From NCBI RefSeq assembly GCF_004114915.1, contig NZ_CP022219.1, positions 4,618,501 to 4,682,500 on the forward strand: 64,000 nt of DNA. Direction: 5' to 3'. Made by a program: the position numbers and the translations under genes. The stretch's first letter is position 1. Each line of letters opens with the position of its first letter. Shown here one piece after another: positions 1 to 64,000 of the stretch. The notes under the pieces were generated by a model. The model did not search any database. It was given only the letters and a program-made list of their open reading frames with translations, and was not told the origin of the DNA. Source of the DNA: Bradyrhizobium guangxiense (GTDB lineage Bacteria > Pseudomonadota > Alphaproteobacteria > Rhizobiales > Xanthobacteraceae).

Positions 1-1795
1 GAAGCAGGAAGGCAAGCCCGTCTCCTTCGTCGAGGACTGCGCCGTGCCGCTGCCGCATCTGGCCGACTACACCGCGCGGCTGAACGAGGTGTTCGCCAGG
101 CATGGCACCAGCGGCACGATGTACGCGCACGCCTCCGAGGGCTGCCTGCATGTGCGCCCGGTGCTGAACTTGAAGCAGGAAAAGGACGTCAAGGCGATGC
201 GTGCCATCGCCGAAGAGGCGTTTGCGCTGGTGCGCGAATACAAGGGCTCGCATTCCGGCGAGCATGGCGACGGCCTGGTGCGCTCCGAATTCCACGCGAC
301 GATGTTCGGCGAGCGCCTCGTCGCCGACTTCAGGGAAGTAAAGCAGCGCTTCGATCCCGATGGCGTGCTCAATCCCGGCAAGATCGTCGATGCGCCGAAG
401 ATGGACGACCGCTCGCTGTTTCGCTTCAAGCCGGACTATCGTGTCGGCGAGCTGAGGACCAGGCTCGACTGGTCTGCCTATCCCGGCGCCGGCGGCGGTT
501 TCCAGGGCGCGGTCGAGATGTGCAACAACAACGGCGCCTGCCGCAAGCTCGAGGGCGGCGTGATGTGCCCGTCCTATCGCGCCACGCGCAACGAGAAGGA
601 CGTCACGCGCGGCCGCGCCAACACGCTGCGGCTTGCGATCTCCGGCCAGCTCGGCCCGGATGCACTCTCTTCCGACGAGATGATGGAGACGCTGAAACTC
701 TGCGTCTCCTGCAAGGCCTGCCGCCATGAGTGCCCGACCGGCGTCGACATGGCCAAGATGAAGATCGAAGTGCTGGCGGCGCGCGTCGCTTCTCACGGGC
801 TGACATTGCGCGACCGGCTGGTCGGCTATCTGCCGCGCTATGCTGGCCTCGCCTCGCGCTTTGCACCGCTAGCGAATTTGCGCAACCGCAGCCCCTTGCT
901 CCGAGAACTGTTCGAACGCTTTGCCGGCATCAGCGCGCGCCGCACCCTGCCCGCCTTCCGCAGCGATATATTCGCACCGCCGGCGGATGTGGTCGGGCCG
1001 GAGAGCGGCCGGGAGGTCGTGCTGTTCACGGATACTTTCAACCGCATCTATGAGCGCGAAAACCTCGACGCCGCGCTGCGTGTGCTGGCAGCGGGCGGCT
1101 ATCGCGTGCATCTGCCCAGGCCTGCAAGCGGCAGCCGCCCGCTCTGCTGCGGCCGAACCTTCCTCTCTGCCGGCCTCGTCGACGAAGCGAAGGCCGAGCT
1201 CGACCGGCTGGGGAGCGCCTTCGCGCCTTTTGCCGCGCGCGGCGTGCCGATCGTCGGCCTGGAGCCAAGCTGCCTGCTGACGCTGCGGGACGAGCTCGCT
1301 TCGCTCCGCAAGGACGCCGACGCCAAGGCGATCGGCGCGCATGCCCTCACCTTCGAGGAGTTTCTGGTGCGCGAAGCCGCAGCCGGAAGGCTGCAACTGC
1401 CGCTTGGCCACGTTGCCGAGAAGGCCGTCGTGCACGGCCACTGCCATCAAAAATCCTTCGGCGCCTTAAAGCCGATCGAGCAGGTGCTGCGTCTCGTCCC
1501 CGGCCTCAAGGTCGAAACCATCGAGTCGAGCTGCTGCGGCATGGCCGGAGCGTTCGGTTACGGCGCGGACACCTATGACGCCTCGATCGAGATGGCCGAG
1601 CTGTCGCTGCTGCCCGCCGTGCGCAAGGCTGATCAGAATACCCTCGTCGTCGCCGACGGCACCTCCTGCCGCCACCAGATCCACGACGGCACGCAGCGCG
1701 AGGCGCTTCACGTCGCACGCGTGCTGGCGCTGAGCATCGATCGCGCCGACACCAATTCAACCTCAACCGCTACAAAGGAAACCAGCCATGGCTGA
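1..1795 (+). CDS. FAD-linked oxidase / Fe-S dehydrogenase, C-terminal part (cut by left edge)
   Basis: This is the 3' part of a large GlcD/GlpC-type 2-hydroxyacid dehydrogenase (YdiJ-like, usually about 1000 residues). The frame is open from base 2 and begins inside the FAD-oxidase C-terminal domain, with GEHGDG near base 260, so the GTG at 44 is not a real start. A ferredoxin-type cluster follows: a CNNNGAC motif near 517, then CVSCKACRHECP near 700. Two CCG cysteine-rich motifs near 1147 and 1530 are typical of heterodisulfide-reductase-like electron-transfer domains. The family oxidises D-lactate, D-2-hydroxyglutarate or glycolate-like acids at the membrane; the exact substrate cannot be read. 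Its stop overlaps the next gene by 8 bases, indicating co-translation. Confidence 0.85.
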   Translation, partial: KQEGKPVSFVEDCAVPLPHLADYTARLNEVFARHGTSGTMYAHASEGCLHVRPVLNLKQEKDVKAMRAIAEEAFALVREYKGSHSGEHGDGLVRSEFHATMFGERLVADFREVKQRFDPDGVLNPGKIVDAPKMDDRSLFRFKPDYRVGELRTRLDWSAYPGAGGGFQGAVEMCNNNGACRKLEGGVMCPSYRATRNEKDVTRGRANTLRLAISGQLGPDALSSDEMMETLKLCVSCKACRHECPTGVDMAKMKIEVLAARVASHGLTLRDRLVGYLPRYAGLASRFAPLANLRNRSPLLRELFERFAGISARRTLPAFRSDIFAPPADVVGPESGREVVLFTDTFNRIYERENLDAALRVLAAGGYRVHLPRPASGSRPLCCGRTFLSAGLVDEAKAELDRLGSAFAPFAARGVPIVGLEPSCLLTLRDELASLRKDADAKAIGAHALTFEEFLVREAAAGRLQLPLGHVAEKAVVHGHCHQKSFGALKPIEQVLRLVPGLKVETIESSCCGMAGAFGYGADTYDASIEMAELSLLPAVRKADQNTLVVADGTSCRHQIHDGTQREALHVARVLALSIDRADTNSTSTATKETSHG

Positions 1796-2216
1796 CCTCA
1801 CGCTCGATACCGCCCGAAAAATCCTCGACGCCGCCTTCGCCAAACCCGCCGAGCTGAAGCTCAAGCCGCTGGTCGTCACCATCCTGGACGCGCGTGGCGT
1901 GCTCAAGCTGGCCGCCGCGCAGGACGGCACCAGCCTGATGCGCGCGGAGATCGCGCACGGCAAGGCCTATGGCGCGCTCGCCATGGGCATGGGCTCGCGC
2001 GCCCTGTTCCAGCGCGCGCAGGAGCAGGCCTATTTCATCGACGCGGTGAACACGATCGCCAAGGGCGCGCTGGTGCCGGTCCCCGGCGGCGTGCTGATCA
2101 TGGACGGTACTACGCTGCTCGGCGCCGTGGGCGTGTCCGGCGACACCTCCGACAATGACGAAGCTTGCGCCGTCGCGGGCATCCAGGCCGCCGGGCTGAA
2201 GGCCAATGCGGGGTGA
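1788..2216 (+). CDS. GlcG/HbpS family heme-binding-like protein
   Basis: A 142-residue single-domain protein of the GlcG/HbpS (DUF336) family. Characteristic stretches are the LDARGVLK segment, the helix carrying AHGKAYGALAMG, and the C-terminal PGGVLIMDGTTLLGAVGVSG strand region. Members of unknown catalytic role accompany glycolate/lactate-type FAD dehydrogenases (glcG of the glc operon), and some bind heme. The start at 1788 overlaps the stop of the dehydrogenase by 8 bases, so the two are translationally coupled. No signal peptide is visible, so a cytosolic role beside the dehydrogenase is inferred. The family call is firm; the molecular function is not established. Confidence 0.8.
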   Translation: MADLTLDTARKILDAAFAKPAELKLKPLVVTILDARGVLKLAAAQDGTSLMRAEIAHGKAYGALAMGMGSRALFQRAQEQAYFIDAVNTIAKGALVPVPGGVLIMDGTTLLGAVGVSGDTSDNDEACAVAGIQAAGLKANAG

Positions 2217-2291
2217 GGCCCGAGACGTCGCGTCGTCATGTTCCGCCATTGTGAGCTTGTGGCACGCACTTGAAAACAGACTCGGTGTCAT

Positions 2292-2375
2292 CGCCCGCAA
2301 AGCGGGCGATCCAGTACTCCGAGACAGTGCGAGCATACGGATAGGCCGCGGCGTACTGGATGCCTCGCCCCCGTG
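2292..2375. repeat. Intergenic palindromic repeat between convergent genes
   Basis: The 211-bp gap between two convergent genes holds a short hairpin (CGCCCGCAAAGCGGGCG, starting near 2292) and a wider inverted pair: ATCCAGTAC at 2309-2317 and GTACTGGAT at 2353-2361. Interspersed palindromes of this composition are common in Bradyrhizobium-type genomes. It may act as a bidirectional terminator, but there is no clean T-run, so that is only a possibility. Confidence 0.55.
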
Positions 2376-2427
2376 CGCAATTGCGCAATTAGGCGGGGCT
2401 TGACAGCAGAGGGCAGTGGCCGCGTTC

Positions 2428-3210
2428 TCAACGCCCCGTCCAGACCGGCTTCCGCTTCTCGCTGAACGCCTTCAGGCCTTCCTTGGCGTCCTCGGTCATC
2501 GCGAGCAGCGCGATCTGGCTCTCGGTGTAGGCGATGCTCTCGTCGAACGACATCGAGGCGATGGCGCGCATGGCGTATTTGCCGCGGCGGATCGCGGTCG
2601 GGGATTTGTCGACAATGCGGCCGATCAGCCAATCGACCTTGGCATCGAGCTCGGCCGCGGGCACCACGTAGTTGAGGAGACCTGCAGCGTGCGCGGCCCT
2701 GGCGTCGAACGGCTCGCCCGTGAGCGCCCATTCATTCACGAGCCGTGGCGGCGCGATGCTCTGGAGAAGGCTCAGCACCTGCATCGGGAAGACACCGACC
2801 TTCACCTCCGGCAGGCCGAATACGACGTGATCGGCCGCAACCGCCATGTCGGTCATGCAGAGCAGGCCCATGCCGCCGGCCATGCAGACGCCGCCGACCC
2901 GCGCAATCGCTGGCTTGGTGGCGTTCTGTGACAAACGTAGCAGATCGGCATAGTCGACATTTGGTTTGGAATGATCCATCGCGAACGCGGCGCCGGAATT
3001 CTGCAGATCGGCGCCCGCGCAGAACGCCTTGTCGCCCGCGCCCGTCAGCACGATGACGCGGACGTCCTTGTCGTCATGCGCATCGCGATAGCCTTTGGTG
3101 ACGCCGGCGATGACGTCTCCGTTCAGCGCGTTGCGTTTCTCCGGCCGGTTGATGGTGATCCAGAACGCCTGTCCGCGCTTTTCGGTGATGATGGCTGTGG
3201 TGTCGCTCAT
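2428..3210 (-). CDS. Enoyl-CoA hydratase/isomerase family protein
   Basis: A 260-residue crotonase-fold protein. The oxyanion-hole segments AFCAGADLQ (about residues 62-70) and GVCMAGGMGL (about 106-115) are present. Of the two catalytic glutamates of classical enoyl-CoA hydratases, the one in GLPEVKVG is kept. The one normally in GGGCEL is replaced (AGGMGLL), so simple hydration is uncertain and isomerisation or another acyl-CoA reaction is possible. GGAAGCGA lies ahead of the ATG as a ribosome site. The gene stands alone, facing the HbpS-like gene. The family call is firm; the substrate is unknown. Confidence 0.85.
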   Translation of the reverse strand: MSDTTAIITEKRGQAFWITINRPEKRNALNGDVIAGVTKGYRDAHDDKDVRVIVLTGAGDKAFCAGADLQNSGAAFAMDHSKPNVDYADLLRLSQNATKPAIARVGGVCMAGGMGLLCMTDMAVAADHVVFGLPEVKVGVFPMQVLSLLQSIAPPRLVNEWALTGEPFDARAAHAAGLLNYVVPAAELDAKVDWLIGRIVDKSPTAIRRGKYAMRAIASMSFDESIAYTESQIALLAMTEDAKEGLKAFSEKRKPVWTGR

Positions 3211-3339
3211 GGCACGTTCGCTTCCGTGGCTCCGATTGCCGCCATTTGCAGCAGCTCGGGCGAAGGGTGCAAGCGCAAACTGCCGCGCGGCGCTGCTTTA
3301 GCGCCTCGACGCAAACTGCGCGGCGATAGCCGGGCGCGC

Positions 3340-5469
3340 TCAGGCGACCGCTTTCCTGATCCAGACCTTGTTGTCATGGAATGCGGCCCCGCCGATCGGC
3401 GCGACGGTTTCAGCGCCGGTCAGCATGTTGATGCCGCGCCCACCGATGTGGTTCTTGTTGGGATGAACCGACTCCGCGATCAGCACGCCGCGCCGCACGC
3501 CGTCGAACAGCGTCGCAACCAGCGTGGTCTCGCCGCGGGTGTTGCCGAGCGTCACCGCATCACCGTCGGCGATGTCGAGGGAGGCTGCATCCAACGGGTG
3601 GATCATCACGCTCGCCTTGCCCTCGTGCGCCTGCGAGGACGGCGTTTCGTTGAAGGTGGTGTTGAGGAAGCTGCGCGACGGGCTGGTCGAAAGCCGGAAC
3701 GGATGCGCCTGGTCGGAGTGCTCGATCATCCCCCAATGGTCCGGCAGCTCAGGCATTTTGTCGACATCGCCCATCGTCACGCCGAACGGCGGATGCGCCC
3801 AGTCGGCCCTGAAATGGAATCTCCCGTCGGCATGGGCAAAGCCGTCGAGGAAATGCGAGGTGCGGAAGTCCGGCTGCAGGTCGCGCCAGATGTCGGCTTC
3901 GAGGCCGGCAATGTCGCCGTGGTTGCTCAGCTTCAGCGTCGCGTCGATCAATTCGCGCGGCGTCATCTCGAAACCTCGATGCTTGGCACCGAGCCGCGGC
4001 GCCAGCGCCTGCAACACTTCATGGTTGGAGCGGCATTCGCCGGGCGGGGCGATCAGCTTCGGGCCGACCGAGATGTGCTGGTGACCGCCGCCGTAATAGA
4101 GATCGTCGTGCTCCATGAACATAGTCGCTGGCAGCACGATGTCGGCCATCTGCGCCGTCTCGGTCATGAACTGCTCGTGCACCGCGACGAACAGATCCTC
4201 GCGCGCAAAGCCCTGTCGCACCAGCGCCTGCTCCGGCGCCACCGTCATCGGGTTGGTGTTCTGGATCAGCAGCGCCTTGACCGGCCCCTTGCCGTGCAGG
4301 GCTTCGGCATCGCCGGTGAGGATGCGGCCGATCTTGGACTGGTCGAGCGCGCGGACGCTCGGATCAATCGCGTCGTGGGCCTCGATGATGGATTCGTTGA
4401 AGTGCCACAGCGCGTAATTGTTGAAGAAGGCGCCGCCGCCCTCATACTGCCAGGCGCCGGTCACCGCGGGAATGCACAGCGCCGCATGCATCTGCGTCGC
4501 GCCATTGCGTGAACGGGTGAAGCCGTAGCCGAGACGGAAGAACGTCCGCTGGGTCTCGCCGACTGCCTTGGCAAAGGCCTCGATCTCCGCCACCGGCACC
4601 CCTGAGATGGCCGACGCCCATTCCGGCGTGCGCGTCTTCAGATGCGCCTCGAGCTCGGCAGGACAGTCCGTGTATTTGTCCATATAGGCTCCGTCGGCGT
4701 AGCCGTCCCGGAACAGGACATGCATGACGCCGCAGGCGAAGGCGCCGTCGGTGCCGGGCCGCAGGATGATCTTGATGTCAGCCTGCTTCATCGTCTCGTT
4801 GTCGTAGATGTCGACCGCCGCGATCTTCGCGCCGCGCTCCTTGCGAGCACGGGAGGCGTGCGTCATCACGTTGACCTGGGTGTTGACAGGATTGGTGCCC
4901 CAGATCACGACGAGATCGGACAGCGCCATCTCGCGCGGGTCGACGCCGGCGATCTTGCCGGTGCCGATGGCATAGCCAACGCGGGCGACATTGGCGCAGA
5001 TGGTCTGATAGAAGCGCGAATATTTCTTCACATGGGTGAGGCGGTTGAGCCCGTCGCGCATCACGAGGCCCATCGTGCCGGCGTAGTAATAGGGCCAGAT
5101 CGATTCCGCGCCGAACTCGCGCTCGGCCGCATTGAAGCGGTGCCCGATCTCGTCCAGCGCCTCGTCCCAGGAGATCCGCGCGAATTGCCCCGAGCCCTTC
5201 GATCCGGTGCGGCGCATCGGATACATCACCCGCTCGGGATGATGAATGCGCTCGGCGTAGCGGGCGACCTTGGCGCAGACGACGCCGGCCGTGTAGGTCT
5301 GCTTTTTCGAACCACGAACACGACCGATGCTGCGGCCCTCGACCACCTCGACATCGAGGGCGCAGGCCGAGGGGCAATCATGTGGGCAGGTCGAATGGCG
5401 GATCTCGATCTTGGCGTGCTGGTTCATGTCCCAGTTCGTAACACCAAAATACCGGTCAGCCGAGGGCAT
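3340..5469 (-). CDS. Molybdopterin-dependent oxidoreductase (formate dehydrogenase/DMSO reductase superfamily)
   Basis: A 709-residue catalytic subunit of the Mo/W-bisPGD superfamily. The N-terminus carries the Fe-S motif C28-x3-C32-x3-C36-x28-C65 (TCPHDCPSAC...VVCAK). Molybdopterin-binding segments follow (VIWGTNPVNTQ, QNTNPMTVAP, IVLPATMFME), then a C-terminal dinucleotide-binding beta-barrel near 600-700 (HPLDAASLDIADGDAV). No Tat signal is visible, so it is probably cytosolic. The ATG at 5427 (residue 15) is an alternative start, and neither start has a strong ribosome site. It is divergent from the TctC-like gene. No electron-transfer subunit adjoins it, so its partner and substrate are unknown. 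Confidence 0.85.
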   Translation of the reverse strand: MPSADRYFGVTNWDMNQHAKIEIRHSTCPHDCPSACALDVEVVEGRSIGRVRGSKKQTYTAGVVCAKVARYAERIHHPERVMYPMRRTGSKGSGQFARISWDEALDEIGHRFNAAEREFGAESIWPYYYAGTMGLVMRDGLNRLTHVKKYSRFYQTICANVARVGYAIGTGKIAGVDPREMALSDLVVIWGTNPVNTQVNVMTHASRARKERGAKIAAVDIYDNETMKQADIKIILRPGTDGAFACGVMHVLFRDGYADGAYMDKYTDCPAELEAHLKTRTPEWASAISGVPVAEIEAFAKAVGETQRTFFRLGYGFTRSRNGATQMHAALCIPAVTGAWQYEGGGAFFNNYALWHFNESIIEAHDAIDPSVRALDQSKIGRILTGDAEALHGKGPVKALLIQNTNPMTVAPEQALVRQGFAREDLFVAVHEQFMTETAQMADIVLPATMFMEHDDLYYGGGHQHISVGPKLIAPPGECRSNHEVLQALAPRLGAKHRGFEMTPRELIDATLKLSNHGDIAGLEADIWRDLQPDFRTSHFLDGFAHADGRFHFRADWAHPPFGVTMGDVDKMPELPDHWGMIEHSDQAHPFRLSTSPSRSFLNTTFNETPSSQAHEGKASVMIHPLDAASLDIADGDAVTLGNTRGETTLVATLFDGVRRGVLIAESVHPNKNHIGGRGINMLTGAETVAPIGGAAFHDNKVWIRKAVA

Positions 5470-5661
5470 TTATCCGGCAACGCCCATGCGATTTGCTCAA
5501 ACCGCGCGCGCCAAGGGTTCCTGCTGCGGCCGCGAAATGCGGCGCAAGCACACCGAAAACCGCTCGATATTCCCGGCCCGACCAGTTTTGTAGGCCATCG
5601 ACAGTCCGCATTTCCTCCCGCTACTGTGCCAGCCAACAAGAACGACATCAGGGAGGTGGGC

Positions 5662-6636
5662 ATGACAGCCCGAAGCTTCATGCTGGCGCTGGCTGCCGGC
5701 CTGCTGGCCATGGTTCCGGCCGCCCCCTCATTCGCACAGGATTATCCCACCCACGCGGTCCGGATCGTCGTGCCCTTCGGAGCCGGCGGACCGGCCGACG
5801 TCGCGGCCCGGCTGATCGGCAATGTGCTCCAGGAGAGCTTCGGCCAGCCCTTCGTGGTCGAGAACCGCACCGGTGCCGGCGGGGTCATCGGCACCGTGGA
5901 AGCGGCGAAGTCGCCGGCCGACGGCTACACCCTGCTGATGATGTCCAACACCCAGACCGCGAATGAATCGCTGCTGACGCCAGACAAACGCAAATACGAG
6001 CTGATGCGCGACCTCGCGCCCATCGCGCCGGTGAACTATTCCGATCTCGTCATCGTGGTGAACCCGGGTGTGCCGGCGAAGACCCTCCAGGAGTTCATCG
6101 CCCTCGCCAAATCGCAGCCCGGAAAGCTGAACTATGCCTCCTCGGGTCAGGGCACGCCCTATCACATGGCCGGCGAGCTGTTCAAAGCCATGGCCGGCAT
6201 CGACCTCGTCCATGTCCCCTATCGCAACAGCGGTGAAGCGCGTAGCGGCGTGATCGGCGGACAGGTGCAGATGATGATCGACGCGGTGCCGGCGATGGCG
6301 CCGAACATTGCCGAGAACCAGGTGCGCGCGCTCGCGACGACCGGCAAGCAGCGCTCGACTGTGCTGCCGAACGTGCCGACCACGATCGAAGCTGGCGTCC
6401 CTGGCTACGAGGCGACGATCTGGCTCGGCCTGATGGCGCCGGCCGGCACGCCGAAGCCTGTGATCGACAAGCTTAATGCCGCCGTCAACGCAATGGTGAA
6501 GCGGGCCGACATCGTCAAGCTCTGGACGGAACAAGGCGCCGTGCCCATGTCGATGACGCCGGAGCAGTTCGACAAATTCCTGCGCGGCGATATCGAGAAA
6601 TGGTCCGACGTCGTCAAGAAGTTCGACAAGTCCTGA
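5662..6636 (+). CDS. Tripartite tricarboxylate transporter (TctC/Bug family) substrate-binding protein
   Basis: A 324-residue periplasmic binding protein. The start is fixed by a strong ribosome site (GGAGG at 5652-5656). A Sec signal peptide follows, with hydrophobic core LALAAGLLAMVPAA and a cleavage-like SFAQ-DY. The Bug-family signature is clear: YPTHAVRIVVPFGAGGPADV at the start, VVENRTGAGGVIGT, and LVHVPYRNSGEARSGVIGGQVQMM. These proteins capture carboxylates for TctAB permeases, but no TctA or TctB is in the window, so it is an orphan or works with permeases elsewhere. It lies 14 bp upstream of the molybdenum-hydroxylase genes on the same strand, suggesting it delivers their substrate. 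Confidence 0.9.
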   Translation: MTARSFMLALAAGLLAMVPAAPSFAQDYPTHAVRIVVPFGAGGPADVAARLIGNVLQESFGQPFVVENRTGAGGVIGTVEAAKSPADGYTLLMMSNTQTANESLLTPDKRKYELMRDLAPIAPVNYSDLVIVVNPGVPAKTLQEFIALAKSQPGKLNYASSGQGTPYHMAGELFKAMAGIDLVHVPYRNSGEARSGVIGGQVQMMIDAVPAMAPNIAENQVRALATTGKQRSTVLPNVPTTIEAGVPGYEATIWLGLMAPAGTPKPVIDKLNAAVNAMVKRADIVKLWTEQGAVPMSMTPEQFDKFLRGDIEKWSDVVKKFDKS

Positions 6637-6650
6637 GGCCGCAGCGCGCA

Positions 6651-7121
6651 ATGACCATCATCCAGTTCCAGCTCAACGGCGCGGCGACGACGGTCGAGAT
6701 CGATCCTGACCAGTCACTGCTCGACGTGCTCCGCAGCCGGCTCGGCATCACCAGTCCGCATTTCGGCTGCGGTGCGGGTGAATGCGGCGCCTGTCACGTC
6801 ATGGTCGGCGACCGCGCAATGGCCTCCTGCGACCTGCCGATGTGGTCGATCGCGGGCAAGGAGGTCGTCACGCTGGAAGGCCTCGGCACGTCAGAGCGAC
6901 CACACCCGCTGCAGCGCGCTTTCATCTCCGAACAGGCCATGCAATGTGGCTATTGCGTCTCCGGAATCCTTGTCAGCGCGGCGGCGCTGCTGAAGCGCAA
7001 TCCGTCACCTACGGAGGCGGAAGTCAGGACCGCACTGGATCGCAATTTGTGCCGCTGCGGGTCGCATAACCGCATGGTCCGCGCCGTGCTTCGTGCGGCC
7101 GCGGAGATTGCGGCGTCATGA
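6651..7121 (+). CDS. [2Fe-2S] subunit of a xanthine-dehydrogenase-family molybdenum hydroxylase
   Basis: A 156-residue small subunit like those of aldehyde, isoquinoline and nicotinate dehydrogenases. The plant-ferredoxin-type cluster is CGAGECGACHVM plus a later cysteine (MASC). The C-terminal helical cluster is CGYCVSG and CRCG. It passes electrons from the molybdenum centre of the next gene product to FAD or a cytochrome; no FAD subunit is encoded nearby, as in the two-subunit isoquinoline/nicotinate type. ATG 6651 is 14 bases after the TctC-like stop, and the end overlaps the large subunit by 4 bases. Confidence 0.9.
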   Translation: MTIIQFQLNGAATTVEIDPDQSLLDVLRSRLGITSPHFGCGAGECGACHVMVGDRAMASCDLPMWSIAGKEVVTLEGLGTSERPHPLQRAFISEQAMQCGYCVSGILVSAAALLKRNPSPTEAEVRTALDRNLCRCGSHNRMVRAVLRAAAEIAAS

Positions 7122-9250
7122 GCGCGCCATCCCCTGCCCCGAAGCTGCCGGTCAGCCTCGCGGCCAATCCCAGACTGTCGTCCTGGGTGCGTTTCACCCA
7201 TGAGGGCCGTGTTGCGATCTCGCCCGGCAAGGTCGAGATCGGCCAGGGCATCGTCACGGCGCTGGCACAAATCGCCGCGGACGAGCTCGATGTCGAGACC
7301 GCCAGAATCGACATGATCCGCGCCTCGACGGCGACCAGCCCGAACGAAGGCGTCACCTCGGGGAGTCTCTCGATCCAGCAATCCGGCCGCGCACTCCGGC
7401 ACGTCTGCGCCGAGGTGCGGCAACGCTTCCTACGCGCGGCATCGGACCGCTTCGGCGTCGATGCCTCGCTGCTCGATGTCGATGACGGAACGATCTCGGG
7501 TCCCGGCAATATCAGGACCAGCTATTGGGAACTGGCCGGCGAAGTCTCGCTCGACCGCGATGCCACCGCGGACGTGACCGCAAAGAGCATCGTCAGGCGC
7601 ACCGTCGCCGGACATTCAGTCCAGCGCATCGACATTCCCGACAAGGTGTTCGCGCGGCGGCGCTTCATTCATGATTGCCCCCCGCCGGGCCTGCTGCATG
7701 GACGCGTGTTGCGGCCGGACATCTCGGGCGCCAAATTGATCGCACTCGATGAGGAGGCTGCGCGCGCGGTCACCGGCCTCATCGCGATCGTCCGCGATGG
7801 CGGCTTTGCCGGCGTGGTCGCCGATAACGAGCCGGCGGCGGAAGCGGGGCTTAAGGCCCTGCGCAAAAGCGCGGCATGGTCAGTCGGCGAGCCGCTGCCC
7901 GACGAAGACGACCTCGCTGGCTTCCTGCGGAGCCAGCCGGTCGAGACCACCATCATCGACACCAGGGCGCCGGCGTCGGCCCACAAGCCCGCGCGAACGC
8001 TCCGCCGGCAATACACCCGCCCCTACATCGCCCACGCCTCGATCGCGCCCTCCTGTGCCATGGCGCGATGGGACGGTGATCGCGTCCACGTCTGGACGCA
8101 CAGCCAGGGTGTCTACCTGCTGCGTGCCGACCTCGCGATCGTGCTCAGGCTGCCGGCGGAGAACATCGTCGTCGAGCACATGGAGGGCGCCGGCTGCTAC
8201 GGACACAACGCGGCCGACGACGTCGCGCTCGATGCCGTGCTGCTGGCCAAGGCGGCAAGCGGCCGTCCGGTGCGGGTGCAATGGTCGCGCCACGACGAGA
8301 TGTCCCATGCGCCGTTCGGTGCGGCCATGGCCATCGAGATCGAGGCTGACCTTGACAACGACAATGAGATCGTCGGCTGGCGCCATGCGATCTGGAGCAA
8401 TGGCCACACGGCAAGGCCGGGACGCGCGGCGCAGCCGGCGCTGCTGGCGGCAAGCGAGATCGCCAATCCCTATCCGCGCATGATCTCGTCCAACCCGCCG
8501 GCGGCCAATGGCGGCGGCGGCGACCGCAACTCGGTTCCGCTCTATGATTTCCCGGCCTGGATCGTCACGAGCCACCGGCTGCTGACCATGCCGGTGCGCA
8601 CCTCGGCGCTGCGGACGCTGGGCGGGCAAGGCAACGTGTTCGCGATCGAGTCACTGCTCGACGAGATCGCCGCCTTGCGCGGCGAAGATCCGATCGCGTT
8701 CCGCCTGCGGCATCTGCGCGACGAACGGGCGCGAGACGTCATCAGCGCCGCGGCGCGACGTGCCGAATGGAAGCCGAAGAAGCGCCCCGGTATCGGCCAC
8801 GGCATCGGCTTTGCGCGCTACAAGAACATGGGTGCCTATTGCGCCGCCATTGCCGAGATCGAGGGTGCCGACGATATCCGTGTGAGACGGCTGACCTTGG
8901 CGGTCGATGTCGGCGAGGCCATCAATCCGGACGGCGTCATCAATCAGATCGAGGGTGGCGCGATCCAGGCGACGAGCTGGGTGCTGAAGGAGCGCGTCCG
9001 TTTCGACCGCACGCGCATCACTTCGACCTCCTGGACGGAATATCCGATTCTGACATTCAGCGAAGTGCCGGCGGTGGATGTCGAGATCATCCAGCGGCCG
9101 GAGATCGAGCCGGTCGGCGCCGGTGAGGCCGCACACGGCCCGGTGACGGCGGCGATCGCCAATGCCGTCCATGATTGCCTGGGCGTGCGCGTGCGCGACC
9201 TGCCGATTACGCGCGACAAGATCATTGCAGCTGCGGAGCTTGCCTCGTGA
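7118..9250 (+). CDS. Xanthine-dehydrogenase-family molybdopterin-binding (large) subunit
   Basis: A 710-residue catalytic subunit hydroxylating an aldehyde or N-heterocycle with water-derived oxygen. Visible family features are the N-terminal KVEIGQGIVTALAQIAADEL segment, the RQYTRPYIAHASIAPSCA substrate-channel region, EGAGCYGHNAADDVALDAVLL, and the C-terminal GAGEAAHGP motif holding the conserved glutamate that activates the Mo-OH. The layout is closest to IorB/NicB-like subunits but shorter than those with an extra cytochrome domain. It is coupled by a 4-base overlap to the small subunit upstream and by a GTGA overlap to the ModA-like gene downstream. The substrate is unassigned. Confidence 0.88.
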   Translation: MSAPSPAPKLPVSLAANPRLSSWVRFTHEGRVAISPGKVEIGQGIVTALAQIAADELDVETARIDMIRASTATSPNEGVTSGSLSIQQSGRALRHVCAEVRQRFLRAASDRFGVDASLLDVDDGTISGPGNIRTSYWELAGEVSLDRDATADVTAKSIVRRTVAGHSVQRIDIPDKVFARRRFIHDCPPPGLLHGRVLRPDISGAKLIALDEEAARAVTGLIAIVRDGGFAGVVADNEPAAEAGLKALRKSAAWSVGEPLPDEDDLAGFLRSQPVETTIIDTRAPASAHKPARTLRRQYTRPYIAHASIAPSCAMARWDGDRVHVWTHSQGVYLLRADLAIVLRLPAENIVVEHMEGAGCYGHNAADDVALDAVLLAKAASGRPVRVQWSRHDEMSHAPFGAAMAIEIEADLDNDNEIVGWRHAIWSNGHTARPGRAAQPALLAASEIANPYPRMISSNPPAANGGGGDRNSVPLYDFPAWIVTSHRLLTMPVRTSALRTLGGQGNVFAIESLLDEIAALRGEDPIAFRLRHLRDERARDVISAAARRAEWKPKKRPGIGHGIGFARYKNMGAYCAAIAEIEGADDIRVRRLTLAVDVGEAINPDGVINQIEGGAIQATSWVLKERVRFDRTRITSTSWTEYPILTFSEVPAVDVEIIQRPEIEPVGAGEAAHGPVTAAIANAVHDCLGVRVRDLPITRDKIIAAAELAS

Positions 9251-9945
9251 CGACAGTAACCATCTTGAGCGGCGGCGCGGCGCAAGGCCTGGTGCGCGGC
9301 CTCGCCGAGGCCTTCAGGGTGCGGACCGGCTTCGACATCGATGGCGAATTCGGCGCAGTCGGCATCATGGCCGACATGCTGCGGGCGGGCACGTCGGCCG
9401 ATCTCGTGATCCTGACTCAGGCGCTGCTTGCGAAGCTGGCGGAGGAGAAGCTCGTCGTTCCCTCCTCGATCGCCGATGTCGGCCGGGTCGAGACCGCGCT
9501 GGCGGTCCGCAACCGCGATCCCAGGGTGACGGTGAAGACCGAGGCCGATTTGCGCGACGTGCTGAGAGGCGCCGACGCGATCTACGTCCCCGACACCAAA
9601 GCCTCGACCGCAGGACATCACGTCGCAAAGGTGCTGGATCAGCTCGGCATCGCCTATGAGGTCGCCTCGCGTCTCAAGATCTTTCCAAATGGCGCGACCG
9701 CGATGCGCGAGCTTGCGACTTCGACTGCGACGCGACCGATCGGCTGCACGCAGGCGACCGAGATCATCGCGACCGACGGTATCGCACTATCGGGATCTCT
9801 GCCGCCGGGATGCGAGCTCGTGACGATGTACACGGCCGGCGTAACCGCGCAGTCCGCACATCCGAAAGAGGCAGCTGCGCTGATCGCACTGCTGACCGGT
9901 GCAGATCACCGAGAGCTGCGCCATCGCGTGGGCTTCGCCGGCTAA
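9247..9945 (+). CDS. ModA-like substrate-binding-domain protein without signal peptide
   Basis: A 232-residue protein with the periplasmic binding protein type II (ModA-like) fold pattern: TVTILSGGAAQGLVRGLAEAF at the start, ADLVILTQALLAKL, DTKASTAGHHVAKVL, and a C-terminal SAHPKEAAALIALLTG typical of molybdate-binding proteins. The start is a GTG in a GTGA overlap with the Mo-hydroxylase stop. The first residues run straight into the first beta strand with no hydrophobic leader, so export by Sec is not expected. Cytosolic action, for example on molybdenum cofactor or on the hydroxylase itself, is my inference. Family call moderate, role unknown. Confidence 0.75.
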   Translation: MTTVTILSGGAAQGLVRGLAEAFRVRTGFDIDGEFGAVGIMADMLRAGTSADLVILTQALLAKLAEEKLVVPSSIADVGRVETALAVRNRDPRVTVKTEADLRDVLRGADAIYVPDTKASTAGHHVAKVLDQLGIAYEVASRLKIFPNGATAMRELATSTATRPIGCTQATEIIATDGIALSGSLPPGCELVTMYTAGVTAQSAHPKEAAALIALLTGADHRELRHRVGFAG

Positions 9946-9954
9946 ACGCCCGCC

Positions 9955-10761
9955 CTATTTGTGCAGCTGGGTGAGACCGGTCGGCGGACCGTCGACGGCG
10001 GTCCAGCCGCCGTCGACGAACAGCGTGCTGCCGCTGACATAGCTTGCGGCGTCCGAAGCGAGATAGGCGACGGCGGTCGCGACCTCGTCGGCACTGCTCC
10101 AGCGGTTGAACACGGTGTGGCCCGCATAGAGATTGTAGATGTCGGGCCGTTGCTTGAACGGACCGGTGAGCGCGGTCTCGGCAATGCTGGGCGCGATCGC
10201 GTTGACGCGCACGCCGGCATGGCCGACCTCGGAGGCAAAGCCCTTCACCAGAAGGCCGATCGCCGCCTTGGTCGAGCCGTAGACGCCGAGGCCCGGCTCG
10301 ATGGTCACCGCCCGCACCGAGGAGCAGGCGATGATGCTGCCGCCCTTCTGCGCGACCATGATGCGGCCGAAGGCCTGAAAGAAGAAGACGGTGCCCTTGA
10401 CGTTGAGGCTCAGGACGCGATCGAGATCCTCCTCGGTGTAGTCGAGGATGGTCTTGCGGATGTTGAGCCCGGGTGTCGTCACCGCGATGTCGAGCCGCGG
10501 AAATTTCTGCATCACGGTCTTGGCCAGCGCATCGATGTCCGCAGCGCTCGCAGCGTCGCAGCTCGCTGCTTCCGCCCAGCCGCCCTTGTTGCGAATGCCG
10601 GCAGCAGTCGCTTCCGCCACTTCAAGCGCACGATCGGCGCAGACGATCCGGGCCCCGAGCCCGGCCAGCGCTTCGGCCGACGATTTGCCGATGCCCGATC
10701 CGGCGCCGAGGACCACAGCCGTCTTGCCGGTGAGATCGAAGAGCTTGCGATAGTCAGTCAC
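9955..10761 (-). CDS. SDR family NAD(P)-dependent oxidoreductase
   Basis: A 268-residue classical short-chain dehydrogenase. The Rossmann motif GAGSGIG is near residue 18. The catalytic serine lies in IIACSSVRA and the catalytic pair in YGSTK. A C-terminal SYVSGSTLFVDGG strand completes the fold. I chose the GTG at 10761 because AGGAG lies 11 bases before it; an upstream frame extension would run into the TRAP permease gene. It is 23 bp downstream of the DctM stop on the same strand, so it probably oxidises or reduces the acid imported by that TRAP system. The substrate is unknown. Confidence 0.85.
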   Translation of the reverse strand: MTDYRKLFDLTGKTAVVLGAGSGIGKSSAEALAGLGARIVCADRALEVAEATAAGIRNKGGWAEAASCDAASAADIDALAKTVMQKFPRLDIAVTTPGLNIRKTILDYTEEDLDRVLSLNVKGTVFFFQAFGRIMVAQKGGSIIACSSVRAVTIEPGLGVYGSTKAAIGLLVKGFASEVGHAGVRVNAIAPSIAETALTGPFKQRPDIYNLYAGHTVFNRWSSADEVATAVAYLASDAASYVSGSTLFVDGGWTAVDGPPTGLTQLHK

Positions 10762-10784
10762 GAACGGATTCTCCTGTATTGCCG

Positions 10785-12077
10785 CTATCCCTTGTAGCCC
10801 ATCAACAGGCGCGGCAGCCACAGCGAGAACGCGGGGACGTAGGTCACGAACATCAGAGCTGCGATCAGCGCAGCGTAGAACGGCAGGATGGTGCGCATCA
10901 CCGCGCCCACCGAGATGCCGCCGATGGCGCAGCCCACGAACTGCGTAGTTCCGACCGGCGGGGGGTTCAGCCCGAGGGCGCAGTTGATCAGCATCAGCAT
11001 GCCGAACTGCACCGGGTCCATGCCCGCCTTCATCGCGATCGGCAGGAAGATCGGCGTGCAGATCAGGATGGTCGCAGCCATGTCCATGAACGTGCCGAGC
11101 ACGAACAGGATGACGTTGATGAGCAAGAAGATCATCCAGGGTTGCGTCGACACCTTGCTCATCATTTCGCCGGCGAGGTCGGCAACCTCGTAAAGTCCCA
11201 TCAGATATTGGAACATGGTGGAGACGCCGATCAGCAGCAGGACAACGCCTGTCGTCTTCACCGCCTTGGCGGCGGCGCGCAGGAAGTTGTTCCAGGTCAT
11301 GGTGCGGTAGATGAAGAACGTCAGCAGCATCGTGTAGGTGACTGCGACGGCTGCAGATTCAGTTGCCGTGAAGACGCCGGACAGGATGCCGGCCAGGATG
11401 ATGCCGACGATCAGAAGACCGGGCAGCGCGGCCGCGAACGAACGAAAAACCTCGGTCCAGCCAGGAAACTTGCCGGCCGGGTAGCCGCGCTTCACCGCGA
11501 CGGCGTAAGCGGCGACCAGCATGCACACCATCAGCACGATCGCCGGCAGAAGGCCGGCAGCAATCAGCGCGCCGATCGAGACCTTGCCGCCGGCGGCGAG
11601 CGCATAGATGATCATGTTGTGACTGGTCGGCATCAAGGCTCCCACAAGCGACGCGTGGGTGGTGACGTTGACGGCGTAGTCGGTGTCGAAGCCTTCCTTC
11701 TTCATCATCGGGATCATCACCGCGCCCATCGCCGATACGTCGGCCACGGGCGAGCCGGAGACGCCACCGAACAGGGTGCAGGCGACCACGTTCGACATGC
11801 CGAGCCCGCCGCGGATGTGCCCGACGAGATTCTTGGCGAGTTGCACGATCTTGTCGGCGACGCCGCCATGCAGCATCAGCTCGCCGCTGAAGACGAAGAA
11901 TGGAATCGCGAGGAAGGAGAAGATATTCATCCCCGACATCATCTGCTGGAAGATGACGGCGACCGGCAGCCCCTCATAGAGAATTGTGCAGATCGCCGAG
12001 AGGCCGATGGCAAAGGCAACGGGGACGCCGAGGATCAGGAAGCCGAAGAAGGTGGCGCCGAGGATGATCAACTCCAT
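10785..12077 (-). CDS. TRAP transporter large permease (DctM family)
   Basis: A 430-residue inner-membrane protein with about 12 hydrophobic segments, the ion-coupled translocation subunit of a TRAP importer. Family hallmarks are the opening LGATFFGFLILGVPVAFAIGLS, FAIPFFV-like FLAIPFFVFSGELM, the conserved GGVSGSPVADVSAMGAVMIP and GLNPPPVGTTQFV. Its start lies inside the end of the small-permease gene (10-base overlap), so the two are translated together. With the small permease and binding protein upstream it forms a complete DctPQM set. Ligands of such systems are usually organic acids; this one is not identifiable from sequence. Confidence 0.93.
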   Translation of the reverse strand: MELIILGATFFGFLILGVPVAFAIGLSAICTILYEGLPVAVIFQQMMSGMNIFSFLAIPFFVFSGELMLHGGVADKIVQLAKNLVGHIRGGLGMSNVVACTLFGGVSGSPVADVSAMGAVMIPMMKKEGFDTDYAVNVTTHASLVGALMPTSHNMIIYALAAGGKVSIGALIAAGLLPAIVLMVCMLVAAYAVAVKRGYPAGKFPGWTEVFRSFAAALPGLLIVGIILAGILSGVFTATESAAVAVTYTMLLTFFIYRTMTWNNFLRAAAKAVKTTGVVLLLIGVSTMFQYLMGLYEVADLAGEMMSKVSTQPWMIFLLINVILFVLGTFMDMAATILICTPIFLPIAMKAGMDPVQFGMLMLINCALGLNPPPVGTTQFVGCAIGGISVGAVMRTILPFYAALIAALMFVTYVPAFSLWLPRLLMGYKG

Positions 12078-12619
12078 GAGGGGACGACCTCTTCGCGGCG
12101 CAGGAGAGCAATGATGTGCTCGATTGAAAAAGAGACGATCAGGACGCCGGAGGCGATCAGCGGCACGTAGCGGACGACCTCAGGCAGCCCGAGATTGGGG
12201 ATCTTCACGGTTCCGACCGACGCTCCCAGTATCCAGCCATTATAGGCCATCGCGATGCCGAACACGGCGACCAGGACGTGGATCGCGAGCTCGATCTTCT
12301 CGCGCGCGTGGTCGGGAAGCATCACCAGCAGACTGTCCATGCCGATATGTCCGGCATCGCGCACGCCGACGGCGGCGCCGATCAGCGTGACATACAGGAT
12401 CAGAACCAGTGCGAGGTTCTCCGTCCAGGTCGGACTGGAATTGAGCACGTAACGTCCGAACACCTGATAGAATACGATGACGACGATGACGAGCAGTCCG
12501 GTCACGGACAGATACATGCCGGCGCGCGCAACGGGGGCGTTGATCCGCGTCAGCAAGCCTGTCGACGGACGTGCTGCCGTGTCACCCTGCTCGTGACTTG
12601 CGACGTGTGGGTCTGTCAT
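12068..12619 (-). CDS. TRAP transporter small permease (DctQ family)
   Basis: A 183-residue membrane protein with four predicted helices (about residues 30-52, 69-87, 108-130 and 147-168) and the DctQ signature: RYVLNSSPTWTENLALVLILYVTLIGAAVGVRDAGHIGMD. The conserved GHIGMD loop is intact. It anchors the large permease and passes substrate from the binding protein. GGGAG precedes the ATG at 12619. The gene is 68 bp downstream of the binding-protein gene and overlaps the large permease gene. Confidence 0.92.
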   Translation of the reverse strand: MTDPHVASHEQGDTAARPSTGLLTRINAPVARAGMYLSVTGLLVIVVIVFYQVFGRYVLNSSPTWTENLALVLILYVTLIGAAVGVRDAGHIGMDSLLVMLPDHAREKIELAIHVLVAVFGIAMAYNGWILGASVGTVKIPNLGLPEVVRYVPLIASGVLIVSFSIEHIIALLRREEVVPSWS

Positions 12620-12687
12620 TCCCGCAGCTCCCTGCGCGGATCCGGTGTCGCCTCCGCGGCAACACCGGCCCCGATGCGATAATAGGC

Positions 12688-13659
12688 TTACTTGACGTCC
12701 TGGATGCGCTTGACGAGGCTCTGCAGCTTCTCGTCGCCGGCGAACTTCTGATATACCGGCTTCATCGCATCGACAAACTCAGCCTTGTTGGCGATCGTGA
12801 CGACCTGCACGCCGGCGGCTTCGACGGTCTTGCGGGAGGCCTGCTCACGCTCGTCCCAGAGCTTGCGCATGACCGGCACGGACTCCTTGGCCGCCTTGCG
12901 GATCATCGCCTGATCCTCCTTGCTCAGCGTGTCCCAGACCTTCTTGGACATCACGAGGACTTCGGGTGCCAGGGAGTGCTCGGTGATGTTGTAGAACTTG
13001 GCGGCCTCGAAATGGCGCGACGATTCGTAGGAGGGCCAGTTGTTCTCGGCAGCATCCACCAGGCCGGTCTTGAGCGCGGTATAGACCTCGCCATACGGCA
13101 TCGGCGTCGGGTTGGCGCCGAGGCTCTGGATCATGCCGACCCACAGGTCGGACTGCTGGACGCGGATCTTCAGGCCCTTGAGATCCGCGAGCGACTTGAC
13201 CGGTGCCTTGACGGTGTAGATCGAGCGTGCGCCGCTGTCGTAATAGGCGAGGCCGACCAGGCCGGCGGGCTCCATCGCCGCCAGGATCTCGTCGCCGATC
13301 GGACCGTCAAGCACGGTGCGCATATGCTGCGTATCGCGGAACACGAAGGGCAGGCACAAAGCAATGGTTTCCGGCACGAAATTGTTGAGCGGCGATGCGT
13401 TGATCCGCATCATGTCGAGCGCACCGATCTTGAGCTGCTCGATGGTGTCCTTCTCCGAGCCCAGGGCTCCGTTGGGAAACACCTTGACGCCGAGCTTACC
13501 GCCGCTCGCCGTCGCGAGCTGCTTGCCCATGAACTTGACGGCCTCGACGGTCGGATAATCGGCAGGATGGACGTCGGCGGAGCGGAAGTCGCGAGCGGTC
13601 GCCAGGGGCGCCGAGAGCGCCAACGCGACGGCTGTGACGATACCGGTGAGTGTCTTCAT
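12688..13659 (-). CDS. TRAP transporter substrate-binding protein (DctP family)
   Basis: A 323-residue periplasmic solute receptor. The start at 13659 is supported by GGAGG nine bases upstream and by a signal peptide (hydrophobic GIVTAVALALSAPLATA followed by RDF). DctP-type features include the opening HPADYPTVEAVKFMGKQL, FPNGALGSEKDTIEQLKIGALDM, and LKIRVQQSDLWVGMIQSLGANPTPMPYGEVYTAL, with the conserved arginine that normally grips a carboxylate. It is the first gene of the binding protein-small permease-large permease-SDR operon and faces away from a cyclase-family gene across a gap holding a long palindrome. Confidence 0.92.
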   Translation of the reverse strand: MKTLTGIVTAVALALSAPLATARDFRSADVHPADYPTVEAVKFMGKQLATASGGKLGVKVFPNGALGSEKDTIEQLKIGALDMMRINASPLNNFVPETIALCLPFVFRDTQHMRTVLDGPIGDEILAAMEPAGLVGLAYYDSGARSIYTVKAPVKSLADLKGLKIRVQQSDLWVGMIQSLGANPTPMPYGEVYTALKTGLVDAAENNWPSYESSRHFEAAKFYNITEHSLAPEVLVMSKKVWDTLSKEDQAMIRKAAKESVPVMRKLWDEREQASRKTVEAAGVQVVTIANKAEFVDAMKPVYQKFAGDEKLQSLVKRIQDVK

Positions 13660-13798
13660 CTGGGCGTTCCTCCGGGGTTGATTATGTCGTTGTCGGGCAG
13701 GCTGCAGCCGCCTTGGGTCGCTCCACTCCAGGTGTGCAGTCAAGCGCCAATGTCGTCCCTAGGGCGGGCGGCATTCTCTGTCCAAGCCAAATCCGGCA

Positions 13799-13827
13799 TT
13801 GATCGATGCAACAGTTGCATCGATCAA
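13799..13827. promoter_or_regulatory. 29-bp perfect palindrome, probable operator
   Basis: Two 14-base arms, TTGATCGATGCAAC and its exact reverse complement, flank a single central A. The site lies 140 bp before the DctP start and 126 bp before the cyclase start, where one dimeric regulator could control both divergent units. The inner ATGCAAC/GTTGCAT resembles GntR- or LacI-type half sites, but no such regulator is encoded in the window, so the binding protein is unknown. Confidence 0.7.
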
Positions 13828-13952
13828 TTTGCCCCAATTCGTATCGTTGTGGAAGGCGGCGGGACCGCTTGCGTCGCCGGCACGTTACTTGACGCGGCCA
13901 ATGGAAGCCCCGCAAGATATCCGAGACAGCGGACCATCTCGAAGGAATGCCC

Positions 13953-14729
13953 ATGCCGCGGAAGCTGATCGATATCTCGGTGCCGCTCAAAAACGACGTG
14001 ACGGCCGATCCGCCGGGCAACCATCCGACCATCCAGTATATCGATCACCAGCAGGGCCTGCCCCGCATGCTGCAATTCTTCGATGGGCTCAAGGCGCAGG
14101 ATCTGCCTGATGGACAGGGCTGGGCCGTCGAACAGGTCACGCTCTCGACCCATAACGGCACGCATCTCGATGCGCCCTGGCATTTCCATCCGACCATGAA
14201 CCGCGGCGAACGGTCATGGACGATCGACGAGGTCCCGCTGGAATGGTGCTTTCAGCCCGGCGTGAAGCTCGACTTCCGGCATCTGCCGGACGGCTACGTG
14301 GCGGGCGCCGAGGACGTCGAGAAGGAGCTGAAGCGCATCGGGCACACGCTTTCGCCGCTGGAGATCGTCGTCGTCAACACCAGCGCCGGCGCGAAGTTCG
14401 GCAAGGCCGACTACGTCAATTCCGGCTGCGGTATGGGCTATGAAGCCACTATGTACCTGCTCGAACGCGGCGTGCGGCTGACCGGCACCGACGGCTGGAG
14501 CTGGGATGCGCCGTTTGTCTACACAGCGAAGAGATATGCAGAAACGAAGAATGCCGGCCTGATCTGGGAGGGTCACAAGGCGGGACGGCACATCGGCTAC
14601 TGCCATCTCGAGAAGTTGCATAGTCTCGACCAGTTGCCCTCGACCGGGTTCACGGTCTCGTGCTTCCCGGTGAAGATCGAACGTGCCTCGGCGGGCTGGA
14701 CCCGCGCGGTCGCCATCATCGATAGCTAG
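13953..14729 (+). CDS. Cyclase family (kynurenine formamidase-like) hydrolase
   Basis: A 258-residue metal-dependent hydrolase of the cyclase/KynB-like family. The signature HNGTHLDAPWHFHP supplies the metal-binding histidines and aspartate. A further conserved region is GCGMGYEATMYLLERGVRLTGTDGWSWD. Such enzymes open lactams, cyclic imides or formamides. I prefer the ATG at 13953 because GAAGGA at 13941-13946 is then six bases away; ATG 13947, two codons earlier, is the alternative. It is divergent from the TRAP operon, so it may process the imported compound. The substrate is not known. Confidence 0.85.
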   Translation: MPRKLIDISVPLKNDVTADPPGNHPTIQYIDHQQGLPRMLQFFDGLKAQDLPDGQGWAVEQVTLSTHNGTHLDAPWHFHPTMNRGERSWTIDEVPLEWCFQPGVKLDFRHLPDGYVAGAEDVEKELKRIGHTLSPLEIVVVNTSAGAKFGKADYVNSGCGMGYEATMYLLERGVRLTGTDGWSWDAPFVYTAKRYAETKNAGLIWEGHKAGRHIGYCHLEKLHSLDQLPSTGFTVSCFPVKIERASAGWTRAVAIIDS

Positions 14730-14765
14730 AGCGTGATAAGATCAGGCTGATCGTTGCAACGGAGG

Positions 14766-15494
14766 TCACGCGCCGTCGAGACCGCTCTCGGCGAGTTCGC
14801 GCAGCGCGTCGATATCCAGCACGACGATGGCGCCGTGCTCGAGACGAACCCAGTTGCGGCCGGCCCAGGCGCGCAATTGCTTGTTGATGCTCTCGCGCGT
14901 CATTCCGACCATCTCGCTGATCTCCTGCTGAGTGATGGCGAGCGTGCCGCTCCCGGAGTCGAGCTTGCGCTCCTCCGTGAGACCGAGCAGCGCGCTCGCG
15001 AGCCGGCCCGGCAGATTTTGCAGGATCACCTGCTCGACCTGCTGGCTGGTCCAGCGCAGGCGCGCACAGAGCAGCTCGATGAACTTCATCGCCAGCGCCG
15101 GCTGGCTCTTCACGAACGGCAGGAAGTCCCGGCGATCGATGACGTAGAGCTCGCAATTGGTGTTGGCGGTCGCATCGGCCGACCTCGGCGCGCCGTCGAG
15201 CACCGCGATCTCTCCGAATATCTCTCCGGGACCGATCAGGTTGAGAATGGCGTTCCGCCCATCCGGCGAGGAGGAGGAGATCTTGACCGTCCCGGAGATC
15301 ACCGCGAACAGATTGTTGCCGGGATCGCCCTTGGCGGCGATCGTCGCGCCGCGCTTGACGGTGGTGTGCTTGGCGTAGCGGCAGAGCTGATCGAGCGCCT
15401 CCGGCTCCAGATCCGCGAAGATCGGGTGCTTGCGCAGGACCGATAGTTTGTTGCCCGCCGACTGTCGGGGGTCGCCGGTCTTGTCCTGAGGCAC
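14766..15494 (-). CDS. Crp/Fnr family transcriptional regulator
   Basis: A 242-residue regulator with a cyclic-nucleotide-binding-type beta roll (about residues 25-140, including GTVKISSSSPDGRNAILNLIGPGEIFGEIAVLDG) and a C-terminal winged helix (about 165-225). The recognition helix reads TRESINKQLRAW, differing from the FNR-type E-x-x-S-R. It has no N-terminal cysteine cluster, so it is not an Fe-S oxygen sensor; the LIGPGEIFGEIAVLDGAPRSA stretch fits a nucleotide-binding pocket. It borders the oxygen-responsive island but shows no FNR-type box of its own. The effector is unknown. Confidence 0.88.
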   Translation of the reverse strand: MPQDKTGDPRQSAGNKLSVLRKHPIFADLEPEALDQLCRYAKHTTVKRGATIAAKGDPGNNLFAVISGTVKISSSSPDGRNAILNLIGPGEIFGEIAVLDGAPRSADATANTNCELYVIDRRDFLPFVKSQPALAMKFIELLCARLRWTSQQVEQVILQNLPGRLASALLGLTEERKLDSGSGTLAITQQEISEMVGMTRESINKQLRAWAGRNWVRLEHGAIVVLDIDALRELAESGLDGA

Positions 15495-15771
15495 GCCGCG
15501 GGGCTCCTAAGACTGCGAGGCACTGAAGTTCCTGCGTAGTCAACGTTACCAGGGTTTTCAACCGGAAAGCACGCCCGCGATTTAAGGCAAATGCCGCGAA
15601 AAAGCCGCGGTCGAGCCGGGAATCCGCATCCAAAGGATGCGCCGATAGGTTTCGCACGATGCAGAGTTGCAGGCATCGCAAGTCATGTTGCGTTGAGACG
15701 CTAACGTACGGCGGCCGCCGGGATGAGCGTCCGCCGTCGGTTTGTCTGAACGTGCTAAGGCCTCGAAGACT

Positions 15772-15897
15772 TCAGCCTTTGGAATCCGGATCGAGCCGAC
15801 CTGCGCTGGTTTGCCGATCCGCCCAGACGAGAGCAGCGGCGAATGCGACGAAGATCGCAACGACGACAACAGTCACCAGCAACGCGTCCGCAGGCAT
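15772..15897 (-). CDS. 41-residue single-helix membrane protein
   Basis: A very small gene with good expression signals. GGGAGGAGC sits just before two tandem ATGs (15900 and 15897). The second has the better spacing and gives 41 residues. One hydrophobic helix (LLVTVVVVAIFVAFAAALVW, about residues 6-25) is followed by a charged tail (ADRQTSAGRLDPDSKG). An exact FNR-type box lies 60 bp upstream, so it is probably made under low oxygen. It sits between the Crp-like and FnrN-like genes. It resembles small subunits or stabilisers of respiratory complexes only in general form; no function can be assigned. Confidence 0.7.
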   Translation of the reverse strand: MPADALLVTVVVVAIFVAFAAALVWADRQTSAGRLDPDSKG

Positions 15898-15949
15898 CAT
15901 GCTCCTCCCAATAGTTCGTGGCATTATTTGCTGCAGCCGGACGGCGTCA

Positions 15950-15963
15950 TTGATCGAGATCAA
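15950..15963 (-). promoter_or_regulatory. FNR/FixK box (TTGATCGAGATCAA)
   Basis: An exact anaerobox palindrome, TTGAT-N4-ATCAA. Its centre is 59.5 bp before the ATG of the 41-residue membrane protein. An FNR-class activator centred 41.5 bp from the transcript start would place that start near 15915. Confidence 0.8.
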
Positions 15964-15990
15964 AAACGGCAAGGCACTGCGGACGGAAGC

Positions 15991-16704
15991 TCAGGCTGCG
16001 GCCAACGCCTCGGCGCGGGCAGGATCGAGCAGGCTGATGCCGCCATGAATGATCTCGATCACGCCGTGACGCTCCAGTTTGGTGAAGGTGCGGCTGACGG
16101 TTTCGATGGTCAGACCGAGATAGTCAGCGATGTCCTGACGGCTCATCGGAAGCGGGACCGTGTCGGACAACCCCTTGAGCGCGACCAGCCGTTCACGCCA
16201 GCCGAGCAAGAAGGTCGCGACTTTCTCGTCAGCCGAGCGGCGGCCGAGCAGGACCATATGGTCCCGTGCCTGGCCCAACTCGCGAATGGCCAGCTCGTTG
16301 ATCCGCTTGAGCAGCTGCGGCCGGTCTTCGATGAAACGGCCGAAGGGCGCCTTGGCGAACTGGCACACGATCACCACGCCGATTGCATCGGCCGAAAAAT
16401 TGTGCCGGCCGGAAAGGTTCATCCCCAGGAAATCGCCGGGCAAGGCAAAGCCGACGATCTGCCGCCGGCCGTCGGGCAGCAGCTTGTACAGCCGCATGAC
16501 GCCTTCGAGGACGTTGTAGAAGGAGGTCGTGATGTCCTCCTCTGAGAACACGGTCTCGCCAACGTCGAAACGAACGCGACGTCCGAGATGCTCGAACTCT
16601 CTGAGCTCGGCTGCATCCAGCGACGAGCAAACCGCCGCTCCGCGTACGGCGCAATCGTTGCAGAAGTGCCCGTTCGGCTCGATCGTGACCACGGAAGGCT
16701 TCAT
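15991..16704 (-). CDS. FnrN/FixK1-type oxygen-responsive Crp/Fnr regulator
   Basis: A 237-residue regulator. The N-terminus has C15-x2-C18-x7-C26, and an internal C114 lies in VIVCQFAKAPF, the set expected for an oxygen-labile [4Fe-4S] cluster of the FnrN/FixK1 class. The recognition helix TIETVSRTF carries E201, S204 and R205, matching the E-x-x-S-R of FNR that reads TTGAT/TTGAC half sites. AGGAG precedes the start. An FNR-type box in the divergent gap (16789-16802) may serve both this gene and cytochrome c, so autoregulation is possible. It is the obvious candidate to act on the boxes scattered from 15.9 to 30.6 kb. Confidence 0.9.
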   Translation of the reverse strand: MKPSVVTIEPNGHFCNDCAVRGAAVCSSLDAAELREFEHLGRRVRFDVGETVFSEEDITTSFYNVLEGVMRLYKLLPDGRRQIVGFALPGDFLGMNLSGRHNFSADAIGVVIVCQFAKAPFGRFIEDRPQLLKRINELAIRELGQARDHMVLLGRRSADEKVATFLLGWRERLVALKGLSDTVPLPMSRQDIADYLGLTIETVSRTFTKLERHGVIEIIHGGISLLDPARAEALAAA

Positions 16705-16788
16705 CCACCGCTCCTAGCGTCGGTCCAGCTCCGCCCCCCGGCCGAGTCCGCCACGCGGCTGCATTTTACTGCACCGCGCCAAAGCCAA

Positions 16789-16802
16789 TTGACTCAGATC
16801 AA
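16789..16802. promoter_or_regulatory. FNR/FixK box (TTGACTCAGATCAA)
   Basis: TTGAC-N4-ATCAA in the gap between the divergent FnrN-like and cytochrome c genes. The centre is 63.5 bp before the cytochrome c ATG and 91.5 bp before the regulator ATG, so activation of cytochrome c and autocontrol of the regulator are both possible. Confidence 0.78.
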
Positions 16803-16858
16803 ATTTGAGTGGCATCCCCATCATATTCTGCCTCCGGACTTCGACGGGATCACTTTCC

Positions 16859-17176
16859 ATGCTGCAAGGCGCCCTGCGTCACGGCCTGATTGGGCTGCTT
16901 CTGATTACGCCCGCACTGGCGGCCCCCAGCGCCGAACAACGCGGCAAGGCCTTTGCTCGGGCCAATTGCGCACGCTGTCACGCGATCGACCGGGCCTCCC
17001 GCAGCTCGCTGGAGGGCGCTCCCCCGCTCCGCACTCTGCATCTGCGTTATCCGATCGAGACCCTTGGTGAAGCGCTGGCCGAAGGGATCTACACTGGTCA
17101 CGCCGACATGCCGGCCTTCGAGCTCAGTCCGGACCAGATCCACGACCTGCTGTCCTACCTGAAGACGCTGGAATAG
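16859..17176 (+). CDS. Small exported cytochrome c
   Basis: A 105-residue monoheme cytochrome. A signal peptide (hydrophobic HGLIGLLLITPALAA, residues 8-22) precedes the mature domain. Heme attachment is C37-A-R-C40-H41, and the likely axial methionine is M84 in HADMPAFEL. The length after processing (about 83 residues) fits a minimal class I cytochrome c of the periplasm. ATG 16859 was chosen because a longer TTG-started frame would lack a proper signal sequence. The upstream FNR-type box predicts induction at low oxygen, consistent with electron delivery to a high-affinity oxidase or reductase encoded elsewhere. Confidence 0.85.
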   Translation: MLQGALRHGLIGLLLITPALAAPSAEQRGKAFARANCARCHAIDRASRSSLEGAPPLRTLHLRYPIETLGEALAEGIYTGHADMPAFELSPDQIHDLLSYLKTLE

Positions 17177-17182
17177 ACGGCG

Positions 17183-18286
17183 TCATACCGCCTGCACGGT
17201 CCACCCGATCAGCTCCTTGACGATGCGCGCGAAAGCCGCGTCGAAGGCCGCGACCGAAGCGGCTGGTTCGACCTTGTCGAGCTTTTCGCTGGTCTCGACC
17301 AGGCGCGAGGCCACCACCTTGCCGGCCTTGTCGACGATCCGGGCCGACAGTCCGATCTCGACCTTTGCTTCCCCCTCCGTCGCGATCCGAAAGCGCCTGA
17401 TGTCGATCAGGAGCTGGTAATCCGCTTGACCGAGATCGCTCGTGCGCAGCGGGGCGTGAGCGATGTCGTAATTCTCGAAACTGTCGATCAAGCGCGCCTG
17501 CATCAGTTTCGGAATGCTATCGGCCCAGAGGAAGTCGGCAAAGCCCGGCCTGTCCCCGACGGGCGCGAACAGCATGCGCTGGGTCTGCAGCATTGCAACC
17601 GCGCTCGGCTCGGGAATGGCCAGTGACGTGGAGAGCGTCTTGCCGGCGGGGCCGAGATTTTGCGGCGCGTGCAGGTCGTAGGTGACCTTTTGCGCAGGAG
17701 CGCCGCCGCCGGTCATCTTCTCCAGACCGGCCAGAATGCCATCGATCTTGCCGGTGTTGCGCGCGAGCCCGTCGGAGAAGGTCTTGAAGTTCGCGATGGT
17801 GTCCTTGAGCGGGCCGGAATTGTCCTGCAGCACCGTATCGCCCCGCCGCAGCGCATCGCGCGCCGCCTGCGTCATGCTCTGACCGGCGCCGGCCTCAGCG
17901 ATCAAGGTCAGCGGCTCGCCGGATTTGGCGACGACCATACCGCCCTCGAGCGTCACCACCGGCACGCCGGTCAGGCCCTGGAATTCGAGACCGACCTTGG
18001 TATCGGAACGGACCGGCGTGGCCGTCGCAACGGAAATCGTCGCATTAACGAAGCGCGGGTTGTCCGGCGCGAGCCCGAGCTGGGTTACCTCACCGACACG
18101 AATGCCATTGAACAGCACGCCGGCGCCGACCAGCAAGCCCGGCACCGGGCCCTGGAATTGCACGTGGTAGTTCGTGCGCGGCCCGATCCCGCCGGTGTTG
18201 TTCAGCCAATAGACGAAGCCGAACACCGCAAGGATCGCGGCCAGCACGAAACTGCCGATCAGCACGTAGGGAGCGCGGGTTTCCAT
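17183..18286 (-). CDS. MlaD-like MCE protein fused to an ABC-auxiliary lipoprotein-like domain
   Basis: A 367-residue envelope protein. One N-terminal membrane helix (about residues 8-29, VLIGSFVLAAILAVFGFVYW) is followed by an MCE domain (about 38-115, with GLLVGAGVLFNGIRVGEV). A linker region and then a C-terminal domain (about 205-360) resemble the PqiC/ABC-type transport auxiliary family (FLWADSIPKLMQARLIDSFEN). It would carry lipid between inner and outer membrane together with the ATPase and permease encoded just upstream (3-bp gap). The fusion replaces what is often a separate auxiliary lipoprotein. It is the last gene of the three-gene Mla-like operon. Confidence 0.87.
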   Translation of the reverse strand: METRAPYVLIGSFVLAAILAVFGFVYWLNNTGGIGPRTNYHVQFQGPVPGLLVGAGVLFNGIRVGEVTQLGLAPDNPRFVNATISVATATPVRSDTKVGLEFQGLTGVPVVTLEGGMVVAKSGEPLTLIAEAGAGQSMTQAARDALRRGDTVLQDNSGPLKDTIANFKTFSDGLARNTGKIDGILAGLEKMTGGGAPAQKVTYDLHAPQNLGPAGKTLSTSLAIPEPSAVAMLQTQRMLFAPVGDRPGFADFLWADSIPKLMQARLIDSFENYDIAHAPLRTSDLGQADYQLLIDIRRFRIATEGEAKVEIGLSARIVDKAGKVVASRLVETSEKLDKVEPAASVAAFDAAFARIVKELIGWTVQAV

Positions 18287-18289
18287 GTC

Positions 18290-19063
18290 TCATCTCATCT
18301 CGTGTTGCAGCATCTGCGAGCGCTTGCCGTGGAAATAGGCGCGCACCCAGGGATGTTCGGATTGCAGCAATTCGCGCATCGGGCCGATCGCCACGATCTG
18401 GCCGTCGGCGAGCGCGGCGACGCGGTCGCAGACCGTGGTCAGGCTCGCAAGATCGTGGGTCACCATGAACACGGTCAGCCCCAGCGTCTTTTGCAGCGTC
18501 TTGATCAGCACATCGAAATCGCCGGCGGCAATCGGATCGAGGCCCGAGGTCGGCTCGTCCAGGAACAAGATCGGCGGATCAAGTGCGAGCGCGCGCGCCA
18601 GCGCCACGCGCTTGGTCATGCCGCCGGACAGCTCCGCTGGATATTTGTCGGCGTCCTCGGCACGCAAGCCCACCATTTCGAGTTTGGCGATCGCGATCTC
18701 GTCCATCAGCTCCTGCGACAGGACCAGATTTTCGCGCAAGGGAAACTGCACGTTCTGGCGGACCGTCAGCGAGGAGAACAATGCGCCCTGCTGGAACAGG
18801 ATGCCCCACGTCGTGGCCGCGCCTCGACCGTGACCGCCGGTCGGTTGCCCCATGACCTCGATGGTCCCGCTCCGACGCGGGATGAGGCCGATGATGGTCC
18901 GCATCAGCACCGACTTGCCGCCGCCGGACGCCCCCACCAGCCCGAGGATCTCGCCTCGGCGGACGTCGAGCGACAGATGGTCGAGCACGGTCTGGCGACC
19001 GAAGCCGACCACGAGGTTGCGGACGCGAATCGCGAACTGGTCCTGCGATACGTCCATCGTCAC
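18290..19063 (-). CDS. MlaF-like ABC transporter ATP-binding protein
   Basis: A 257-residue ATPase with Walker A GASGGGKS (about residues 40-47), signature LSGGMTKR, Walker B ILFLDEPTSG and the switch histidine in VMVTHD. The MTKR form of the signature is typical of Mla/Ttg2A-type lipid-transport ATPases. It overlaps the upstream permease gene by 4 bases and lies 3 bp before the MCE gene, so the three are co-expressed. It drives phospholipid movement across the envelope in the family's known systems. Confidence 0.92.
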   Translation of the reverse strand: MTMDVSQDQFAIRVRNLVVGFGRQTVLDHLSLDVRRGEILGLVGASGGGKSVLMRTIIGLIPRRSGTIEVMGQPTGGHGRGAATTWGILFQQGALFSSLTVRQNVQFPLRENLVLSQELMDEIAIAKLEMVGLRAEDADKYPAELSGGMTKRVALARALALDPPILFLDEPTSGLDPIAAGDFDVLIKTLQKTLGLTVFMVTHDLASLTTVCDRVAALADGQIVAIGPMRELLQSEHPWVRAYFHGKRSQMLQHEMR

Positions 19064-20196
19064 ATTCCGATCGAGGCAAAGAAGACCGCGAACAGGCCGT
19101 CAAGCACGATCACCAGGAATATCGACTTCACCACCGACGTCGTGGTCTGCCGCCCGAGCGACTCCGCGCTGCCCTTGACGCGCAGTCCCTCGCTGCAGGC
19201 CACGATCCCGATCACCAGCGCCATGAACGGCGCCTTCAGGATGCCCACCTCGAAATGCGTGACGGAGATTGCCTCGTGCAGCCGCGCGATGTAGATCGCC
19301 GGCCCCATGTCGCCATAGAACTGCGCGACGAGCCCGCCGCCATAGAGCGCGGCAATCGAGCCGATGAAGGTGAGGATCGGCAGCGCAATGACCAGGGCCG
19401 CGACGCGCGGCAGGATCAAGACGTCGACGGGATCGAGCCCCATGGTCGAGAGCGCATCGATCTCCTCGCGCATCTTCATCGAGCCGAGCTCGGCCGTGTA
19501 GGCGCTTCCCGACCGACCGGCGACCATGATGGCGACGATCAGCACGCCGAGTTCACGCAGCACCAGGATGCCGACCATGTCGACAGTGTAGGACTCCGCG
19601 CCGAATCTGCGGAAATGGAAGAAGCCCTGCTGCGCGATGATGGCGCCGATCAGGAAGGTGATCAGCGCGACGATGGGGATCGCCTGCCATCCGATGCGGT
19701 AGAGCTGATACACCAGCGAGGTCAGCCGCAGCGAAGCTGGCCGGCGCAGCACGCCGACTATGGCCATGAACAATGCGCCGAGCATCTGGAGGAAGATCGT
19801 GATGTCCTCCCGCGCACCGAGCGTGGACTTGCCGAGATCGCCGAGCCTTGCCAGAATCGGATTGGGCGCAACCGTCGGCGCGTGTGTGTGGCGGTTGACC
19901 TGGCGCACCTCATCCATCAGCCCGCTGAAGTGATCGGCGACGCCGACGAATTCAGCCGATCTGCCCGACGACGCGGCCCTGCGCGACAGTTTCTCCAGCA
20001 CCCAGGCGCCGAGCGTGTCGAGCGCACTGACGCCCGACATGTCCAGCGTGACGACACGCGACCGATCGACGTCGGCTCCGACCGACCGGGACAAGTTTTC
20101 CAACGTTACCACATTCGCGGCGGTCCAGGGCCCTTCGGGGCGCAAGTTCAGCACGTCGCCGGACGGCGTCGCGAGCAACAGCGGTTCGTGGTTCAC
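19060..20196 (-). CDS. MlaE-like permease with N-terminal STAS domain
   Basis: A 378-residue protein combining an N-terminal STAS domain (about residues 10-110, with LDMSGVSALDTLGAWVLEKL, equivalent to separate MlaB) and a MlaE permease domain (about 130-378). Family motifs are LITFLIGAIIAQQG, VLRELGVLIVAIMVAGRSGSAYTAELGSMKM and EEIDALSTMGLDPVDVLILPR. The start is a GTG preceded by GAGGTGG. It heads the permease-ATPase-MCE operon. An imperfect FNR-type box lies 76.5 bp upstream, hinting at oxygen control. Confidence 0.92.
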   Translation of the reverse strand: MNHEPLLLATPSGDVLNLRPEGPWTAANVVTLENLSRSVGADVDRSRVVTLDMSGVSALDTLGAWVLEKLSRRAASSGRSAEFVGVADHFSGLMDEVRQVNRHTHAPTVAPNPILARLGDLGKSTLGAREDITIFLQMLGALFMAIVGVLRRPASLRLTSLVYQLYRIGWQAIPIVALITFLIGAIIAQQGFFHFRRFGAESYTVDMVGILVLRELGVLIVAIMVAGRSGSAYTAELGSMKMREEIDALSTMGLDPVDVLILPRVAALVIALPILTFIGSIAALYGGGLVAQFYGDMGPAIYIARLHEAISVTHFEVGILKAPFMALVIGIVACSEGLRVKGSAESLGRQTTTSVVKSIFLVIVLDGLFAVFFASIGM

Positions 20197-20265
20197 GCTT
20201 CCACCTCATCGGGGCAATTGGCCCCCATTCATTCGGTATTTCTAGGCCGGCATATGGCGGCCGGC

Positions 20266-20279
20266 TTGACCTGTCTCAA
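20266..20279 (-). promoter_or_regulatory. Imperfect FNR/FixK-like box before the Mla-type operon
   Basis: TTGAC-CTGT-CTCAA differs from the palindrome at one outer base of the second half. The centre is 76.5 bp before the GTG start of the permease gene. The position fits its neighbours, but the mismatch makes it tentative. Confidence 0.4.
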
Positions 20280-20300
20280 AACCCTGGACCATGCCGCGGA

Positions 20301-20314
20301 TTGACGCAAATCAA
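20301..20314 (+). promoter_or_regulatory. FNR/FixK box (TTGACGCAAATCAA)
   Basis: TTGAC-N4-ATCAA centred 61.5 bp before the ATG of the DUF883-like gene. The predicted transcript start near 20349 leaves a short leader containing the GGGGA ribosome site. Confidence 0.75.
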
Positions 20315-20368
20315 GCGCGATCGCGCGCGCGGGTCCTAGGCTTGTTTTTGTTCAATGGGGATATATCC

Positions 20369-20644
20369 ATGTTCGACAGTGACAGCATGAGCGAAGAACT
20401 GCACGCACTGAAGGTCGACGTCACGCGCTTGCTGAGCACCGCCGGCGAGGAGGCGTTCGAGAGCTCGAAAGACCGCGCCGAGGCGCTCGCTGGTCAGATT
20501 CGGGCCGCGCTGACCGAGCTCGGCGAGACTGTCGAGGAAGAGCAGGAGCAGCTTCAGGGGCTCATTGCGGACCGTCCGATCACATCACTCGCCTCCGCCT
20601 TCGCGCTCGGCGTGGTCGTCGGCTTCATGCTGAGGAGACACTAG
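20369..20644 (+). CDS. DUF883 (ElaB/YqjD-like) membrane-anchored protein
   Basis: A 91-residue protein with a long amphipathic helical region (about residues 8-65, rich in Glu, Lys and Ala) and a C-terminal hydrophobic anchor ending in basic residues (ASAFALGVVVGFMLRRH). This is the layout of ElaB/YqjD family proteins, which in E. coli are stationary-phase membrane proteins that bind ribosomes. GGGGA precedes the ATG. The next gene begins immediately after its stop codon, and an FNR-type box lies upstream, so it is likely made at low oxygen. The family call rests on architecture. Confidence 0.75.
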   Translation: MFDSDSMSEELHALKVDVTRLLSTAGEEAFESSKDRAEALAGQIRAALTELGETVEEEQEQLQGLIADRPITSLASAFALGVVVGFMLRRH

Positions 20645-21145
20645 GTGAATACCGAGAACATCGTCAAACACCTGCGCGTGCTGTGGCGCACCGACAGAAT
20701 CATCGCGGACATCAGGCTGCGCCATCTGCTGGTCGGCCTCGGCTTGCGCGCCTTTGCGGCCCTGATCGCAGCGTTCGGGCTTCTGATGCTGGAACTATCG
20801 GCCTATTTCGCGCTGGTGCAGATCTGGAGTGCAATCGCCGCGGCGGCCATTCTCGGCGCCGTCAATTTTGCCATCGCGGCCACTCTCTTTCTGATTGCCG
20901 GCCGCGCTCCGTCAGGCCGTGACATCGAGCTCGCCAACGAAATTCACGATTCCTCCATCGAAGCACTTCAGCTCGAGGCACGCGCGCTCCAGGCCGAGGT
21001 GTCGGGCGCGGTGCATCATCCGCTCAGTACGATCGTGCCGGTGCTGGTGCCGTTGATCGCGATCATCGTCAAGAATTTGCGGACGGCGGCCAAGACATCC
21101 GCCAAGACATCCGCCGCGGCAAGCTCGGCCGAAGCGCGCCCCTAA
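20645..21145 (+). CDS. Putative phage-holin-family / YqjE-like membrane protein
   Basis: A 166-residue protein with two central hydrophobic helices (about residues 28-55 and 60-86) and a third hydrophobic stretch near 125-142, ending in an alanine/lysine-rich tail with a repeated TSAKTSA. The GTG start directly follows the stop of the DUF883-like gene, mirroring the yqjD-yqjE arrangement of enterobacteria. It is therefore probably a DUF1469/YqjE-like partner rather than a true phage holin. The function is unknown. Confidence 0.7.
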   Translation: MNTENIVKHLRVLWRTDRIIADIRLRHLLVGLGLRAFAALIAAFGLLMLELSAYFALVQIWSAIAAAAILGAVNFAIAATLFLIAGRAPSGRDIELANEIHDSSIEALQLEARALQAEVSGAVHHPLSTIVPVLVPLIAIIVKNLRTAAKTSAKTSAAASSAEARP

Positions 21146-21252
21146 AGCCCGATGAGACTGGGTGAATCGTCATCGCGCTTTAGGTCGTTGTTTGCGCATG
21201 ATCTCTATCTTTGCGGAAAACCGCTTCGCACTTTTCCGGATCATGCTCTAGC
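21144..21252. repeat. Interspersed repeat, copy A (GCATGATC-containing family)
   Basis: About 109 bp running TAAAGCCCGATGAG, then TCATCGCGCTTTAGG, TGCGCATGATC, GGAAAACCGCTTCGCACTTTTCCGGATCATGC. It fills the gap between the holin-like gene and the Pat-like gene. The same units occur reversed at 60995-61115 and as a fragment at 36114-36142. Confidence 0.75.
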
Positions 21253-21260
21253 GGACGCGC

Positions 21261-23954
21261 TCAGAGCTTCAACCTGACATCGCAGATATCAGGCTCGGTC
21301 GAATCCGGCTTGACCTCGAAGCCGAGGTGCCGGCACAGTTCGAGCATCACCGTATTCTCCTTCAGAACGTCGCCCGATATGACTTTCAGCCCTTCCGACT
21401 TGGCGTAGTTGATGATGAGCTGCATGAGGGCCAAGCCGAGCCCCCTGCCCTTGAGATCGGACCGCAGCAGGATGGCGTATTCGCCGCGCTCATAGACCGA
21501 ATCCGAATGCAGCCGGACCACGCCAACCATTTCGCCGGAGGCCTCGTCGAACGCGATGAAGGCCATCGCCCGCGCATAGTCGAGCTGGGTCAGGCGCGCG
21601 ATGAACTCGTGGGTAAACTCCTTCATCGGCGCGAAGAAGCGCAGGCGAAGATCGTGCGGGGTGACATGACGCAGGAATTCGTGGATGGTCGGCTCGTCCT
21701 CGGGGCGCATGGGCCGCACGAAGATACGCCAGTCATCCTTGATCTTGAGGCGGCGCTCCCATTGCGATGGATAGGCGCGAACCGCGAAATTGGCCGGGCC
21801 GGAGCCGACAAACTTCCGTTGCGGCGGCCCGACCGCAACGCGGGCGTCGACCGCGGTCACGCCGGTTTCGTCCGCCAGCAGCGGATTGATGTCGAATTCG
21901 TGGATTTCCGGAATATCGGCGGCCATCTGCGCCAGCTTGACCAGCACCATGGCCACCGCGTCTTGCTTGACCGCGGGCACATCCCGATAGGCCTTCAGCA
22001 GCCGCGATACACGCGTGCGGTCGATCAAATCGCGGGCGAGCTGCAAATCCAGCGGCGGCAGCGCAAGCGCTTTGTCGTTGATGATCTCCACCGCCGTGCC
22101 GCCACGGCCGAACACCACGACGGTGCCGAAAGTGGGATCGTCGGCGAGGCCCAGGATCAGCTCGCGCGCTTTCGCCTTGACCACCATGGCCTGGACGATG
22201 ACACCGCCGATGCGAGCCTCGGGCCGCAGCTTTCTTGCCCGCGCGAGAATGTCGGAAGCCGCCGCCCGCACGGCCTCCGGCGTCGTCAGATTGAGCATAA
22301 CGCCGCCGACATCGGATTTGTGGATGATATCCCGCGACAGGATCTTCAGCACGACGGTGCCGCCCTGTGCGAAAATGTCCTTCGCATAGGTCACCGCCTG
22401 CTCGACGTCGGTTGCCGCATAGGTCGGCACCATCGCGATGTCGTAGGCTTCGAGCAGATGCTTGATCTCGACCGGCTCGAGCCATTGGCGGCCATCCGCG
22501 ATCGCGGCGGGAACGATCTCCCTTGCCCCCTGGGCGTCCGGAACGAAAGTATCGGGCATCGCGGGGGGAACCTGGCTCAGCTCCTCCACCACTTCGCGGT
22601 GCCGGACCAGATGCATGAAGCCGCGCACCGCATCATCCTCAGTCGGATAGTTCGGCATGCCGGCACCGGAAAGTGCCTGAATGATGGGCTGATCGGCCCC
22701 GACCCAAGCCGCCAGCACCGGCTTGGCCCATCGGTGGTGCTGCTCGCGATATTTGCCGACAAGCTCCGTCACGGTGGTGGCGATATCGGCCGCAGAGGCA
22801 ATGGCTGTCTGCACGTTGAGGACCAGGACCGCGTCGTTGTCGCGATCGGCGAGCAGTTCCTGCAGCGCCGCCGCGTAGCGCGGGGCGTCGGCGTCGCCCA
22901 CGATGTCGACGGGATTTGCACCGGACCAGGTCGGCGGCAGTGCGGCATCGAGCTTCTTGCGCACTTCGGCCGAGATGGTTGCCGGAATTCCGCCGAGTTC
23001 GACCAATCGATCGACTGCGAGGACTCCGATGCCGCCACCGTTGGTCAGGATGGCGAGACGCTTTCCGGCCGGGGATTCAACGCGCCCAAGCGTCTCGGCA
23101 CAATCGAACAGCTCGCGCAGATCTGACACCCGCAGCACACCCGCCCGGCGGAATGCGGCGTCGTAGACGGCGTCGGCACCAGCGAGCGCGCCGGTATGGG
23201 TGGCCGCTGCCTTCGCGCCCTGCGCCATGCGGCCGGACTTCACCACGACGACAGGCTTCACGCGCGCGGCGGCACGCGCTGCCGACATGAACTTGCGCGC
23301 GTCCTTGATGGACTCGATATAGAGCAGGATCGCCCGCGTTTTGTGATCCATGGCGAAATGGTCAAGTAAATCGGCAATATCGACGTCGATCTGATCGCCG
23401 ATCGAGACGATGCCGGAGAAGCCGACGCCACGCTGCGCAGCCCAGTCGACCATGCCGGCCGCGATCGCACCCGATTGCGAGATCAGTGCGAGGTTGCCCG
23501 CCCCCGGCATATGCGCGGCGAAGCTGGCATTGAGGCTCACGCCGGGTATCATGATCCCGAGGCAGTTCGGTCCGATCAGCCGCATGCCGTATTTGCGGGC
23601 AGCCGTGCTCGCGGCCTCGTGCAGAGATCCCGGCCCCTGGCCGAGCCCGGCCGACACTATCAGGGCGCCCGCGGAGCCGCGACGGCCGGCCTGGTCGATA
23701 ATTCCTGGAATCTCGCCTGCCGGAGCAGTGATGACGACGAGCTCGGGCACGAAGTCCAGCCTGTCCAGGTGCTTCACCGCTGCGAAGCCACCAATCTCGG
23801 CATGCCGCGGGTTGACCAGGCCGAACTGCCCCTTGAATTCGGCCTTACGAATGTTGTCCAGGACGGCGCGCCCCACGGAGGCCGGACGGGCGCTCGCCCC
23901 AACGAGCGCGACCGAACGCGGAGACAGCAGGTTGTTCAGACGATAGGTGGACAT
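21261..23954 (-). CDS. Pat-like bifunctional NDP-forming acyl-CoA synthetase / GNAT acetyltransferase
   Basis: An 897-residue protein. Residues 1 to about 700 form the CoA-binding, ligase and ATP-grasp domains of NDP-forming acyl-CoA synthetases (SVALVGASARPASVGRA near 15, IGPNCLGIMIPG near 127, ATP-grasp ILSRDIIHKSDVGGV near 570). The last 150 residues are a GNAT domain (DLKGRGLGLALMQ). This is the layout of Pat protein lysine acetyltransferases. Unlike the inactive synthetase domain I recall for enterobacterial Pat, H253 in ATHTGALAG matches the phosphohistidine position. ATG 23954 was preferred over an upstream start that overlaps the stress-protein gene. It follows that gene by 65 bp on the same strand. 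Confidence 0.85.
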   Translation of the reverse strand: MSTYRLNNLLSPRSVALVGASARPASVGRAVLDNIRKAEFKGQFGLVNPRHAEIGGFAAVKHLDRLDFVPELVVITAPAGEIPGIIDQAGRRGSAGALIVSAGLGQGPGSLHEAASTAARKYGMRLIGPNCLGIMIPGVSLNASFAAHMPGAGNLALISQSGAIAAGMVDWAAQRGVGFSGIVSIGDQIDVDIADLLDHFAMDHKTRAILLYIESIKDARKFMSAARAAARVKPVVVVKSGRMAQGAKAAATHTGALAGADAVYDAAFRRAGVLRVSDLRELFDCAETLGRVESPAGKRLAILTNGGGIGVLAVDRLVELGGIPATISAEVRKKLDAALPPTWSGANPVDIVGDADAPRYAAALQELLADRDNDAVLVLNVQTAIASAADIATTVTELVGKYREQHHRWAKPVLAAWVGADQPIIQALSGAGMPNYPTEDDAVRGFMHLVRHREVVEELSQVPPAMPDTFVPDAQGAREIVPAAIADGRQWLEPVEIKHLLEAYDIAMVPTYAATDVEQAVTYAKDIFAQGGTVVLKILSRDIIHKSDVGGVMLNLTTPEAVRAAASDILARARKLRPEARIGGVIVQAMVVKAKARELILGLADDPTFGTVVVFGRGGTAVEIINDKALALPPLDLQLARDLIDRTRVSRLLKAYRDVPAVKQDAVAMVLVKLAQMAADIPEIHEFDINPLLADETGVTAVDARVAVGPPQRKFVGSGPANFAVRAYPSQWERRLKIKDDWRIFVRPMRPEDEPTIHEFLRHVTPHDLRLRFFAPMKEFTHEFIARLTQLDYARAMAFIAFDEASGEMVGVVRLHSDSVYERGEYAILLRSDLKGRGLGLALMQLIINYAKSEGLKVISGDVLKENTVMLELCRHLGFEVKPDSTEPDICDVRLKL

Positions 23955-24019
23955 GAAAGCAAATGCGCCGGGTCCGTGGCGGTTCCGATGGTTGACGATC
24001 AGGCCTGAAAGTAGAGAGC

Positions 24020-24859
24020 CTAGTGTGAGATCATAACCCAGCACGGTGGCTGGCCAATGACGGTCTTTGTCACACCGCCCCAGACGATCTCGTTCAGGCG
24101 CGAATGATGGTAGGCCCCCATCACGATGGCATCAATGCCATGGGATTTCGCCCAGCTTGCCAAGATCTTGCCGACCGAGCTGCCGCGGCTTTCGGTGGTT
24201 TCGAACGCGGCATAGACCCCGTGTTCCCGCAGGTGGTCGACGAGAGCCGTTCCGGATTGTACGACCGCATCCGTCTTGTCCTCCGCCACGGTCAACACTC
24301 GGACCGAGCTGGCAGCCTGAAGAAACGGCAACGCATCGCCCACCGCTCGCGCCGCACGCGCGGAGTGATCCCAGGCGATCATGACGTTCTCGAATTCGGG
24401 CAGAAGCTCGTCCGCAAGATGTTCCGGACAGAGCAGCAGCGGCCGGCCGGATCCGAACAGGAAGGCTTCGACAATGCGCTCCGTTCGGCTGTCGTGCGGC
24501 TTCACGGGAAGCAGCGTGAGATCGCTGAAACGGGCGTGCTCGGCCAGAATCGCTGCGATCTGGTCTGCCGGCACCTTGCCCGTTCGGCTCTGGGCGCGAA
24601 TGTTGGCGCGGGACGCCGCATTGGTGAATGCGTTCAGGAGCTGCTGCAGATCGTTCGTCTCACGCGACCTGCCGACATCAGCCGAATCGCGATCGTCGAG
24701 CAGCATCACTTTCGGTCGCTCGAAAACCTCCTCCTCGAGCGCGAGCGCCGTGATCCTGGCGCCGAGGTCGGCGGCGACGCTCACACATTTTTCGATCGCA
24801 ACCAAGGCCGGCCCATGCGGCTGGCCGACAAGCGGCAGAAAGACATCCTTGATGGGCAT
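24020..24859 (-). CDS. Universal stress protein
   Basis: A 279-residue protein with an N-terminal UspA-type domain opening IKDVFLPLVG and a second one from about residue 150 (FENVMIAWDHSARAARAVGDALPFL ... GIDAIVMGAYHHSRLNEIVWGGVTKTVI). The usual G-x2-G-x9-G ATP loop is degenerate in the second domain. AGGAG precedes ATG 24859. The FNR-type box at 24907-24920 is centred 54.5 bp upstream, so low-oxygen induction is likely. It is followed by the Pat-like gene, probably in one transcript. Confidence 0.88.
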   Translation of the reverse strand: MPIKDVFLPLVGQPHGPALVAIEKCVSVAADLGARITALALEEEVFERPKVMLLDDRDSADVGRSRETNDLQQLLNAFTNAASRANIRAQSRTGKVPADQIAAILAEHARFSDLTLLPVKPHDSRTERIVEAFLFGSGRPLLLCPEHLADELLPEFENVMIAWDHSARAARAVGDALPFLQAASSVRVLTVAEDKTDAVVQSGTALVDHLREHGVYAAFETTESRGSSVGKILASWAKSHGIDAIVMGAYHHSRLNEIVWGGVTKTVIGQPPCWVMISH

Positions 24860-24906
24860 CGGGATTCTCCTTGGCCGCCACAATAGGCTGGCTTTCATCG
24901 AGACAG

Positions 24907-24920
24907 TTGATCCTCGTCAA
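24907..24920 (-). promoter_or_regulatory. FNR/FixK box (TTGATCCTCGTCAA) facing the stress-protein gene
   Basis: TTGAT-N4-GTCAA centred 54.5 bp before the universal stress protein ATG. The predicted transcript start is near 24872, immediately before its ribosome site. Confidence 0.75.
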
Positions 24921-24957
24921 GCCAAGGGAACCCGGTCCGCTCGACCGGGAACTCGCG

Positions 24958-24971
24958 TTGACCGACGTCAA
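24958..24971 (+). promoter_or_regulatory. FNR/FixK box (TTGACCGACGTCAA) facing the alcohol dehydrogenase gene
   Basis: An exact TTGAC-N4-GTCAA palindrome centred 70.5 bp before the alcohol dehydrogenase ATG and 51 bp from the other box of the same divergent gap, so each direction has its own site. Confidence 0.8.
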
Positions 24972-25034
24972 GGACTGGTCGCTCTGCTACTCTATGAATA
25001 ACTTCAGTCGGAGCGGTTCGCCCCGGAGAGACTC

Positions 25035-26018
25035 ATGCGTGCGATGGTGTTGCCGGCCCCGCGAACGCGGCTCCAGATGGAGGAGCGGCCTGACCCGATA
25101 CCCGGCGCGGGTCAGCTGCGGGTGAAAATCGGCGCCTGCGGCGTATGCCGGACCGATCTTCACCTCGTCGATGCCGAACTGCCCGATATCCGTTATCCGA
25201 TCGTGCCTGGCCACGAGATCGTCGGCCGGGTCGATCTCGTGGGCCCGAATGTGGCAACGCATGCGCCCGGTGATCGCGTCGGTATTCCCTGGCTCGGCTT
25301 CACCTGCGGACATTGTCGCTTCTGCCGGGAGGGCATGGAGAACCTGTGTGACGCACCGCTGTTCACCGGCTACACGCGCGACGGCGGCTACGCGACCCAC
25401 ACCATCGCTGACGCACGCTACGCTTTTCCCCTCGGGGAGGCCGGCAACGACGTGGAGATTGCTCCTCTGCTATGCGCGGGACTGATTGGCTGGCGCTCGC
25501 TGGTGCTAGCCGGCCCGGCCGACCGGCTCCGCCTCTATGGTTTCGGCGCGGCCGGCCACATCATTGCGCAAGTCGCGGTCTGGCAGGGACGATCCGTCTA
25601 CGCATTCACGCGGCGTGGCGACGCCGCAGCGCAGGATCTTGCACGTCGCCTCGGCGCCGTGTGGGCGGGGGCATCGGACGAGGAGCCTGACGAGCCGCTC
25701 GATGCCGCCATCATCTACGCGCCGGCCGGCCAGCTTGTCCCGGCCGCGCTGCGCGCCGTACGCAAAGGCGGTCGCGTCGTATGCGCCGGGATCCACATGA
25801 CCGACATTCCAAGCTTTCCGTATGATCTGCTCTGGCAGGAACGCCAGCTTATCTCGGTGGCCAATCTGACCCGGCAGGATGGCCTCGATTTTCTCAAGAT
25901 CGCTCCACAAGCCGGCGTGCGCGCCGAAACGACCGCATTTCCCCTCGAGCAGGCCAATGAAGTTCTGACCATGCTGCGGGCGGGTCAGATTCTCGGCACG
26001 GCCGTGCTGACGCCCTGA
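25035..26018 (+). CDS. Zinc-dependent alcohol dehydrogenase family protein
   Basis: A 327-residue medium-chain dehydrogenase. Catalytic zinc ligands are C38 (GVCRTD) and H60-E61 (PGHE). The structural-zinc set is C91, C94, C97 and C105 (CGHCRFCREGMENLC). The nucleotide-binding region GFGAAGHIIAQVA lies near 170-182. It interconverts alcohols and aldehydes or ketones with NAD(P)H; AdhA-type members serve fermentative redox balance. GGAGAG precedes ATG 25035. Its own FNR-type box predicts induction at low oxygen. It is the first gene of an operon with the APH-AAA kinase gene 12 bp downstream. Confidence 0.9.
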   Translation: MRAMVLPAPRTRLQMEERPDPIPGAGQLRVKIGACGVCRTDLHLVDAELPDIRYPIVPGHEIVGRVDLVGPNVATHAPGDRVGIPWLGFTCGHCRFCREGMENLCDAPLFTGYTRDGGYATHTIADARYAFPLGEAGNDVEIAPLLCAGLIGWRSLVLAGPADRLRLYGFGAAGHIIAQVAVWQGRSVYAFTRRGDAAAQDLARRLGAVWAGASDEEPDEPLDAAIIYAPAGQLVPAALRAVRKGGRVVCAGIHMTDIPSFPYDLLWQERQLISVANLTRQDGLDFLKIAPQAGVRAETTAFPLEQANEVLTMLRAGQILGTAVLTP

Positions 26019-26030
26019 TGGTGCTTTCGG

Positions 26031-27605
26031 ATGCCCGTTTCCATGAAAGATGAAATGGCGGCCCAGGAGCGGATCTTCCGGACGCTGACCAGCCATTCCG
26101 GGGTGACGCGGATCGACACGCATGGAGCGTCGGTGTTCCTCGACGGGAAGCGCGCGTTGAAGATCAAGCGCGCCGTGCGGTTTCCCTTCCTCGATTATTC
26201 GACGTTGGAAAAGCGCAAGCTGGCGTGCGAGGAGGAAATCAGGATCAACCGGCCGCTGGCGCCGCAGATCTATCATCGCGTCGTGGCGATCACGGAAGAG
26301 CCGGATGGATCCGTGCAAGTCGGCGGTCGGGGCCGGCCGATCGAGTATGCGGTGGACATGTCGCGCTTCGACGAAAGCAGAACACTGGATCATCTGGCCA
26401 AGGGCGGCCCGCTGGATGCGAAGCTCGCCTCGGCAGCCGCCGACGCGATCGTGGCTTCGCACGCGGCGGCGACTTGCGCCGACGGAACGGCATGGGTCTC
26501 ATCGATCCCGGCGCTGATTGAGGGCAACAGTGACGGACTGCGGGCTGGCGGGTATTTCAACGCTGACGACGTCGAAAAGCTAGGCAAGGCCTCGCAGGAG
26601 GCATTTCGACGTATTCGTCCCCTGCTCACGGAGCGCGGCCATCAGGGCTTCGTGCGCCGCTGCCACGGCGATTTACACCTTGCAAACATCGTTCTGATCG
26701 ACGACCGGCCCGTGCTGTTCGACGCCATCGAGTTCGATGCACAGATGGCAACCGTCGACGTACTCTACGATCTCGCCTTCACGCTGATGGACCTGTTGCA
26801 CCACGAACAGCCACGCGCGGCCAACATCGTCTTGAACCGCTATCTCGCCGCGACGCCGGCCGACAATCTCGACGCACTCTCGGCCCTGCCGCTGTTCATG
26901 TCCGTCCGGGCGGCGATCCGCGCCCAGGTGGCCCTGGCACGGATGAGGCCGCCGCACTCCGACGACCCCGGCATTCTCGGGCAGGCACAACGATATTTTG
27001 GCCTCGCCAGGACACTGATCCATCCGTCGGCCCCGCGCCTGATTGCCGTTGGTGGACTATCAGGCACCGGCAAAACGGTTCTGGCGCAAGCGCTGGCGCC
27101 CGGCATCGCGCCGCCGCCCGGGGCTGTCGTGCTGCGCAGCGATATCGTGCGCAAGCGGATGTTCGGGGTCGAGGATACGCAGCGCCTGCCGCCGTCCGCC
27201 TACACGCCGGAGCATGCGGCCCGCGTCTACGGCACGCTGGCCCAGCACGCCCGGCGGGTGCTGGCGCAAGGCCATTCGGCGATCATCGACGGCGTATTCG
27301 CCCGCGAGGACGAACGGAACGCGGTTTCCGCGCTGGCGCGCGAGTGCGGCGTGCCGCTGAACGGGCTGTTTCTGGTTGCGGACCTCGCGACCCGGCAGAG
27401 GCGGATCGGAAGCCGAGAGGGCGACGCATCGGACGCCACGCAAGAGGTTGCCGCGCTGCAAGAGCACTATAATATCGGCCGCATCGGTTGGGGGGCCATC
27501 GATGCATCCGGGTCACAAGAGCAGACGCTCCAGCACTGCTGGAATGCGATCGCTGAAGGCAAACAGGGCAATCTGATTGGCGCTGGCAAAGATGGCACGA
27601 CCTAG
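26031..27605 (+). CDS. APH-like kinase fused to AAA/P-loop ATPase domain
   Basis: A 524-residue two-domain protein. The N-terminal half has an aminoglycoside-phosphotransferase/choline-kinase-like fold with catalytic loop H212-GDLHLAN and metal-binding FDAIEFD at 230-236. The C-terminal half is a P-loop kinase-like domain with GGLSGTGKT at 341-349. The same two-domain layout occurs in mycobacterial Rv2004c, a gene of the hypoxia-induced dormancy regulon. ATG 26031 and ATG 26043 are both possible starts with weak ribosome sites. It lies between the alcohol dehydrogenase and CHAD genes. The substrate is unknown. Confidence 0.82.
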   Translation: MPVSMKDEMAAQERIFRTLTSHSGVTRIDTHGASVFLDGKRALKIKRAVRFPFLDYSTLEKRKLACEEEIRINRPLAPQIYHRVVAITEEPDGSVQVGGRGRPIEYAVDMSRFDESRTLDHLAKGGPLDAKLASAAADAIVASHAAATCADGTAWVSSIPALIEGNSDGLRAGGYFNADDVEKLGKASQEAFRRIRPLLTERGHQGFVRRCHGDLHLANIVLIDDRPVLFDAIEFDAQMATVDVLYDLAFTLMDLLHHEQPRAANIVLNRYLAATPADNLDALSALPLFMSVRAAIRAQVALARMRPPHSDDPGILGQAQRYFGLARTLIHPSAPRLIAVGGLSGTGKTVLAQALAPGIAPPPGAVVLRSDIVRKRMFGVEDTQRLPPSAYTPEHAARVYGTLAQHARRVLAQGHSAIIDGVFAREDERNAVSALARECGVPLNGLFLVADLATRQRRIGSREGDASDATQEVAALQEHYNIGRIGWGAIDASGSQEQTLQHCWNAIAEGKQGNLIGAGKDGTT

Positions 27606-28563
27606 CACAATCTCGACGGCCGCTCGCGCCACTCCGGCGGCGCGGCGCAATGCGCTGCCCGGCCGTCTCAGTCCCGGCATGGCCTGCGATACAGCGTTCC
27701 GGATCATCGCGCGCCGCCACCTCGATGCCGTCCTCGCCCAGCATGACGGTACCTGCCGCGGCGATCCCGACGCGCTGCACCAGATCCGCATCGCATTGAC
27801 GCATCTGCGGACGGCCATCCGCTTCTTCTCGCCGATGGTCGACGACGCTCTGCGGCCGAATGTCTGGGCCGAACTGAAATGGCTGAACAATCAGCTCGGC
27901 ATGGTGCGCGACCTCGACGTGGCGATCGAGCGGGTCGTCGCCGAGAGCGGCGACGAGCTCGCCGTGGTCGCCGAGCTTCAACACTGGGACGAAAAGCGCG
28001 CCGAGAGTCACCGCCAGCTGGCGCGCGCACTGCAATCGGCGCGGTATCGCCGCCTCGTGGAGCAGACCTCGAGCTGGATCGAGAGCGGTCCCTGGTCGAC
28101 CCGGCGCAGCAAGGAAGCCATCCGATTGCGCCGCTGCACGCTCGCTGACCACGCGACGGAACGGCTGACCGACTGGGAGACGACGCTGCTCAAGAAGGCG
28201 CGCAAGCTCCGCAAGCTCGACGTCGACAAGCGCCACAAGGTACGACTTCTCAACAAGCGGATGACTTATTCGGTCGAGTCGCTGCAGGACCTGTTCGCCG
28301 AGGAGTCATTGACGAAGCAGAAGTCCATCCTCAAGAAATTGCGCAAGGCGCAGCGGTCGCTCGGACAATTGAACGACGACGCACGAGGACAAGCATTGGC
28401 GGCGTCGTTGAACGGCGCCGGCCTCGAAGCCGGCAAACGCTTCCTCAATCGCAAGCGGGAGAAGAAGCTGTTGCGGAAGGCCTCGGCGGCCTACCGCAAA
28501 TTGGACAAGACCAAACCGTTCCGGTCCTCGGATCTCGCGCCGAGTTCGGAGCCGGAGGCTTAG
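27592..28563 (+). CDS. CHAD domain-containing protein
   Basis: A 323-residue all-helical protein rich in Arg and His, with the CHAD hallmark HQIRIALTHLRTAIRFF (about residues 64-80) and the later KRMTYSVESLQDLF. CHAD domains bind polyphosphate through conserved basic residues and can target proteins to polyphosphate granules. ATG 27592 overlaps the kinase gene by 14 bases, so it belongs to the alcohol dehydrogenase-kinase operon. Its 3' end overlaps that of the convergent PHA synthase gene by 4 bases. Confidence 0.85.
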   Translation: MARPSTISTAARATPAARRNALPGRLSPGMACDTAFRIIARRHLDAVLAQHDGTCRGDPDALHQIRIALTHLRTAIRFFSPMVDDALRPNVWAELKWLNNQLGMVRDLDVAIERVVAESGDELAVVAELQHWDEKRAESHRQLARALQSARYRRLVEQTSSWIESGPWSTRRSKEAIRLRRCTLADHATERLTDWETTLLKKARKLRKLDVDKRHKVRLLNKRMTYSVESLQDLFAEESLTKQKSILKKLRKAQRSLGQLNDDARGQALAASLNGAGLEAGKRFLNRKREKKLLRKASAAYRKLDKTKPFRSSDLAPSSEPEA

Positions 28564-30413
28564 GTGTGGACGTAGTCCCCCGGCGCATCGGGCAGACCTG
28601 GAGCGCCTCCAACCCCGATCTGCGGGGGATCACAGGGCGCGCCGGAGCGCGCCCCCAGCCAATTGGTCCATTCCGGCCACCACGAGCCTTCAACATGGGG
28701 AGCCAGCTTCAGCCACTCGTCTGCACCAACATAGGGCGCATCGGCAGCCTTGGTCAGCACCTGATAGAAGTGGCCCTCCTCCTGCGGAGGCGCGACGACG
28801 CCAGCGTTGTGACCGCCGCTGGTCAACAGGAACGTCACGTCGGCATCGACCTGGTAGTGGATCTTGTAGACGGATCGCCACGGCGCGACGTGATCGGCCA
28901 GCGTGCCGACCACGAACATCGGGGTGTGAATGTCGGATAGCGAGACACTCCTGCGTTCGACGCGATAGCGACCCTCCGCCAGATCGTTGTCCAGAAACAG
29001 CTTGCGCAGATACTCCGAGTGCATGCGATAGGGCAGCCGCGTGGCGTCGGCGTTCCAGGCCATGAGATCGCTCGGCGGCGCGCCCTCGCCCATCAGATAA
29101 TCGTGCGACAAACGCGACCAGATCAATTCGTTGGAGCGCAACAGCTGGAAAGCACCGGCCATCTGCGCCGTGTCGAGATAGCCTCGCTGCCACATCATGT
29201 CTTCGAGAAAGGCGACCTGGCTCTCGTTGATGAAAAGCGTCAGCTCTCCGGCCTCAGTAAAATCGGTCTGGGCCGCAAGAAGAGTGACGGTGCCGAGACG
29301 GTTGTCGCCGTCGCGTTCCATCGCCGCGGCGGCGATCGACAGCAACGTACCGCCGAGACAATAGCCGAGCGCATGAATCTTCCGCCCCGGCATAATCAGG
29401 CCGATCATGTCCAGCGCAGCCATGACGCCCAGCTTGCGGTAGTCGTCAAAGGCGATATCCCGATCCCGGGCATCCGGATTGCGCCAGGAGATCGCGAACA
29501 CGGTGAAACCTTGATTGGTCAGATAATTGACCAGCGAGTTCTGCGGCGAGAGATCGAGGATATAATACTTCATGATCCAGGCCGGCACGATCAGGATCGG
29601 CTCGGGGCGCACCTGCGCGGGGGTCGGATGGTACTGAATCAGTTCGATCAGGTCGTTGCGGTAGACGACCTTGCCGGCGGAAGCTGCCACCGTCTTGCCG
29701 ACCACGAACTGCCCGTCGTCCGTCAGCTTCGAGCTGGAGAGCAGGCGCATCAAGTCGCTGCACCAGTTCTGCCAGCCGAAGACGAAATTCTCCCCGCCGC
29801 TCTGGAACGCCTTCTCCAGGACCTTCGGATTGGTTGCCGCGAAATTCGACGGTGCCAGCATGTCGAGCATCTGGCGCATCGAGAACTCGACGATGGCTTC
29901 GTTTGCGTGCGAGACGCCGCGCACGCCCGTCGCGGCATCGCGCCACCAGCTCTCTGTGAGCAGAAATGCCTGCGCGAGTAGATTGAACGGCGGGGTCTCC
30001 CATTGTGGTCCACTGAAACGGCGATCCCGCCCCTGCGGTTGGATCACGGACCACGGCTTTTGCTGCGGCGACGCTGCATGCGCGGCGGCTTGCGCCAGCC
30101 GGCCGGTGTCGCGCAGGATGTTGCGGGAGATCTCCATCTGGCGCTGCGGCGCCGCAGCGAGATGCGAGCTCCAGTCGAGCCAGGCAAGCGACAAGGACAG
30201 AGGTGAAATTCCGCCCGTGAACCGTGCCAGTAGGGCGTGAAACGCGCGGTCGAAGGGATATGGCTCTGATACAGGCAAGAGATCGGCGGCAGCCGGCATC
30301 GGCACGGGCTTTTCAGCGCTCACCGTCCGGCCTTCGGGGCCAACGATGAGATTGACGGGAAGAGCCTGTACTGCCGGCTCCTCGGCCCGTGGAAGTATCC
30401 GCACGACGCTCAT
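28560..30413 (-). CDS. phaC: Poly(3-hydroxyalkanoate) synthase (PhaC-like)
   Basis: A 617-residue alpha/beta-hydrolase-fold polymerase. The catalytic triad is visible: C352 in the lipase-like box GYCLGG, D507 in GTLADHVAPW and H535 in SGGHNAG. The N-terminal region (about 50-260) matches the PhaC N domain, including NFVFGWQNWCSDLMRLL. It polymerises hydroxyacyl-CoA into storage polyester granules. The FNR-like box at 30473-30486, centred 66.5 bp before the start, suggests expression at low oxygen, where polymer synthesis can act as an electron sink. It is probably an additional rather than the housekeeping synthase, as no phaA or phaB adjoins it. Confidence 0.88.
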   Translation of the reverse strand: MSVVRILPRAEEPAVQALPVNLIVGPEGRTVSAEKPVPMPAAADLLPVSEPYPFDRAFHALLARFTGGISPLSLSLAWLDWSSHLAAAPQRQMEISRNILRDTGRLAQAAAHAASPQQKPWSVIQPQGRDRRFSGPQWETPPFNLLAQAFLLTESWWRDAATGVRGVSHANEAIVEFSMRQMLDMLAPSNFAATNPKVLEKAFQSGGENFVFGWQNWCSDLMRLLSSSKLTDDGQFVVGKTVAASAGKVVYRNDLIELIQYHPTPAQVRPEPILIVPAWIMKYYILDLSPQNSLVNYLTNQGFTVFAISWRNPDARDRDIAFDDYRKLGVMAALDMIGLIMPGRKIHALGYCLGGTLLSIAAAAMERDGDNRLGTVTLLAAQTDFTEAGELTLFINESQVAFLEDMMWQRGYLDTAQMAGAFQLLRSNELIWSRLSHDYLMGEGAPPSDLMAWNADATRLPYRMHSEYLRKLFLDNDLAEGRYRVERRSVSLSDIHTPMFVVGTLADHVAPWRSVYKIHYQVDADVTFLLTSGGHNAGVVAPPQEEGHFYQVLTKAADAPYVGADEWLKLAPHVEGSWWPEWTNWLGARSGAPCDPPQIGVGGAPGLPDAPGDYVHT

Positions 30414-30472
30414 GGCTCAATTTCCTGTCGGCTCTGTTCATTGACAGGATATGGCCAGCCTTCGCGTGCGGG

Positions 30473-30486
30473 TTGAGCTGCATCAA
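30473..30486 (-). promoter_or_regulatory. FNR/FixK-like box before the PHA synthase gene
   Basis: TTGAG-CTGC-ATCAA has one deviation from TTGAY in the outer half. It is centred 66.5 bp before the phaC-like start, within the spacing range of the other boxes. Confidence 0.6.
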
Positions 30487-30538
30487 ATCCGGGACGCAGA
30501 TCACGTCTGCTTAATCGGGATGAAAGGGCGTCGTCCGA

Positions 30539-30552
30539 TTGACCTGGGTCAA
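30539..30552 (+). promoter_or_regulatory. FNR/FixK box (TTGACCTGGGTCAA)
   Basis: An exact TTGAC-N4-GTCAA palindrome centred 71.5 bp before the CBS-BON gene ATG. Together with the site at 30473 it forms a divergent pair, as in the stress-protein/alcohol dehydrogenase gap. Confidence 0.78.
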
Positions 30553-30616
30553 GCCGCACCTCGATACCCGAGCTAGTTTTCGTGCATCGACATTCAACAA
30601 GCCAGCGGAGTTATCC

Positions 30617-31345
30617 ATGCGCGCCCATCAGATCATGACCCGGTCGGTCATTTCGGTCTCCCCCGACACCAGCATCGTGGAGGCGGCCAATATCATGCTG
30701 AAGCGGCATGTCAGCGGCCTCACGGTGGTCGACGAAACAGGCAAGCTGGTCGGTGTCGTCTCCGAAGGCGATTTCATCCGCCGCAGTGAGATCGGCACCG
30801 GGCGCAAGCGCGGACGCTGGCTGCGGTTCATCCTCGGTCCGGGCAAATCCGCCAGCGATTTCGTCCACGAGCACGGCCGCAAGGTCGCCGAGGTGATGAC
30901 CGACACGGTCGTGACAATCACGGAAGATACGGCGCTCGCCGAGATCGTCGAGCTCATGGAGCGCAACAACGTCAAGCGGTTGCCGGTGGTGCGCGGCGAC
31001 AAGGTCGTCGGGATCGTCTCCCGCGCCAACCTGCTGCAGGCCGTGGCGGGGCTCGCCCGCGAAGTGCCGGATCCGACGGCAGATGACGATCACATTCGCA
31101 GCCGCATCATCGAGACCATGGAGAAGAACGACTGGTGCCCGTTCGGGCTGAACGTCATCGTCCGTGACGGCATCGTTCACCTCAGCGGCGTCATCACCGA
31201 AGAGCGCACCCGGCAGGCCGCGATGGTCGCAGCGGAAAATGTCGAGGGCGTGAAGAAGGTGCACGACCATCTGTGCTGGGTCGACACCATGTCAGGGATC
31301 TATCTGAACTCGCCTGAGGACGACGAGCTCGCCAAGGCAAGCTAG
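30617..31345 (+). CDS. CBS-pair and BON domain protein
   Basis: A 242-residue protein. Two CBS motifs (MTRSVISVSPDTSIVEAANIML at the start, MTDTVVTITEDTALAEIVELM near 97) form an adenylate-sensing pair. A C-terminal BON domain (about 160-225, NVIVRDGIVHLSGVITEE) often contacts membranes. GGAG precedes ATG 30617. Two-CBS proteins are induced by hypoxia in other bacteria (for example mycobacterial Hrp1), and here an exact FNR-type box lies upstream. The likely role is sensing nucleotide charge at low oxygen, but the target is unknown. Confidence 0.88.
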   Translation: MRAHQIMTRSVISVSPDTSIVEAANIMLKRHVSGLTVVDETGKLVGVVSEGDFIRRSEIGTGRKRGRWLRFILGPGKSASDFVHEHGRKVAEVMTDTVVTITEDTALAEIVELMERNNVKRLPVVRGDKVVGIVSRANLLQAVAGLAREVPDPTADDDHIRSRIIETMEKNDWCPFGLNVIVRDGIVHLSGVITEERTRQAAMVAAENVEGVKKVHDHLCWVDTMSGIYLNSPEDDELAKAS

Positions 31346-31366
31346 AAAGGGCGAGCTGAGCCAGAC

Positions 31367-31831
31367 TCAGCGTGGAATGACGGCGGTGGCCTCGATCTCG
31401 ACGCGCGCCCCCTTCTCCACGAGACGCACCACCTGCACCAGCGCCATCGCGGGGTAATGGGCGCCGAAGGTGGCACGGTAAATCCTGCCGAGCTCCTTCA
31501 GGTTGGACAGGTACTCGTCCATGTCGACGACGTACCAGGTCAACCGCACGAGGTGCTCGGGCCGCGCGCCGGCCTCGGCCAGGATCGCGGCGATGTTGCG
31601 CAAGGTCTGGCGCACCTGCGCGACGAAGCCGTCGGCGAGACGCTCTTCGGCATCCCAGCCGATCACCCCACCGGTGACGACGATGCGTCCCTCGGCAGCT
31701 ATGCCATTGGCATAGCCCTTCGGCATCGGCCAACCCGACGGCTGGAGCACCTGCACCCGCGGAGGGGCGTCATCCTCAGCGGCTGTCGGTAGCACCGCGA
31801 GCTGCGGGCCTTTCGGCGTCGTCACGGACAA
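31367..31831 (-). CDS. RidA/YjgF family protein (probable enamine/imine deaminase)
   Basis: A 154-residue protein of the RidA fold. Typical stretches are the GRIVVTGGVIGWDAEERLADGFVAQVRQTLRNI region, RLTWYVVDMDEYLSNL, and the C-terminal RVEIEATAVIPR with the arginine and glutamate that activate water in RidA. RidA proteins hydrolyse reactive enamines and imines to ketones and ammonia. The gene is 15 bp downstream of the aryl-CoA ligase gene in the same operon. In a 2-aminobenzoyl-CoA pathway it could deaminate the enamine formed after ring reduction; that link is inference. Confidence 0.85.
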   Translation of the reverse strand: MSVTTPKGPQLAVLPTAAEDDAPPRVQVLQPSGWPMPKGYANGIAAEGRIVVTGGVIGWDAEERLADGFVAQVRQTLRNIAAILAEAGARPEHLVRLTWYVVDMDEYLSNLKELGRIYRATFGAHYPAMALVQVVRLVEKGARVEIEATAVIPR

Positions 31832-31846
31832 TTCTTCATCCTTCTC

Positions 31847-33538
31847 TCATTCGGCCGCGACGCCCGAGGACGTTGCGGCGGCCTGCGCCAGTTGCCGCAA
31901 AGCAAAGCGCTTCAGTTTCCCGGTCTCGGTCTTCGGGAGTTGCGTCACGAATTCGATGGCGCGCGGATATTTGTATGGCGCGATCTCGCGTTTGACATGC
32001 TCCTGCAACTCGGCCACGAGCTTTGCATCCGGCGTCACACCGGGCGCAGCGATCACATAGGCCTTCACGATCATGCCGCGCGCCTCGTCCGGGGCGCCGA
32101 CCACACCGCATTCGGCGACCGCCGGATGCGTGAGCAGGGCCGCCTCGACGTCCGTCCCTGCGATGTTGTAGCCGGCCGACACGATCATGTCGTCGGAACG
32201 CGACTGGTACCAGAAATAGCCGTCGCTATCCATCAGATAGGTATCGCCGGTGATGTTCCAGCCGTTCTGGACGTATTTGCGCTGGCGCTCGTCGGCGAGA
32301 TAGCGGCAGCCGGTCGGCCCGCGTACCGCAAGCCTGCCCATCGTTCCCGGCGGCACGTCCCGGCCGTCATCATCGACGATCCTGGCCTCATAGCCGGGCA
32401 CGGGCTTGCCGGTCGCGCCCGGACGAATTTCGTCTTCCGTCGCGCTGATGAAGATATGCAGCAGCTCGGTCGAGCCGATGCCGTCCATCAACTTGATGCC
32501 GGTGGCATTGAGCCAGGCATCGAAGGTTGGCTTCGGCAGCGTCTCGCCGGCTGAGACGCATTTGCGCAGCGAGGAAATGTCGCGGCCCGGCAGCTTGCCG
32601 ACCATGGCGCGGTACGCTGTCGGCGCCGTGAAGCAGACGGTGGTCTTGTATTGCTCGATCGCCGCCAGCAGATCGTCGGGCGTCGTCTTCTCCAGCACGA
32701 CGAAGGAGGCGCCGATGTGCATCGGAAACAGCACGCCGCCGAAGCCGAAGGTGAACGCGAGCGGCGCCGACCCAACGAAGCGATCCTTCTGTTCGGCCCG
32801 CAAGATGTTGCGCGCATAGCCGTCGCAGACCGCGAGCATGTCGCGATGAAAATGCATGGTGCCCTTGGGATCGCCTGTCGTGCCCGACGTGAAGGCGATC
32901 AGGCAGATATCGTCCGAGGCGGTATCGAGAGCCCTGAACTCCGGACTCGCATCGCTGATCAGCGCCTCGAGCGAATCAGCGGCGCCGTTGCTCCAATAAA
33001 CCACCCGCTTGAGATTCGGCGCGGCAGCTTTCGCCTTCTCCATTTCCTCGGCGAGCTTGCCGTCGCACAGCGCCAGCGCGATCTCCGCCTTCTGGATCGG
33101 ATAGGACAATTCCTTGGCGCGCAGCAGCGGCATCGTGGCCACGACGATGCCGCCGGCCTTGATCACCGCGAGATAGGTCGCGACCATCATTGGATTGTTG
33201 GCCGAGCGCAGCAGCACCCGCCCGCCGGGGACGAGACCGAGCTTGCCGACGAGCACGTTGGCGATGCGGTTCACCAGCGCCTGCAGCTCGCGATAGGTGT
33301 AGCTGACGGCGGGACTGATGACGCAAGGCGCCTCGCCATGGCCCTGCTCGACCCAGCGGTCGAGAAAATAACTGACGCAATTCAATCGCGGCGGATAGTG
33401 CAGCTCCGGCCGCGTGAAGATGAATTCGGGCCAGAGCTCGCGCGGCGGCAGATGCTGCTGCGCAAACGTATCGATATGGGCCGTCGCGGCGGTGCCGTCA
33501 TGCGAGCCCGTGACTTGAATCTTGGCGGCGTTGGCCAT
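31847..33538 (-). CDS. Aryl-CoA ligase, 2-aminobenzoate/benzoate-CoA ligase family
   Basis: A 563-residue AMP-forming ligase. The ATP loop TSGTTGDPKG is near residue 220, the adenylate motif DGIGSTELLHIF near 352, the hinge GDTYLMDSDGYFWYQSRSDDMI near 440, and the catalytic lysine sits in PKTETGKLKR near 540. The N-terminal LNCVSYFLDRWVEQGHGEAPC layout is that of benzoate-type CoA ligases, including 2-aminobenzoate-CoA ligase. AAGGAG precedes the ATG. It heads an operon with RidA behind a MarR-type operator. The lysine motif resembles those acetylated by Pat enzymes. The substrate 2-aminobenzoate is inferred from the monooxygenase/reductase nearby. Confidence 0.85.
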   Translation of the reverse strand: MANAAKIQVTGSHDGTAATAHIDTFAQQHLPPRELWPEFIFTRPELHYPPRLNCVSYFLDRWVEQGHGEAPCVISPAVSYTYRELQALVNRIANVLVGKLGLVPGGRVLLRSANNPMMVATYLAVIKAGGIVVATMPLLRAKELSYPIQKAEIALALCDGKLAEEMEKAKAAAPNLKRVVYWSNGAADSLEALISDASPEFRALDTASDDICLIAFTSGTTGDPKGTMHFHRDMLAVCDGYARNILRAEQKDRFVGSAPLAFTFGFGGVLFPMHIGASFVVLEKTTPDDLLAAIEQYKTTVCFTAPTAYRAMVGKLPGRDISSLRKCVSAGETLPKPTFDAWLNATGIKLMDGIGSTELLHIFISATEDEIRPGATGKPVPGYEARIVDDDGRDVPPGTMGRLAVRGPTGCRYLADERQRKYVQNGWNITGDTYLMDSDGYFWYQSRSDDMIVSAGYNIAGTDVEAALLTHPAVAECGVVGAPDEARGMIVKAYVIAAPGVTPDAKLVAELQEHVKREIAPYKYPRAIEFVTQLPKTETGKLKRFALRQLAQAAATSSGVAAE

Positions 33539-33589
33539 CGCACGCTCCTTTCAGCATGGATTGCACCCGGCAGCACGATCTGGAAAACA

Positions 33590-33603
33590 TTTTAGGCTTA
33601 AAA
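33590..33603 (-). promoter_or_regulatory. Operator-like site 1 (TTTTAGGCTTAAAA)
   Basis: TTTTA-N4-TAAAA centred 58.5 bp before the aryl-CoA ligase start. It is one of six similar AT-rich sites found only before genes of this catabolic cluster and its MarR gene. Confidence 0.68.
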
Positions 33604-33683
33604 CAATTCGGCGCAATAGCGGATTTTGGGCATCCCGTGCTTTTTCCTGCGGCAAAAAGGATTGGAGGCCTGGCGGCCTGCGC

Positions 33684-34214
33684 TCACGGCCGGCGGCGCG
33701 CGGCCGATTTCTGCGCCGACGCCTTGGTCTTGGCGAGCAGCCGCATCAATTCGCGCACATCCTTCGGCGAGAGGTCGGCGAACAGATCCGCGATCCAGGT
33801 CTCATGCTCCGCAGCCATCCGGCGGAACTCGGCTCGGCCGAGTTTTGTCAGGCGGATCACCTGGACACGGCGATCCGTTTCCGAGGTTCTACGATCGAGA
33901 TGGCCGGATTCGACAAGGCGCTCGACGAGACCGGTGACGTTACCGTTCGACACCATCATGCGTTTAGAGACGTCAGACAGCGTCATGCCGTCAGGCGCCT
34001 TGTCGAGCTGCGCCATCAGATCGAAGCGGGGCAGCGTGACGTCGAAACGCTGCCGCAGCCGGCCGCGAACCTCGCCCTCGATCAGGGTCGTGCAGGTCAG
34101 AAGGCGCAACCACAGCCGCAGCTCGTCGGCATGGTCCTCCGGCGTTTCGACGGCCTTGGTCTCGGAATCGAGCATCTCGGTGCAGTCACTCTTGGCGGGC
34201 ATTGGCGCCGGCAC
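33684..34214 (-). CDS. MarR family transcriptional regulator
   Basis: A 176-residue winged-helix repressor. Core elements are LPRFDLMAQLDKAPDGMTLSDVSKRMMVSNGNVTGLVERLVESGHLDRR (helix-turn-helix about residues 62-110) and the wing TSETDRRVQVIRLT. A GTG start at 34214 has GGGGA five bases upstream; ATG 34202 is the alternative. Two operator-like sites (34228 and 34297) lie directly upstream, suggesting autorepression. By analogy with MarR regulators of aromatic-acid CoA pathways, an aromatic acid or its CoA thioester is the likely inducer. It sits between the ligase operon and the LivJ-like gene. Confidence 0.9.
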   Translation of the reverse strand: MPAPMPAKSDCTEMLDSETKAVETPEDHADELRLWLRLLTCTTLIEGEVRGRLRQRFDVTLPRFDLMAQLDKAPDGMTLSDVSKRMMVSNGNVTGLVERLVESGHLDRRTSETDRRVQVIRLTKLGRAEFRRMAAEHETWIADLFADLSPKDVRELMRLLAKTKASAQKSAARRRP

Positions 34215-34227
34215 GGATTCCCCAACG

Positions 34228-34241
34228 TTTTGAGCTTCAAA
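34228..34241. promoter_or_regulatory. Operator-like site 2 (TTTTGAGCTTCAAA)
   Basis: TTTTG-N4-TCAAA centred 20.5 bp before the MarR GTG start, where bound protein would block its transcription. Confidence 0.62.
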
Positions 34242-34296
34242 TAAATTGAGGCCGGCCGCAAGTCCAAAGCTGCAACAATCGACCGCACGCCAACTT

Positions 34297-34310
34297 CTTT
34301 AGGCTTCAAA
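34297..34310. promoter_or_regulatory. Operator-like site 3 (CTTTAGGCTTCAAA)
   Basis: Centred 89.5 bp before the MarR start and 151 bp before the LivJ-like gene, so it could act on either divergent promoter. Like sites 1 and 2 it is followed closely by AATT. Confidence 0.62.
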
Positions 34311-34454
34311 TAATTGGCGCGCCGCTTGCATGCACCGCCACCCACGGGATGACGACACTTGGAGCGCTGCTTGCCGCGGCAGCCATCGTCGGCATAAGCT
34401 TGGATTGGAGCACGAGGCTTGTAGCGCAAGCCCTGACGTCACGAGGGACAGATC

Positions 34455-35627
34455 ATGAAGACGCAATTGACCTTGGCCGCTGCCTTGCTGCTCGGCACTG
34501 CCGTGAGCCCTGCCCTCGCCCAGGAGAAGATCAAGCTCGGCGTGATCGTGCCCCTGTCAGGGCCCGCCGCTGCGCTTGGTCAGCAGGTGCGCGACGGCTT
34601 TGCGCTCGCGGTGAAGGATCTCGGCGGCAAGATGGGCGGGCGTGACGTCGAGGTGATCGTTGCAGACGACGAGCTGAAGCCGGACGCCGCAGTGACCAAG
34701 GTCAAGGGCCTGCTCGAACGCGACAAGGTCGACTTCGTGGTCGGCCCGATCTTCTCCAACATCCTGCAGGCGATCCACCGGCCCATCACGGAATCGAAGA
34801 CCTTCCTGATCAGCCCCAATGCCGGTCCGTCGACCTTCGCCGGCAAGGACTGCAACCCGTTCTTCTATGTGACCTCGTACCAGAACGATCAGGTTCACGA
34901 GATCCTCGGCAAGGTCGCGCAGGATCGCGGCTACAAGCGGATGTACCTGATGGTGCCGAACTATCAGGCCGGCAAGGATTCGGTGGCAGGCTTCAAGCTC
35001 GACTACAAGGGCGAGATCGTCGAGGAATCCTACATGCCGCTGAACACGCTGGATTTCCAGCCGGAGCTGTCCAAGATCTCCTCGCAGAAGCCCGATGCCC
35101 TCTTCACGTTCATGCCGGGCGGCCTCGGCGTCAATCTCGTCAAGCAGTACCGACAGGCCGGCCTTGCCGACAGCATTCCGGTGCTTTCGGCGTTCACGGT
35201 GGATGAATCGACCCTGCCGGCGCAGCAGGACGCGGCCGTTGGCATGTTCGGCGGCGCGAACTGGGCGCCCAATCTCGACAATCCCCAGAACAAGAAATTC
35301 GTCATGTCCTATGAGGCCGCCTACAACGTCGTGCCCGGCACCTACGCCTTCCAGGCTTATGACGCCGCGATGCTGATCGACAGCGCGGTCAAGGCCGTGA
35401 AGGGCGACCTGTCGAACAAGGGCGCGGTCCAGGCCGCGCTGAAGAAGGCTGACTTCACCTCGCTGCGCGGTGCCTTCAAGTTCAACACCAACGGGTATCC
35501 GATCCAGGATTTTTATCTGACCAAGGTCGCCAAGCGTCCGGACGGCAAGTTCCAGACGGAGATCGTCCAGAAGGTCTTCGAGAATTACGGCGACCGCTAT
35601 GCCAAGGACTGCAAGGCGGCGAACTAA
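34455..35627 (+). CDS. Branched-chain amino acid/aromatic-type ABC transporter substrate-binding protein
   Basis: A 390-residue periplasmic receptor of the LivJ/Peripla_BP_6 family. A signal peptide (LTLAAALLLGTAVSPALA-QEK) precedes the mature start IKLGVIVPLSGPAAALGQQ, the standard opening of this family. GAGGGA lies before the ATG. Relatives in Bradyrhizobium and Rhodopseudomonas bind aromatic acids as well as amino acids. No LivHMGF permease or ATPase genes adjoin it, so it is an orphan receptor. Its place beside the MarR gene and aryl-CoA ligase suggests uptake of the pathway substrate. A cupin gene follows at 32 bp. Confidence 0.9.
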   Translation: MKTQLTLAAALLLGTAVSPALAQEKIKLGVIVPLSGPAAALGQQVRDGFALAVKDLGGKMGGRDVEVIVADDELKPDAAVTKVKGLLERDKVDFVVGPIFSNILQAIHRPITESKTFLISPNAGPSTFAGKDCNPFFYVTSYQNDQVHEILGKVAQDRGYKRMYLMVPNYQAGKDSVAGFKLDYKGEIVEESYMPLNTLDFQPELSKISSQKPDALFTFMPGGLGVNLVKQYRQAGLADSIPVLSAFTVDESTLPAQQDAAVGMFGGANWAPNLDNPQNKKFVMSYEAAYNVVPGTYAFQAYDAAMLIDSAVKAVKGDLSNKGAVQAALKKADFTSLRGAFKFNTNGYPIQDFYLTKVAKRPDGKFQTEIVQKVFENYGDRYAKDCKAAN

Positions 35628-35659
35628 GCCGCGCGTCGCATTAAGGGAGGACTGCTGCA

Positions 35660-36112
35660 ATGAAGAGCGAAATCACCGGCATCACGCGGGCCAATGAGGG
35701 GATTCAAGGCATCTCCTGGAACATCCTCGGCCAGACCTATGTGCCGAAGAGCTATGCCGAGAACAGCTTCTCCTGGCACGCGACGCTGCCGCCGGGCACA
35801 TTCGTGCCGCCGCACATTCACCCCGACCAGGATGAGTATCTCTACATGCTCGAGGGCAAGCTCGACTTCGTGCTCGGCAATTCGGAGGCACAGGCAACCG
35901 CAGGCGACCTGATCCGCCTCGGCATGGGCGTGCCGCACGGCATCTTCAACAAGTCGGAGCAGACCGCAAAAGTGCTGTTCTGGGTCTCACCCAGCCGCAA
36001 ACTGTTCGACCTGTTCTGGGGCCTTCACAACATGAAGGAGCAGAAGCCCGAAGACGTGGTGGCGCTGGCGGCCGAGTTCAACATCCACTTCCTGCCGCCG
36101 CCGCCCGGCTAA
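35660..36112 (+). CDS. Cupin domain protein
   Basis: A 150-residue single-domain cupin. Motif 1 (PPHIHPDQDEYLYMLEGKLDF, about residues 53-73) gives the metal-binding histidines and glutamate. Motif 2 lies around GDLIRLGMGVPHGIFNKSE with the last histidine. Such proteins are small dioxygenases, isomerases or ligand sensors. GGGAGGA precedes the start. It is in the LivJ-like operon between the MarR gene and the convergent flavin monooxygenase; a role on a pathway intermediate is plausible but unproven. Confidence 0.8.
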   Translation: MKSEITGITRANEGIQGISWNILGQTYVPKSYAENSFSWHATLPPGTFVPPHIHPDQDEYLYMLEGKLDFVLGNSEAQATAGDLIRLGMGVPHGIFNKSEQTAKVLFWVSPSRKLFDLFWGLHNMKEQKPEDVVALAAEFNIHFLPPPPG

Positions 36113-36113
36113 C

Positions 36114-36142
36114 GCGGCCCTGCGGGTCCGGATCATGCTTTA
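36114..36142. repeat. Fragment of the GCATGATC interspersed repeat
   Basis: GCGGCCCTGCGGGTCCGGATCATGCTTTAG is the near-exact reverse of the first 29 bases of the copy at 60995. It fills the gap between two convergent genes. Confidence 0.6.
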
Positions 36143-36152
36143 GCATCGCGCT

Positions 36153-37403
36153 TCAAGCACGCACCGCGGCAAGCCCCGGCACGGCGGCAAAACCGGCCTT
36201 GGTCGCATAGCCGCGCACGATCGCTTCGCGCTGGGAATAGCTGAGGACATTATCGACATTATCAAAGCCGTCGGGCGCGAGCTGCTCGACGGCGTCGATG
36301 ACGCCTTCGGGGCCACCGCGCCGGTTGGAGCGAACGATATCGGCCGTCATCGGCAGGCGCTTCTTCTCGTATTCGAGCAGCGCCTGGCGCGGATGCTCGG
36401 CGCGCACCAGCGCGTCGGCAAGGCATCGCGCATCGAGGATCGCCTGCGAGGCGCCATTGGAGCCGACCGGGTACATGGGATGCGCGGCGTCGCCGAGCAG
36501 CGTGACGCGTCCTGATGACCAGTATGGCAGAGGATCGCGGTCGCAAGTCGGATACTCGTAGAATTCGGGCGTCGCCGCGATCAGGCTCCGCACGTCGATG
36601 TAAGGCACCGAGAAACGCGCGACGTGCGGCATCAGCTCCTCGCGCCGACCCGGGCGCGACCAGTCTTCCTTGCGCGGCGGCGGCACATTGCCCTCGCCGA
36701 CCTTCACCAGCACGGCCCAATTGGTCAGGCGGCTCGCCGCGCTCGATCCCTCCGCGATCGGATAGATCACCACCTTGGCATTGAGGCCACCGGCCACGAT
36801 CATCGATCTGCCGGTGAGGAACAGCGGCCAGTCGCGCGCACCGCGCCAGAGCATCAAGCCATTCCAGCAGGGCGGGCCCTCGTTCGGGAACAGCGTCTCC
36901 CGGACGCGGGAATGGATGCCGTCGGCACCGATCAGGATGTCAGCGCGCGCGGTGTGGACATGCGCGCCGGCACGATCGAAGAAGTAGGCGGTGACGCCGC
37001 CCTCGTCCTGCGTGAACGCACCGAGCCTGCAACCGGTGTGGATGGCATCAGCCCCGAGCCGCTCCTCGACCGCGCGGTGGATGACACCCTGAAGGCGGCC
37101 ACGGTGGATCGAGAATTGCGGCACGTCATGGCCGGCGTCGATGCCGCGGGCTTCGCGCCAGACCTCCTGGCCATGGCGGTTGAGGTAGTAGAGCTGGTCG
37201 GTACGGATCGCGACGTCGTCGAGCTTCTGGAGCAGGCCGAGTCCGGCAAGCTCGCGCATGGCGTGCGGCAGGGTGTTAATGCCGACGCCCAGTTCGCGAA
37301 TGGTGTCGGCTTGTTCGAAAATCTCGCATCCGATGCCGCGCGAGCGCAGCATCAAAGCGGTGGTGAGGCCACCGATACCGCCACCGACGATAATCGCTTT
37401 CAT
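36153..37403 (-). CDS. FAD-dependent aromatic hydroxylase-type monooxygenase
   Basis: A 416-residue single-component flavoprotein of the salicylate/4-hydroxybenzoate hydroxylase class. The dinucleotide motif is GGGIGG (residues 7-12), the DG motif LIGADGIHSRVRE is near 160, and the FAD ribityl motif GDAAHPMYP is near 300. Start 37403 is supported by GTGGAGT upstream. It lies 55 bp downstream of the monooxygenase/reductase fusion on the same strand, likely in one transcript. It could hydroxylate a related aromatic or a side product; the substrate is unknown. Confidence 0.85.
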   Translation of the reverse strand: MKAIIVGGGIGGLTTALMLRSRGIGCEIFEQADTIRELGVGINTLPHAMRELAGLGLLQKLDDVAIRTDQLYYLNRHGQEVWREARGIDAGHDVPQFSIHRGRLQGVIHRAVEERLGADAIHTGCRLGAFTQDEGGVTAYFFDRAGAHVHTARADILIGADGIHSRVRETLFPNEGPPCWNGLMLWRGARDWPLFLTGRSMIVAGGLNAKVVIYPIAEGSSAASRLTNWAVLVKVGEGNVPPPRKEDWSRPGRREELMPHVARFSVPYIDVRSLIAATPEFYEYPTCDRDPLPYWSSGRVTLLGDAAHPMYPVGSNGASQAILDARCLADALVRAEHPRQALLEYEKKRLPMTADIVRSNRRGGPEGVIDAVEQLAPDGFDNVDNVLSYSQREAIVRGYATKAGFAAVPGLAAVRA

Positions 37404-37458
37404 CGCCCTTACTCCACTCGAAACATGCCAGGCAATGAGGTTAACGTCGCACGGGCGG

Positions 37459-39810
37459 TCACTCCGCCGCAAGCGGCTTTGTCGCCTCCGCCTTGAGCTC
37501 GGCCCGGGTCTTGGGCTTAGCCTTAATTCTCAGCTCCTCGAGATCCTGCCGGTCGCGCACGCTGTTGCGGAAAATTTGCTCTTTTCCCGGCAGATATTGC
37601 GGCGGACAGAACGCCGCATCTGCCCCGTACCAGGCCGCCGCTCTCATGGCGAAGAACGGATCCACCAGGTGCGGCCGGCCGAGCGCGACGAGATCCGCTC
37701 GGCCGGCGGCCAGGATGGTGTTGGCCTGGTCCGCCGTGGTGATGTTGCCGACGCACATTGTGGCCACGCGCGCCTCGTTGCGGACCTGATCCGAGAACGG
37801 CGTTTGGAACATGCGCCCGTAGATTGGCTGCGCATCGCGCACGGTCTGTCCCGTCGAGACGTCGACGAGGTCGACACCAGCTTCGGCGAAAGCGCGCGCG
37901 ATGGCGACGGCGTCGTCACCGGTGATGCCCCCCTCAGCCCAGTCGGTTGCGGAAATGCGCACCGACATCGGCTTGTGCGACGGCCAGACAGCGCGGAGCG
38001 CCTCAAAAATCTCGAGCGGGAACCGCAGCCGGTTTTCAAGCGAGCCGCCGTATTCGTCCGTGCGGGTGTTGGTCAGTGGCGAGACGAAGCTCGCGAGCAG
38101 ATAGCCGTGGGCGCAATGCAGCTCCAACATGTCGAAGCCGCAGCGCTCGCCGCGCTCGGCCGCCGCGACGAAAGACTCCCTCACCGCAGTCATGCCGGCA
38201 CGATCGAGCTCGCGCGGCACCTGGCTGTCCGGGAAATAGGGCAGCGGGGACGCCGAGACGACGTCCCAGCCGCCCTCTTCTAGAGGACGATCGATGCCGT
38301 CCCACATCAACTTGGTGGCGCCCTTCCGACCGGCGTGGCCGAGTTGGAGGCAGATCTTTGCAGCCGAATTACCGTGGACGAAATCCACGATGCGCCGCCA
38401 GGCAGCCTCCTGGTCGTCGTTCCACAGGCCAGCGCAGCCGGGCGTGATGCGCGCATCGCGGCTGACGCAGGTCATCTCCGTGAAGATGAGACCGGCACCA
38501 CCGATGGCACGGGAGCCATAGTGCACGAGATGGAAATCACCGGGCACGCCTTCCTTGGCCGAATACATGCACATCGGCGACATCACGGCGCGGTTGGCGA
38601 TCTCCATCTCGCGCAGCCTGAACGGCTGGAACAGCGGCACCGCCGGCTTTTCCGTATCGACATCGAAGCCGCCGGCGCGAACCTGTTTGGCAAATGACGT
38701 CTCGACCTCGGCCACGAAATCGGGCGCACGGAGCTTCAGATTGTCATAGGTGATCGCCTTCGATCGCGTCATCACGCCGAAGGCAAACTGCACGGGGTCG
38801 AAATCCCAGAAGCGGTCGACGTGCTCGAACCAGACCAGCGAAACGTCGGCGGCGTGCTGTGTCTTCTCCACCTCTTCGCGGCGGCCGTGCTCGTAGAGAT
38901 CGAGCGCGGCTTTGATGCTGGGAGCTTTCTCCACCGCTTCGGCGAGCGCGATCGCGTCTTCCATCGCGAGCTTGGTGCCGGAGCCGATCGAAAAATGCGC
39001 GCTCGCCTTGGCATCGCCGAGCAGCACCATGTTGTCCTTGACCCAGCGCTTGCTGCGGATCATCGGAAAGTTGCGCCACATCGAGCGGTTTGTGAGCAGC
39101 TTGTGTCCATCGAGGAACCAGCCGAATATCTCCGCCATCCGTGCGGCGGATTGTGCCTCGTCCAGCCCCGTCAGGCCGGCGCGCTCGAATGTTTCAGGAT
39201 CGGTCTCGAAGATCCAGGTCGAGTGCCCGGCCTCGTACTGATAGGCATGGGCGATGAACGGCCCCCATTCGGTCTCCTGGAAGATGAAGGTGAACGCGTC
39301 GAGCGGCCTGGTCGACCCCATCCAGGCGAACTTGTTGGAGCGGACGTCCACCTCCGGCTGGAAATGATCGACATATTTCTCGCGGAAGCGGCTGTTGATG
39401 CCGTCGGCAATCAGGACGAGATCGGCATCAGCAAGGCGAGATTCGTCGTCGACGTCCACCTCGAAGTGCAGGACGACGCCCAGCTCGCGGGCCCGCTCCT
39501 GAAGGATCAGAAGCAGCTTGCGCCGGGAGCAGCCGCAAAAGCCATTACCGCCGACTCGGTGCACGGTGCCGCGGAAATGCACGGCGATGTCGTCCCAATA
39601 CGCGAACTCCTGGGTGATGCGGCGATAGCTCGGCGGATCGTGCCTTTCGAAATTGTCCAGCGTGGCATCCGAGAACACCACGCCGAAGCCGAACGTATCG
39701 TCAGCCCGATTGCGCTCATACACGGTGATGTCGGCGCCCGGCCGCTGCTTCTTGAGCAGGATCGCAGCGTAGAGACCCGCAGGTCCGCCACCGATGATCG
39801 CGACTTTCAT
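37459..39810 (-). CDS. 2-aminobenzoyl-CoA monooxygenase/reductase-type fusion (annotated elsewhere as salicylyl-CoA 5-hydroxylase/oxidoreductase)
   Basis: A 783-residue fusion. Residues 1 to about 380 are a flavin monooxygenase (GGGPAG at 7-12, [15 protein letters not shown] near 130, [18 protein letters not shown] near 265). From about 395 it is an old-yellow-enzyme reductase ([49 protein letters not shown]). This architecture is that of the Aromatoleum enzyme that hydroxylates and reduces 2-aminobenzoyl-CoA, dearomatising the ring with O2 and NADH. GAGG precedes the ATG. Operator-like site 4 is centred 41.5 bp upstream. Salicylyl-CoA is an alternative substrate; the nearby ligase and RidA favour the amino compound. 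Confidence 0.88.
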
Positions 39811-39844
39811 GGGAGCCTCGCCAATTCACCCGGCCATGAAACTA

Positions 39845-39858
39845 TTTTAAGCCTAAAA
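39845..39858 (-). promoter_or_regulatory. Operator-like site 4 (TTTTAAGCCTAAAA)
   Basis: The most symmetrical of the six sites, TTTTA-N4-TAAAA, centred 41.5 bp before the monooxygenase/reductase start. Confidence 0.7.
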
Positions 39859-39913
39859 TAATTTCACGCAAGCCCCCCGTTGCTGGGGCCAGCCTTCAAA
39901 CGTGAATGCCGGT

Positions 39914-40750
39914 TTAGTCGCCCCTGAATACCGGCTTGACCTTGTTGGCGAACGCCTCGAAGGCGCGCTCGAAATCCGCGGTCGTCATGCACAAGGCCTG
40001 GGCGACGGCTTCCGCCTCGATCGCCTCCTCCACCGACATGGCCCATTCCATCGCCAGCATCCGCTTGGTCATGGTGTTGGCGAAGGTCGGCCCTTCCGCG
40101 ACCTGCTTGGCGAGCAATTGGGCCTGGGTCAGCACCTGCTCCGACGTCACGATGCGGCTGAAAAAGCCCCAGCGCTCCCCTTCCTCGGCAGTCATGAACC
40201 GGCCGGTATAGAGCAGTTCGGCGGCGCGTGACTGTCCAATGATCCGCGGCAGGATCGCACAGGCGCCCATGTCGCAACCGGCAAGGCCGACCTTGTTGAA
40301 CAGGAACGCAACTTTTGCCCCACTTGCGGCAAGTCGCATGTCCGAGGCCATGGCGACAATCGCCCCCGCCCCGGCGCAGATGCCCTCGACGGCTGCCACG
40401 ATCGGCTGGGGGCAGGCCCGCATCGCCTTGACCAGGTCGCCCGTCATCCGCGTGAAGGCGGTCAGCCCCTTGGTGTCCATCTTCACCAGGGGACCGATGA
40501 TCTCGAACACGTCGCCGCCCGAGGAGAAATTGCCGCCGGCACCGGTGACGACGATGGACTTGACCTCGTCGTCGAACGCGCAGGCGCGGAAGAAATCGGT
40601 CAGCTCCCGATAGCTTTCGAATGTCAGCGGATTTTTCCGTTCGGGCCGGTTGAGCGTGACCGTCGCAACGCCCTCGACCACGGCCAGCAGAAAATGCTGC
40701 GGCGAATAGCCCGCAAGCGGCACGGTGACGGGATTTGCTGGCCTGCTCAT
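39914..40750 (-). CDS. Crotonase family protein lacking both hydratase glutamates
   Basis: A 278-residue enoyl-CoA hydratase/isomerase-fold protein. Oxyanion-hole segments are [11 protein letters not shown] and [13 protein letters not shown]. Both catalytic glutamates of classical hydratases are absent ([20 protein letters not shown]). An aspartate in [18 protein letters not shown] aligns by position with the catalytic aspartate of PaaG-type isomerases and MenB-like enzymes. An isomerase or ring-processing role in the pathway is therefore more likely than water addition. AGGAG precedes the start. It lies 43 bp downstream of the SDR gene in one operon. Confidence 0.85.
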
Positions 40751-40793
40751 GCGATCTCCTTAGCTTCCTTGTTCCGTGCCCGCGCCTTGCACG

Positions 40794-41555
40794 CTAGACC
40801 TCGCCCCCGGCCACGGCAATCGCCTGCCCGGTGATCGCGCCGGCGCCCTCGCCGCACAGCCAGAGAACCGTGTCTGCCACCTCTTGAGGCGTGATCAGAC
40901 GTCCTTGCGGATTATGCTTCGCGAGTTCAGCGATCGCCTGCTCACGGCTGCGCCCCGTCTTGCTCATGATGTTCTCGATGCTGCCGGCAACGAGATCGGT
41001 GTCCGTGAAGCCGGGACACACCGCATTCACGGTGACATTGCTTCCAGCCATCTCGATGGCGAGAGAACGCACCAGACCGATCACCGCATGCTTGGCCGCG
41101 CTGTAAGCACTGACATAGGCATAGCCCTTCAGCCCGGCCGTCGAGGCGATCGCGACAATGCGGCCGTAGGGACGATTTCTCATGCCCGGCAACGCACCGT
41201 GGACGGCGTGGACCACGCCCATGAAATTGACATCCATCATGCGCTTGAAAAGGGCAGTGTCCGACTTCGCGAATGGCGCCGATTCAGCGCTGCCCGCATT
41301 GGCAACCAGTATGTCGATCGGCTTTCGCGCGCTGACCGCGGCAATGGCGGCCGTCAACGACGCTTCGTTCGAGACGTCAGCGACCGCCGCAAAGTGCGCG
41401 GCACCCGTCTTGACCGCCTCATCGAGAACTGCCGCATTCCGGCCAAGCACGGTTACGGTCGCGCCGGCACCGACGAGAGCTGCCGCGATCGCACGGCCGA
41501 TGCCGCGACCGCCACCGGTCACCAGCGCGTGCGGCGAGTGCGGCAATCCGGACAT
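40794..41555 (-). CDS. SDR family oxidoreductase (probable hydroxyacyl-CoA dehydrogenase)
   Basis: A 253-residue classical SDR. The nucleotide motif TGGGRGIGRA is at about residues 12-21. NVMVAN-like ILVANAG, the serine in VAIASTAG and the catalytic YSAAK complete the signature. Start 41555 was chosen because GGGAG lies nine bases ahead. It heads an operon with the crotonase gene behind operator-like site 5. In ring-cleaved CoA pathways such SDRs oxidise hydroxyacyl-CoA or alicyclic alcohol intermediates; the exact step is inferred from context. Confidence 0.85.
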   Translation of the reverse strand: MSGLPHSPHALVTGGGRGIGRAIAAALVGAGATVTVLGRNAAVLDEAVKTGAAHFAAVADVSNEASLTAAIAAVSARKPIDILVANAGSAESAPFAKSDTALFKRMMDVNFMGVVHAVHGALPGMRNRPYGRIVAIASTAGLKGYAYVSAYSAAKHAVIGLVRSLAIEMAGSNVTVNAVCPGFTDTDLVAGSIENIMSKTGRSREQAIAELAKHNPQGRLITPQEVADTVLWLCGEGAGAITGQAIAVAGGEV

Positions 41556-41596
41556 GCGCTGGCTCCCTCGGATCTCGTGATCGTTGCTCCGATATA

Positions 41597-41610
41597 TTTT
41601 AACCTTCAAA
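41597..41610 (-). promoter_or_regulatory. Operator-like site 5 (TTTTAACCTTCAAA)
   Basis: Centred 48.5 bp before the SDR start, in the same divergent gap as site 6. Confidence 0.6.
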
Positions 41611-41675
41611 TTTTTGCAATGAAAGCGGCGCTCGCCGCCGCAAATGCCGCAGCACGAGAGACGGCCCGAAAATTG

Positions 41676-41689
41676 CTTTAAGTATAAAA
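41676..41689 (+). promoter_or_regulatory. Operator-like site 6 (CTTTAAGTATAAAA)
   Basis: Centred 68.5 bp before the GTG start of the hydrolase gene that heads the five-gene forward operon. Confidence 0.58.
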
Positions 41690-41750
41690 TTATCGCTTCC
41701 CATCCCCGAAAGGCCTGTTAGCATCGAAGGGCCAAGCAAAAGGATGTCGC

Positions 41751-42566
41751 GTGTCGCAGCCTATGCCAATGATAACAAAGGACAGACGCTTCGCCTATGA
41801 AGCGGTGGGCGATCCGAACGCGATACCTCTGATTTTCCTGCATGGCATCGGTGGCGCGGCACGAGCCTGGCGAAGGCAGCTTGCCACATTCGGCAGCCGC
41901 TTCCGCGCAATCGCCTGGGATATGCCCGGCTATGGCGGATCAGCGCCGCTCGCCCGGGTCAGCATCACTGCCCTGGCGGAGGCGCTCCAGCAGTTCATCG
42001 AGCAGCTCGGCGCAACCAGACCCATCCTGGTCGGTCATTCGATCGGCGGCATGATCGTCCAGAAATGGCTGGCACAGTCCCCAAGACTGGCGCGCGCGGT
42101 CGTGCTGGCACAGACCAGCCCTGCCTTCGGCAAGGCCGACGGCGACTGGCAGAAATCATTCATCGCGGCGCGGCTCGGACCGCTCGATCGCGGCGAGACG
42201 ATGAAATCGCTGGCGCCTTCGCTGGTGAAGGAGCTGGTCGGCGACGATCCCGATTCGGCGGGAATGGAACTCGCGCGCGAATGCATGAGCAGCGTGCCGG
42301 AGGCGAGCTATCGCGACATGATGCTGGCCTTGATCGGCTTCGATCAGCGCAGCACGCTTGGCGATATTTCCGTCCCGACGCTGTTGCTGTCAGGATCCAA
42401 GGACAACAACGCGCCCGCGCCCATGATGGCGAAGACCGCGACCTACATCCCTGGGGCTCAATATGTTGAGCTCGCCGGCGTCGGCCATCTCGCCAACCTC
42501 GAGCGTCCCGACGCCTTCGACGAGGCGATCGACCGCTTCCTGAATTTCGTTACGACCAAAGCGTAA
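41751..42566 (+). CDS. Alpha/beta-fold hydrolase
   Basis: A 271-residue hydrolase. The oxyanion region is FLHGIGGAARAW, the nucleophile elbow GHSIGG (serine near residue 98), the acid in SGSKDNNAP and the histidine in GVGHLANLE. The GTG start has AAAGGA eight bases upstream. It resembles C-C bond hydrolases and enol-lactonases of aromatic pathways. It heads a tight forward operon (gaps of 12, 2, -4 and 3 bp) with an acyl-CoA dehydrogenase, a ligase, an octopine-dehydrogenase-like protein and a hydroxyacyl-CoA dehydrogenase. It could open the ring or release CoA; undecided. Confidence 0.87.
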   Translation: MSQPMPMITKDRRFAYEAVGDPNAIPLIFLHGIGGAARAWRRQLATFGSRFRAIAWDMPGYGGSAPLARVSITALAEALQQFIEQLGATRPILVGHSIGGMIVQKWLAQSPRLARAVVLAQTSPAFGKADGDWQKSFIAARLGPLDRGETMKSLAPSLVKELVGDDPDSAGMELARECMSSVPEASYRDMMLALIGFDQRSTLGDISVPTLLLSGSKDNNAPAPMMAKTATYIPGAQYVELAGVGHLANLERPDAFDEAIDRFLNFVTTKA

Positions 42567-42578
42567 GGTGACCGCGCA

Positions 42579-43868
42579 ATGACCGTGCAAGTCAGCAACA
42601 CTATCGGCACGACCGACAAGGTCGCGCTGGATGCGCCGATCTTCGATCCCATTGCATTCCGCCTCAGCGACGAGCAGGCCGGCATCATTGCGCGGGCAAG
42701 GGAGATCGGCCAGAGCGTGTTCGCCGCGCGCGCCGCCACCTACGATCGCGAGGCGACCTTTCCGATCGAGAACTATCGCGACCTGCATCGCGTCGGCCTG
42801 CTCGGCATCGCCGTTCCCAAGAAGCACGGCGGGCTCGGCGCGGATTACCAGACCTATGCCTTGGCCGCCGCCGAGATCGGCCGCTATTGCGGCGCGACCG
42901 CGCTGACCTGGAACATGCACGTGTGTTCGACCCTGTGGTCGGGCCCCCTCGCGGACGATCTCGACATGGATACTGCGACCCGTGACGAGCACGAACGGCG
43001 GCGGGCAATCCACTACAAGCGCATCGTCCAGGACGGCGCGATCTATTCGCAACCCTTCTCCGAAGGCGGCGCCGCGGCCGCGGGCGGCGTCGCATTCGGC
43101 ACGGAAGCAAGGCCGGTCTCGGGCGGCTGGATCGTCAACGGCAAGAAGATCTTCGCATCGCTCTCCGGCCACGCGGACTATTACGGCGTCCTCTGCACCG
43201 AGATCGAGGAGGGCGAGAAGGCGTCTCGACGCAACACGCTTTACCTCGCGGTATCGGCAAAATCTGAGGGCGTCTCGGTCGTCGGTGATTGGGACCCGCT
43301 CGGCATGCGCGGAACAGTTTCGCGGACGCTCCTGTTCAAGGACGTGTTCGTGCCCGAGGATTCTGCACTGATGCCGCGCGGTGTCTATTTCCAAGCCGCG
43401 ATGCGCTGGCCGCACATGTTCCTGACCTTGTCGCCGACTTATATGGGCCTCGCACAAGCCGCCTACGACTTCACCGTGCGATATTTGCGTGGCGAGGTTC
43501 CGGGCATGCCGCCGGTCAAGCGGCGGATGTACCCGACCAAGCAGATCGCGGTTGCGCAGATGCAGATCAAGCTGGAGCAGATCAAGGGGATCTGGTTCCA
43601 GGCCGTCACCGAAGCCCGTGCCAATCCGAGCAAGGAGCAGGTGCTGCGAGCTTATGCCGCGCAATATTCGGTGATGGAGGGCGCCAATGAGCTTGCCGCG
43701 CTTGCGATCCGCACCTGCGGCGGTCAGGCCATGCTCCGCTCGCTGCCGCTGGAGCGAATCTATCGCGATAGCCGCTGCGGCTCGCTGATGCTGCCCTGGA
43801 CGGCCGAGCTATGCCTCGATCGCATCGGGCGCGAAGCGCTGTACGAGGCCGGCGAGACGGACGACTGA
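42579..43868 (+). CDS. Acyl-CoA dehydrogenase family protein
   Basis: A 429-residue flavoprotein of the acyl-CoA dehydrogenase fold. The N-terminal helical domain has LHRVGLLGIAVPKKHGGLGADY. The beta domain carries FSEGGAAAAGG, WIVNGKKIFASLSGHADYYGV and GDWDPLGMRGTVSRTLLFKDVFVPED. The C-terminal helices contain YRDSRCGSLMLPWTAELCLDRIG. It removes hydrogens alpha-beta to a CoA thioester, or acts as a related flavin enzyme. It is the second gene of the forward operon, 2 bp before the ligase gene. It likely handles an alicyclic or ring-opened acyl-CoA of the aromatic route. Confidence 0.88.
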   Translation: MTVQVSNTIGTTDKVALDAPIFDPIAFRLSDEQAGIIARAREIGQSVFAARAATYDREATFPIENYRDLHRVGLLGIAVPKKHGGLGADYQTYALAAAEIGRYCGATALTWNMHVCSTLWSGPLADDLDMDTATRDEHERRRAIHYKRIVQDGAIYSQPFSEGGAAAAGGVAFGTEARPVSGGWIVNGKKIFASLSGHADYYGVLCTEIEEGEKASRRNTLYLAVSAKSEGVSVVGDWDPLGMRGTVSRTLLFKDVFVPEDSALMPRGVYFQAAMRWPHMFLTLSPTYMGLAQAAYDFTVRYLRGEVPGMPPVKRRMYPTKQIAVAQMQIKLEQIKGIWFQAVTEARANPSKEQVLRAYAAQYSVMEGANELAALAIRTCGGQAMLRSLPLERIYRDSRCGSLMLPWTAELCLDRIGREALYEAGETDD

Positions 43869-43870
43869 CG

Positions 43871-45397
43871 GTGGATCTCTGCAGTCTGATCGATCGCAAC
43901 GCGGCGTTCGCGCCAGACAAGACGGCCATTGCCTTCGAGGGGCAACGGCTGAGCTACGCGGCGTTCGCCGCACGCATCGAGCGGACCGCGACGGCATTGA
44001 AGCAGGAGCTCGGCGTCGGCCGCGGCGACCGCGTCGCCGTCCTGAGCCTGAACCGGCCCGATTATTTGGTTCTGCTTTATGCATGCGCGCGACTTGGCGC
44101 GATGCTGGTACCGCTGAACTGGCGGCTCGCTATCGCCGAGCAACTCTTCATTCTCACAGACGCGGGCGCCAAGGTGCTGGTGCTCGAACGGGCGTTCGAG
44201 GGCGTTCTCCCCGAGCTTGCGCCGGGGATAGCCGTTGTGGGCCTCGATTTCGTGCCGCCGCGCGGCAAGACATTCGAAGACTTGTTGCTTTGCGGCGATG
44301 GCGGTGGACGCAACCCGCACACCGATCTCTCATGCCCCCTCCTGATCGTCTACACCTCGGGAACGACCGGGCGGCCAAAGGGCGCGGTGCTGCGCCAGGA
44401 GGCGCTGTTCTGGAACGGCGTCATGAGCCAGCACATGCACAACATGACGTCCGACGACCACGTGTTGACGGTGCTGCCATTCTTCCACGTCGGCGGCCTC
44501 AACATCCAGACCACGCCGGCATTGCAGCTGGGCGCAACCGTGACGGTCCATGCGCGCTTCACACCGGATACCGCGCTTGCAGCCATTGAACGGGAACGGC
44601 CGACGCTCACGGTGATGGTGCCCGCGATCATCCAGGCGGTGAGCGAACATCCCGCTTGGCCTACTACCGACCTATCGTCGCTCAAGGCCGTCGCCACGGG
44701 CTCGACCATCGTGCCGCCACACCTGATCGACCGCTTTGTCGCCCGGGGCGTACCGGTGCTTCAAGTCTACGGTTCGACGGAAACCTGCCCGATCGCCGTC
44801 TACACGCGGCTTGGTGGCGACCTTTCGCGCGCGGGATCAACCGGTCTTGCCGGTCTGTGCTGCGAAGCCAAGGTGATCGACCAGGCCGGAAACGAATCGC
44901 TCGCGGGCACGCCGGGCGAGATCGCGGTGCGTGGGCCGAACGTGTTCTTTGAATATTGGGGTAATGAGGCTGCAACGCGCGACGCGTTGCATGACGGCTG
45001 GTATCGCACCGGCGATATCGGCCTGCGCGACGCCGACGGCTATTTCTGGGTCCGCGACCGCAAGAAGAACATGATCATTTCAGGCGGAGAGAACGTCTAC
45101 CCGGCCGAGGTCGAGCGCGTCCTGCTCGAACACCCCGATGTCAGCGAATGCGCCGTGATCGGCCGGCCGGACCCGCGTTGGGACGAGGTGCCGATCGCTT
45201 ATGTCATTGCGAGATCCGGCTGCCGGCTCGAAGCGGACGAACTGAGGACGCATCTTCAGGCGCAGCTCGCACGCTACAAGGTTCCGCGCGAGATCGTCTT
45301 CGTCACCGACCTGCCGCGCACGGCGCTGGGCAAGGTCCAGCATTTCCTGCTGAAGCAGCTTGATACGCAATCGCGCGCGCAAGGAGGAGCATCTTGA
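43871..45397 (+). CDS. AMP-dependent acyl-CoA synthetase/ligase
   Basis: A 508-residue AMP-forming ligase. The ATP loop YTSGTTGRPKG is near residue 160, YGSTETCPIAVYT near 300, GDIGLRDADGYFWVRDRKKNMIISGGENVYPAEVE near 380, and the catalytic lysine lies in PRTALGKVQH near 490. A GTG start at 43871 directly follows the preceding stop. It activates a carboxylic acid to its CoA ester. It is distinct from the benzoate-type ligase at 31.8 kb, being of the general fatty/aryl acid class, so the cluster holds two activating enzymes. Confidence 0.88.
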   Translation: MDLCSLIDRNAAFAPDKTAIAFEGQRLSYAAFAARIERTATALKQELGVGRGDRVAVLSLNRPDYLVLLYACARLGAMLVPLNWRLAIAEQLFILTDAGAKVLVLERAFEGVLPELAPGIAVVGLDFVPPRGKTFEDLLLCGDGGGRNPHTDLSCPLLIVYTSGTTGRPKGAVLRQEALFWNGVMSQHMHNMTSDDHVLTVLPFFHVGGLNIQTTPALQLGATVTVHARFTPDTALAAIERERPTLTVMVPAIIQAVSEHPAWPTTDLSSLKAVATGSTIVPPHLIDRFVARGVPVLQVYGSTETCPIAVYTRLGGDLSRAGSTGLAGLCCEAKVIDQAGNESLAGTPGEIAVRGPNVFFEYWGNEAATRDALHDGWYRTGDIGLRDADGYFWVRDRKKNMIISGGENVYPAEVERVLLEHPDVSECAVIGRPDPRWDEVPIAYVIARSGCRLEADELRTHLQAQLARYKVPREIVFVTDLPRTALGKVQHFLLKQLDTQSRAQGGAS

Positions 45398-46482
45398 AGA
45401 TCGCGGTTCTGGGTGGGGGAAACGGCTCTTTCGCGGCCGCGGGCGATTTTGCGCTGTCGGCGCATGAGGTGCGGCTCTGGCGCCGCGATGCCGATCAGGT
45501 CGCGGCGCATCGCGCCGCCGGCTCGCGCATCCTGGTGAAGGATCACAACGGCCGCCACGACGTGAAGCTGGCGCTGGTCACGACCGACATCGCCGAGGCC
45601 GTCGACGGCGTCGAGCTGATCCTGTGCCCGGCCCCTGCCTTCGCGCAAGCAGATATCGCACGCTTGCTCGCGCCGCATCTGCGGGACAGTCAGGTCGTCT
45701 TTCTGCCGCCGGCGACATTCGGCTCGATGATCTTCGCGCAGGCAGCGCGTGAGGCCGGCAACCATGCGAAGGCAAGCTTTGCCGAAACCGGCACGCTGCC
45801 GTGGCTGACCCGCAAGCACGGGCCGTTCGAGGTCGCCATCACCATCCGTGCCAAGCGGCTTCCGGTCGGCGTGTTCCCGCTTGACGAGGCGCCCTATGCC
45901 CTCGAAGTGATCGGACGTGCTTTTCCCGATGCGATCGAGGCGTGCGGAGATGCGCTGTCCGGCGCGCTGATGAACGCGGGACCCATCATCCATCCGCCGT
46001 TGATCGTGATGAATGCCGGCCCGATCGAGCATTTCGAGCGCTGGGACATTCACAAGGAAGGCACGCAGGCCGCTATTCGTCGGGTCACCGACGCACTAGA
46101 CGCCGAGCGGATCGCCGTGCGCGAAGCACTCGGCTACGGCGCGCCGCATTTTCCGCTCGCCCATCACTACGCCAAGGAAGGCGAGATCTGGATGTATGGC
46201 CGCGGCTCGCACGACCGGTTGACCGATTCCGGCGACTGGCGCGAGCGGATCGTGCTGACCGAGCACCGCTACATGCGGGAGGATCTGCGGCTAGGACTGT
46301 CACTGCTGGCTTCCGTCGCTGGTCTCGCTGGCGTCGCGACGCCGCTCGCCAAAGCGTTCCTGTCGATCGGCGGCGCGATCTGCGGCGAGGATTTTGCGCG
46401 AGGCGGCCGAACGCTCGAGACGCTGGGGCTCGACAATCTCAACAAGGCTGAATTGCAGACCTTGCTTCGCAATGGATTCTGA
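45394..46482 (+). CDS. NAD/NADP octopine/nopaline dehydrogenase family protein
   Basis: A 362-residue two-domain dehydrogenase. A Rossmann domain opens IAVLGGGNGSFAAAGDFAL. A C-terminal octopine-dehydrogenase-type helical domain includes ALMNAGPIIHPPLIVMNAGPIEH and HFPLAHHYAKEGEIWMYG. The TTG start overlaps the previous stop (TTGA) and has GGAGGAGC upstream. Family members reversibly join or split an amino acid and a 2-oxoacid (opines). Its presence inside a CoA-linked aromatic operon is unusual; a secondary-amine or imine-reducing step is conceivable. Confidence 0.85.
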   Translation: MKIAVLGGGNGSFAAAGDFALSAHEVRLWRRDADQVAAHRAAGSRILVKDHNGRHDVKLALVTTDIAEAVDGVELILCPAPAFAQADIARLLAPHLRDSQVVFLPPATFGSMIFAQAAREAGNHAKASFAETGTLPWLTRKHGPFEVAITIRAKRLPVGVFPLDEAPYALEVIGRAFPDAIEACGDALSGALMNAGPIIHPPLIVMNAGPIEHFERWDIHKEGTQAAIRRVTDALDAERIAVREALGYGAPHFPLAHHYAKEGEIWMYGRGSHDRLTDSGDWRERIVLTEHRYMREDLRLGLSLLASVAGLAGVATPLAKAFLSIGGAICGEDFARGGRTLETLGLDNLNKAELQTLLRNGF

Positions 46483-46485
46483 TCA

Positions 46486-47478
46486 ATGACGAATCGCGCC
46501 AATATCGCCTGTCTCGGCGCTGGCCGCATGGGCCGTGGGATTGCCGTCGCCTTCGCCTATGCGGGGCATCACGTCACGATGATCGACGTCAAGGCTCGCT
46601 CAGTAGAGGAGTTTGCCAGGCTGGAGGCGGACGCACTCGCCGAGGTCAGGACGACCTTCACCAGCCTGTCGAAGCTGGGGCTGCTGACCGAGGCAGATGT
46701 TGATCCGCTGATCGCGCGGGTCTCGGTGACCCCGGCGAACCGAAGCGATGCGGCGTTGGCGGAAGCCGGAATGGTCTTCGAGGGAGTTCCTGAAGTGGTC
46801 GAGCTCAAGCGAGAGGTGCTGGGGGCGGCTTCAAAACAGGTCGGCCCCGACACGATTATCGCATCGACGACCTCGACCATCCTCGTCGACGATCTCTCAG
46901 GCGCGATCGTGAATCCGCACCGCTTTCTCAACGTGCACTGGCTCAATCCGGCCTATCTGATCCCGCTTGTCGAGATTTCGCCCGGGAAAGCCACAGATCT
47001 CGCCATCATCGAGGAGGTCAAGGCTCTGCTCGAAGGCATTGGTAAGGTGCCCGTGGTCTGTGCCGCGACGCCCGGCTTCATCGTTCCGCGCATCCAGGCA
47101 CTGGCGATGAACGAAGCCGCACGCATGGTCGAGGAAGGCGTCGCTAGCGCGGAAGAGATCGACAAGGCGATTCGCTACGGCTTCGGCTTCCGCTACGCCG
47201 TGCTCGGGCTGCTCGAATTCATCGATTGGGGCGGCGGCGACATCCTCTTCTACGCGAGCCGGTATCTCGAGGGTGCGCTCGGCAGTGACCGCTATCGAGC
47301 GCCGGAGGTCATTTCCCGCAACATGCATGAAGGCCGGATCGGCCTGCGCACGGGCGCAGGCTTTCTCGATTATTCCGGATTGGACGTGGACGCCTATCGC
47401 GCGAAGCGACTGCAGGCCATGGTCGACCTGCTCCGTCACTTCGAACTGGCACGCCCTCCGGTGCTCGACCACAACTAG
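46486..47478 (+). CDS. 3-hydroxyacyl-CoA dehydrogenase family protein
   Basis: A 330-residue NAD-dependent dehydrogenase. The dinucleotide motif is LGAGRMGRGIAVAFAYAGHHV, the catalytic histidine lies in LNVHWLNPAYLIPLVEI, and the C-terminal domain has GFIVPRIQALAMNEAARMVEEGVASAEEIDKAIRYGFG. It oxidises 3-hydroxyacyl-CoA in beta-oxidation-like steps. It closes the forward five-gene operon, 3 bp after the octopine-type gene. Its end overlaps that of the convergent NicX-like gene by 4 bases. Confidence 0.9.
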   Translation: MTNRANIACLGAGRMGRGIAVAFAYAGHHVTMIDVKARSVEEFARLEADALAEVRTTFTSLSKLGLLTEADVDPLIARVSVTPANRSDAALAEAGMVFEGVPEVVELKREVLGAASKQVGPDTIIASTTSTILVDDLSGAIVNPHRFLNVHWLNPAYLIPLVEISPGKATDLAIIEEVKALLEGIGKVPVVCAATPGFIVPRIQALAMNEAARMVEEGVASAEEIDKAIRYGFGFRYAVLGLLEFIDWGGGDILFYASRYLEGALGSDRYRAPEVISRNMHEGRIGLRTGAGFLDYSGLDVDAYRAKRLQAMVDLLRHFELARPPVLDHN

Positions 47479-48521
47479 CCGAAGACGTCCTGGAGCACGC
47501 CCTCCCGGACCACGGCAACGCCATCGAGCTCGATCGTCGTTCCCATCATCGGCAGGTCGAAATGCCCCGCCGTGTAGCGGCCGGCGAACTCGTTGGCGCC
47601 GGTCGAGAACAGGAAATTGCCGGAGACGGCGCGAATTTCCGTGCCGTTGGTGTCGCGTTGGTCGTACATCGAGAGCGCCTCATAACGCGCCCCGGGATTC
47701 ATGCCGAAGCCGACATGCGACACGGCATAGGCCTCGCGGTCGCCCCAGGCAGCGAGATAGGCGCGCATCATCGCGGCATCCGTGCCCTCGCCTTCAAGCT
47801 CGACGACATAGTCGTCCTTCAGCGTCATCTTCACAGCCGACGTCAGGTAGCGTTTGAAGGTGAGATTGATGTCGCCCGGCGCCATCACCAGCGTGCCGTT
47901 GATGGTTCGGCTCTTGGGGAAGCTGACGACGATTCCACCAGGCCAATGCGCCAGCGTTCCGGGTTTATCGGTCCAGCCCCACACACCGACCGTAGACGCA
48001 CCGACCATGTCGACGTCGAGCGCCGTGCCGGCGTTCGAGGTCACCCGCATCCGCTTGGTCCCTCGCAGCATCTTCGCCGCCGCCCGAACGCGTTTCTCGA
48101 GCGCCGAATCCGGCACCATCCGCTCCAGCGCCTCGGGATGCTCGTTGGAGATCACCAGGATCCGAGCGCCGGCCTTGAGGATCTCCGGCGTCTCCACCGC
48201 ATGCATCAGACCCTCGATGGTGCAATCCACCACGAAGCCAGCCTGCTGAAGCGCGGTGATGACCGGGCCAAGCTTCTGGATCGCCTCACTCGCCCCCGTG
48301 GAACGAACCGGAACGATGTTTCGGTTGCGCGGTGTCGGCATCACGACGTGAAACGGCCGCGCCCCCATGCGCAGCAGGGCAAGCTCCGCCAGATGAACAT
48401 TCAAGGCCCGCGATTGGGTTTCCGAGAGGATCGCCGCGGTATCGCCGGGCTTGACGGCGCAACGTTCGAAGATCTCGCAGAATGCGTCGATCCATTTTGC
48501 CTCGATGCGATCAGCCAGCAT
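47475..48521 (-). CDS. NicX-like (2,5-dihydroxypyridine 5,6-dioxygenase / M29 aminopeptidase-related) metalloenzyme
   Basis: A 348-residue protein whose C-terminal half closely follows Pseudomonas NicX: H269 in AVSHVGFGMNPGARYEAL and the pair H320-x-D322 in AGHFDLP correspond to the iron ligands I recall for NicX (two His and one Asp at the same spacing). Other shared stretches are GTALDVDMVGA, AHWPGGIVVSFP and GNFLFSTGANE. NicX opens the ring of 2,5-dihydroxypyridine with O2. Here it is the last gene of an operon with an ABC importer and an IlvD-like dehydratase, so the true substrate may differ. Confidence 0.8.
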   Translation of the reverse strand: MLADRIEAKWIDAFCEIFERCAVKPGDTAAILSETQSRALNVHLAELALLRMGARPFHVVMPTPRNRNIVPVRSTGASEAIQKLGPVITALQQAGFVVDCTIEGLMHAVETPEILKAGARILVISNEHPEALERMVPDSALEKRVRAAAKMLRGTKRMRVTSNAGTALDVDMVGASTVGVWGWTDKPGTLAHWPGGIVVSFPKSRTINGTLVMAPGDINLTFKRYLTSAVKMTLKDDYVVELEGEGTDAAMMRAYLAAWGDREAYAVSHVGFGMNPGARYEALSMYDQRDTNGTEIRAVSGNFLFSTGANEFAGRYTAGHFDLPMMGTTIELDGVAVVREGVLQDVFG

Positions 48522-48556
48522 AGTTCACTCCCGGTCTTGTTTCTTCTTCCTCCAGA

Positions 48557-49321
48557 TCACGCTTCTGGAAAACCCCGCAAGAGGTAAGACCGCAAAGCAC
48601 CCAATAGGGCGTTCAGGATCAACCCCAACAGCGAGATCGTGATCAGCGGCACGAACATGTCGACGGCCTGGAAAGTACGGGCGGCGGTCACGAGCGCGTG
48701 CCCCAGCCCGTCCGTCGACGTGATCATTTCGGCCAGAAACACCACGATGCAGGAAATGACAAGCCCGATCCGGCATCCGGTCAGGATTGACGGCATCGCC
48801 GCTGGCAGTACCACCTTGAACAGAATTGCTGTGCGCGGCGTTCCCGCCGCCATGGCCGACCAGATCAGCTTCTGCTCGACGGTCGATGCACCATAATAGG
48901 TCGAGAGCAGAATGGGAAAGAGCGCATCCGCAGTCACCAATGTGATCTTCGAGCCGTGGCCAAATCCGAGCAGGAGCAGGAGTGCCGGATAGAGCGCAAC
49001 CTTGGGCAGCGGCGCCAGCACGCGGACGATCGGCCGAACCACGGCATTGATCGCGGGACTAGCGGCGGCGGCAATGCCGATACCGACGCCGAGCACGACC
49101 GCAATCGCAAACCCTGCAAACAGACGGACCAGCGTTGCCGCGATCTCCTGCTGAAACGCAAACGTCACGAGTTGTTGAAGCAGCCGGCTGAAGACAAAGC
49201 CCGGTGGCGGCAGCAAGACCGCGGGCGCAAAGCCGAACGACACCAGGGCCTGCCACAGGGCGATGACCAGCGCGAGGGGGGCAATCCCAAGAAGAACATT
49301 CGGGGAAAAAACGCGAGACAT
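48557..49321 (-). CDS. ABC transporter permease (TauC/SsuC/NitT type), second copy
   Basis: A 254-residue permease with about six membrane helices and the family EAA-type loop GTPRTAILFKVVLPAAMPSILTGCRIGLVISCIVVFLAEM. The ATG at 49321 overlaps the stop of the other permease gene (TGATG), so both are translated together and probably form a heterodimeric channel. It lies 35 bp before the NicX-like gene. It imports a small organic solute with the ATPase and binding protein of the same operon. Confidence 0.88.
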   Translation of the reverse strand: MSRVFSPNVLLGIAPLALVIALWQALVSFGFAPAVLLPPPGFVFSRLLQQLVTFAFQQEIAATLVRLFAGFAIAVVLGVGIGIAAAASPAINAVVRPIVRVLAPLPKVALYPALLLLLGFGHGSKITLVTADALFPILLSTYYGASTVEQKLIWSAMAAGTPRTAILFKVVLPAAMPSILTGCRIGLVISCIVVFLAEMITSTDGLGHALVTAARTFQAVDMFVPLITISLLGLILNALLGALRSYLLRGFPEA

Positions 49322-50106
49322 CACGAAAAGCTCAGCGGCATGTCGAACTGCGGCTCGGACCAACGCACAAGCCTGGCACGAATCCGTTCGAAAATCGCAT
49401 CGAGACAGATTCCCATCGCCCCCACGACGATGATCATCGCAAAGACGGTGTCGTATTGTCCCATGTCCAGCGCATTGAACAGGATATTCCCGGCGCCGGA
49501 CTGGCGGGCGATCATTTCGCTGGTGATCATCGTGATCAGTGCCAGCACTAGCCCCGTGCGGCATCCAGTCAGAATTTCCGGCAGCGCCGCAGGCAACACG
49601 ATCCGCACCAGGCGTTGTAGGGGCGAGAGCCCCATCGCGGCACCTGACCACAGCATCTTCTCTTCGACGGCCTTGGCACCTTCGAAGCTATGGTAAATCA
49701 CGGGCAGGCTGACACCGAGAAAAATCACCAGCGTCTTGGTGATATCGCCGACACCCAGCCAGAGCATGATGATCGGCATCAAGGCAGCCTTCGGCACTGG
49801 ATAGATCACCATCAGGAGCGGATTGAAAAACGCCGCGACGCCCCGGCTGCGTCCCATCAACAGGCCGAGCGGAATCGAAACCAGTACCGCCAGACAGAAC
49901 CCAAGCGCCATGCGGCGCAGCGAGGCCAGGATGTTGATGAGGGAGTCCTTGTCGCCAAGAATATCGGGGATTGCCCGGATCGCCTCGATCGCTGTCGGGA
50001 AACTGTCGTTCTTCAGCGCGAGCGAGGCAACCTGCCACACCGCCAGCAAACCGATACAGGCCAGCACCGGAGCGGCTCTTCTGATCGAGACACTCGGCGA
50101 CATCAT
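49321..50106 (-). CDS. ABC transporter permease (TauC/SsuC/NitT type), first copy
   Basis: A 261-residue permease with about six helices and the loop GLSPLQRLVRIVLPAALPEILTGCRTGLVLALITMITSEM, clearly related to the neighbouring permease. Two different permease subunits in one nitrate/sulfonate/taurine-type system are less common than the usual homodimer. Its start overlaps the ATPase stop by 4 bases, and its stop overlaps the next permease start. Confidence 0.9.
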   Translation of the reverse strand: MMSPSVSIRRAAPVLACIGLLAVWQVASLALKNDSFPTAIEAIRAIPDILGDKDSLINILASLRRMALGFCLAVLVSIPLGLLMGRSRGVAAFFNPLLMVIYPVPKAALMPIIMLWLGVGDITKTLVIFLGVSLPVIYHSFEGAKAVEEKMLWSGAAMGLSPLQRLVRIVLPAALPEILTGCRTGLVLALITMITSEMIARQSGAGNILFNALDMGQYDTVFAMIIVVGAMGICLDAIFERIRARLVRWSEPQFDMPLSFS

Positions 50107-50948
50107 GAGGCAGGCCCGGATTTGTCGCTTTCATCGAACATGCGCTCGATATCGACGACGTACTTCTGGTAGCGCGGATCGAGCAACAGCTCGTTTCGGC
50201 GGCGCGGCCGCGGCAGATCGATATCGATGACCTCTCGGATGCGACCGGGAGATTTCGACATCATGACGACCTTGTCGGAGAGAAAGACGGCTTCGTCGAC
50301 TGAATGGGTGACGAACAATACGGTCTTGCGATCGCGCTCCCAGATGTTGAGAAGGTCGTTCTGCAGGCGCGTCCTGGTGTGCGCGTCGAGTGCACCGAAC
50401 GGCTCGTCCATCAGCAGAACTTCGGGATGGTAGGCGAGCGTCCGTGCCAGCGCCACGCGCTGTTTCATGCCGCCCGACAGCTCCTTGGGATAGAAGTTCT
50501 CATAGCCCTTGAGGCCGACCATTTCGATCAAGACGCGGCTCTGCGCTTCCGCTTCGGCAGCCCGCACGCCTTGTTGGCGCGGGCCGTACATCACATTACC
50601 CAGCACGGTCTTCCAGGGAAACAGCGCAAACTCCTGAAACACCGGTCCGCGATCTGGGCCAGGGCCTGTGATCCCCCGCCCCTTCATCTTCGCCGCGCCG
50701 CTGGTCGGGTTGATAAAACCACCGACGATATAGAGCAGGGTCGACTTGCCGCATCCGGACGGGCCCAGAATGGAGACGAATGCGCCCTCCTCGATCGTCA
50801 GCGAAATGTCCGAAAGCGCGACATGATCCCTGCGCGCCGAGGTCTTGAAGACCTGCGAGACCTGGTCGATCTCGATGATTGCAGAAGCCGGCTCTCGTGA
50901 CGTCACCGGGCTCACCCGTTCCTTCGATCTCGCAGGCACTACCGTCAT
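50103..50948 (-). CDS. ABC transporter ATP-binding protein (TauB/SsuB/NitT type)
   Basis: A 281-residue ATPase with Walker A GPSGCGKST, Q-loop FQEFALFPWKTVLGNV, signature LSGGMKQR, Walker B VLLMDEPFGALD and switch FVTHSVDEAVFLSD. The FPWKTV and THSVDEA forms are typical of the nitrate/sulfonate/taurine class. ATG 50948 has AGGCGA upstream and is preferred to a GTG five codons earlier. A 121-bp gap separates it from the dehydratase gene upstream on the same strand. Confidence 0.9.
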   Translation of the reverse strand: MTVVPARSKERVSPVTSREPASAIIEIDQVSQVFKTSARRDHVALSDISLTIEEGAFVSILGPSGCGKSTLLYIVGGFINPTSGAAKMKGRGITGPGPDRGPVFQEFALFPWKTVLGNVMYGPRQQGVRAAEAEAQSRVLIEMVGLKGYENFYPKELSGGMKQRVALARTLAYHPEVLLMDEPFGALDAHTRTRLQNDLLNIWERDRKTVLFVTHSVDEAVFLSDKVVMMSKSPGRIREVIDIDLPRPRRRNELLLDPRYQKYVVDIERMFDESDKSGPAS

Positions 50949-51069
50949 CCCGTCTCGCCTCACTCACGCGAACTTCCCTCGACGAACCCGCTGAACCTGC
51001 TCGGTCAGCGGCACGAGCTTAGCAAGAAGCCTGCCAGACAGGACGACGTTTTCGCACAGGCGCAATACA

Positions 51070-52764
51070 TCATTCGAACCAGGGCCATTCCGCGGGGCCT
51101 TCATGCGTAACGGCTCCGCCCGGCGCCTGCCCCACCAGCCGGGCATACTTTGCAAGCGCCCCTGCACGGTGACGCGGTGGACGCTGCTTCCAATCGCGGC
51201 GCCGCGCGGTCAGCTCATGTTCGTCAAGCAGGACATCCATTCGTCGATTGGCGGCATCGATCCGGATCCCGTCACCGTCGCGAACGAGTGCCAGCGGACC
51301 GCCGACAAATGCTTCGGGAGACACGTAACCGATGCACATGCCGCGGGTGGCGCCGGAGAACCGGCCATCGGTGATCAGCGCCACCTTTTCGCCCATGCCC
51401 TGCCCGTAGATCAGCGCGGTAACGCCGAGCATCTCACGCATGCCGGGACCACCGACCGGTCCCTCATTGCGGATCACGAGAACTTCGCCCGCCTTGTAAG
51501 TGCGATCCCGAACCGCTTTGACACAGGCTTCCTCATCTTCGAACACGCGCGCCACGCCTTCGAAGAACTGACTCTTCAAACCTGCGACCTTGATCACGGC
51601 GCCGTCGGGGCAGAGATTGCCCTTCAACACCGCCACGCCACCGTCAGGCATGATCGGTGCTCGAGACGCGTAGATCACTTCACCGTCCGGCGCGTTGGCC
51701 GTGCCGTATTCTTCAGCAAGCGTACGACCGGTGATGGTGATGCAGCTGCCTTCGATATGCCCACTCTGGATCAGCTCGCGGATCACCACGGCGGCGCCGC
51801 CGATGTCATAAACATCCTTCGCTGTGTACTTGCCTCCGGGGCGCAGATTGCCAATCAACGGCGTCCTTGCAAACACCTCACCGACGTCGCCGATCGTGAA
51901 CGCAATGCCGGCCTCGTTCGCGATCGCCGGCAGATGCAGCGCGGCGTTGGTCGAGCCTCCCGTCGCCGCAACAATCGCCGCGCCGTTCTCCAGGGATTTC
52001 CGCGTCACGATGTCGCGCGGTAACGGCCCGCCACGTTCCAGCATCTCCATGATCAGGCGGCCGGCGCGTCGCGAGATCTGGGCACGTTCGGCATAGACGC
52101 CGGGCACCATCGAGACGTTGGGCATGGTCAGGCCCATCGCTTCCGAGACCATGCCCATGGTGTTCGCGGTGAACTGACCCGCACATGCGCCGATCGTCGG
52201 CAGGCAGGCACGCTCGATCCGCTCGAGCGTGACGCCGTCGATCTCTCCGGTCATGAAGCTGCCGACAGCCTCATAGGAATCGAGCACCGTCAGCATACGC
52301 CCGTCAACGCGGCCCGGCAGCGAACTCCCGCCATAGATGAAGATGGAGGGCACGTTGCAGCGAACCATGCCCATCATCACGCCGGGAAGCGTCTTGTCGC
52401 ATCCGCCGTATCCGATCAACGCGTCGTAGGCGAGGCCATGGACAACGGCCTCGATCGAGTCGGCGATCAGTTCACGCGAAAACAGCGAGAACTTCATGCC
52501 CTCATGGTTCATGCTGATGCCGTCAGACACCGATACGGTCGAGAACTCCCGTGGCGTGCCGCCGGCCTCGTCAATCCCGGTTTTGGCCGCCGCCACCTGG
52601 AAGTCGTGGGTCATGTTGCAGGGTGTCTGCTCACCCTTCATGCTGACGACGCCCACCATCGGCTTGGCAATCGCAGCGTCGTCGAGCCCCATGGCACGCA
52701 TGAAGGCCCGGTGCGGGGCCCGGTCGAGGCCGTCTGTCGTGACTCGTGATCGTAGCTTCTTCAT
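51070..52764 (-). CDS. IlvD/Edd family dehydratase
   Basis: A 564-residue iron-sulfur dehydratase. Cluster ligands are C49 (QTPCNMT), C122 (GGCDKTLPG) and C194 ([12 protein letters not shown]). The catalytic serine region is [10 protein letters not shown]. Family length and motifs fit dihydroxy-acid dehydratase, but sugar-acid dehydratases share them. Its place between the binding protein and ATPase of an ABC operon, away from branched-chain biosynthesis genes, favours a catabolic hydroxy-acid substrate over housekeeping IlvD. That is inference. Confidence 0.87.
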
Positions 52765-52849
52765 GCACGCATTTTCTTCATGCAGCGGCCCGGATGCCGA
52801 GACGCCGCGAGATCCTTGGCCGATTGGGCCGGTTTATCCACTCGATCGC

Positions 52850-53833
52850 CTACTGCAGCGGAGCGACGATCGACGGGTGTTTGAACTGCGCGACATCCAG
52901 TTTCGGCAGCATTCCGGTCTCCGCGTAAATGTCCAGCATCTTCTGGATCGCCGGGAAGTTCGGCGCTGCGCCTGGATCACGGCCGAAATCATTGTCCTTG
53001 AGCAGATAGGTCTCGAGCACCGGGATAGGCGCCTTCAGCACTTCATTGACGACCTTGAGCGTCTCCTCGCGGTTTGCCAGCGCCTTCTTCATGCCCGACG
53101 TGATATCGCGGACATAGGCCTTGACCAGCTCCGGGTTCTTGTCCACGAAATCGGCGCGGCAGGCCTCCAGGATATGCACGATGTTCGGCATGGCCTCCGA
53201 TAGGGAGAACAGCTTCCTGGTGCCACCCTTGGCCTCCGCGCGGGCGGCAAACGGCTGGTTCATGTTGACGGCATCGACGCGGCCCTGGCGCAGCGCATCC
53301 TCGGAGACCGCAAAGCCGACCTCGACCAGTTTGATATCCTTGGCCGGATCGACACCGTTCTGCTTCAGAAGCAAATTGAACGGGCCCTGTGTGCCACCGC
53401 CGATCACGGAAATGCCGACCGTCTTGCCCTTGAGATCGGCAATTGACTTGATTGGCGAGTCATCCTTGACGGCCCAATACACCGAGAAGCCGCCAGGCTT
53501 CTCGAACACATGCTGCGCCACGATGTAGGCTTTGAGATTGCCGCCGACCACTCCGTTGGAGAGCGACAGCGGCGCCTGCGTCGCGCAGTCCAGTGCGCCG
53601 GCTGCCAGGGCCTGCGTCATCGGCGCGGTGCCCTGGAATTGGGTCCATTCGATGTTGTAGGTCTTCCCGATGCTCGGAAATTCAGCTGGGCGACGCATCA
53701 TCCAGTATTTGGACTCCTCGGCAGGGATCGTCCAGCCGACGCGGATCGTCTGCTGCGCCCATGACGAGCTTGCCCCCGCGCTCACGGCGGCTGCCGCCCC
53801 CAAAGCCAGGATCCATTTCGAAACGGTTCGCAT
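52850..53833 (-). CDS. ABC transporter substrate-binding protein (TauA/SsuA/NitT type)
   Basis: A 327-residue periplasmic receptor. ATG 53833 has GGAG nine bases ahead and begins a signal peptide (WILALGAAAAVSAGASSSWAQ). The mature protein opens TIRVGWTIPAEESKYWMM. It carries the family segments TQALAAGALDCATQAPLSLSN, IKSIADLKGKTVGISVIGGGTQG and GRVDAVNMNQPFAARAE. It is first in the operon that continues with the dehydratase, ATPase, two permeases and NicX-like enzyme. The ligand is unknown. Confidence 0.9.
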   Translation of the reverse strand: MRTVSKWILALGAAAAVSAGASSSWAQQTIRVGWTIPAEESKYWMMRRPAEFPSIGKTYNIEWTQFQGTAPMTQALAAGALDCATQAPLSLSNGVVGGNLKAYIVAQHVFEKPGGFSVYWAVKDDSPIKSIADLKGKTVGISVIGGGTQGPFNLLLKQNGVDPAKDIKLVEVGFAVSEDALRQGRVDAVNMNQPFAARAEAKGGTRKLFSLSEAMPNIVHILEACRADFVDKNPELVKAYVRDITSGMKKALANREETLKVVNEVLKAPIPVLETYLLKDNDFGRDPGAAPNFPAIQKMLDIYAETGMLPKLDVAQFKHPSIVAPLQ

Positions 53834-53999
53834 CGTGCCCACTCCGCTGCTCCGGCGCCGACCGGCGCCACCCAACCCGACCGCCGCAAATGTTTCATGG
53901 TTCAAACAATCAGGCAAGCCATGCGAGGCCGACGGTTTCGCCGCCTGATGCGCAATGTATGGTAAGGCGGCGCCGCGCTGCGACAGAAGGAGACAACCT

Positions 54000-54908
54000 A
54001 TGGCTGATGCGAGCAAGGCAAACCCGCAAAGCGCCGAGAGGCTCGGTTATCTCGGCCTCGGGCTGATGGGAACGCCGATGAGCCGGCGGCTGCTCAAGGC
54101 TGGCTATCAGGTGACGGTCTGGAACCGTTCGGAGGGCAAGGTGGCTCCGCTTGTCGAGGCCGGCGCCAGCCGTTCGCTCACGCCCCGCGATCTCCTGGCG
54201 AGCTCCGATATCGCCTTCATGTGCGTGACGGATGCGGCGGCGGTCGAGGAGGTCATCTTCGGACCCGACGGCCTGGCAGCAGCATCCGGCGCAGGCAAGC
54301 TTGTCGTCGATTTCTCGTCGATCCATCCCGACGCTGCACGCGACCTCGCCAAGCGACTAAAGGACACGAATGGTGCCGGCTGGATCGATGCACCGGTGTC
54401 CGGTGGGACGAAGGGTGCCGAGGAAGGCACGCTTGCGATCATGGCAGGAGGAGAAGCAGAGGATATCGAGCGTGTCCGACCTTACGTGCTGGCCATGGCG
54501 CGCAGGTTCACCCACATGGGCCCGATCGGCGCCGGCCAGACCACAAAACTCTGCAATCAGGTGATCGTCGGTTGCGCGATGGCTGTGCTGGCCGAAGCCA
54601 CGCGCCTCGCCGTCAACGCCGGAATTGATGCCAACCGCCTGCCCGAAGCGCTCGCCGGCGGCTTTGCGGATTCCATTCCGCTTCAGCTCTTCGTCCCGCG
54701 GATGGCGCAAGGCATTCACTCACCACCGCTGGGTCACATTGCCACGATGCTCAAGGATCTCGATACGGTTGCTGACGTCGCGCAGGCGACGTCAACGCCG
54801 GTGCCGATGGCCTCGCTCGCGGGACAATTATTCAGGCTGGCGAAGGCCGCACGCGGAGCTGAAGCGGACGCGCTGGAGATCTACAAGCTTTCAGCGGAAA
54901 CGCCCTAG
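54000..54908 (+). CDS. 3-hydroxyisobutyrate dehydrogenase family NAD(P)-dependent oxidoreductase
   Basis: A 302-residue beta-hydroxyacid dehydrogenase. The Rossmann motif is LGYLGLGLMGTPMSRRLL, the substrate-binding DAPVSGGTKGAEEGTLAIMAGG is near residue 125, and the catalytic lysine lies in GAGQTTKLCNQ. Start 54000 is fixed by AAGGAG upstream. It is divergent from the ABC operon across 166 bp, so it probably acts on the same imported compound or its product. Tartronate semialdehyde-type and hydroxyisobutyrate-type substrates are both possible. Confidence 0.88.
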   Translation: MADASKANPQSAERLGYLGLGLMGTPMSRRLLKAGYQVTVWNRSEGKVAPLVEAGASRSLTPRDLLASSDIAFMCVTDAAAVEEVIFGPDGLAAASGAGKLVVDFSSIHPDAARDLAKRLKDTNGAGWIDAPVSGGTKGAEEGTLAIMAGGEAEDIERVRPYVLAMARRFTHMGPIGAGQTTKLCNQVIVGCAMAVLAEATRLAVNAGIDANRLPEALAGGFADSIPLQLFVPRMAQGIHSPPLGHIATMLKDLDTVADVAQATSTPVPMASLAGQLFRLAKAARGAEADALEIYKLSAETP

Positions 54909-54930
54909 GCTGTCAAAGCGCAAGAGCACG

Positions 54931-55488
54931 CTACTTTTTGCGCTCATGGTCCGCGAGAAATCGACCGAACGCACCCCGCGCGAACAGCAGCGGCTCCGTC
55001 GCGTTGTAGGTATAGGCCTCGACCGCGCCGAGAAAGATGACGTGGTCGCCGCCATAATAGCGATTCACCGAGCGGCATTGGAAATTGGCGACGCTCTCAG
55101 CAAGCACCGGCGCCTGGCCGAGGCCCGGCGCCCAATCAACGCCGGTGAACTTGTCATCCGAGGACTTCGCGAATTTGCTCGCGAGCGCCTGCTGCGAAGC
55201 GCCAAGCACGTTGACGGTGAAATGGCTGGCGTTCTGGAAGACAGTCAAGCTCGACGAGTAAACGACCAAGCTCCACAGCACCAGCGGCGGATTTAACGAA
55301 ACGGAGGCGAACGAATTGCAGGTCAGGCCGTAGGGCTTGCCGTCAGGCGCTGCGGCCGTGATGATCGTCACGCCGGTTGCGTAGGTTCCGAGCGCGTTGC
55401 GGAAGTCGCGAGGATCGATCGACGAATTGTCGCTCGCGAGTTCATTGGCTGGATCGGGACCGGCTGGGCGCTGCGGCAGATCATTCAT
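54931..55488 (-). CDS. Flavin reductase (HpaC-like) component
   Basis: A 185-residue FMN-binding split-barrel protein: FRNALGTYATGVTIITAAAPDGKPYGLTCNSFASVSLNPPLVLWSL is the standard opening of NAD(P)H:flavin reductases serving two-component monooxygenases, and GDHVIFLGAVEAY closes the domain. It supplies reduced flavin to the oxygenase encoded 9 bp upstream on the same strand. The substrate is set by the oxygenase. Confidence 0.88.
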   Translation of the reverse strand: MNDLPQRPAGPDPANELASDNSSIDPRDFRNALGTYATGVTIITAAAPDGKPYGLTCNSFASVSLNPPLVLWSLVVYSSSLTVFQNASHFTVNVLGASQQALASKFAKSSDDKFTGVDWAPGLGQAPVLAESVANFQCRSVNRYYGGDHVIFLGAVEAYTYNATEPLLFARGAFGRFLADHERKK

Positions 55489-55497
55489 CAGCCGGCC

Positions 55498-56727
55498 TCA
55501 CAGCGTGAGATTTTCGGACGGCAGGCCCAGTACCACGCGTCCATAGTTGGTCCCGGCCGCATCGAAGTTGAACGCGAGATGCGAGTTGATCGCGTGGGCA
55601 TCGCGGAACTGCCGCTGCAACGCGCCGGTCGTGAACAGGCCGCGCGCGCCGCTCGCCGCAAACAGCATCGAGACCGCGTCTGTACACAAGTTCACTGAAA
55701 ACGATCCATCGCGCCGATATCGGGTTTTGGTCGCCATGTCGGGAATGCGCCCGCGCCGCGCCTCTTCCATGGCATCGAGGCATGCCGACCGCATGATCAG
55801 GCGTGCGGCGTCGATCTTCGCCGAGGCCTCCGCGATCTTGATCTGAGTGCTTTGAAAATCACTCAGCTTGGCGCGGTTATAGGTCGAAATACGATGACGT
55901 GCGACCTCCGTATAGTCGTCGAGACATGCCTGCGCATTCCCCAGCGCGACACCGGAGAGGACGTAGGGAAACAGCGAGAACACGGGGAGCGCGTATAGAG
56001 GATTTGGATTGACCTTGCTTCCTGGCGTCGGGCCGCCGGAGAGATCACCAACAGCGATCGTCATGTGGTCAGCCACGAAGGCATCCCTGACCTCGACGTC
56101 GCAAGATCCGGTTCCGCGCAACCCCGCGACATTCCAGGTATCCAGCACCTTGTAATCGCCCTTGGGCAGCAGAAAGATCCGATACTCGATGCCGTCCGCC
56201 TCGTCTTCGGAATAGACCACGCTTGCCAGCATGTTCCATTCACAGGAGGCAACTCCAGACGAGAACGGCCAGCTGCCGCGCAGCTGGTATCCGCCGTCGA
56301 CTTTCGTAGCGCGCCCGGCAGGAAAGATGAACGAAGAGGCGATCAGCGCGTCGGCATCACGGCCCCAGACCAGATCCTGTGCCTTCGGCTCGAACATGCC
56401 GAGCATCCAGTGATGGCTCGCCAGATTCGCGAGATTCCAGGCCACCGACGCATCCGCTTGTCCGAGCAGCTCGGCGCAGTCAACGAGAGCGACATAGTCC
56501 AGCTCGGCGCCGCCGATCCGCGCCGGCTGGAGCATTCGGAATAGGCCGCTGTCGTGGAGATCCTTCTCGGTTTCCGACGGGAGATGCCGCAGCTCCTCCG
56601 TTCGTACCGCCCGCTCTCGTAGTCCCGGCACGAGGGCCCGGGCCTTCGCGATCATTGCCGCATAGGCACGTTCGCCGGCGTCCGGCTCCGTGGACTGACC
56701 CATGCTCGGCTTTCGACCAGGCGCCAT
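55498..56727 (-). CDS. Flavin-dependent monooxygenase with acyl-CoA dehydrogenase fold (two-component type)
   Basis: A 409-residue protein of the acyl-CoA dehydrogenase fold, of the HsaA/DszC/HpaH-like oxygenase type rather than a CoA oxidiser. The N-terminal helical domain has LHDSGLFRMLQPARIGGAELDY. The middle has GSWPFSSGVASCEWNMLASVV and GTWNVAGLRGTGSCDVEV-like DTWNVAGLRGTGSCDVEVRDAFVADH. The C-terminus has ALQRQFRDAHAINSHLAFNFDAAG. With the flavin reductase 9 bp downstream it forms a complete FMNH2-dependent hydroxylase. The substrate is unknown, possibly a phenol or heterocycle. Confidence 0.87.
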   Translation of the reverse strand: MAPGRKPSMGQSTEPDAGERAYAAMIAKARALVPGLRERAVRTEELRHLPSETEKDLHDSGLFRMLQPARIGGAELDYVALVDCAELLGQADASVAWNLANLASHHWMLGMFEPKAQDLVWGRDADALIASSFIFPAGRATKVDGGYQLRGSWPFSSGVASCEWNMLASVVYSEDEADGIEYRIFLLPKGDYKVLDTWNVAGLRGTGSCDVEVRDAFVADHMTIAVGDLSGGPTPGSKVNPNPLYALPVFSLFPYVLSGVALGNAQACLDDYTEVARHRISTYNRAKLSDFQSTQIKIAEASAKIDAARLIMRSACLDAMEEARRGRIPDMATKTRYRRDGSFSVNLCTDAVSMLFAASGARGLFTTGALQRQFRDAHAINSHLAFNFDAAGTNYGRVVLGLPSENLTL

Positions 56728-56829
56728 TCGTGTCCCTCACGTTCGCATATTTATGCGGCCGACGCTTCACCAAATCAAGCCAATGCAGCCGGCATGGATT
56801 TCGCACGTGGGCGGACTGACCGCGCGGGC

Positions 56830-58095
56830 CTAGCTCGTCGAGGGTTTGCCGGCGCCGAAGACCCCCTTCTGGGTCAATTCCGTGATCCGACTCTCGTCAC
56901 AACCGAGCAAATTGCGCAAGACGTTCTCGGTATGCTCGCCCAACAGCGGCGCCGCAATGGGATCGACAGCGCCGGTCAGGCTCATGGTGATCGGCGGCTC
57001 GATGTTGGGCACCCATTCCGCTGTCGGGTGCGGAATCCGGTTCAACCGATGGCGCTCGCGGGCTTCGGGCGCGTTGAACCCCTCCTCGACCGTCCGGAGA
57101 TAGCCGACCGGAATATTGGCCAGCTTCATCTTCGCCATCCAGTTCTCGAGCGTATCGCTGGCAAAGACTTCAGCAATGGCCGCGCGCAAGAGCTCCTTGT
57201 TCTCGGAACGGGCCTTGCGCGTCGCAAACTGCGGATCGGTGATGAGATCCGGCCGGTTCAGCACCTCGACCACGAGCCGGCGATAGAGCCGATCGTTGGC
57301 GCAAGCCATGTAAAGCGGCCCGTCGGAGGCCTCGTAGACGCCAACGGTGGGAGATCCGCTCGGCGAATTGCCGAACCGGCCGGGGTTTTCGCCGTTGATG
57401 AGATAGGCCATGCCGAAGAAACCGGTCATGCCCATTGCGATGTCGAACAACGCGACTTCGACATGTTGCCCGCGGCGGAGCCGGTCCCGCGCCAGCAGCG
57501 CCAACAATATGGCGTTGCAGGCAGACATCCCCGTCGCCATGTCCACTATGGGCGGGCCGGTACGAACCGCCGGGCCGTCGGCAAATCCGTTGAGCGACAT
57601 AAAACCGCTCTCCGCCTGCGTGATGGGATCGAAGCCGGGGCGCGAGGCGAACGGTCCGGAGCGCCCGTAGGCGGAGATCGAGCAATAGACCAGCCGTGGA
57701 TTGAGGGGCGCCACCGTCTCATAGTCGAGTCCGAACTTCTTCATGACCCCGCTCGAGAAATTCTCCACGACCACATCCGCCTTGCGGATCAGATCCAGCG
57801 CGATCTCGCGGGCTTCCGGGACGGAAAGATCGAGCGCAATGCCTTGCTTGTTGCGATTGAGGCTGAGATAGGCGGCGCTTTCGCCACCGATTTCGGCGTG
57901 CTCATAGGCGCGGGTGTCGTCGCCGCCGTCGGGATTCTCGATCTTGATGACATGCGCGCCAAAGTCGGCGAGTGTCTGCGTGCAGGCCGGCCCGGCGACG
58001 ACACGCGTGAAATCGATGACCAGCAGACCATCGAGCGCAGTCGGCCCTCCCGTCGCCCGCGACGAACGTTCCGGCAATTGAGGCTTGTTGGGCAT
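56830..58095 (-). CDS. CaiB/BaiF family CoA transferase
   Basis: A 421-residue type III CoA transferase. The opening LDGLLVIDFTRVVAGPACTQTLADFGAHVIKIENPDGGDDTR, the LNRNKQGIALDLS segment, the catalytic aspartate in GPPIVDMATGM and the GYLRTVEEGF region are all typical. It moves CoA between carboxylic acids without ATP. It lies 102 bp upstream of the two-component monooxygenase on the same strand, so it may activate the acid handled by that system. The pair of acids is unknown. Confidence 0.9.
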   Translation of the reverse strand: MPNKPQLPERSSRATGGPTALDGLLVIDFTRVVAGPACTQTLADFGAHVIKIENPDGGDDTRAYEHAEIGGESAAYLSLNRNKQGIALDLSVPEAREIALDLIRKADVVVENFSSGVMKKFGLDYETVAPLNPRLVYCSISAYGRSGPFASRPGFDPITQAESGFMSLNGFADGPAVRTGPPIVDMATGMSACNAILLALLARDRLRRGQHVEVALFDIAMGMTGFFGMAYLINGENPGRFGNSPSGSPTVGVYEASDGPLYMACANDRLYRRLVVEVLNRPDLITDPQFATRKARSENKELLRAAIAEVFASDTLENWMAKMKLANIPVGYLRTVEEGFNAPEARERHRLNRIPHPTAEWVPNIEPPITMSLTGAVDPIAAPLLGEHTENVLRNLLGCDESRITELTQKGVFGAGKPSTS

Positions 58096-58198
58096 CGATG
58101 GTTCTCCCTTACATCGGCTTATGGCCGCCGAATTTCCTGCAAGAGCATGCTTAAAGCCTGACGCTGCCCACTTCGCAAGTGTTTCACCCGCATGCCTC

Positions 58199-58244
58199 TA
58201 AAACGCAAGAGAAGCCCGGCAACCGTCGGGCTGCCGGGCTTCTC
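58199..58244 (-). terminator. Intrinsic terminator-like hairpin
   Basis: A perfect 13-base stem GAGAAGCCCGGCA / TGCCGGGCTTCTC at 58209-58244 with a 10-base loop. On the minus strand it is followed by TTGCGTTTTAG. It would end transcripts coming from the GNAT and terminase genes. Confidence 0.6.
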
Positions 58245-58329
58245 GCCATCCTGCGCATATGGGCTGCGCCACGCCTCTGATGAGCCATTTCATGCCACGT
58301 TCCACGTCGCGGGAAACGCTCCCCAGCGC

Positions 58330-58758
58330 TCAGCGCAGCCACTTTCTCCAGTAAAGTGTATGCGACCAGGCCCAAGGTACCTCGGGCTCATAGAGCCGAT
58401 AACCTGCCTGAATGAAGTTATTGGCAGACACGGGATTGTCCGTCGTATCCGAAACGACACTGTCCCATCCGACGCGCCGCCCCCTCGCTTCGATCGCTCG
58501 CATCAGCCTGATTTGCAGCCCGCGCCCCCAATGCCGGCGCAAGACACCAACCCTGGAGAAGTAACCGCTGTTTCGTACATGCGTCGATGGCACAACCCCG
58601 GCAAAGGCGACCGCGTCATCGCCGTGATAGGCCAGCCACCACGCTCCAAGCTCGAACTGGGGCATTGCCGCAGCATCGAAGAACGTCAGCTGGTGCAGAT
58701 CGGCCAAGGTGTCGGCGACGTCTTCGTCAGACGCATCGACGATACGAATTCTGTACAT
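58330..58758 (-). CDS. GNAT family N-acetyltransferase
   Basis: A 142-residue acetyltransferase-fold protein: VRNSGYFSRVGVLRRHWGRGLQIRLMRAIEARG contains the acetyl-CoA loop (R-x-x-W-G-R-G-L), and NPVSANNFIQAGYRLYEP closes the fold. ATG 58758 is preferred to a TTG eight codons earlier. It lies next to terminase remnants and upstream of a terminator-like hairpin, so it may be a prophage-carried accessory gene. The substrate is unknown. Confidence 0.78.
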   Translation of the reverse strand: MYRIRIVDASDEDVADTLADLHQLTFFDAAAMPQFELGAWWLAYHGDDAVAFAGVVPSTHVRNSGYFSRVGVLRRHWGRGLQIRLMRAIEARGRRVGWDSVVSDTTDNPVSANNFIQAGYRLYEPEVPWAWSHTLYWRKWLR

Positions 58759-58821
58759 GCCATACCCATTGGCGACGGACAACTCATTCCATCGTGCGGT
58801 GACGTCGCCGCCGAAAACGTC

Positions 58822-59784
58822 TCACTTGCCCAGCGCGACCTTGACGCCTAGCCAAACGGCCCCCATCAATCCCGTGGCGACCACAGTAATCACGGCCTTG
58901 AACGTATAACTCTGCGCCTGTTCCACGCTTTTCCGCCAGCGCCGCAGATGCTGAAAGTCAGCTCTGAGCTCGCTGCCGACCCACTGCACGATCCACATCG
59001 TGAAGGCATCCGCCGCAGCGCCCGCGCCACCGATGTCGATGAAGGCGCGGAGCGGCAGGAGAGGATCGGCCGAGACTTTTCCGATCCGCCCCCCGGCACG
59101 CGCCTCCGATAGCAGCGAAGCGAAATAGGCGCCCTCGAAAGCGCGGGCATATTCGCCCTCCCAGATGTGATCGTAGCGCTCGGGGTAGAGCTTCTGATCC
59201 AGCAGCCGTTCCTCCCCAAGCACGTCCGGAAACCAGGGATTGTCGCGCCAGTTCGCCTTGACCACCACAGATCCCTCGGGCTTGCGCCCGCGCAGAAAGT
59301 CGTCGATTGCATCGCTCTTGCGTCGCGGATTCCAGCTCGCCCAGAGCTCTGAATCCTTGGCACGGATCGTCGGCCGCAGCAGTGCGAGGCTGCGCGCGCT
59401 CAAGGATTGCGCCTCGTCGATCCAGGCGATGCGAAACCCCTCCAGAGACTTGATCGAGTCGGCCGTGTGGTCCTGAAGGCCGCGGAAGATGATGAGCCCG
59501 TCACCGGGCGTCTCGATCTTGTCGCTGAACAGCTTGAAACCGTGGCCGAGGCCCAGGCTTGCGATCTTGCCCTCGATCAGACGCTTCGACGATTGCGCCA
59601 GCGTCCGCTGCGCCTCGCGAATGCAGACCGCGAGCGTGCCGCGCTCGGCCTGGCAGGTCTCGACAAGAAGCTCGCCGAAGAAATGCGATTTGCCCGAGCC
59701 GCGTCCGCCGTAAACGCCCTTGTAGCGCGCAGGTTTCAGCAGCGGCTCGAAGATCTTCGCCGTCGGAATTTTCAGGATGGACAA
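58822..59784 (-). CDS. Truncated phage terminase large subunit with foreign membrane-helix tail
   Basis: About 320 residues. The ATPase domain of a PBSX-type large terminase is clear: Walker A GGRGSGKS at 26-33, Walker B IAWIDEAQ near 118, and the coupling region RPTIRAKDSELWASWNPRRKSD. The nuclease domain starts (FIDIGGAGAAADAF) but stops after about 275 residues, where intact relatives run past 400. The last 45 residues (RWRKSVEQAQSYTFKAVITVVATGLMGAVWLGVKVALGK) look like the end of a small one-helix phage protein. This suggests an in-frame deletion that fused two genes. A TTG start at 59784 is assumed; the frame is open further to 59844. Confidence 0.7.
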   Translation of the reverse strand: MSILKIPTAKIFEPLLKPARYKGVYGGRGSGKSHFFGELLVETCQAERGTLAVCIREAQRTLAQSSKRLIEGKIASLGLGHGFKLFSDKIETPGDGLIIFRGLQDHTADSIKSLEGFRIAWIDEAQSLSARSLALLRPTIRAKDSELWASWNPRRKSDAIDDFLRGRKPEGSVVVKANWRDNPWFPDVLGEERLLDQKLYPERYDHIWEGEYARAFEGAYFASLLSEARAGGRIGKVSADPLLPLRAFIDIGGAGAAADAFTMWIVQWVGSELRADFQHLRRWRKSVEQAQSYTFKAVITVVATGLMGAVWLGVKVALGK

Positions 59785-59879
59785 TGGATGCGCTCGCTCG
59801 CCCTGGGTGCAGCGCACCTGCCCTGGGCAACGCCGGTCCAGCAAGCAGACCAGGAACTGAGGAAAGCATCATCGAGACG

Positions 59880-59965
59880 ACAAACCCGCGACCGATCGCT
59901 CGGCGCAGGCTGAACCAACTCGTCTTGATGATGCTACTATGCCGGTGTTTTGCCCGACGGGTCAA
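59880..59965. repeat. Interspersed hairpin repeat, copy 1
   Basis: Core ATGCCGGTGTTTTGCCCGACGGGTCAA at the right end, with a degenerate GC stem (CCCGCGACCGATCGCTCGGCGCAGGC) at the left. It is related to copies at 60661, 61537 and 63309. Its right end overlaps the stop of the small-subunit-like gene. Confidence 0.75.
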
Positions 59966-60345
59966 CGATCAATCGAGACGGGATTGAAATCGAGATCTCC
60001 GCCGCCCCAAGCGTCGTGAACGACGTCGGTGCTGTTCGAGCTCCCCGGATGCACGATGATGCGTTCGATCCGGTGAACCAATTCCAGCAATCCGTCTTCG
60101 CCGTTCTCGACCGACTGTGCGGCCTTGCCCCAGCCGCGATCGAGGATGGCGTTGGCAGCGGAGACGCGGGCCGCCGGCGTTGCGTCCTCGCTGCGCATGA
60201 CGCCGACGAGCACCCTGATGGCCGTTCTGGTGTGGCTGCGCGCGAGCGAGCGAATCTCGGTCAGGGTGCGCGCCCTCGACGTCTTTCTCGCGACGGGCAA
60301 GCGGGCCGGCTCGCGTTCGAGCACGCATTCGATCTCCTCACTCAA
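59962..60345 (-). CDS. Putative phage terminase small-subunit-like protein
   Basis: A 127-residue basic helical protein, with KTSRARTLTEIRSLARSHTRTAIRVLVGVMRSEDATPAARVSAANAILDRGWGKAAQ suggesting a helix-turn-helix or small-terminase role. Its position directly before the large terminase supports this. A TTG start at 60345 overlaps the upstream peptide stop (TTGA) and has GGGAG upstream; a GTG at 60360 is the alternative. The function is inferred mainly from gene order. Confidence 0.6.
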   Translation of the reverse strand: MSEEIECVLEREPARLPVARKTSRARTLTEIRSLARSHTRTAIRVLVGVMRSEDATPAARVSAANAILDRGWGKAAQSVENGEDGLLELVHRIERIIVHPGSSNSTDVVHDAWGGGDLDFNPVSIDR

Positions 60346-60413
60346 GACAACGTCTCCCACAGTACGATGGCAACCAGGCCAGCAAGGGCCAAGGATATCA
60401 GATAGGCTGTCAT
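60342..60413 (-). CDS. 23-residue membrane peptide
   Basis: MTAYLISLALAGLVAIVLWE followed by TLS: a single hydrophobic helix. The ribosome site GGAGAGATC lies directly before the ATG, better than for most neighbours. The stop overlaps the next gene's TTG start by 4 bases, so it may be translationally coupled to the terminase-like gene. It could be a phage-derived lysis or leader peptide; unknown. Confidence 0.5.
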   Translation of the reverse strand: MTAYLISLALAGLVAIVLWETLS

Positions 60414-60794
60414 GATCTCTCCACGAAAGGAAATGCGCGGCAGATCGCGCGATGAGGCGCGATCGTTTCGGGCGCGAACCCTATCTCCGTGTCTCCCGGA
60501 GACCGCAGCGGCGCGGGCCCTTGGCCCTGCGCCGCGGACCGGCACGTTCGCGCGTGCACGGCCAGCAATGGTACGGACGACGGCGCGCCGATCGGCGCTC
60601 CAGGTTTGTCGAGTGCGTGGCCGTAATGCGCCGCCGCCGTCCGATTGCGAAAACGAGGACGAAAAAACCCGCGGCGGATTGTTCCGCGCGGGTGAACCAA
60701 ACTCTTTTCGATGATGCCATTCTGCCGGTGTTTTGCCCGACGTGTCAAACGAACGAACGCGCTCGACGCAAGTTAGTCGACCGGGAGGATCGCC
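60414..60794. other. Gene-poor stretch holding repeat copy 2
   Basis: About 380 bp without a supported gene. The left two thirds are GC-rich and have frames with random-looking composition. The right third is the hairpin repeat at 60661-60748. GGGAGGATC near 60781 belongs to the following small gene. Confidence 0.6.
60661..60748. repeat. Interspersed hairpin repeat, copy 2
   Basis: On the minus strand it reads TTGACACGTCGGGC, then AAAACACCGGCAGAATGGC, then a stem CCCGCGCGG...CCGCGGG followed by TTTTTT. The terminal T-run makes it a good intrinsic-terminator shape in that direction. Confidence 0.8.
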
Positions 60795-60995
60795 ATGACA
60801 CCCAAGCCAGCTCGCAAGCCATCTCGCCAGCCGCGCAACGAAGACAGGCCGCACGCCGGCAAGGCGCGCGACAGCCGAGCGTCCGTCGTCGAAGAGTCTG
60901 CCGAAACCGCGGACAGCGGCCGCGACCTCGTGCACGGCGAGGGCGGCGCCATCAACCTTCTCGCCGAGCCCGGCGATTTGTCGAAGGACGACTAA
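60795..60995 (+). CDS. Small conserved-looking hydrophilic protein
   Basis: A 66-residue charged protein with a basic N-terminus (MTPKPARKPSRQPRNEDRP) and an acidic C-terminus (EGGAINLLAEPGDLSKDD). It contains no helix for the membrane and only one longer apolar run. GGGAGGATC seven bases before the ATG makes translation credible. It lies between two interspersed repeats. I recognise no domain; the composition suggests a disordered protein, possibly nucleic-acid associated. Confidence 0.6.
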   Translation: MTPKPARKPSRQPRNEDRPHAGKARDSRASVVEESAETADSGRDLVHGEGGAINLLAEPGDLSKDD

Positions 60996-61115
60996 AGCAT
61001 GATCCGGACCCGAAGGGCCGCGTTAGCGCAAAGTGCGAAGCGGTTTCCCGGAAGATCATGCGCAAAAGCAACCTGAAGCGCGACGACGATTCATCTAAAT
61101 CTCATCGCGCTTTAG
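60995..61115. repeat. Interspersed repeat, copy B (GCATGATC-containing family)
   Basis: TAAAGCATGATCCGG, then AAAGTGCGAAGCGGTTTCC, AGATCATGCGCAAA, and TCTCATCGCGCTTTAGG. This is the reverse-oriented counterpart of 21144-21252, with about 20 extra bases after the first unit. The first bases overlap the stop of the preceding small gene. Confidence 0.75.
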
Positions 61116-61179
61116 GCTCACCGGAACTTACCCGACGAGCGACGCGTTGAGGCCTTCGCATGGAAGGAACGTTGGTGCG

Positions 61180-61524
61180 ATGAGGCACACTGTCCTGGTT
61201 GTTGACGACGATCTCGCCGTTCTCGACGTGATCGTGGGCATGCTGGAGGATCTCGGCTGCCAGGTGATCAGCGCCCAGAACGGCCAGGATGCACTCGACC
61301 GGCTGAAGCAGAACCAGGACATCTCCGTCCTCATCACCGATATCAACATGCCCGGCATGGATGGTCATGAACTGGCCGAGCTGGCCAAGCGCGTCCGCCC
61401 GGAGCTGACGATGCTGCAACTGTCGGGTCGCGAGCCCCGGCGCGGCGGCCTGCCGATGATCAGGAAGCCGTTCTCGTTCGAGGAACTCGCCGCGATCCTG
61501 CAGCGGACCACAGGCATTCACTGA
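61180..61524 (+). CDS. Single-domain response regulator (receiver, CheY-like)
   Basis: A 114-residue receiver domain. Acidic pocket D9-D10, phospho-acceptor D54 (ITDINMPGMDG), S82 and K96 are all present. It has no output domain, so it acts by protein contact or as a phosphate relay or sink. GGAAGGA lies upstream of ATG 61180. No histidine kinase gene is nearby, so it is an orphan. It lies between two interspersed repeats, probably in its own transcript. Confidence 0.87.
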   Translation: MRHTVLVVDDDLAVLDVIVGMLEDLGCQVISAQNGQDALDRLKQNQDISVLITDINMPGMDGHELAELAKRVRPELTMLQLSGREPRRGGLPMIRKPFSFEELAAILQRTTGIH

Positions 61525-61536
61525 ATCAGGCCCAAT

Positions 61537-61623
61537 AAAAAACCCGCAGCGGAGGCTTTCCGCGCGGGCATGAACCGAATTCTTGATGATGCCAATATGC
61601 CGGTGTTTTGCCCGACGTGTCAA
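61537..61623. repeat. Interspersed hairpin repeat, copy 3
   Basis: On the minus strand: TTGACACGTCGGGC, AAAACACCGGCATATTGGC, then a stem GCCCGCGCGG...CCGCTGCGGG and TTTTTT. It begins 12 bp after the receiver gene stop. On the plus strand the same hairpin lacks a T-run, so it would not terminate that gene efficiently. Confidence 0.8.
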
Positions 61624-61760
61624 CGCGGCGAACGCGCACGAAGGACTCCCCTCCTCCCAGCTCAATATGTGGTGCGCAACGGGCTTGCTTCAAGCCCTTG
61701 GCCATGCCGTAGAACCTCCGACCCAGCAAGCATCCAAAGTAACCAGCCGAGGGGGTCAAT

Positions 61761-63293
61761 ATGCCTGTCCTGCTTCCGACGTCCCGTTCACGCCGCCGGG
61801 CCCAGAATGCCGACGCGCGCAACCGGACGCTGACCGACCATGCCGTCGTGATCGCCGGTGGCGGGCCGACCGGCCTGATGCTGGCGGCCGAGCTCGCGCT
61901 CGCCGATGTCGACGTTGCCGTCGTCGAGCGCCGCGCTGACCAGACATTGGTCGAAACGCGCGCGGGCGGATTGCACGCGCGCACCATCGAGCTGCTCGAC
62001 CAGCGCGGTGTCGCCGAACGCTTCCTGCGCGAAGGGCAGATCGTCCAGCTTGCCGGCTTTGCCTGGACCAGGCTCGACATCAGCGATCTCCCCACAAGGC
62101 ACGCTTACGGGCTCGCGCTGCGGCAGAACCACATCGAGCGCATCCTGGCCGATTGGGCCGCGGAGCTCGAGGTCACCTTCTATCGTGCGCGCGAGGTGAC
62201 GGGCTTTGCGCAGGACGAGACCGGCGTCGAGGTCATGCTGTCCGACGGCGAAGGCCTGCGTGCAAACTATCTGGTCGGCTGCGACGGCGGCCGCAGCCTG
62301 GTGCGCAAGGCGGCCGGCATCGCATTCCCCGGCACCTCACCGACGCTTCTTAACCTCATGGCCGAGGTCGAGATGCGCGATGAGCCGCAGTTCGGCCTGC
62401 GTCACGATGCGCTCGGTTTTCACGGCCTCAGCAAGACCGAGAGCGGACGCGTGCTGGTCGTCCTGACCGAAGCAACGCTCGCAGCTACCGGCGAGCCGAC
62501 CTTGCGCGATCTCAGCGAGGCCCTCGTCGCCGTCTACGGCACCGACTTCGGCGTCAAGAATCCCGCCTGGATCTCCCGCTTCACCGATGCGGCGCGGCAG
62601 GCCGCGTCCTATCGTGAGGGACGCGTTCTGCTCGCCGGCGATGCCGCGCATATCCATCACTCCGTCGGCGGGCAAGGCCTCAACCTCGGTGTGCAGGACG
62701 CCGTCAATCTCGGCTGGAAGCTGGCGCAGGTGGTCAAAGGCATCTCGCCGGGCACCCTGCTCGACAGCTACTACGCCGAACGCCAAAAGGTGGCCGCGCG
62801 CGTGCTGCGCAACACCATGGCGCAGATCGCCCTGCTCCGTCGCGGCGAGGACGGCCTCAAGGCCGCGCGCGACGTCGTCTCCGAATTGCTCGCCATGGAC
62901 GAACCGCGCCGGCGCTTTGGTGCGATGATGAGCGGGCTCGACATCGCGTACGATCTCGGCGAAGGCCAGGCGCTGCTCGGCCGGCGCATGCCCGATCTCG
63001 ATCTGACGATCGAAGGACGGAAGCTGAGAGTGTTCACGCTGCTGCACGGCGCGCGCGGCGTGCTGCTCAATTTCGGCAAGCAAGGCAGCATCGATATCGC
63101 GCCGTGGAAAGACCGTGTCGATGTCGCCGAGGCCGACACCGATGGCGCCTGGGAGCTTCCGGCGATCGGACAAGTCGTCGCGCCCGGCACGGTGCTGGTG
63201 CGGCCCGACGGGCATGTCGCGTGGGTGGGCGACGAGAGCCAGCATGGGCTCGAGGAGGCATTGATACGATGGTTTGGACCGGCGGCGGCCTAA
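61761..63293 (+). CDS. FAD-dependent monooxygenase (PheA/TfdB/rifampicin-monooxygenase-like)
   Basis: A 510-residue flavoprotein: VVIAGGGPTGLMLAAELALADVDVAVVERR (about residues 29-58), the DG motif LVGCDGGRSLVRKAAGIAFPG near 170, and GDAAHIHHSVGGQGLNLGVQDAVNLGWKLA near 293, which is the PheA/TfdB form. A thioredoxin-like C-terminal domain follows, ending VLVRPDGHVAWVGDE. GAGGGGG precedes the start. It hydroxylates an aromatic or polyketide-like compound with NADPH and O2. It stands alone between two repeats, so the substrate cannot be inferred. Confidence 0.87.
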   Translation: MPVLLPTSRSRRRAQNADARNRTLTDHAVVIAGGGPTGLMLAAELALADVDVAVVERRADQTLVETRAGGLHARTIELLDQRGVAERFLREGQIVQLAGFAWTRLDISDLPTRHAYGLALRQNHIERILADWAAELEVTFYRAREVTGFAQDETGVEVMLSDGEGLRANYLVGCDGGRSLVRKAAGIAFPGTSPTLLNLMAEVEMRDEPQFGLRHDALGFHGLSKTESGRVLVVLTEATLAATGEPTLRDLSEALVAVYGTDFGVKNPAWISRFTDAARQAASYREGRVLLAGDAAHIHHSVGGQGLNLGVQDAVNLGWKLAQVVKGISPGTLLDSYYAERQKVAARVLRNTMAQIALLRRGEDGLKAARDVVSELLAMDEPRRRFGAMMSGLDIAYDLGEGQALLGRRMPDLDLTIEGRKLRVFTLLHGARGVLLNFGKQGSIDIAPWKDRVDVAEADTDGAWELPAIGQVVAPGTVLVRPDGHVAWVGDESQHGLEEALIRWFGPAAA

Positions 63294-63308
63294 CGTCACA
63301 GCCATCCA

Positions 63309-63393
63309 GACAAAAGGGCCCGCGGCATCCCGCAGGATCCATACCAATTCTTTCGACGATGCCATTCTGCCGGTGTTTTGCCCGACGTGTCAA
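63309..63393. repeat. Interspersed hairpin repeat, copy 4
   Basis: The same core as copy 2 (GATGCCATTCTGCCGGTGTT and onward to GTGTCAA) with the stem CCTGCGG/CCGCGGG and, on the minus strand, CCCTTTTGT behind it. It follows the monooxygenase stop by 15 bp. Confidence 0.78.
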
Positions 63394-63434
63394 AGGAACG
63401 ATCTCGAATGGCGTACGCTATCCCGTACCAATCG

Positions 63435-64000
63435 TTACTGCGGTGGAAGCAACGGCCGTATCCAACGTGAGAACCACTCCTCCGCATCCTCGTGCGGACC
63501 GCTTCGTCCGTCCACTCCGAAGATGGGAGGTGGAATGAGATAGCTCGGCTCGCCAGCGAAGGTAGCGATCGGCTTTCTCGGCTGCGGTTGCTCGCTGTTT
63601 GCAGACGGCACCGCCCAATTGCCAAATCGCTGGTCGAATTCCGTAGAGGGCAGATACGGGACCGGCGCATTCCCGGACGTGAATGCGCTGCCCGCGTTGG
63701 ATTCGTTGACCCGAGCGAGACGCCGAACGTCTTCGGGCGCGACTGATCCAGTCGAACGCGAGGCTCCTGATTTAAGCGCGTGCGGCTGCTGAGTTGGTTC
63801 CTCAGAGATCTTGTCCTGATTTTCGCGGTGGTCCGCCATTGAGGGCGTTGCGATCGTCTTGGTATCTTCGTTCCCCCAAGGGCCCGCGCTTAAGCCGCCG
63901 CTGAAGCTGCTCGTCTGGTCGCGATTGAAGGGATCATATGGGGGCGCCCCGGTGGAGAACACTCCTCCGCCCTCCGTCCCGGCAGTTGCCAGCGTCGGTG
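63435..64000 (-). CDS. C-terminal part of an unrecognised protein (cut by right edge)
   Basis: The frame is open from 63435 to the window edge without a stop; the GTG at 63962 lies within it and need not be the start. The visible sequence is low in hydrophobic segments and rich in Pro, Ser, Gly and Asn (YDPFNRDQTSSFSGGLSAGP, PYLPSTEFDQRFGNWAVPS), ending DAEEWFSRWIRPLLPPQ. It looks disordered or linker-like. I recognise no domain. The length beyond the edge is unknown. Confidence 0.5.
   Translation of the reverse strand, partial: PTLATAGTEGGGVFSTGAPPYDPFNRDQTSSFSGGLSAGPWGNEDTKTIATPSMADHRENQDKISEEPTQQPHALKSGASRSTGSVAPEDVRRLARVNESNAGSAFTSGNAPVPYLPSTEFDQRFGNWAVPSANSEQPQPRKPIATFAGEPSYLIPPPIFGVDGRSGPHEDAEEWFSRWIRPLLPPQ

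Follow-up and report, generated by a model that had tools for sequence, protein, structure and literature searches.

The window analysed here, a 64,000-nt stretch of the Bradyrhizobium guangxiense chromosome, holds an island of 15 genes between 15.77 and 31.35 kb that can be arranged as nine units, each led by a FixK-type box, with operons taken from gene order (Table 1). The most likely start of the universal stress protein gene (usp) is at position 24859. The PHA synthase scored 537.6 bits against the class I model, which is below the cut-off of 622.65. Scans of the window for tRNAs and for Rfam families (at the gathering threshold) were empty.

Table 1. Genes and FixK boxes of the island, with positions in the window ("TA spacing": a -10-like TA at the distances given in the text).
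Feature	Position	Strand	Remarks
Micropeptide gene	15772..15900	-	41 aa, one predicted membrane span
FixK box, micropeptide gene	15950..15963	-	strict; axis 56-59 bp before ATG
FixK1, FNR-type regulator	15991..16704	-	four conserved cysteines; counterpart bll6061 (fixK1)
FixK box common to fixK1 and cycS	16789..16802	. (bidirectional)	strict
Small c-type cytochrome, CycS counterpart	16859..17176	+	bll6062/blr6062, named CycS or cytochrome c6
Lipid ABC transporter (mla), taken as one operon	17183..20196	-	counterparts bll6065-bll6063
mlaD-type gene	17183..18286	-	
mlaF-type gene	18290..19063	-	
mlaE-type gene	19060..20196	-	
FixK box assigned to the mla operon	20266..20279	-	looser FixK2 pattern; TA spacing
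FixK box of the 20369-21145 operon	20301..20314	+	strict
91-aa protein without Pfam match and weakly holin-like membrane protein	20369..21145	+	counterparts bsr6066-blr6067
usp and pat, overlapping	21261..24898	-	universal stress protein (counterpart bll6069) and CoA-ligase/GNAT protein (counterpart bll6068)
FixK box of usp-pat	24907..24920	-	strict; TA spacing
FixK box of the adh operon	24958..24971	+	strict; TA spacing
Zinc alcohol dehydrogenase (adh), APH/AAA kinase, CHAD protein, taken as one operon	25035..28563	+	counterparts blr6070, blr6071
PHA synthase, class I-type, PhaC2 counterpart	28560..30413	-	below model cut-off; counterpart bll6073
FixK box of phaC2	30473..30486	-	sequence identical to one printed for bll6073
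FixK box of the CBS-BON gene	30539..30552	+	strict; TA spacing
CBS-BON protein	30617..31345	+	counterpart of blr6074

Judged by the order of its genes and by published product names for strain USDA110, the region can be recognized as the Bradyrhizobium fixK1-phaC2 low-oxygen island and would correspond to bll6061-blr6074 of Bradyrhizobium diazoefficiens, where it belongs to the FixLJ-FixK2-FixK1 cascade. Two of the box sequences appear unchanged in the B. diazoefficiens literature, one under bsr6066 and one under bll6073. In B. diazoefficiens, a microoxic increase has been tabulated for bll6063, bll6064, bll6065, bll6068, bll6069, bll6073, and blr6074 (PMC6515984), and FixK2 dependence has been published for bsr6066, blr6067, bll6073, and blr6074, with drops of 21- to 93-fold, as well as for blr6070, blr6071, and blr6074. 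As bll6063, bll6064, bll6065, and bll6068 are marked as outside the direct FixK2 regulon (PMC6515984), published work makes only part of the island a direct target of FixK2. The preliminary description of this DNA had read the island as one oxygen-controlled module built around its local regulator. The microoxic increase of the counterparts and the FixK2 dependence of some of them speak for such a module, but the local regulator does not appear to be its hub. The module has, moreover, already been described in print, so the region is not a new regulon; it is a known FixK2 target region, now seen in one more species, and no new system.

All six strict TTGAY-N4-RTCAA boxes listed in the preliminary description were found at their positions (marked strict in Table 1), as were the one-mismatch sites at 20266 and 30473. 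In 100 dinucleotide shuffles, strict boxes occurred 0.18 times on average and once at most, with no shuffle reaching six. The whole genome contains 75 strict sites versus 1 for the reversed pattern, and none of 2,000 random placements of these 75 sites put six within any 14.6-kb interval. A chance origin of the boxes is ruled out by these three comparisons. The published FixK2 box is a looser 14-bp palindrome, TTG(A/C)-N6-(T/G)CAA, which 20266 and 30473 match without a mismatch, bringing the island total to eight boxes, all of which follow this pattern. The same pattern occurs at 10 sites in the window versus 2.98 expected; two of the ten, at 27448 and 31892, fall within or close to other genes.

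Distances from box centre to start codon agreed with the 54-72 bp proposed earlier for seven boxes. They were 56-59 bp for the box at 15950 (start at 15900 or 15897), 63 bp for 16789 (16859), 61 bp for 20301 (20369), 54 bp for 24907 (24859), 70 bp for 24958 (25035), 66 bp for 30473 (30413), and 71 bp for 30539 (30617). The 20266 box lies 76 bp upstream of the mlaE-type gene start (20196).

The boxes are kept in nearly every usable Bradyrhizobium locus. The strict box at 15950 was present in 57 of 59 loci and that at 16789 in all 61, with counts of 55/59, 35/35, and 51/51 for further strict boxes. Identity within the box cores was 0.95-1.00, versus 0.51-0.72 in the flanks (0.996 and 0.578, respectively, for the 15950 box). 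The phaC2 box was lost along with the phaC2 gene: the promoter of the CBS-BON gene carried two boxes in 53/53 loci with an adjacent phaC2, and a single box in 8 of the 10 loci without one. Strict-box totals per genome were 29 in one genome with both FixK1 and FixK2 (G001), 54 in one with FixK2 only (G006), and 16 and 18 in two with neither; the nine-genome comparison was not clean, and box number was rejected as a measure of FixK content.

Read in the assigned direction, 453 of 518 promoters had a -10-like TA at 30-32 bp from the axis of the box, versus 4 of 299 in the opposite direction; the directions had been fixed from the window, and the counts come from close relatives, which are not independent. 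This geometry suggests that each box acts in one direction, except for 16789, which would act in both. A single box serving both genes at every divergent promoter was rejected, since -10 elements were found on both sides only at 16789 (TA at 30 towards fixK1 in 67/68 promoters, and at 31 towards cycS in 59/61). For 20266, 62 of 63 promoters had TA at 31 in the mlaE direction, and none of 51 had it at 29-33 towards the bsr6066 counterpart. At distances of 31-32, TA was present in every promoter of 20301 (59/59), 24907 (65/65), 30473 (44/44), and 30539 (61/61), and in 33/40 promoters of 24958, with 8 having it at 33. The 15950 box of the window is followed by AATAAT at offset 31; among the micropeptide promoters, 56/57 were without TA at 30-32, and 33/57 had TA at 33. 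Genome-wide, TA occurred at offset 31 in 25 of 150 directions and in 0-8 at other offsets, with 41 of the 75 sites lacking TA at 30-32 on either side.

In a mapped FixK2 promoter, the box axis lies at about -40.5 relative to the transcript start. Taking the -10 element as a proxy, the promoter geometry of the island fits activation at about this position. The assignment of boxes to directions from -10 geometry is new here, and the resulting map of one box per direction plus one bidirectional box provides exact predictions of transcript starts: at 40-41 bp from the axes, they would fall near 15916 (-), 16755 (-), 16836 (+), 20232 (-), 20348 (+), 24873 (-), 25005 (+), 30439 (-), and 30586 (+). 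It also suggests the re-assignment of two printed boxes. The 20266 box is printed under bsr6066 in B. diazoefficiens, whereas here its geometry points to mla; the 30473 box is listed there for both blr6074 and phaC2, whereas here it is assigned to phaC2 only. The not-direct marks on bll6063-bll6065 and bll6068 in PMC6515984 speak against assigning 20266 to mla, as well as against co-transcription of usp and pat.

The gene at 15991-16704, earlier called FnrN-like, can be identified as fixK1 through its counterpart bll6061. Its N-terminal CxxCx7C motif and fourth cysteine, the Fe-S cysteines noted before (Cys 15, 18, 26, and 114), are kept in 67 of 68 rows, the remaining one being gapped. The E-x-x-S-R helix, also noted before, reads TIETVSRTFT in 63/68 rows, with the remaining five unmatched by the search pattern. 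The protein scored 172.6 bits against the FnrL model and 147.6 bits against the FixK model, both below the NCBIfam equivalog cut-offs of 300. FixK2 is encoded 3 Mb from the island, at C1:1632880-1633587, with PMCRRDIGDYLGLT and a single cysteine (186). Its neighbours are of the fixJ, fixL, usp, and fixN types, as read from their translations, and a ccoO match to the model lies nearby.

Placing the local regulator at the centre of the island, as was first proposed, would make FixK1 the main activator and an oxygen sensor in its own right, by way of an iron-sulphur cluster. The conserved cysteines, the E-TVSR helix, which should read the same sequence, and the conservation of fixK1 and its common box within the island are in line with this. 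However, in B. diazoefficiens fixK1 is itself a FixK2 target, and bsr6066, blr6067, bll6073, and blr6074 require FixK2, while genome L092/G006, with FixK2 and only a remnant of FixK1, still has the two boxes between usp and adh, each with its -10 element. The FixK1 regulon is reportedly much smaller than that of FixK2. FixK1 is an unlikely main activator, and FixK2 is the likely one.

A still less likely main reader, with FixK2 as secondary, is another CRP/FNR paralogue, either NnrR-like or one of two further FixK-like proteins encoded in the genome (C1:1892810 and 5631244), which are without the N-terminal CxxCx7C motif. Two genomes with neither FixK1 nor FixK2 (L033/G002 and L041/G003; best matches 28-30% identity) retain usp boxes with -10 elements, which agrees with such a reader and counts against FixK2 as the main one, but the FixK2 dependence of the counterparts is in print, and FixK2 is found here in the expected place with the expected cysteine.

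It is highly probable that the fixK1-phaC2 island, including the micropeptide gene, is run by FixLJ-FixK2 through its eight boxes, and we infer that this strain behaves as B. diazoefficiens does. At low oxygen, FixLJ would activate the fixK2 gene, which lies at another place on the chromosome, and dimers of its product would occupy all eight boxes. With each box axis about 40.5 bp upstream of a transcript start, they would bring RNA polymerase to nine -10 elements. At divergent promoters there would be one box per direction, apart from the fixK1/cycS pair and its common box. FixK1, with its FNR-type cysteines, would be a target of FixK2 and would probably share in the control of some of the genes, for instance cycS, and the 15950 box would drive the micropeptide gene.

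This gene, new here, appears from its sequence to encode an overlooked membrane micropeptide. Its first ATG (15900) is not conserved, and the ATG at 15897 is the likely start. The dN/dS ratio was 0.145 (55 of 64 sequences), third positions were far more variable, and the other sense frames were full of stops. Family members were present in 73 of 149 genomes of the bacterial family, with varying neighbours. Most are 33-47 aa long, with a consensus of roughly MPxDxxxVxxxVVxxFVxFAxxLAWADRQT, and the box usually lies 55-69 bp upstream of the start codon; a box was found 20-160 bp upstream of 56 of 69 members examined, and in 18 of 1,950 control windows. That the 15950 box is instead a spare or downstream fixK1 site and the frame not a gene is very improbable: neither proteomic nor transcript evidence for the frame came to light, sources label it a hypothetical protein, its first ATG varies, and L092 and L021 have an intact-looking frame start without a box within 160 bp, but the coding signature and the mostly box-bearing relatives in many genera, often apart from fixK1, argue against it.

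Pfam and NCBIfam matches of 32 members were weak and scattered and gave no known name; source labels such as PilV, MnhC, and nitrogen fixation-related look like noise (best 120 of 531). No PDB chain matched at E 10, and our literature search found no report of the micropeptide. It may assist a membrane complex that works at low oxygen. More specifically, the family may be an unrecognised single-span micropeptide with its own FixK/FNR boxes in unrelated neighbourhoods, forming an oxygen-regulated part of such a complex, possibly as a CcoM-like cbb3 helper or in a more general role; we offer this reading tentatively, as quite possible but short of probable. For a bacterial family to which legume symbionts belong, the micropeptide adds a new component of the low-oxygen response, and one that can be put to the test.

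CcoM is a single-span protein. At 36 aa, this cbb3 oxidase subunit of Pseudomonas stutzeri resembles the micropeptide in size and in its low-oxygen link, as far as the available parts of its description go (PMC10433244), but showed no significant sequence match, with 1 of 32 members reaching the NCBIfam CcoM model (E 0.0059). Among the 73 genomes with the micropeptide, 58 had ccoO over the cut-off and 15 did not, versus 40 with and 36 without among 76 genomes lacking it, with four genomes whose ccoO matches all fell below the cut-off placed among those without (Fisher p 0.0009, kinship ignored; 0.0046 using only stronger micropeptide hits). The 15 carriers without ccoO over the cut-off weaken a dedicated cbb3 role, and a helper role may be more general because some carriers are without cbb3.

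The published account of the region in B. diazoefficiens shows the same gene order by product names and, in its available parts, does not mention the micropeptide. Comparative genomic accounts of alphaproteobacterial FnrN/FixK regulons (PMC2908626, PMC4999443) describe the same kind of motif and, in the portions covered, list blr6070, blr6071, blr6074, and phbC as predicted or shown targets and name no comparable small membrane protein. Very small membrane proteins that belong to respiratory complexes are readily overlooked, and a conserved oxygen box offers a clean route to them. TorE and NapE, whose family did not turn up when the 32 members were compared with Pfam and NCBIfam, are likewise small membrane proteins and support respiratory complexes; in the available parts of their description (PMC6134056) they occur with their cognate respiratory systems, whereas the micropeptide family is found in varied neighbourhoods.

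Six boxes of the strict form TTGAY-N4-RTCAA lie in the fixK1-phaC2 low-oxygen island (15.77-31.35 kb) where the preliminary description had placed them, against 0.18 expected, and the two deviating sites, 20266 and 30473, have zero mismatches to the published FixK2 consensus, TTG(A/C)-N6-(T/G)CAA. The 8.2-Mb genome contains the strict pattern 75 times and a reversed control once. With 6 sites in 14.6 kb, which 2,000 trials of random site placement never reached, the island is among the densest box stretches of the genome, exceeded only by a stretch at 1.01 Mb with 7 in 15 kb.

Conservation was assessed in the best 80 of 102 related loci, obtained by a scan with the CoA-ligase/GNAT protein (77 of the 80 are titled Bradyrhizobium); a locus was usable when both flanking genes were found a plausible distance apart. 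A strict box was present in 57/59 usable loci between the micropeptide gene and fixK1, in 61/61 between fixK1 and cycS, 55/59 between mlaE and 6066, 35/35 between usp and adh, and 51/51 between phaC2 and cbs. Together, these best 80 loci contained the strict pattern 381 times and its reversal once, and in aligned loci identity to the window was 0.95-1.00 at the eight box-core positions and 0.51-0.72 in the flanks. One record titled Frankia sp. RB7 (L055) carries a Bradyrhizobium-type island (86% identity), and its title is probably wrong.

Features of the island and of other regions (C1, contig coordinates of the same genome)
Feature	Position	Observation
Second CRP/FNR-type gene	14766-15494	Beside the island; bll6060 counterpart
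Micropeptide gene	15772-15900 (-)	
fixK1	15991-16704	
Lipid transporter	17183-20196	Fused parts: STAS domain ahead of MlaE permease, ABC auxiliary lipoprotein domain after MlaD
6066-6067	20369-21145	bsr6066-blr6067 counterparts
Kinase gene, then CHAD-domain gene	26031-28563	In FixK-box adh operon; APH-like and AAA/zeta-toxin-like kinase domains in one protein; frames overlap by 29 bases
cbs (CBS-BON gene)	30617-31345	
Densest strict-box stretch (L116, L123, L124)	C1:1009546-1030159	Nine boxes in 20.6 kb; two CBS-BON proteins, PEP synthase, 1-PFK-type hexose kinase, GH1 enzyme; ATPase inhibitor zeta-subunit gene directly past a box
fixK2	C1:1632880-1633587	Sole cysteine at 186
ccoO (by model)	C1:1639674	
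Stretch around another FixK-like protein (C1:5631244; L120, L121)	C1:5603560-5636042	Nine strict boxes in 32 kb; decarboxylase, molybdopterin oxidoreductase, DUF3141, DUF3300

In the window, each box is flanked on one side by a -10-like element centred approximately 31 bp from its axis; box 16789 has such an element on either side. Directions were assigned from the window first and then counted over the 80 loci, which are close relatives and not independent: TA stood at offset 30-32 in 453/518 promoters in the assigned direction and in 4/299 in the opposite one. Genome-wide, 25 of 150 directions had TA at 31, and every other offset gave 0-8; only 34 of the 75 sites had TA at 30-32 on one or both sides. 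The micropeptide promoter is the outlier (TA at 30-32 in 1/57, at 33 in 33/57; AATAAT at 31 in the window). Given the common spacing, the axis would lie approximately 40.5 bp from the transcript start, as it does for one start mapped at the FixK2-dependent nosR promoter (PMC5582078).

By this geometry, the putative targets are the mla operon for 20266, 6066-6067 for 20301, phaC2 for 30473 and the CBS gene for 30539. In PMC9104804, bsr6066 is listed with the 20266 sequence, and bll6073 and blr6074 are each listed with that of 30473. The pattern of gene loss agrees with the geometric assignments: in all 53 loci with phaC2 adjoining, two boxes stand in the cbs promoter, and of the 10 loci where it does not adjoin, eight have one box there, one has none and one has two. 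Two boxes upstream of usp are kept in 27/31 loci where adh does not adjoin usp, and in 30/75 loci there is a box upstream of the kinase gene, which is then the adjoining one. Mesa et al. reportedly described in 2008 a single FixK2 box common to fixK1 and cycS that serves both directions, and the fixK1/cycS geometry shows what would be the same use here.

Leftward, the 15950 box precedes a frame of 41-42 codons. Among 64 sequences, the 55 with a comparable core gave a dN/dS of 0.145 with third positions the most variable, and the other two sense frames contained stops in 52/55 and 46/55. Translation likely starts at the second ATG, as the first is frequently substituted. A protein search returned 78 relatives besides the query, every organism named among the listed matches being Bradyrhizobium. 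Where 250 bp of upstream sequence was available, the box was present in 57/61 Bradyrhizobium loci; the frame lacks a box in L021 and L092 and is broken in L054.

A profile of this search set and five divergent loci, built before any box search outside Bradyrhizobium, matched in 73/149 genomes of the taxonomic family and 23/47 genera. Boxes were checked for 69 of 80 matches, the other eleven, nine of them weak, being left out. TTGA-N6-TCAA occurred 20-160 bp before the start in 56/69 members (at 50-70 bp in 50/69) and in 19 of the 23 genera, compared with 18/1950 same-size control windows from the loci of 60 members; of the remaining 13 members, seven had TTG-N8-CAA, a looser form, at 55-66 bp, and the other six lacked both forms. 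All 60 peptides checked contained a strongly hydrophobic 19-residue stretch.

The neighbours (30, in 17 of 20 large loci) vary widely, including transglutaminase, glutamine synthetase, transglycosylase, FlgH, carbonic anhydrase and usp, and in some loci a FixK1-like gene adjoins. ccoO is present in 58/73 carriers versus 40/76 other genomes (p 0.0009, uncorrected for kinship) and missing from 15/73 carriers; ccoO and the micropeptide gene lie within 15 kb in five genomes (G013, G087, G089, G114, G147). Searches of Pfam, NCBIfam and solved structures gave no convincing match, and a CcoM model matched 1/32 members at E 0.0059, unremarkable for 32 queries. A text search of the literature found no report of the micropeptide, which is weak evidence of absence as sequence and supplements were not covered. 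The gene family, small and conserved and in most members preceded by an oxygen-control box, merits an experiment.

The preliminary description had implied that the local FNR-type protein, there called FnrN-like and here identified as FixK1, was the hub. All four of its Fe-S cysteines are indeed present in 67/68 rows, but the role as hub is not supported: in B. diazoefficiens, fixK1 is itself a FixK2 target. FixK2 in this genome has neighbours read as response regulator, sensor, usp and fixN. Seven loci lack fixK1, cycS and the mla genes in the island, and their genomes were searched for the regulators, together with two genomes that have the full island. In two (G005, L067; G001, L017), fixK1 lies on another contig, 2.3 and 4.1 kb from fixK2, and thus appears to have moved between two oxygen-control loci. 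G004, G006 and G007 contain FixK2 and gave no full-length FixK1 match, G006 having a short remnant; its locus, L092, keeps both usp/adh boxes and their -10 elements, so FixK1 is not needed for these boxes. In G002 and G003, the genome search found neither FixK1 nor FixK2, and boxes and -10 elements at usp persist in their Bradyrhizobium loci (L033, L041), which argues against a simple FixK2 story. Strict-box counts across genomes do not cleanly track FixK regulators.

The observation itself was correct and well read, but the regulon was already known from the model relative B. diazoefficiens, where bll6061 is fixK1 (PMC4070659) and bll6062/blr6062 goes by the name CycS or cytochrome c6. In 72/72 loci, the 250 bp upstream of the second CRP/FNR-type gene contain no box, and its counterpart bll6060 is mildly microoxia-induced. 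PMC6515984 tabulates a microoxic increase for bll6060, 6063, 6064, 6065, 6068, 6069, 6073 and blr6074, marking only 6069, 6073 and 6074 as direct FixK2 targets and the others as not; fixK1, cycS, bsr6066, blr6067 and blr6070 are absent from the table. FnrN/FixK control of phbC has been predicted (PMC4999443), and FixK2 dependence has been reported for blr6070, blr6071 and blr6074 (PMC2908626). According to PMC9104804, fixK2 deletion lowers bsr6066 93-fold, blr6067 21-fold, bll6073 28-fold and blr6074 91-fold.
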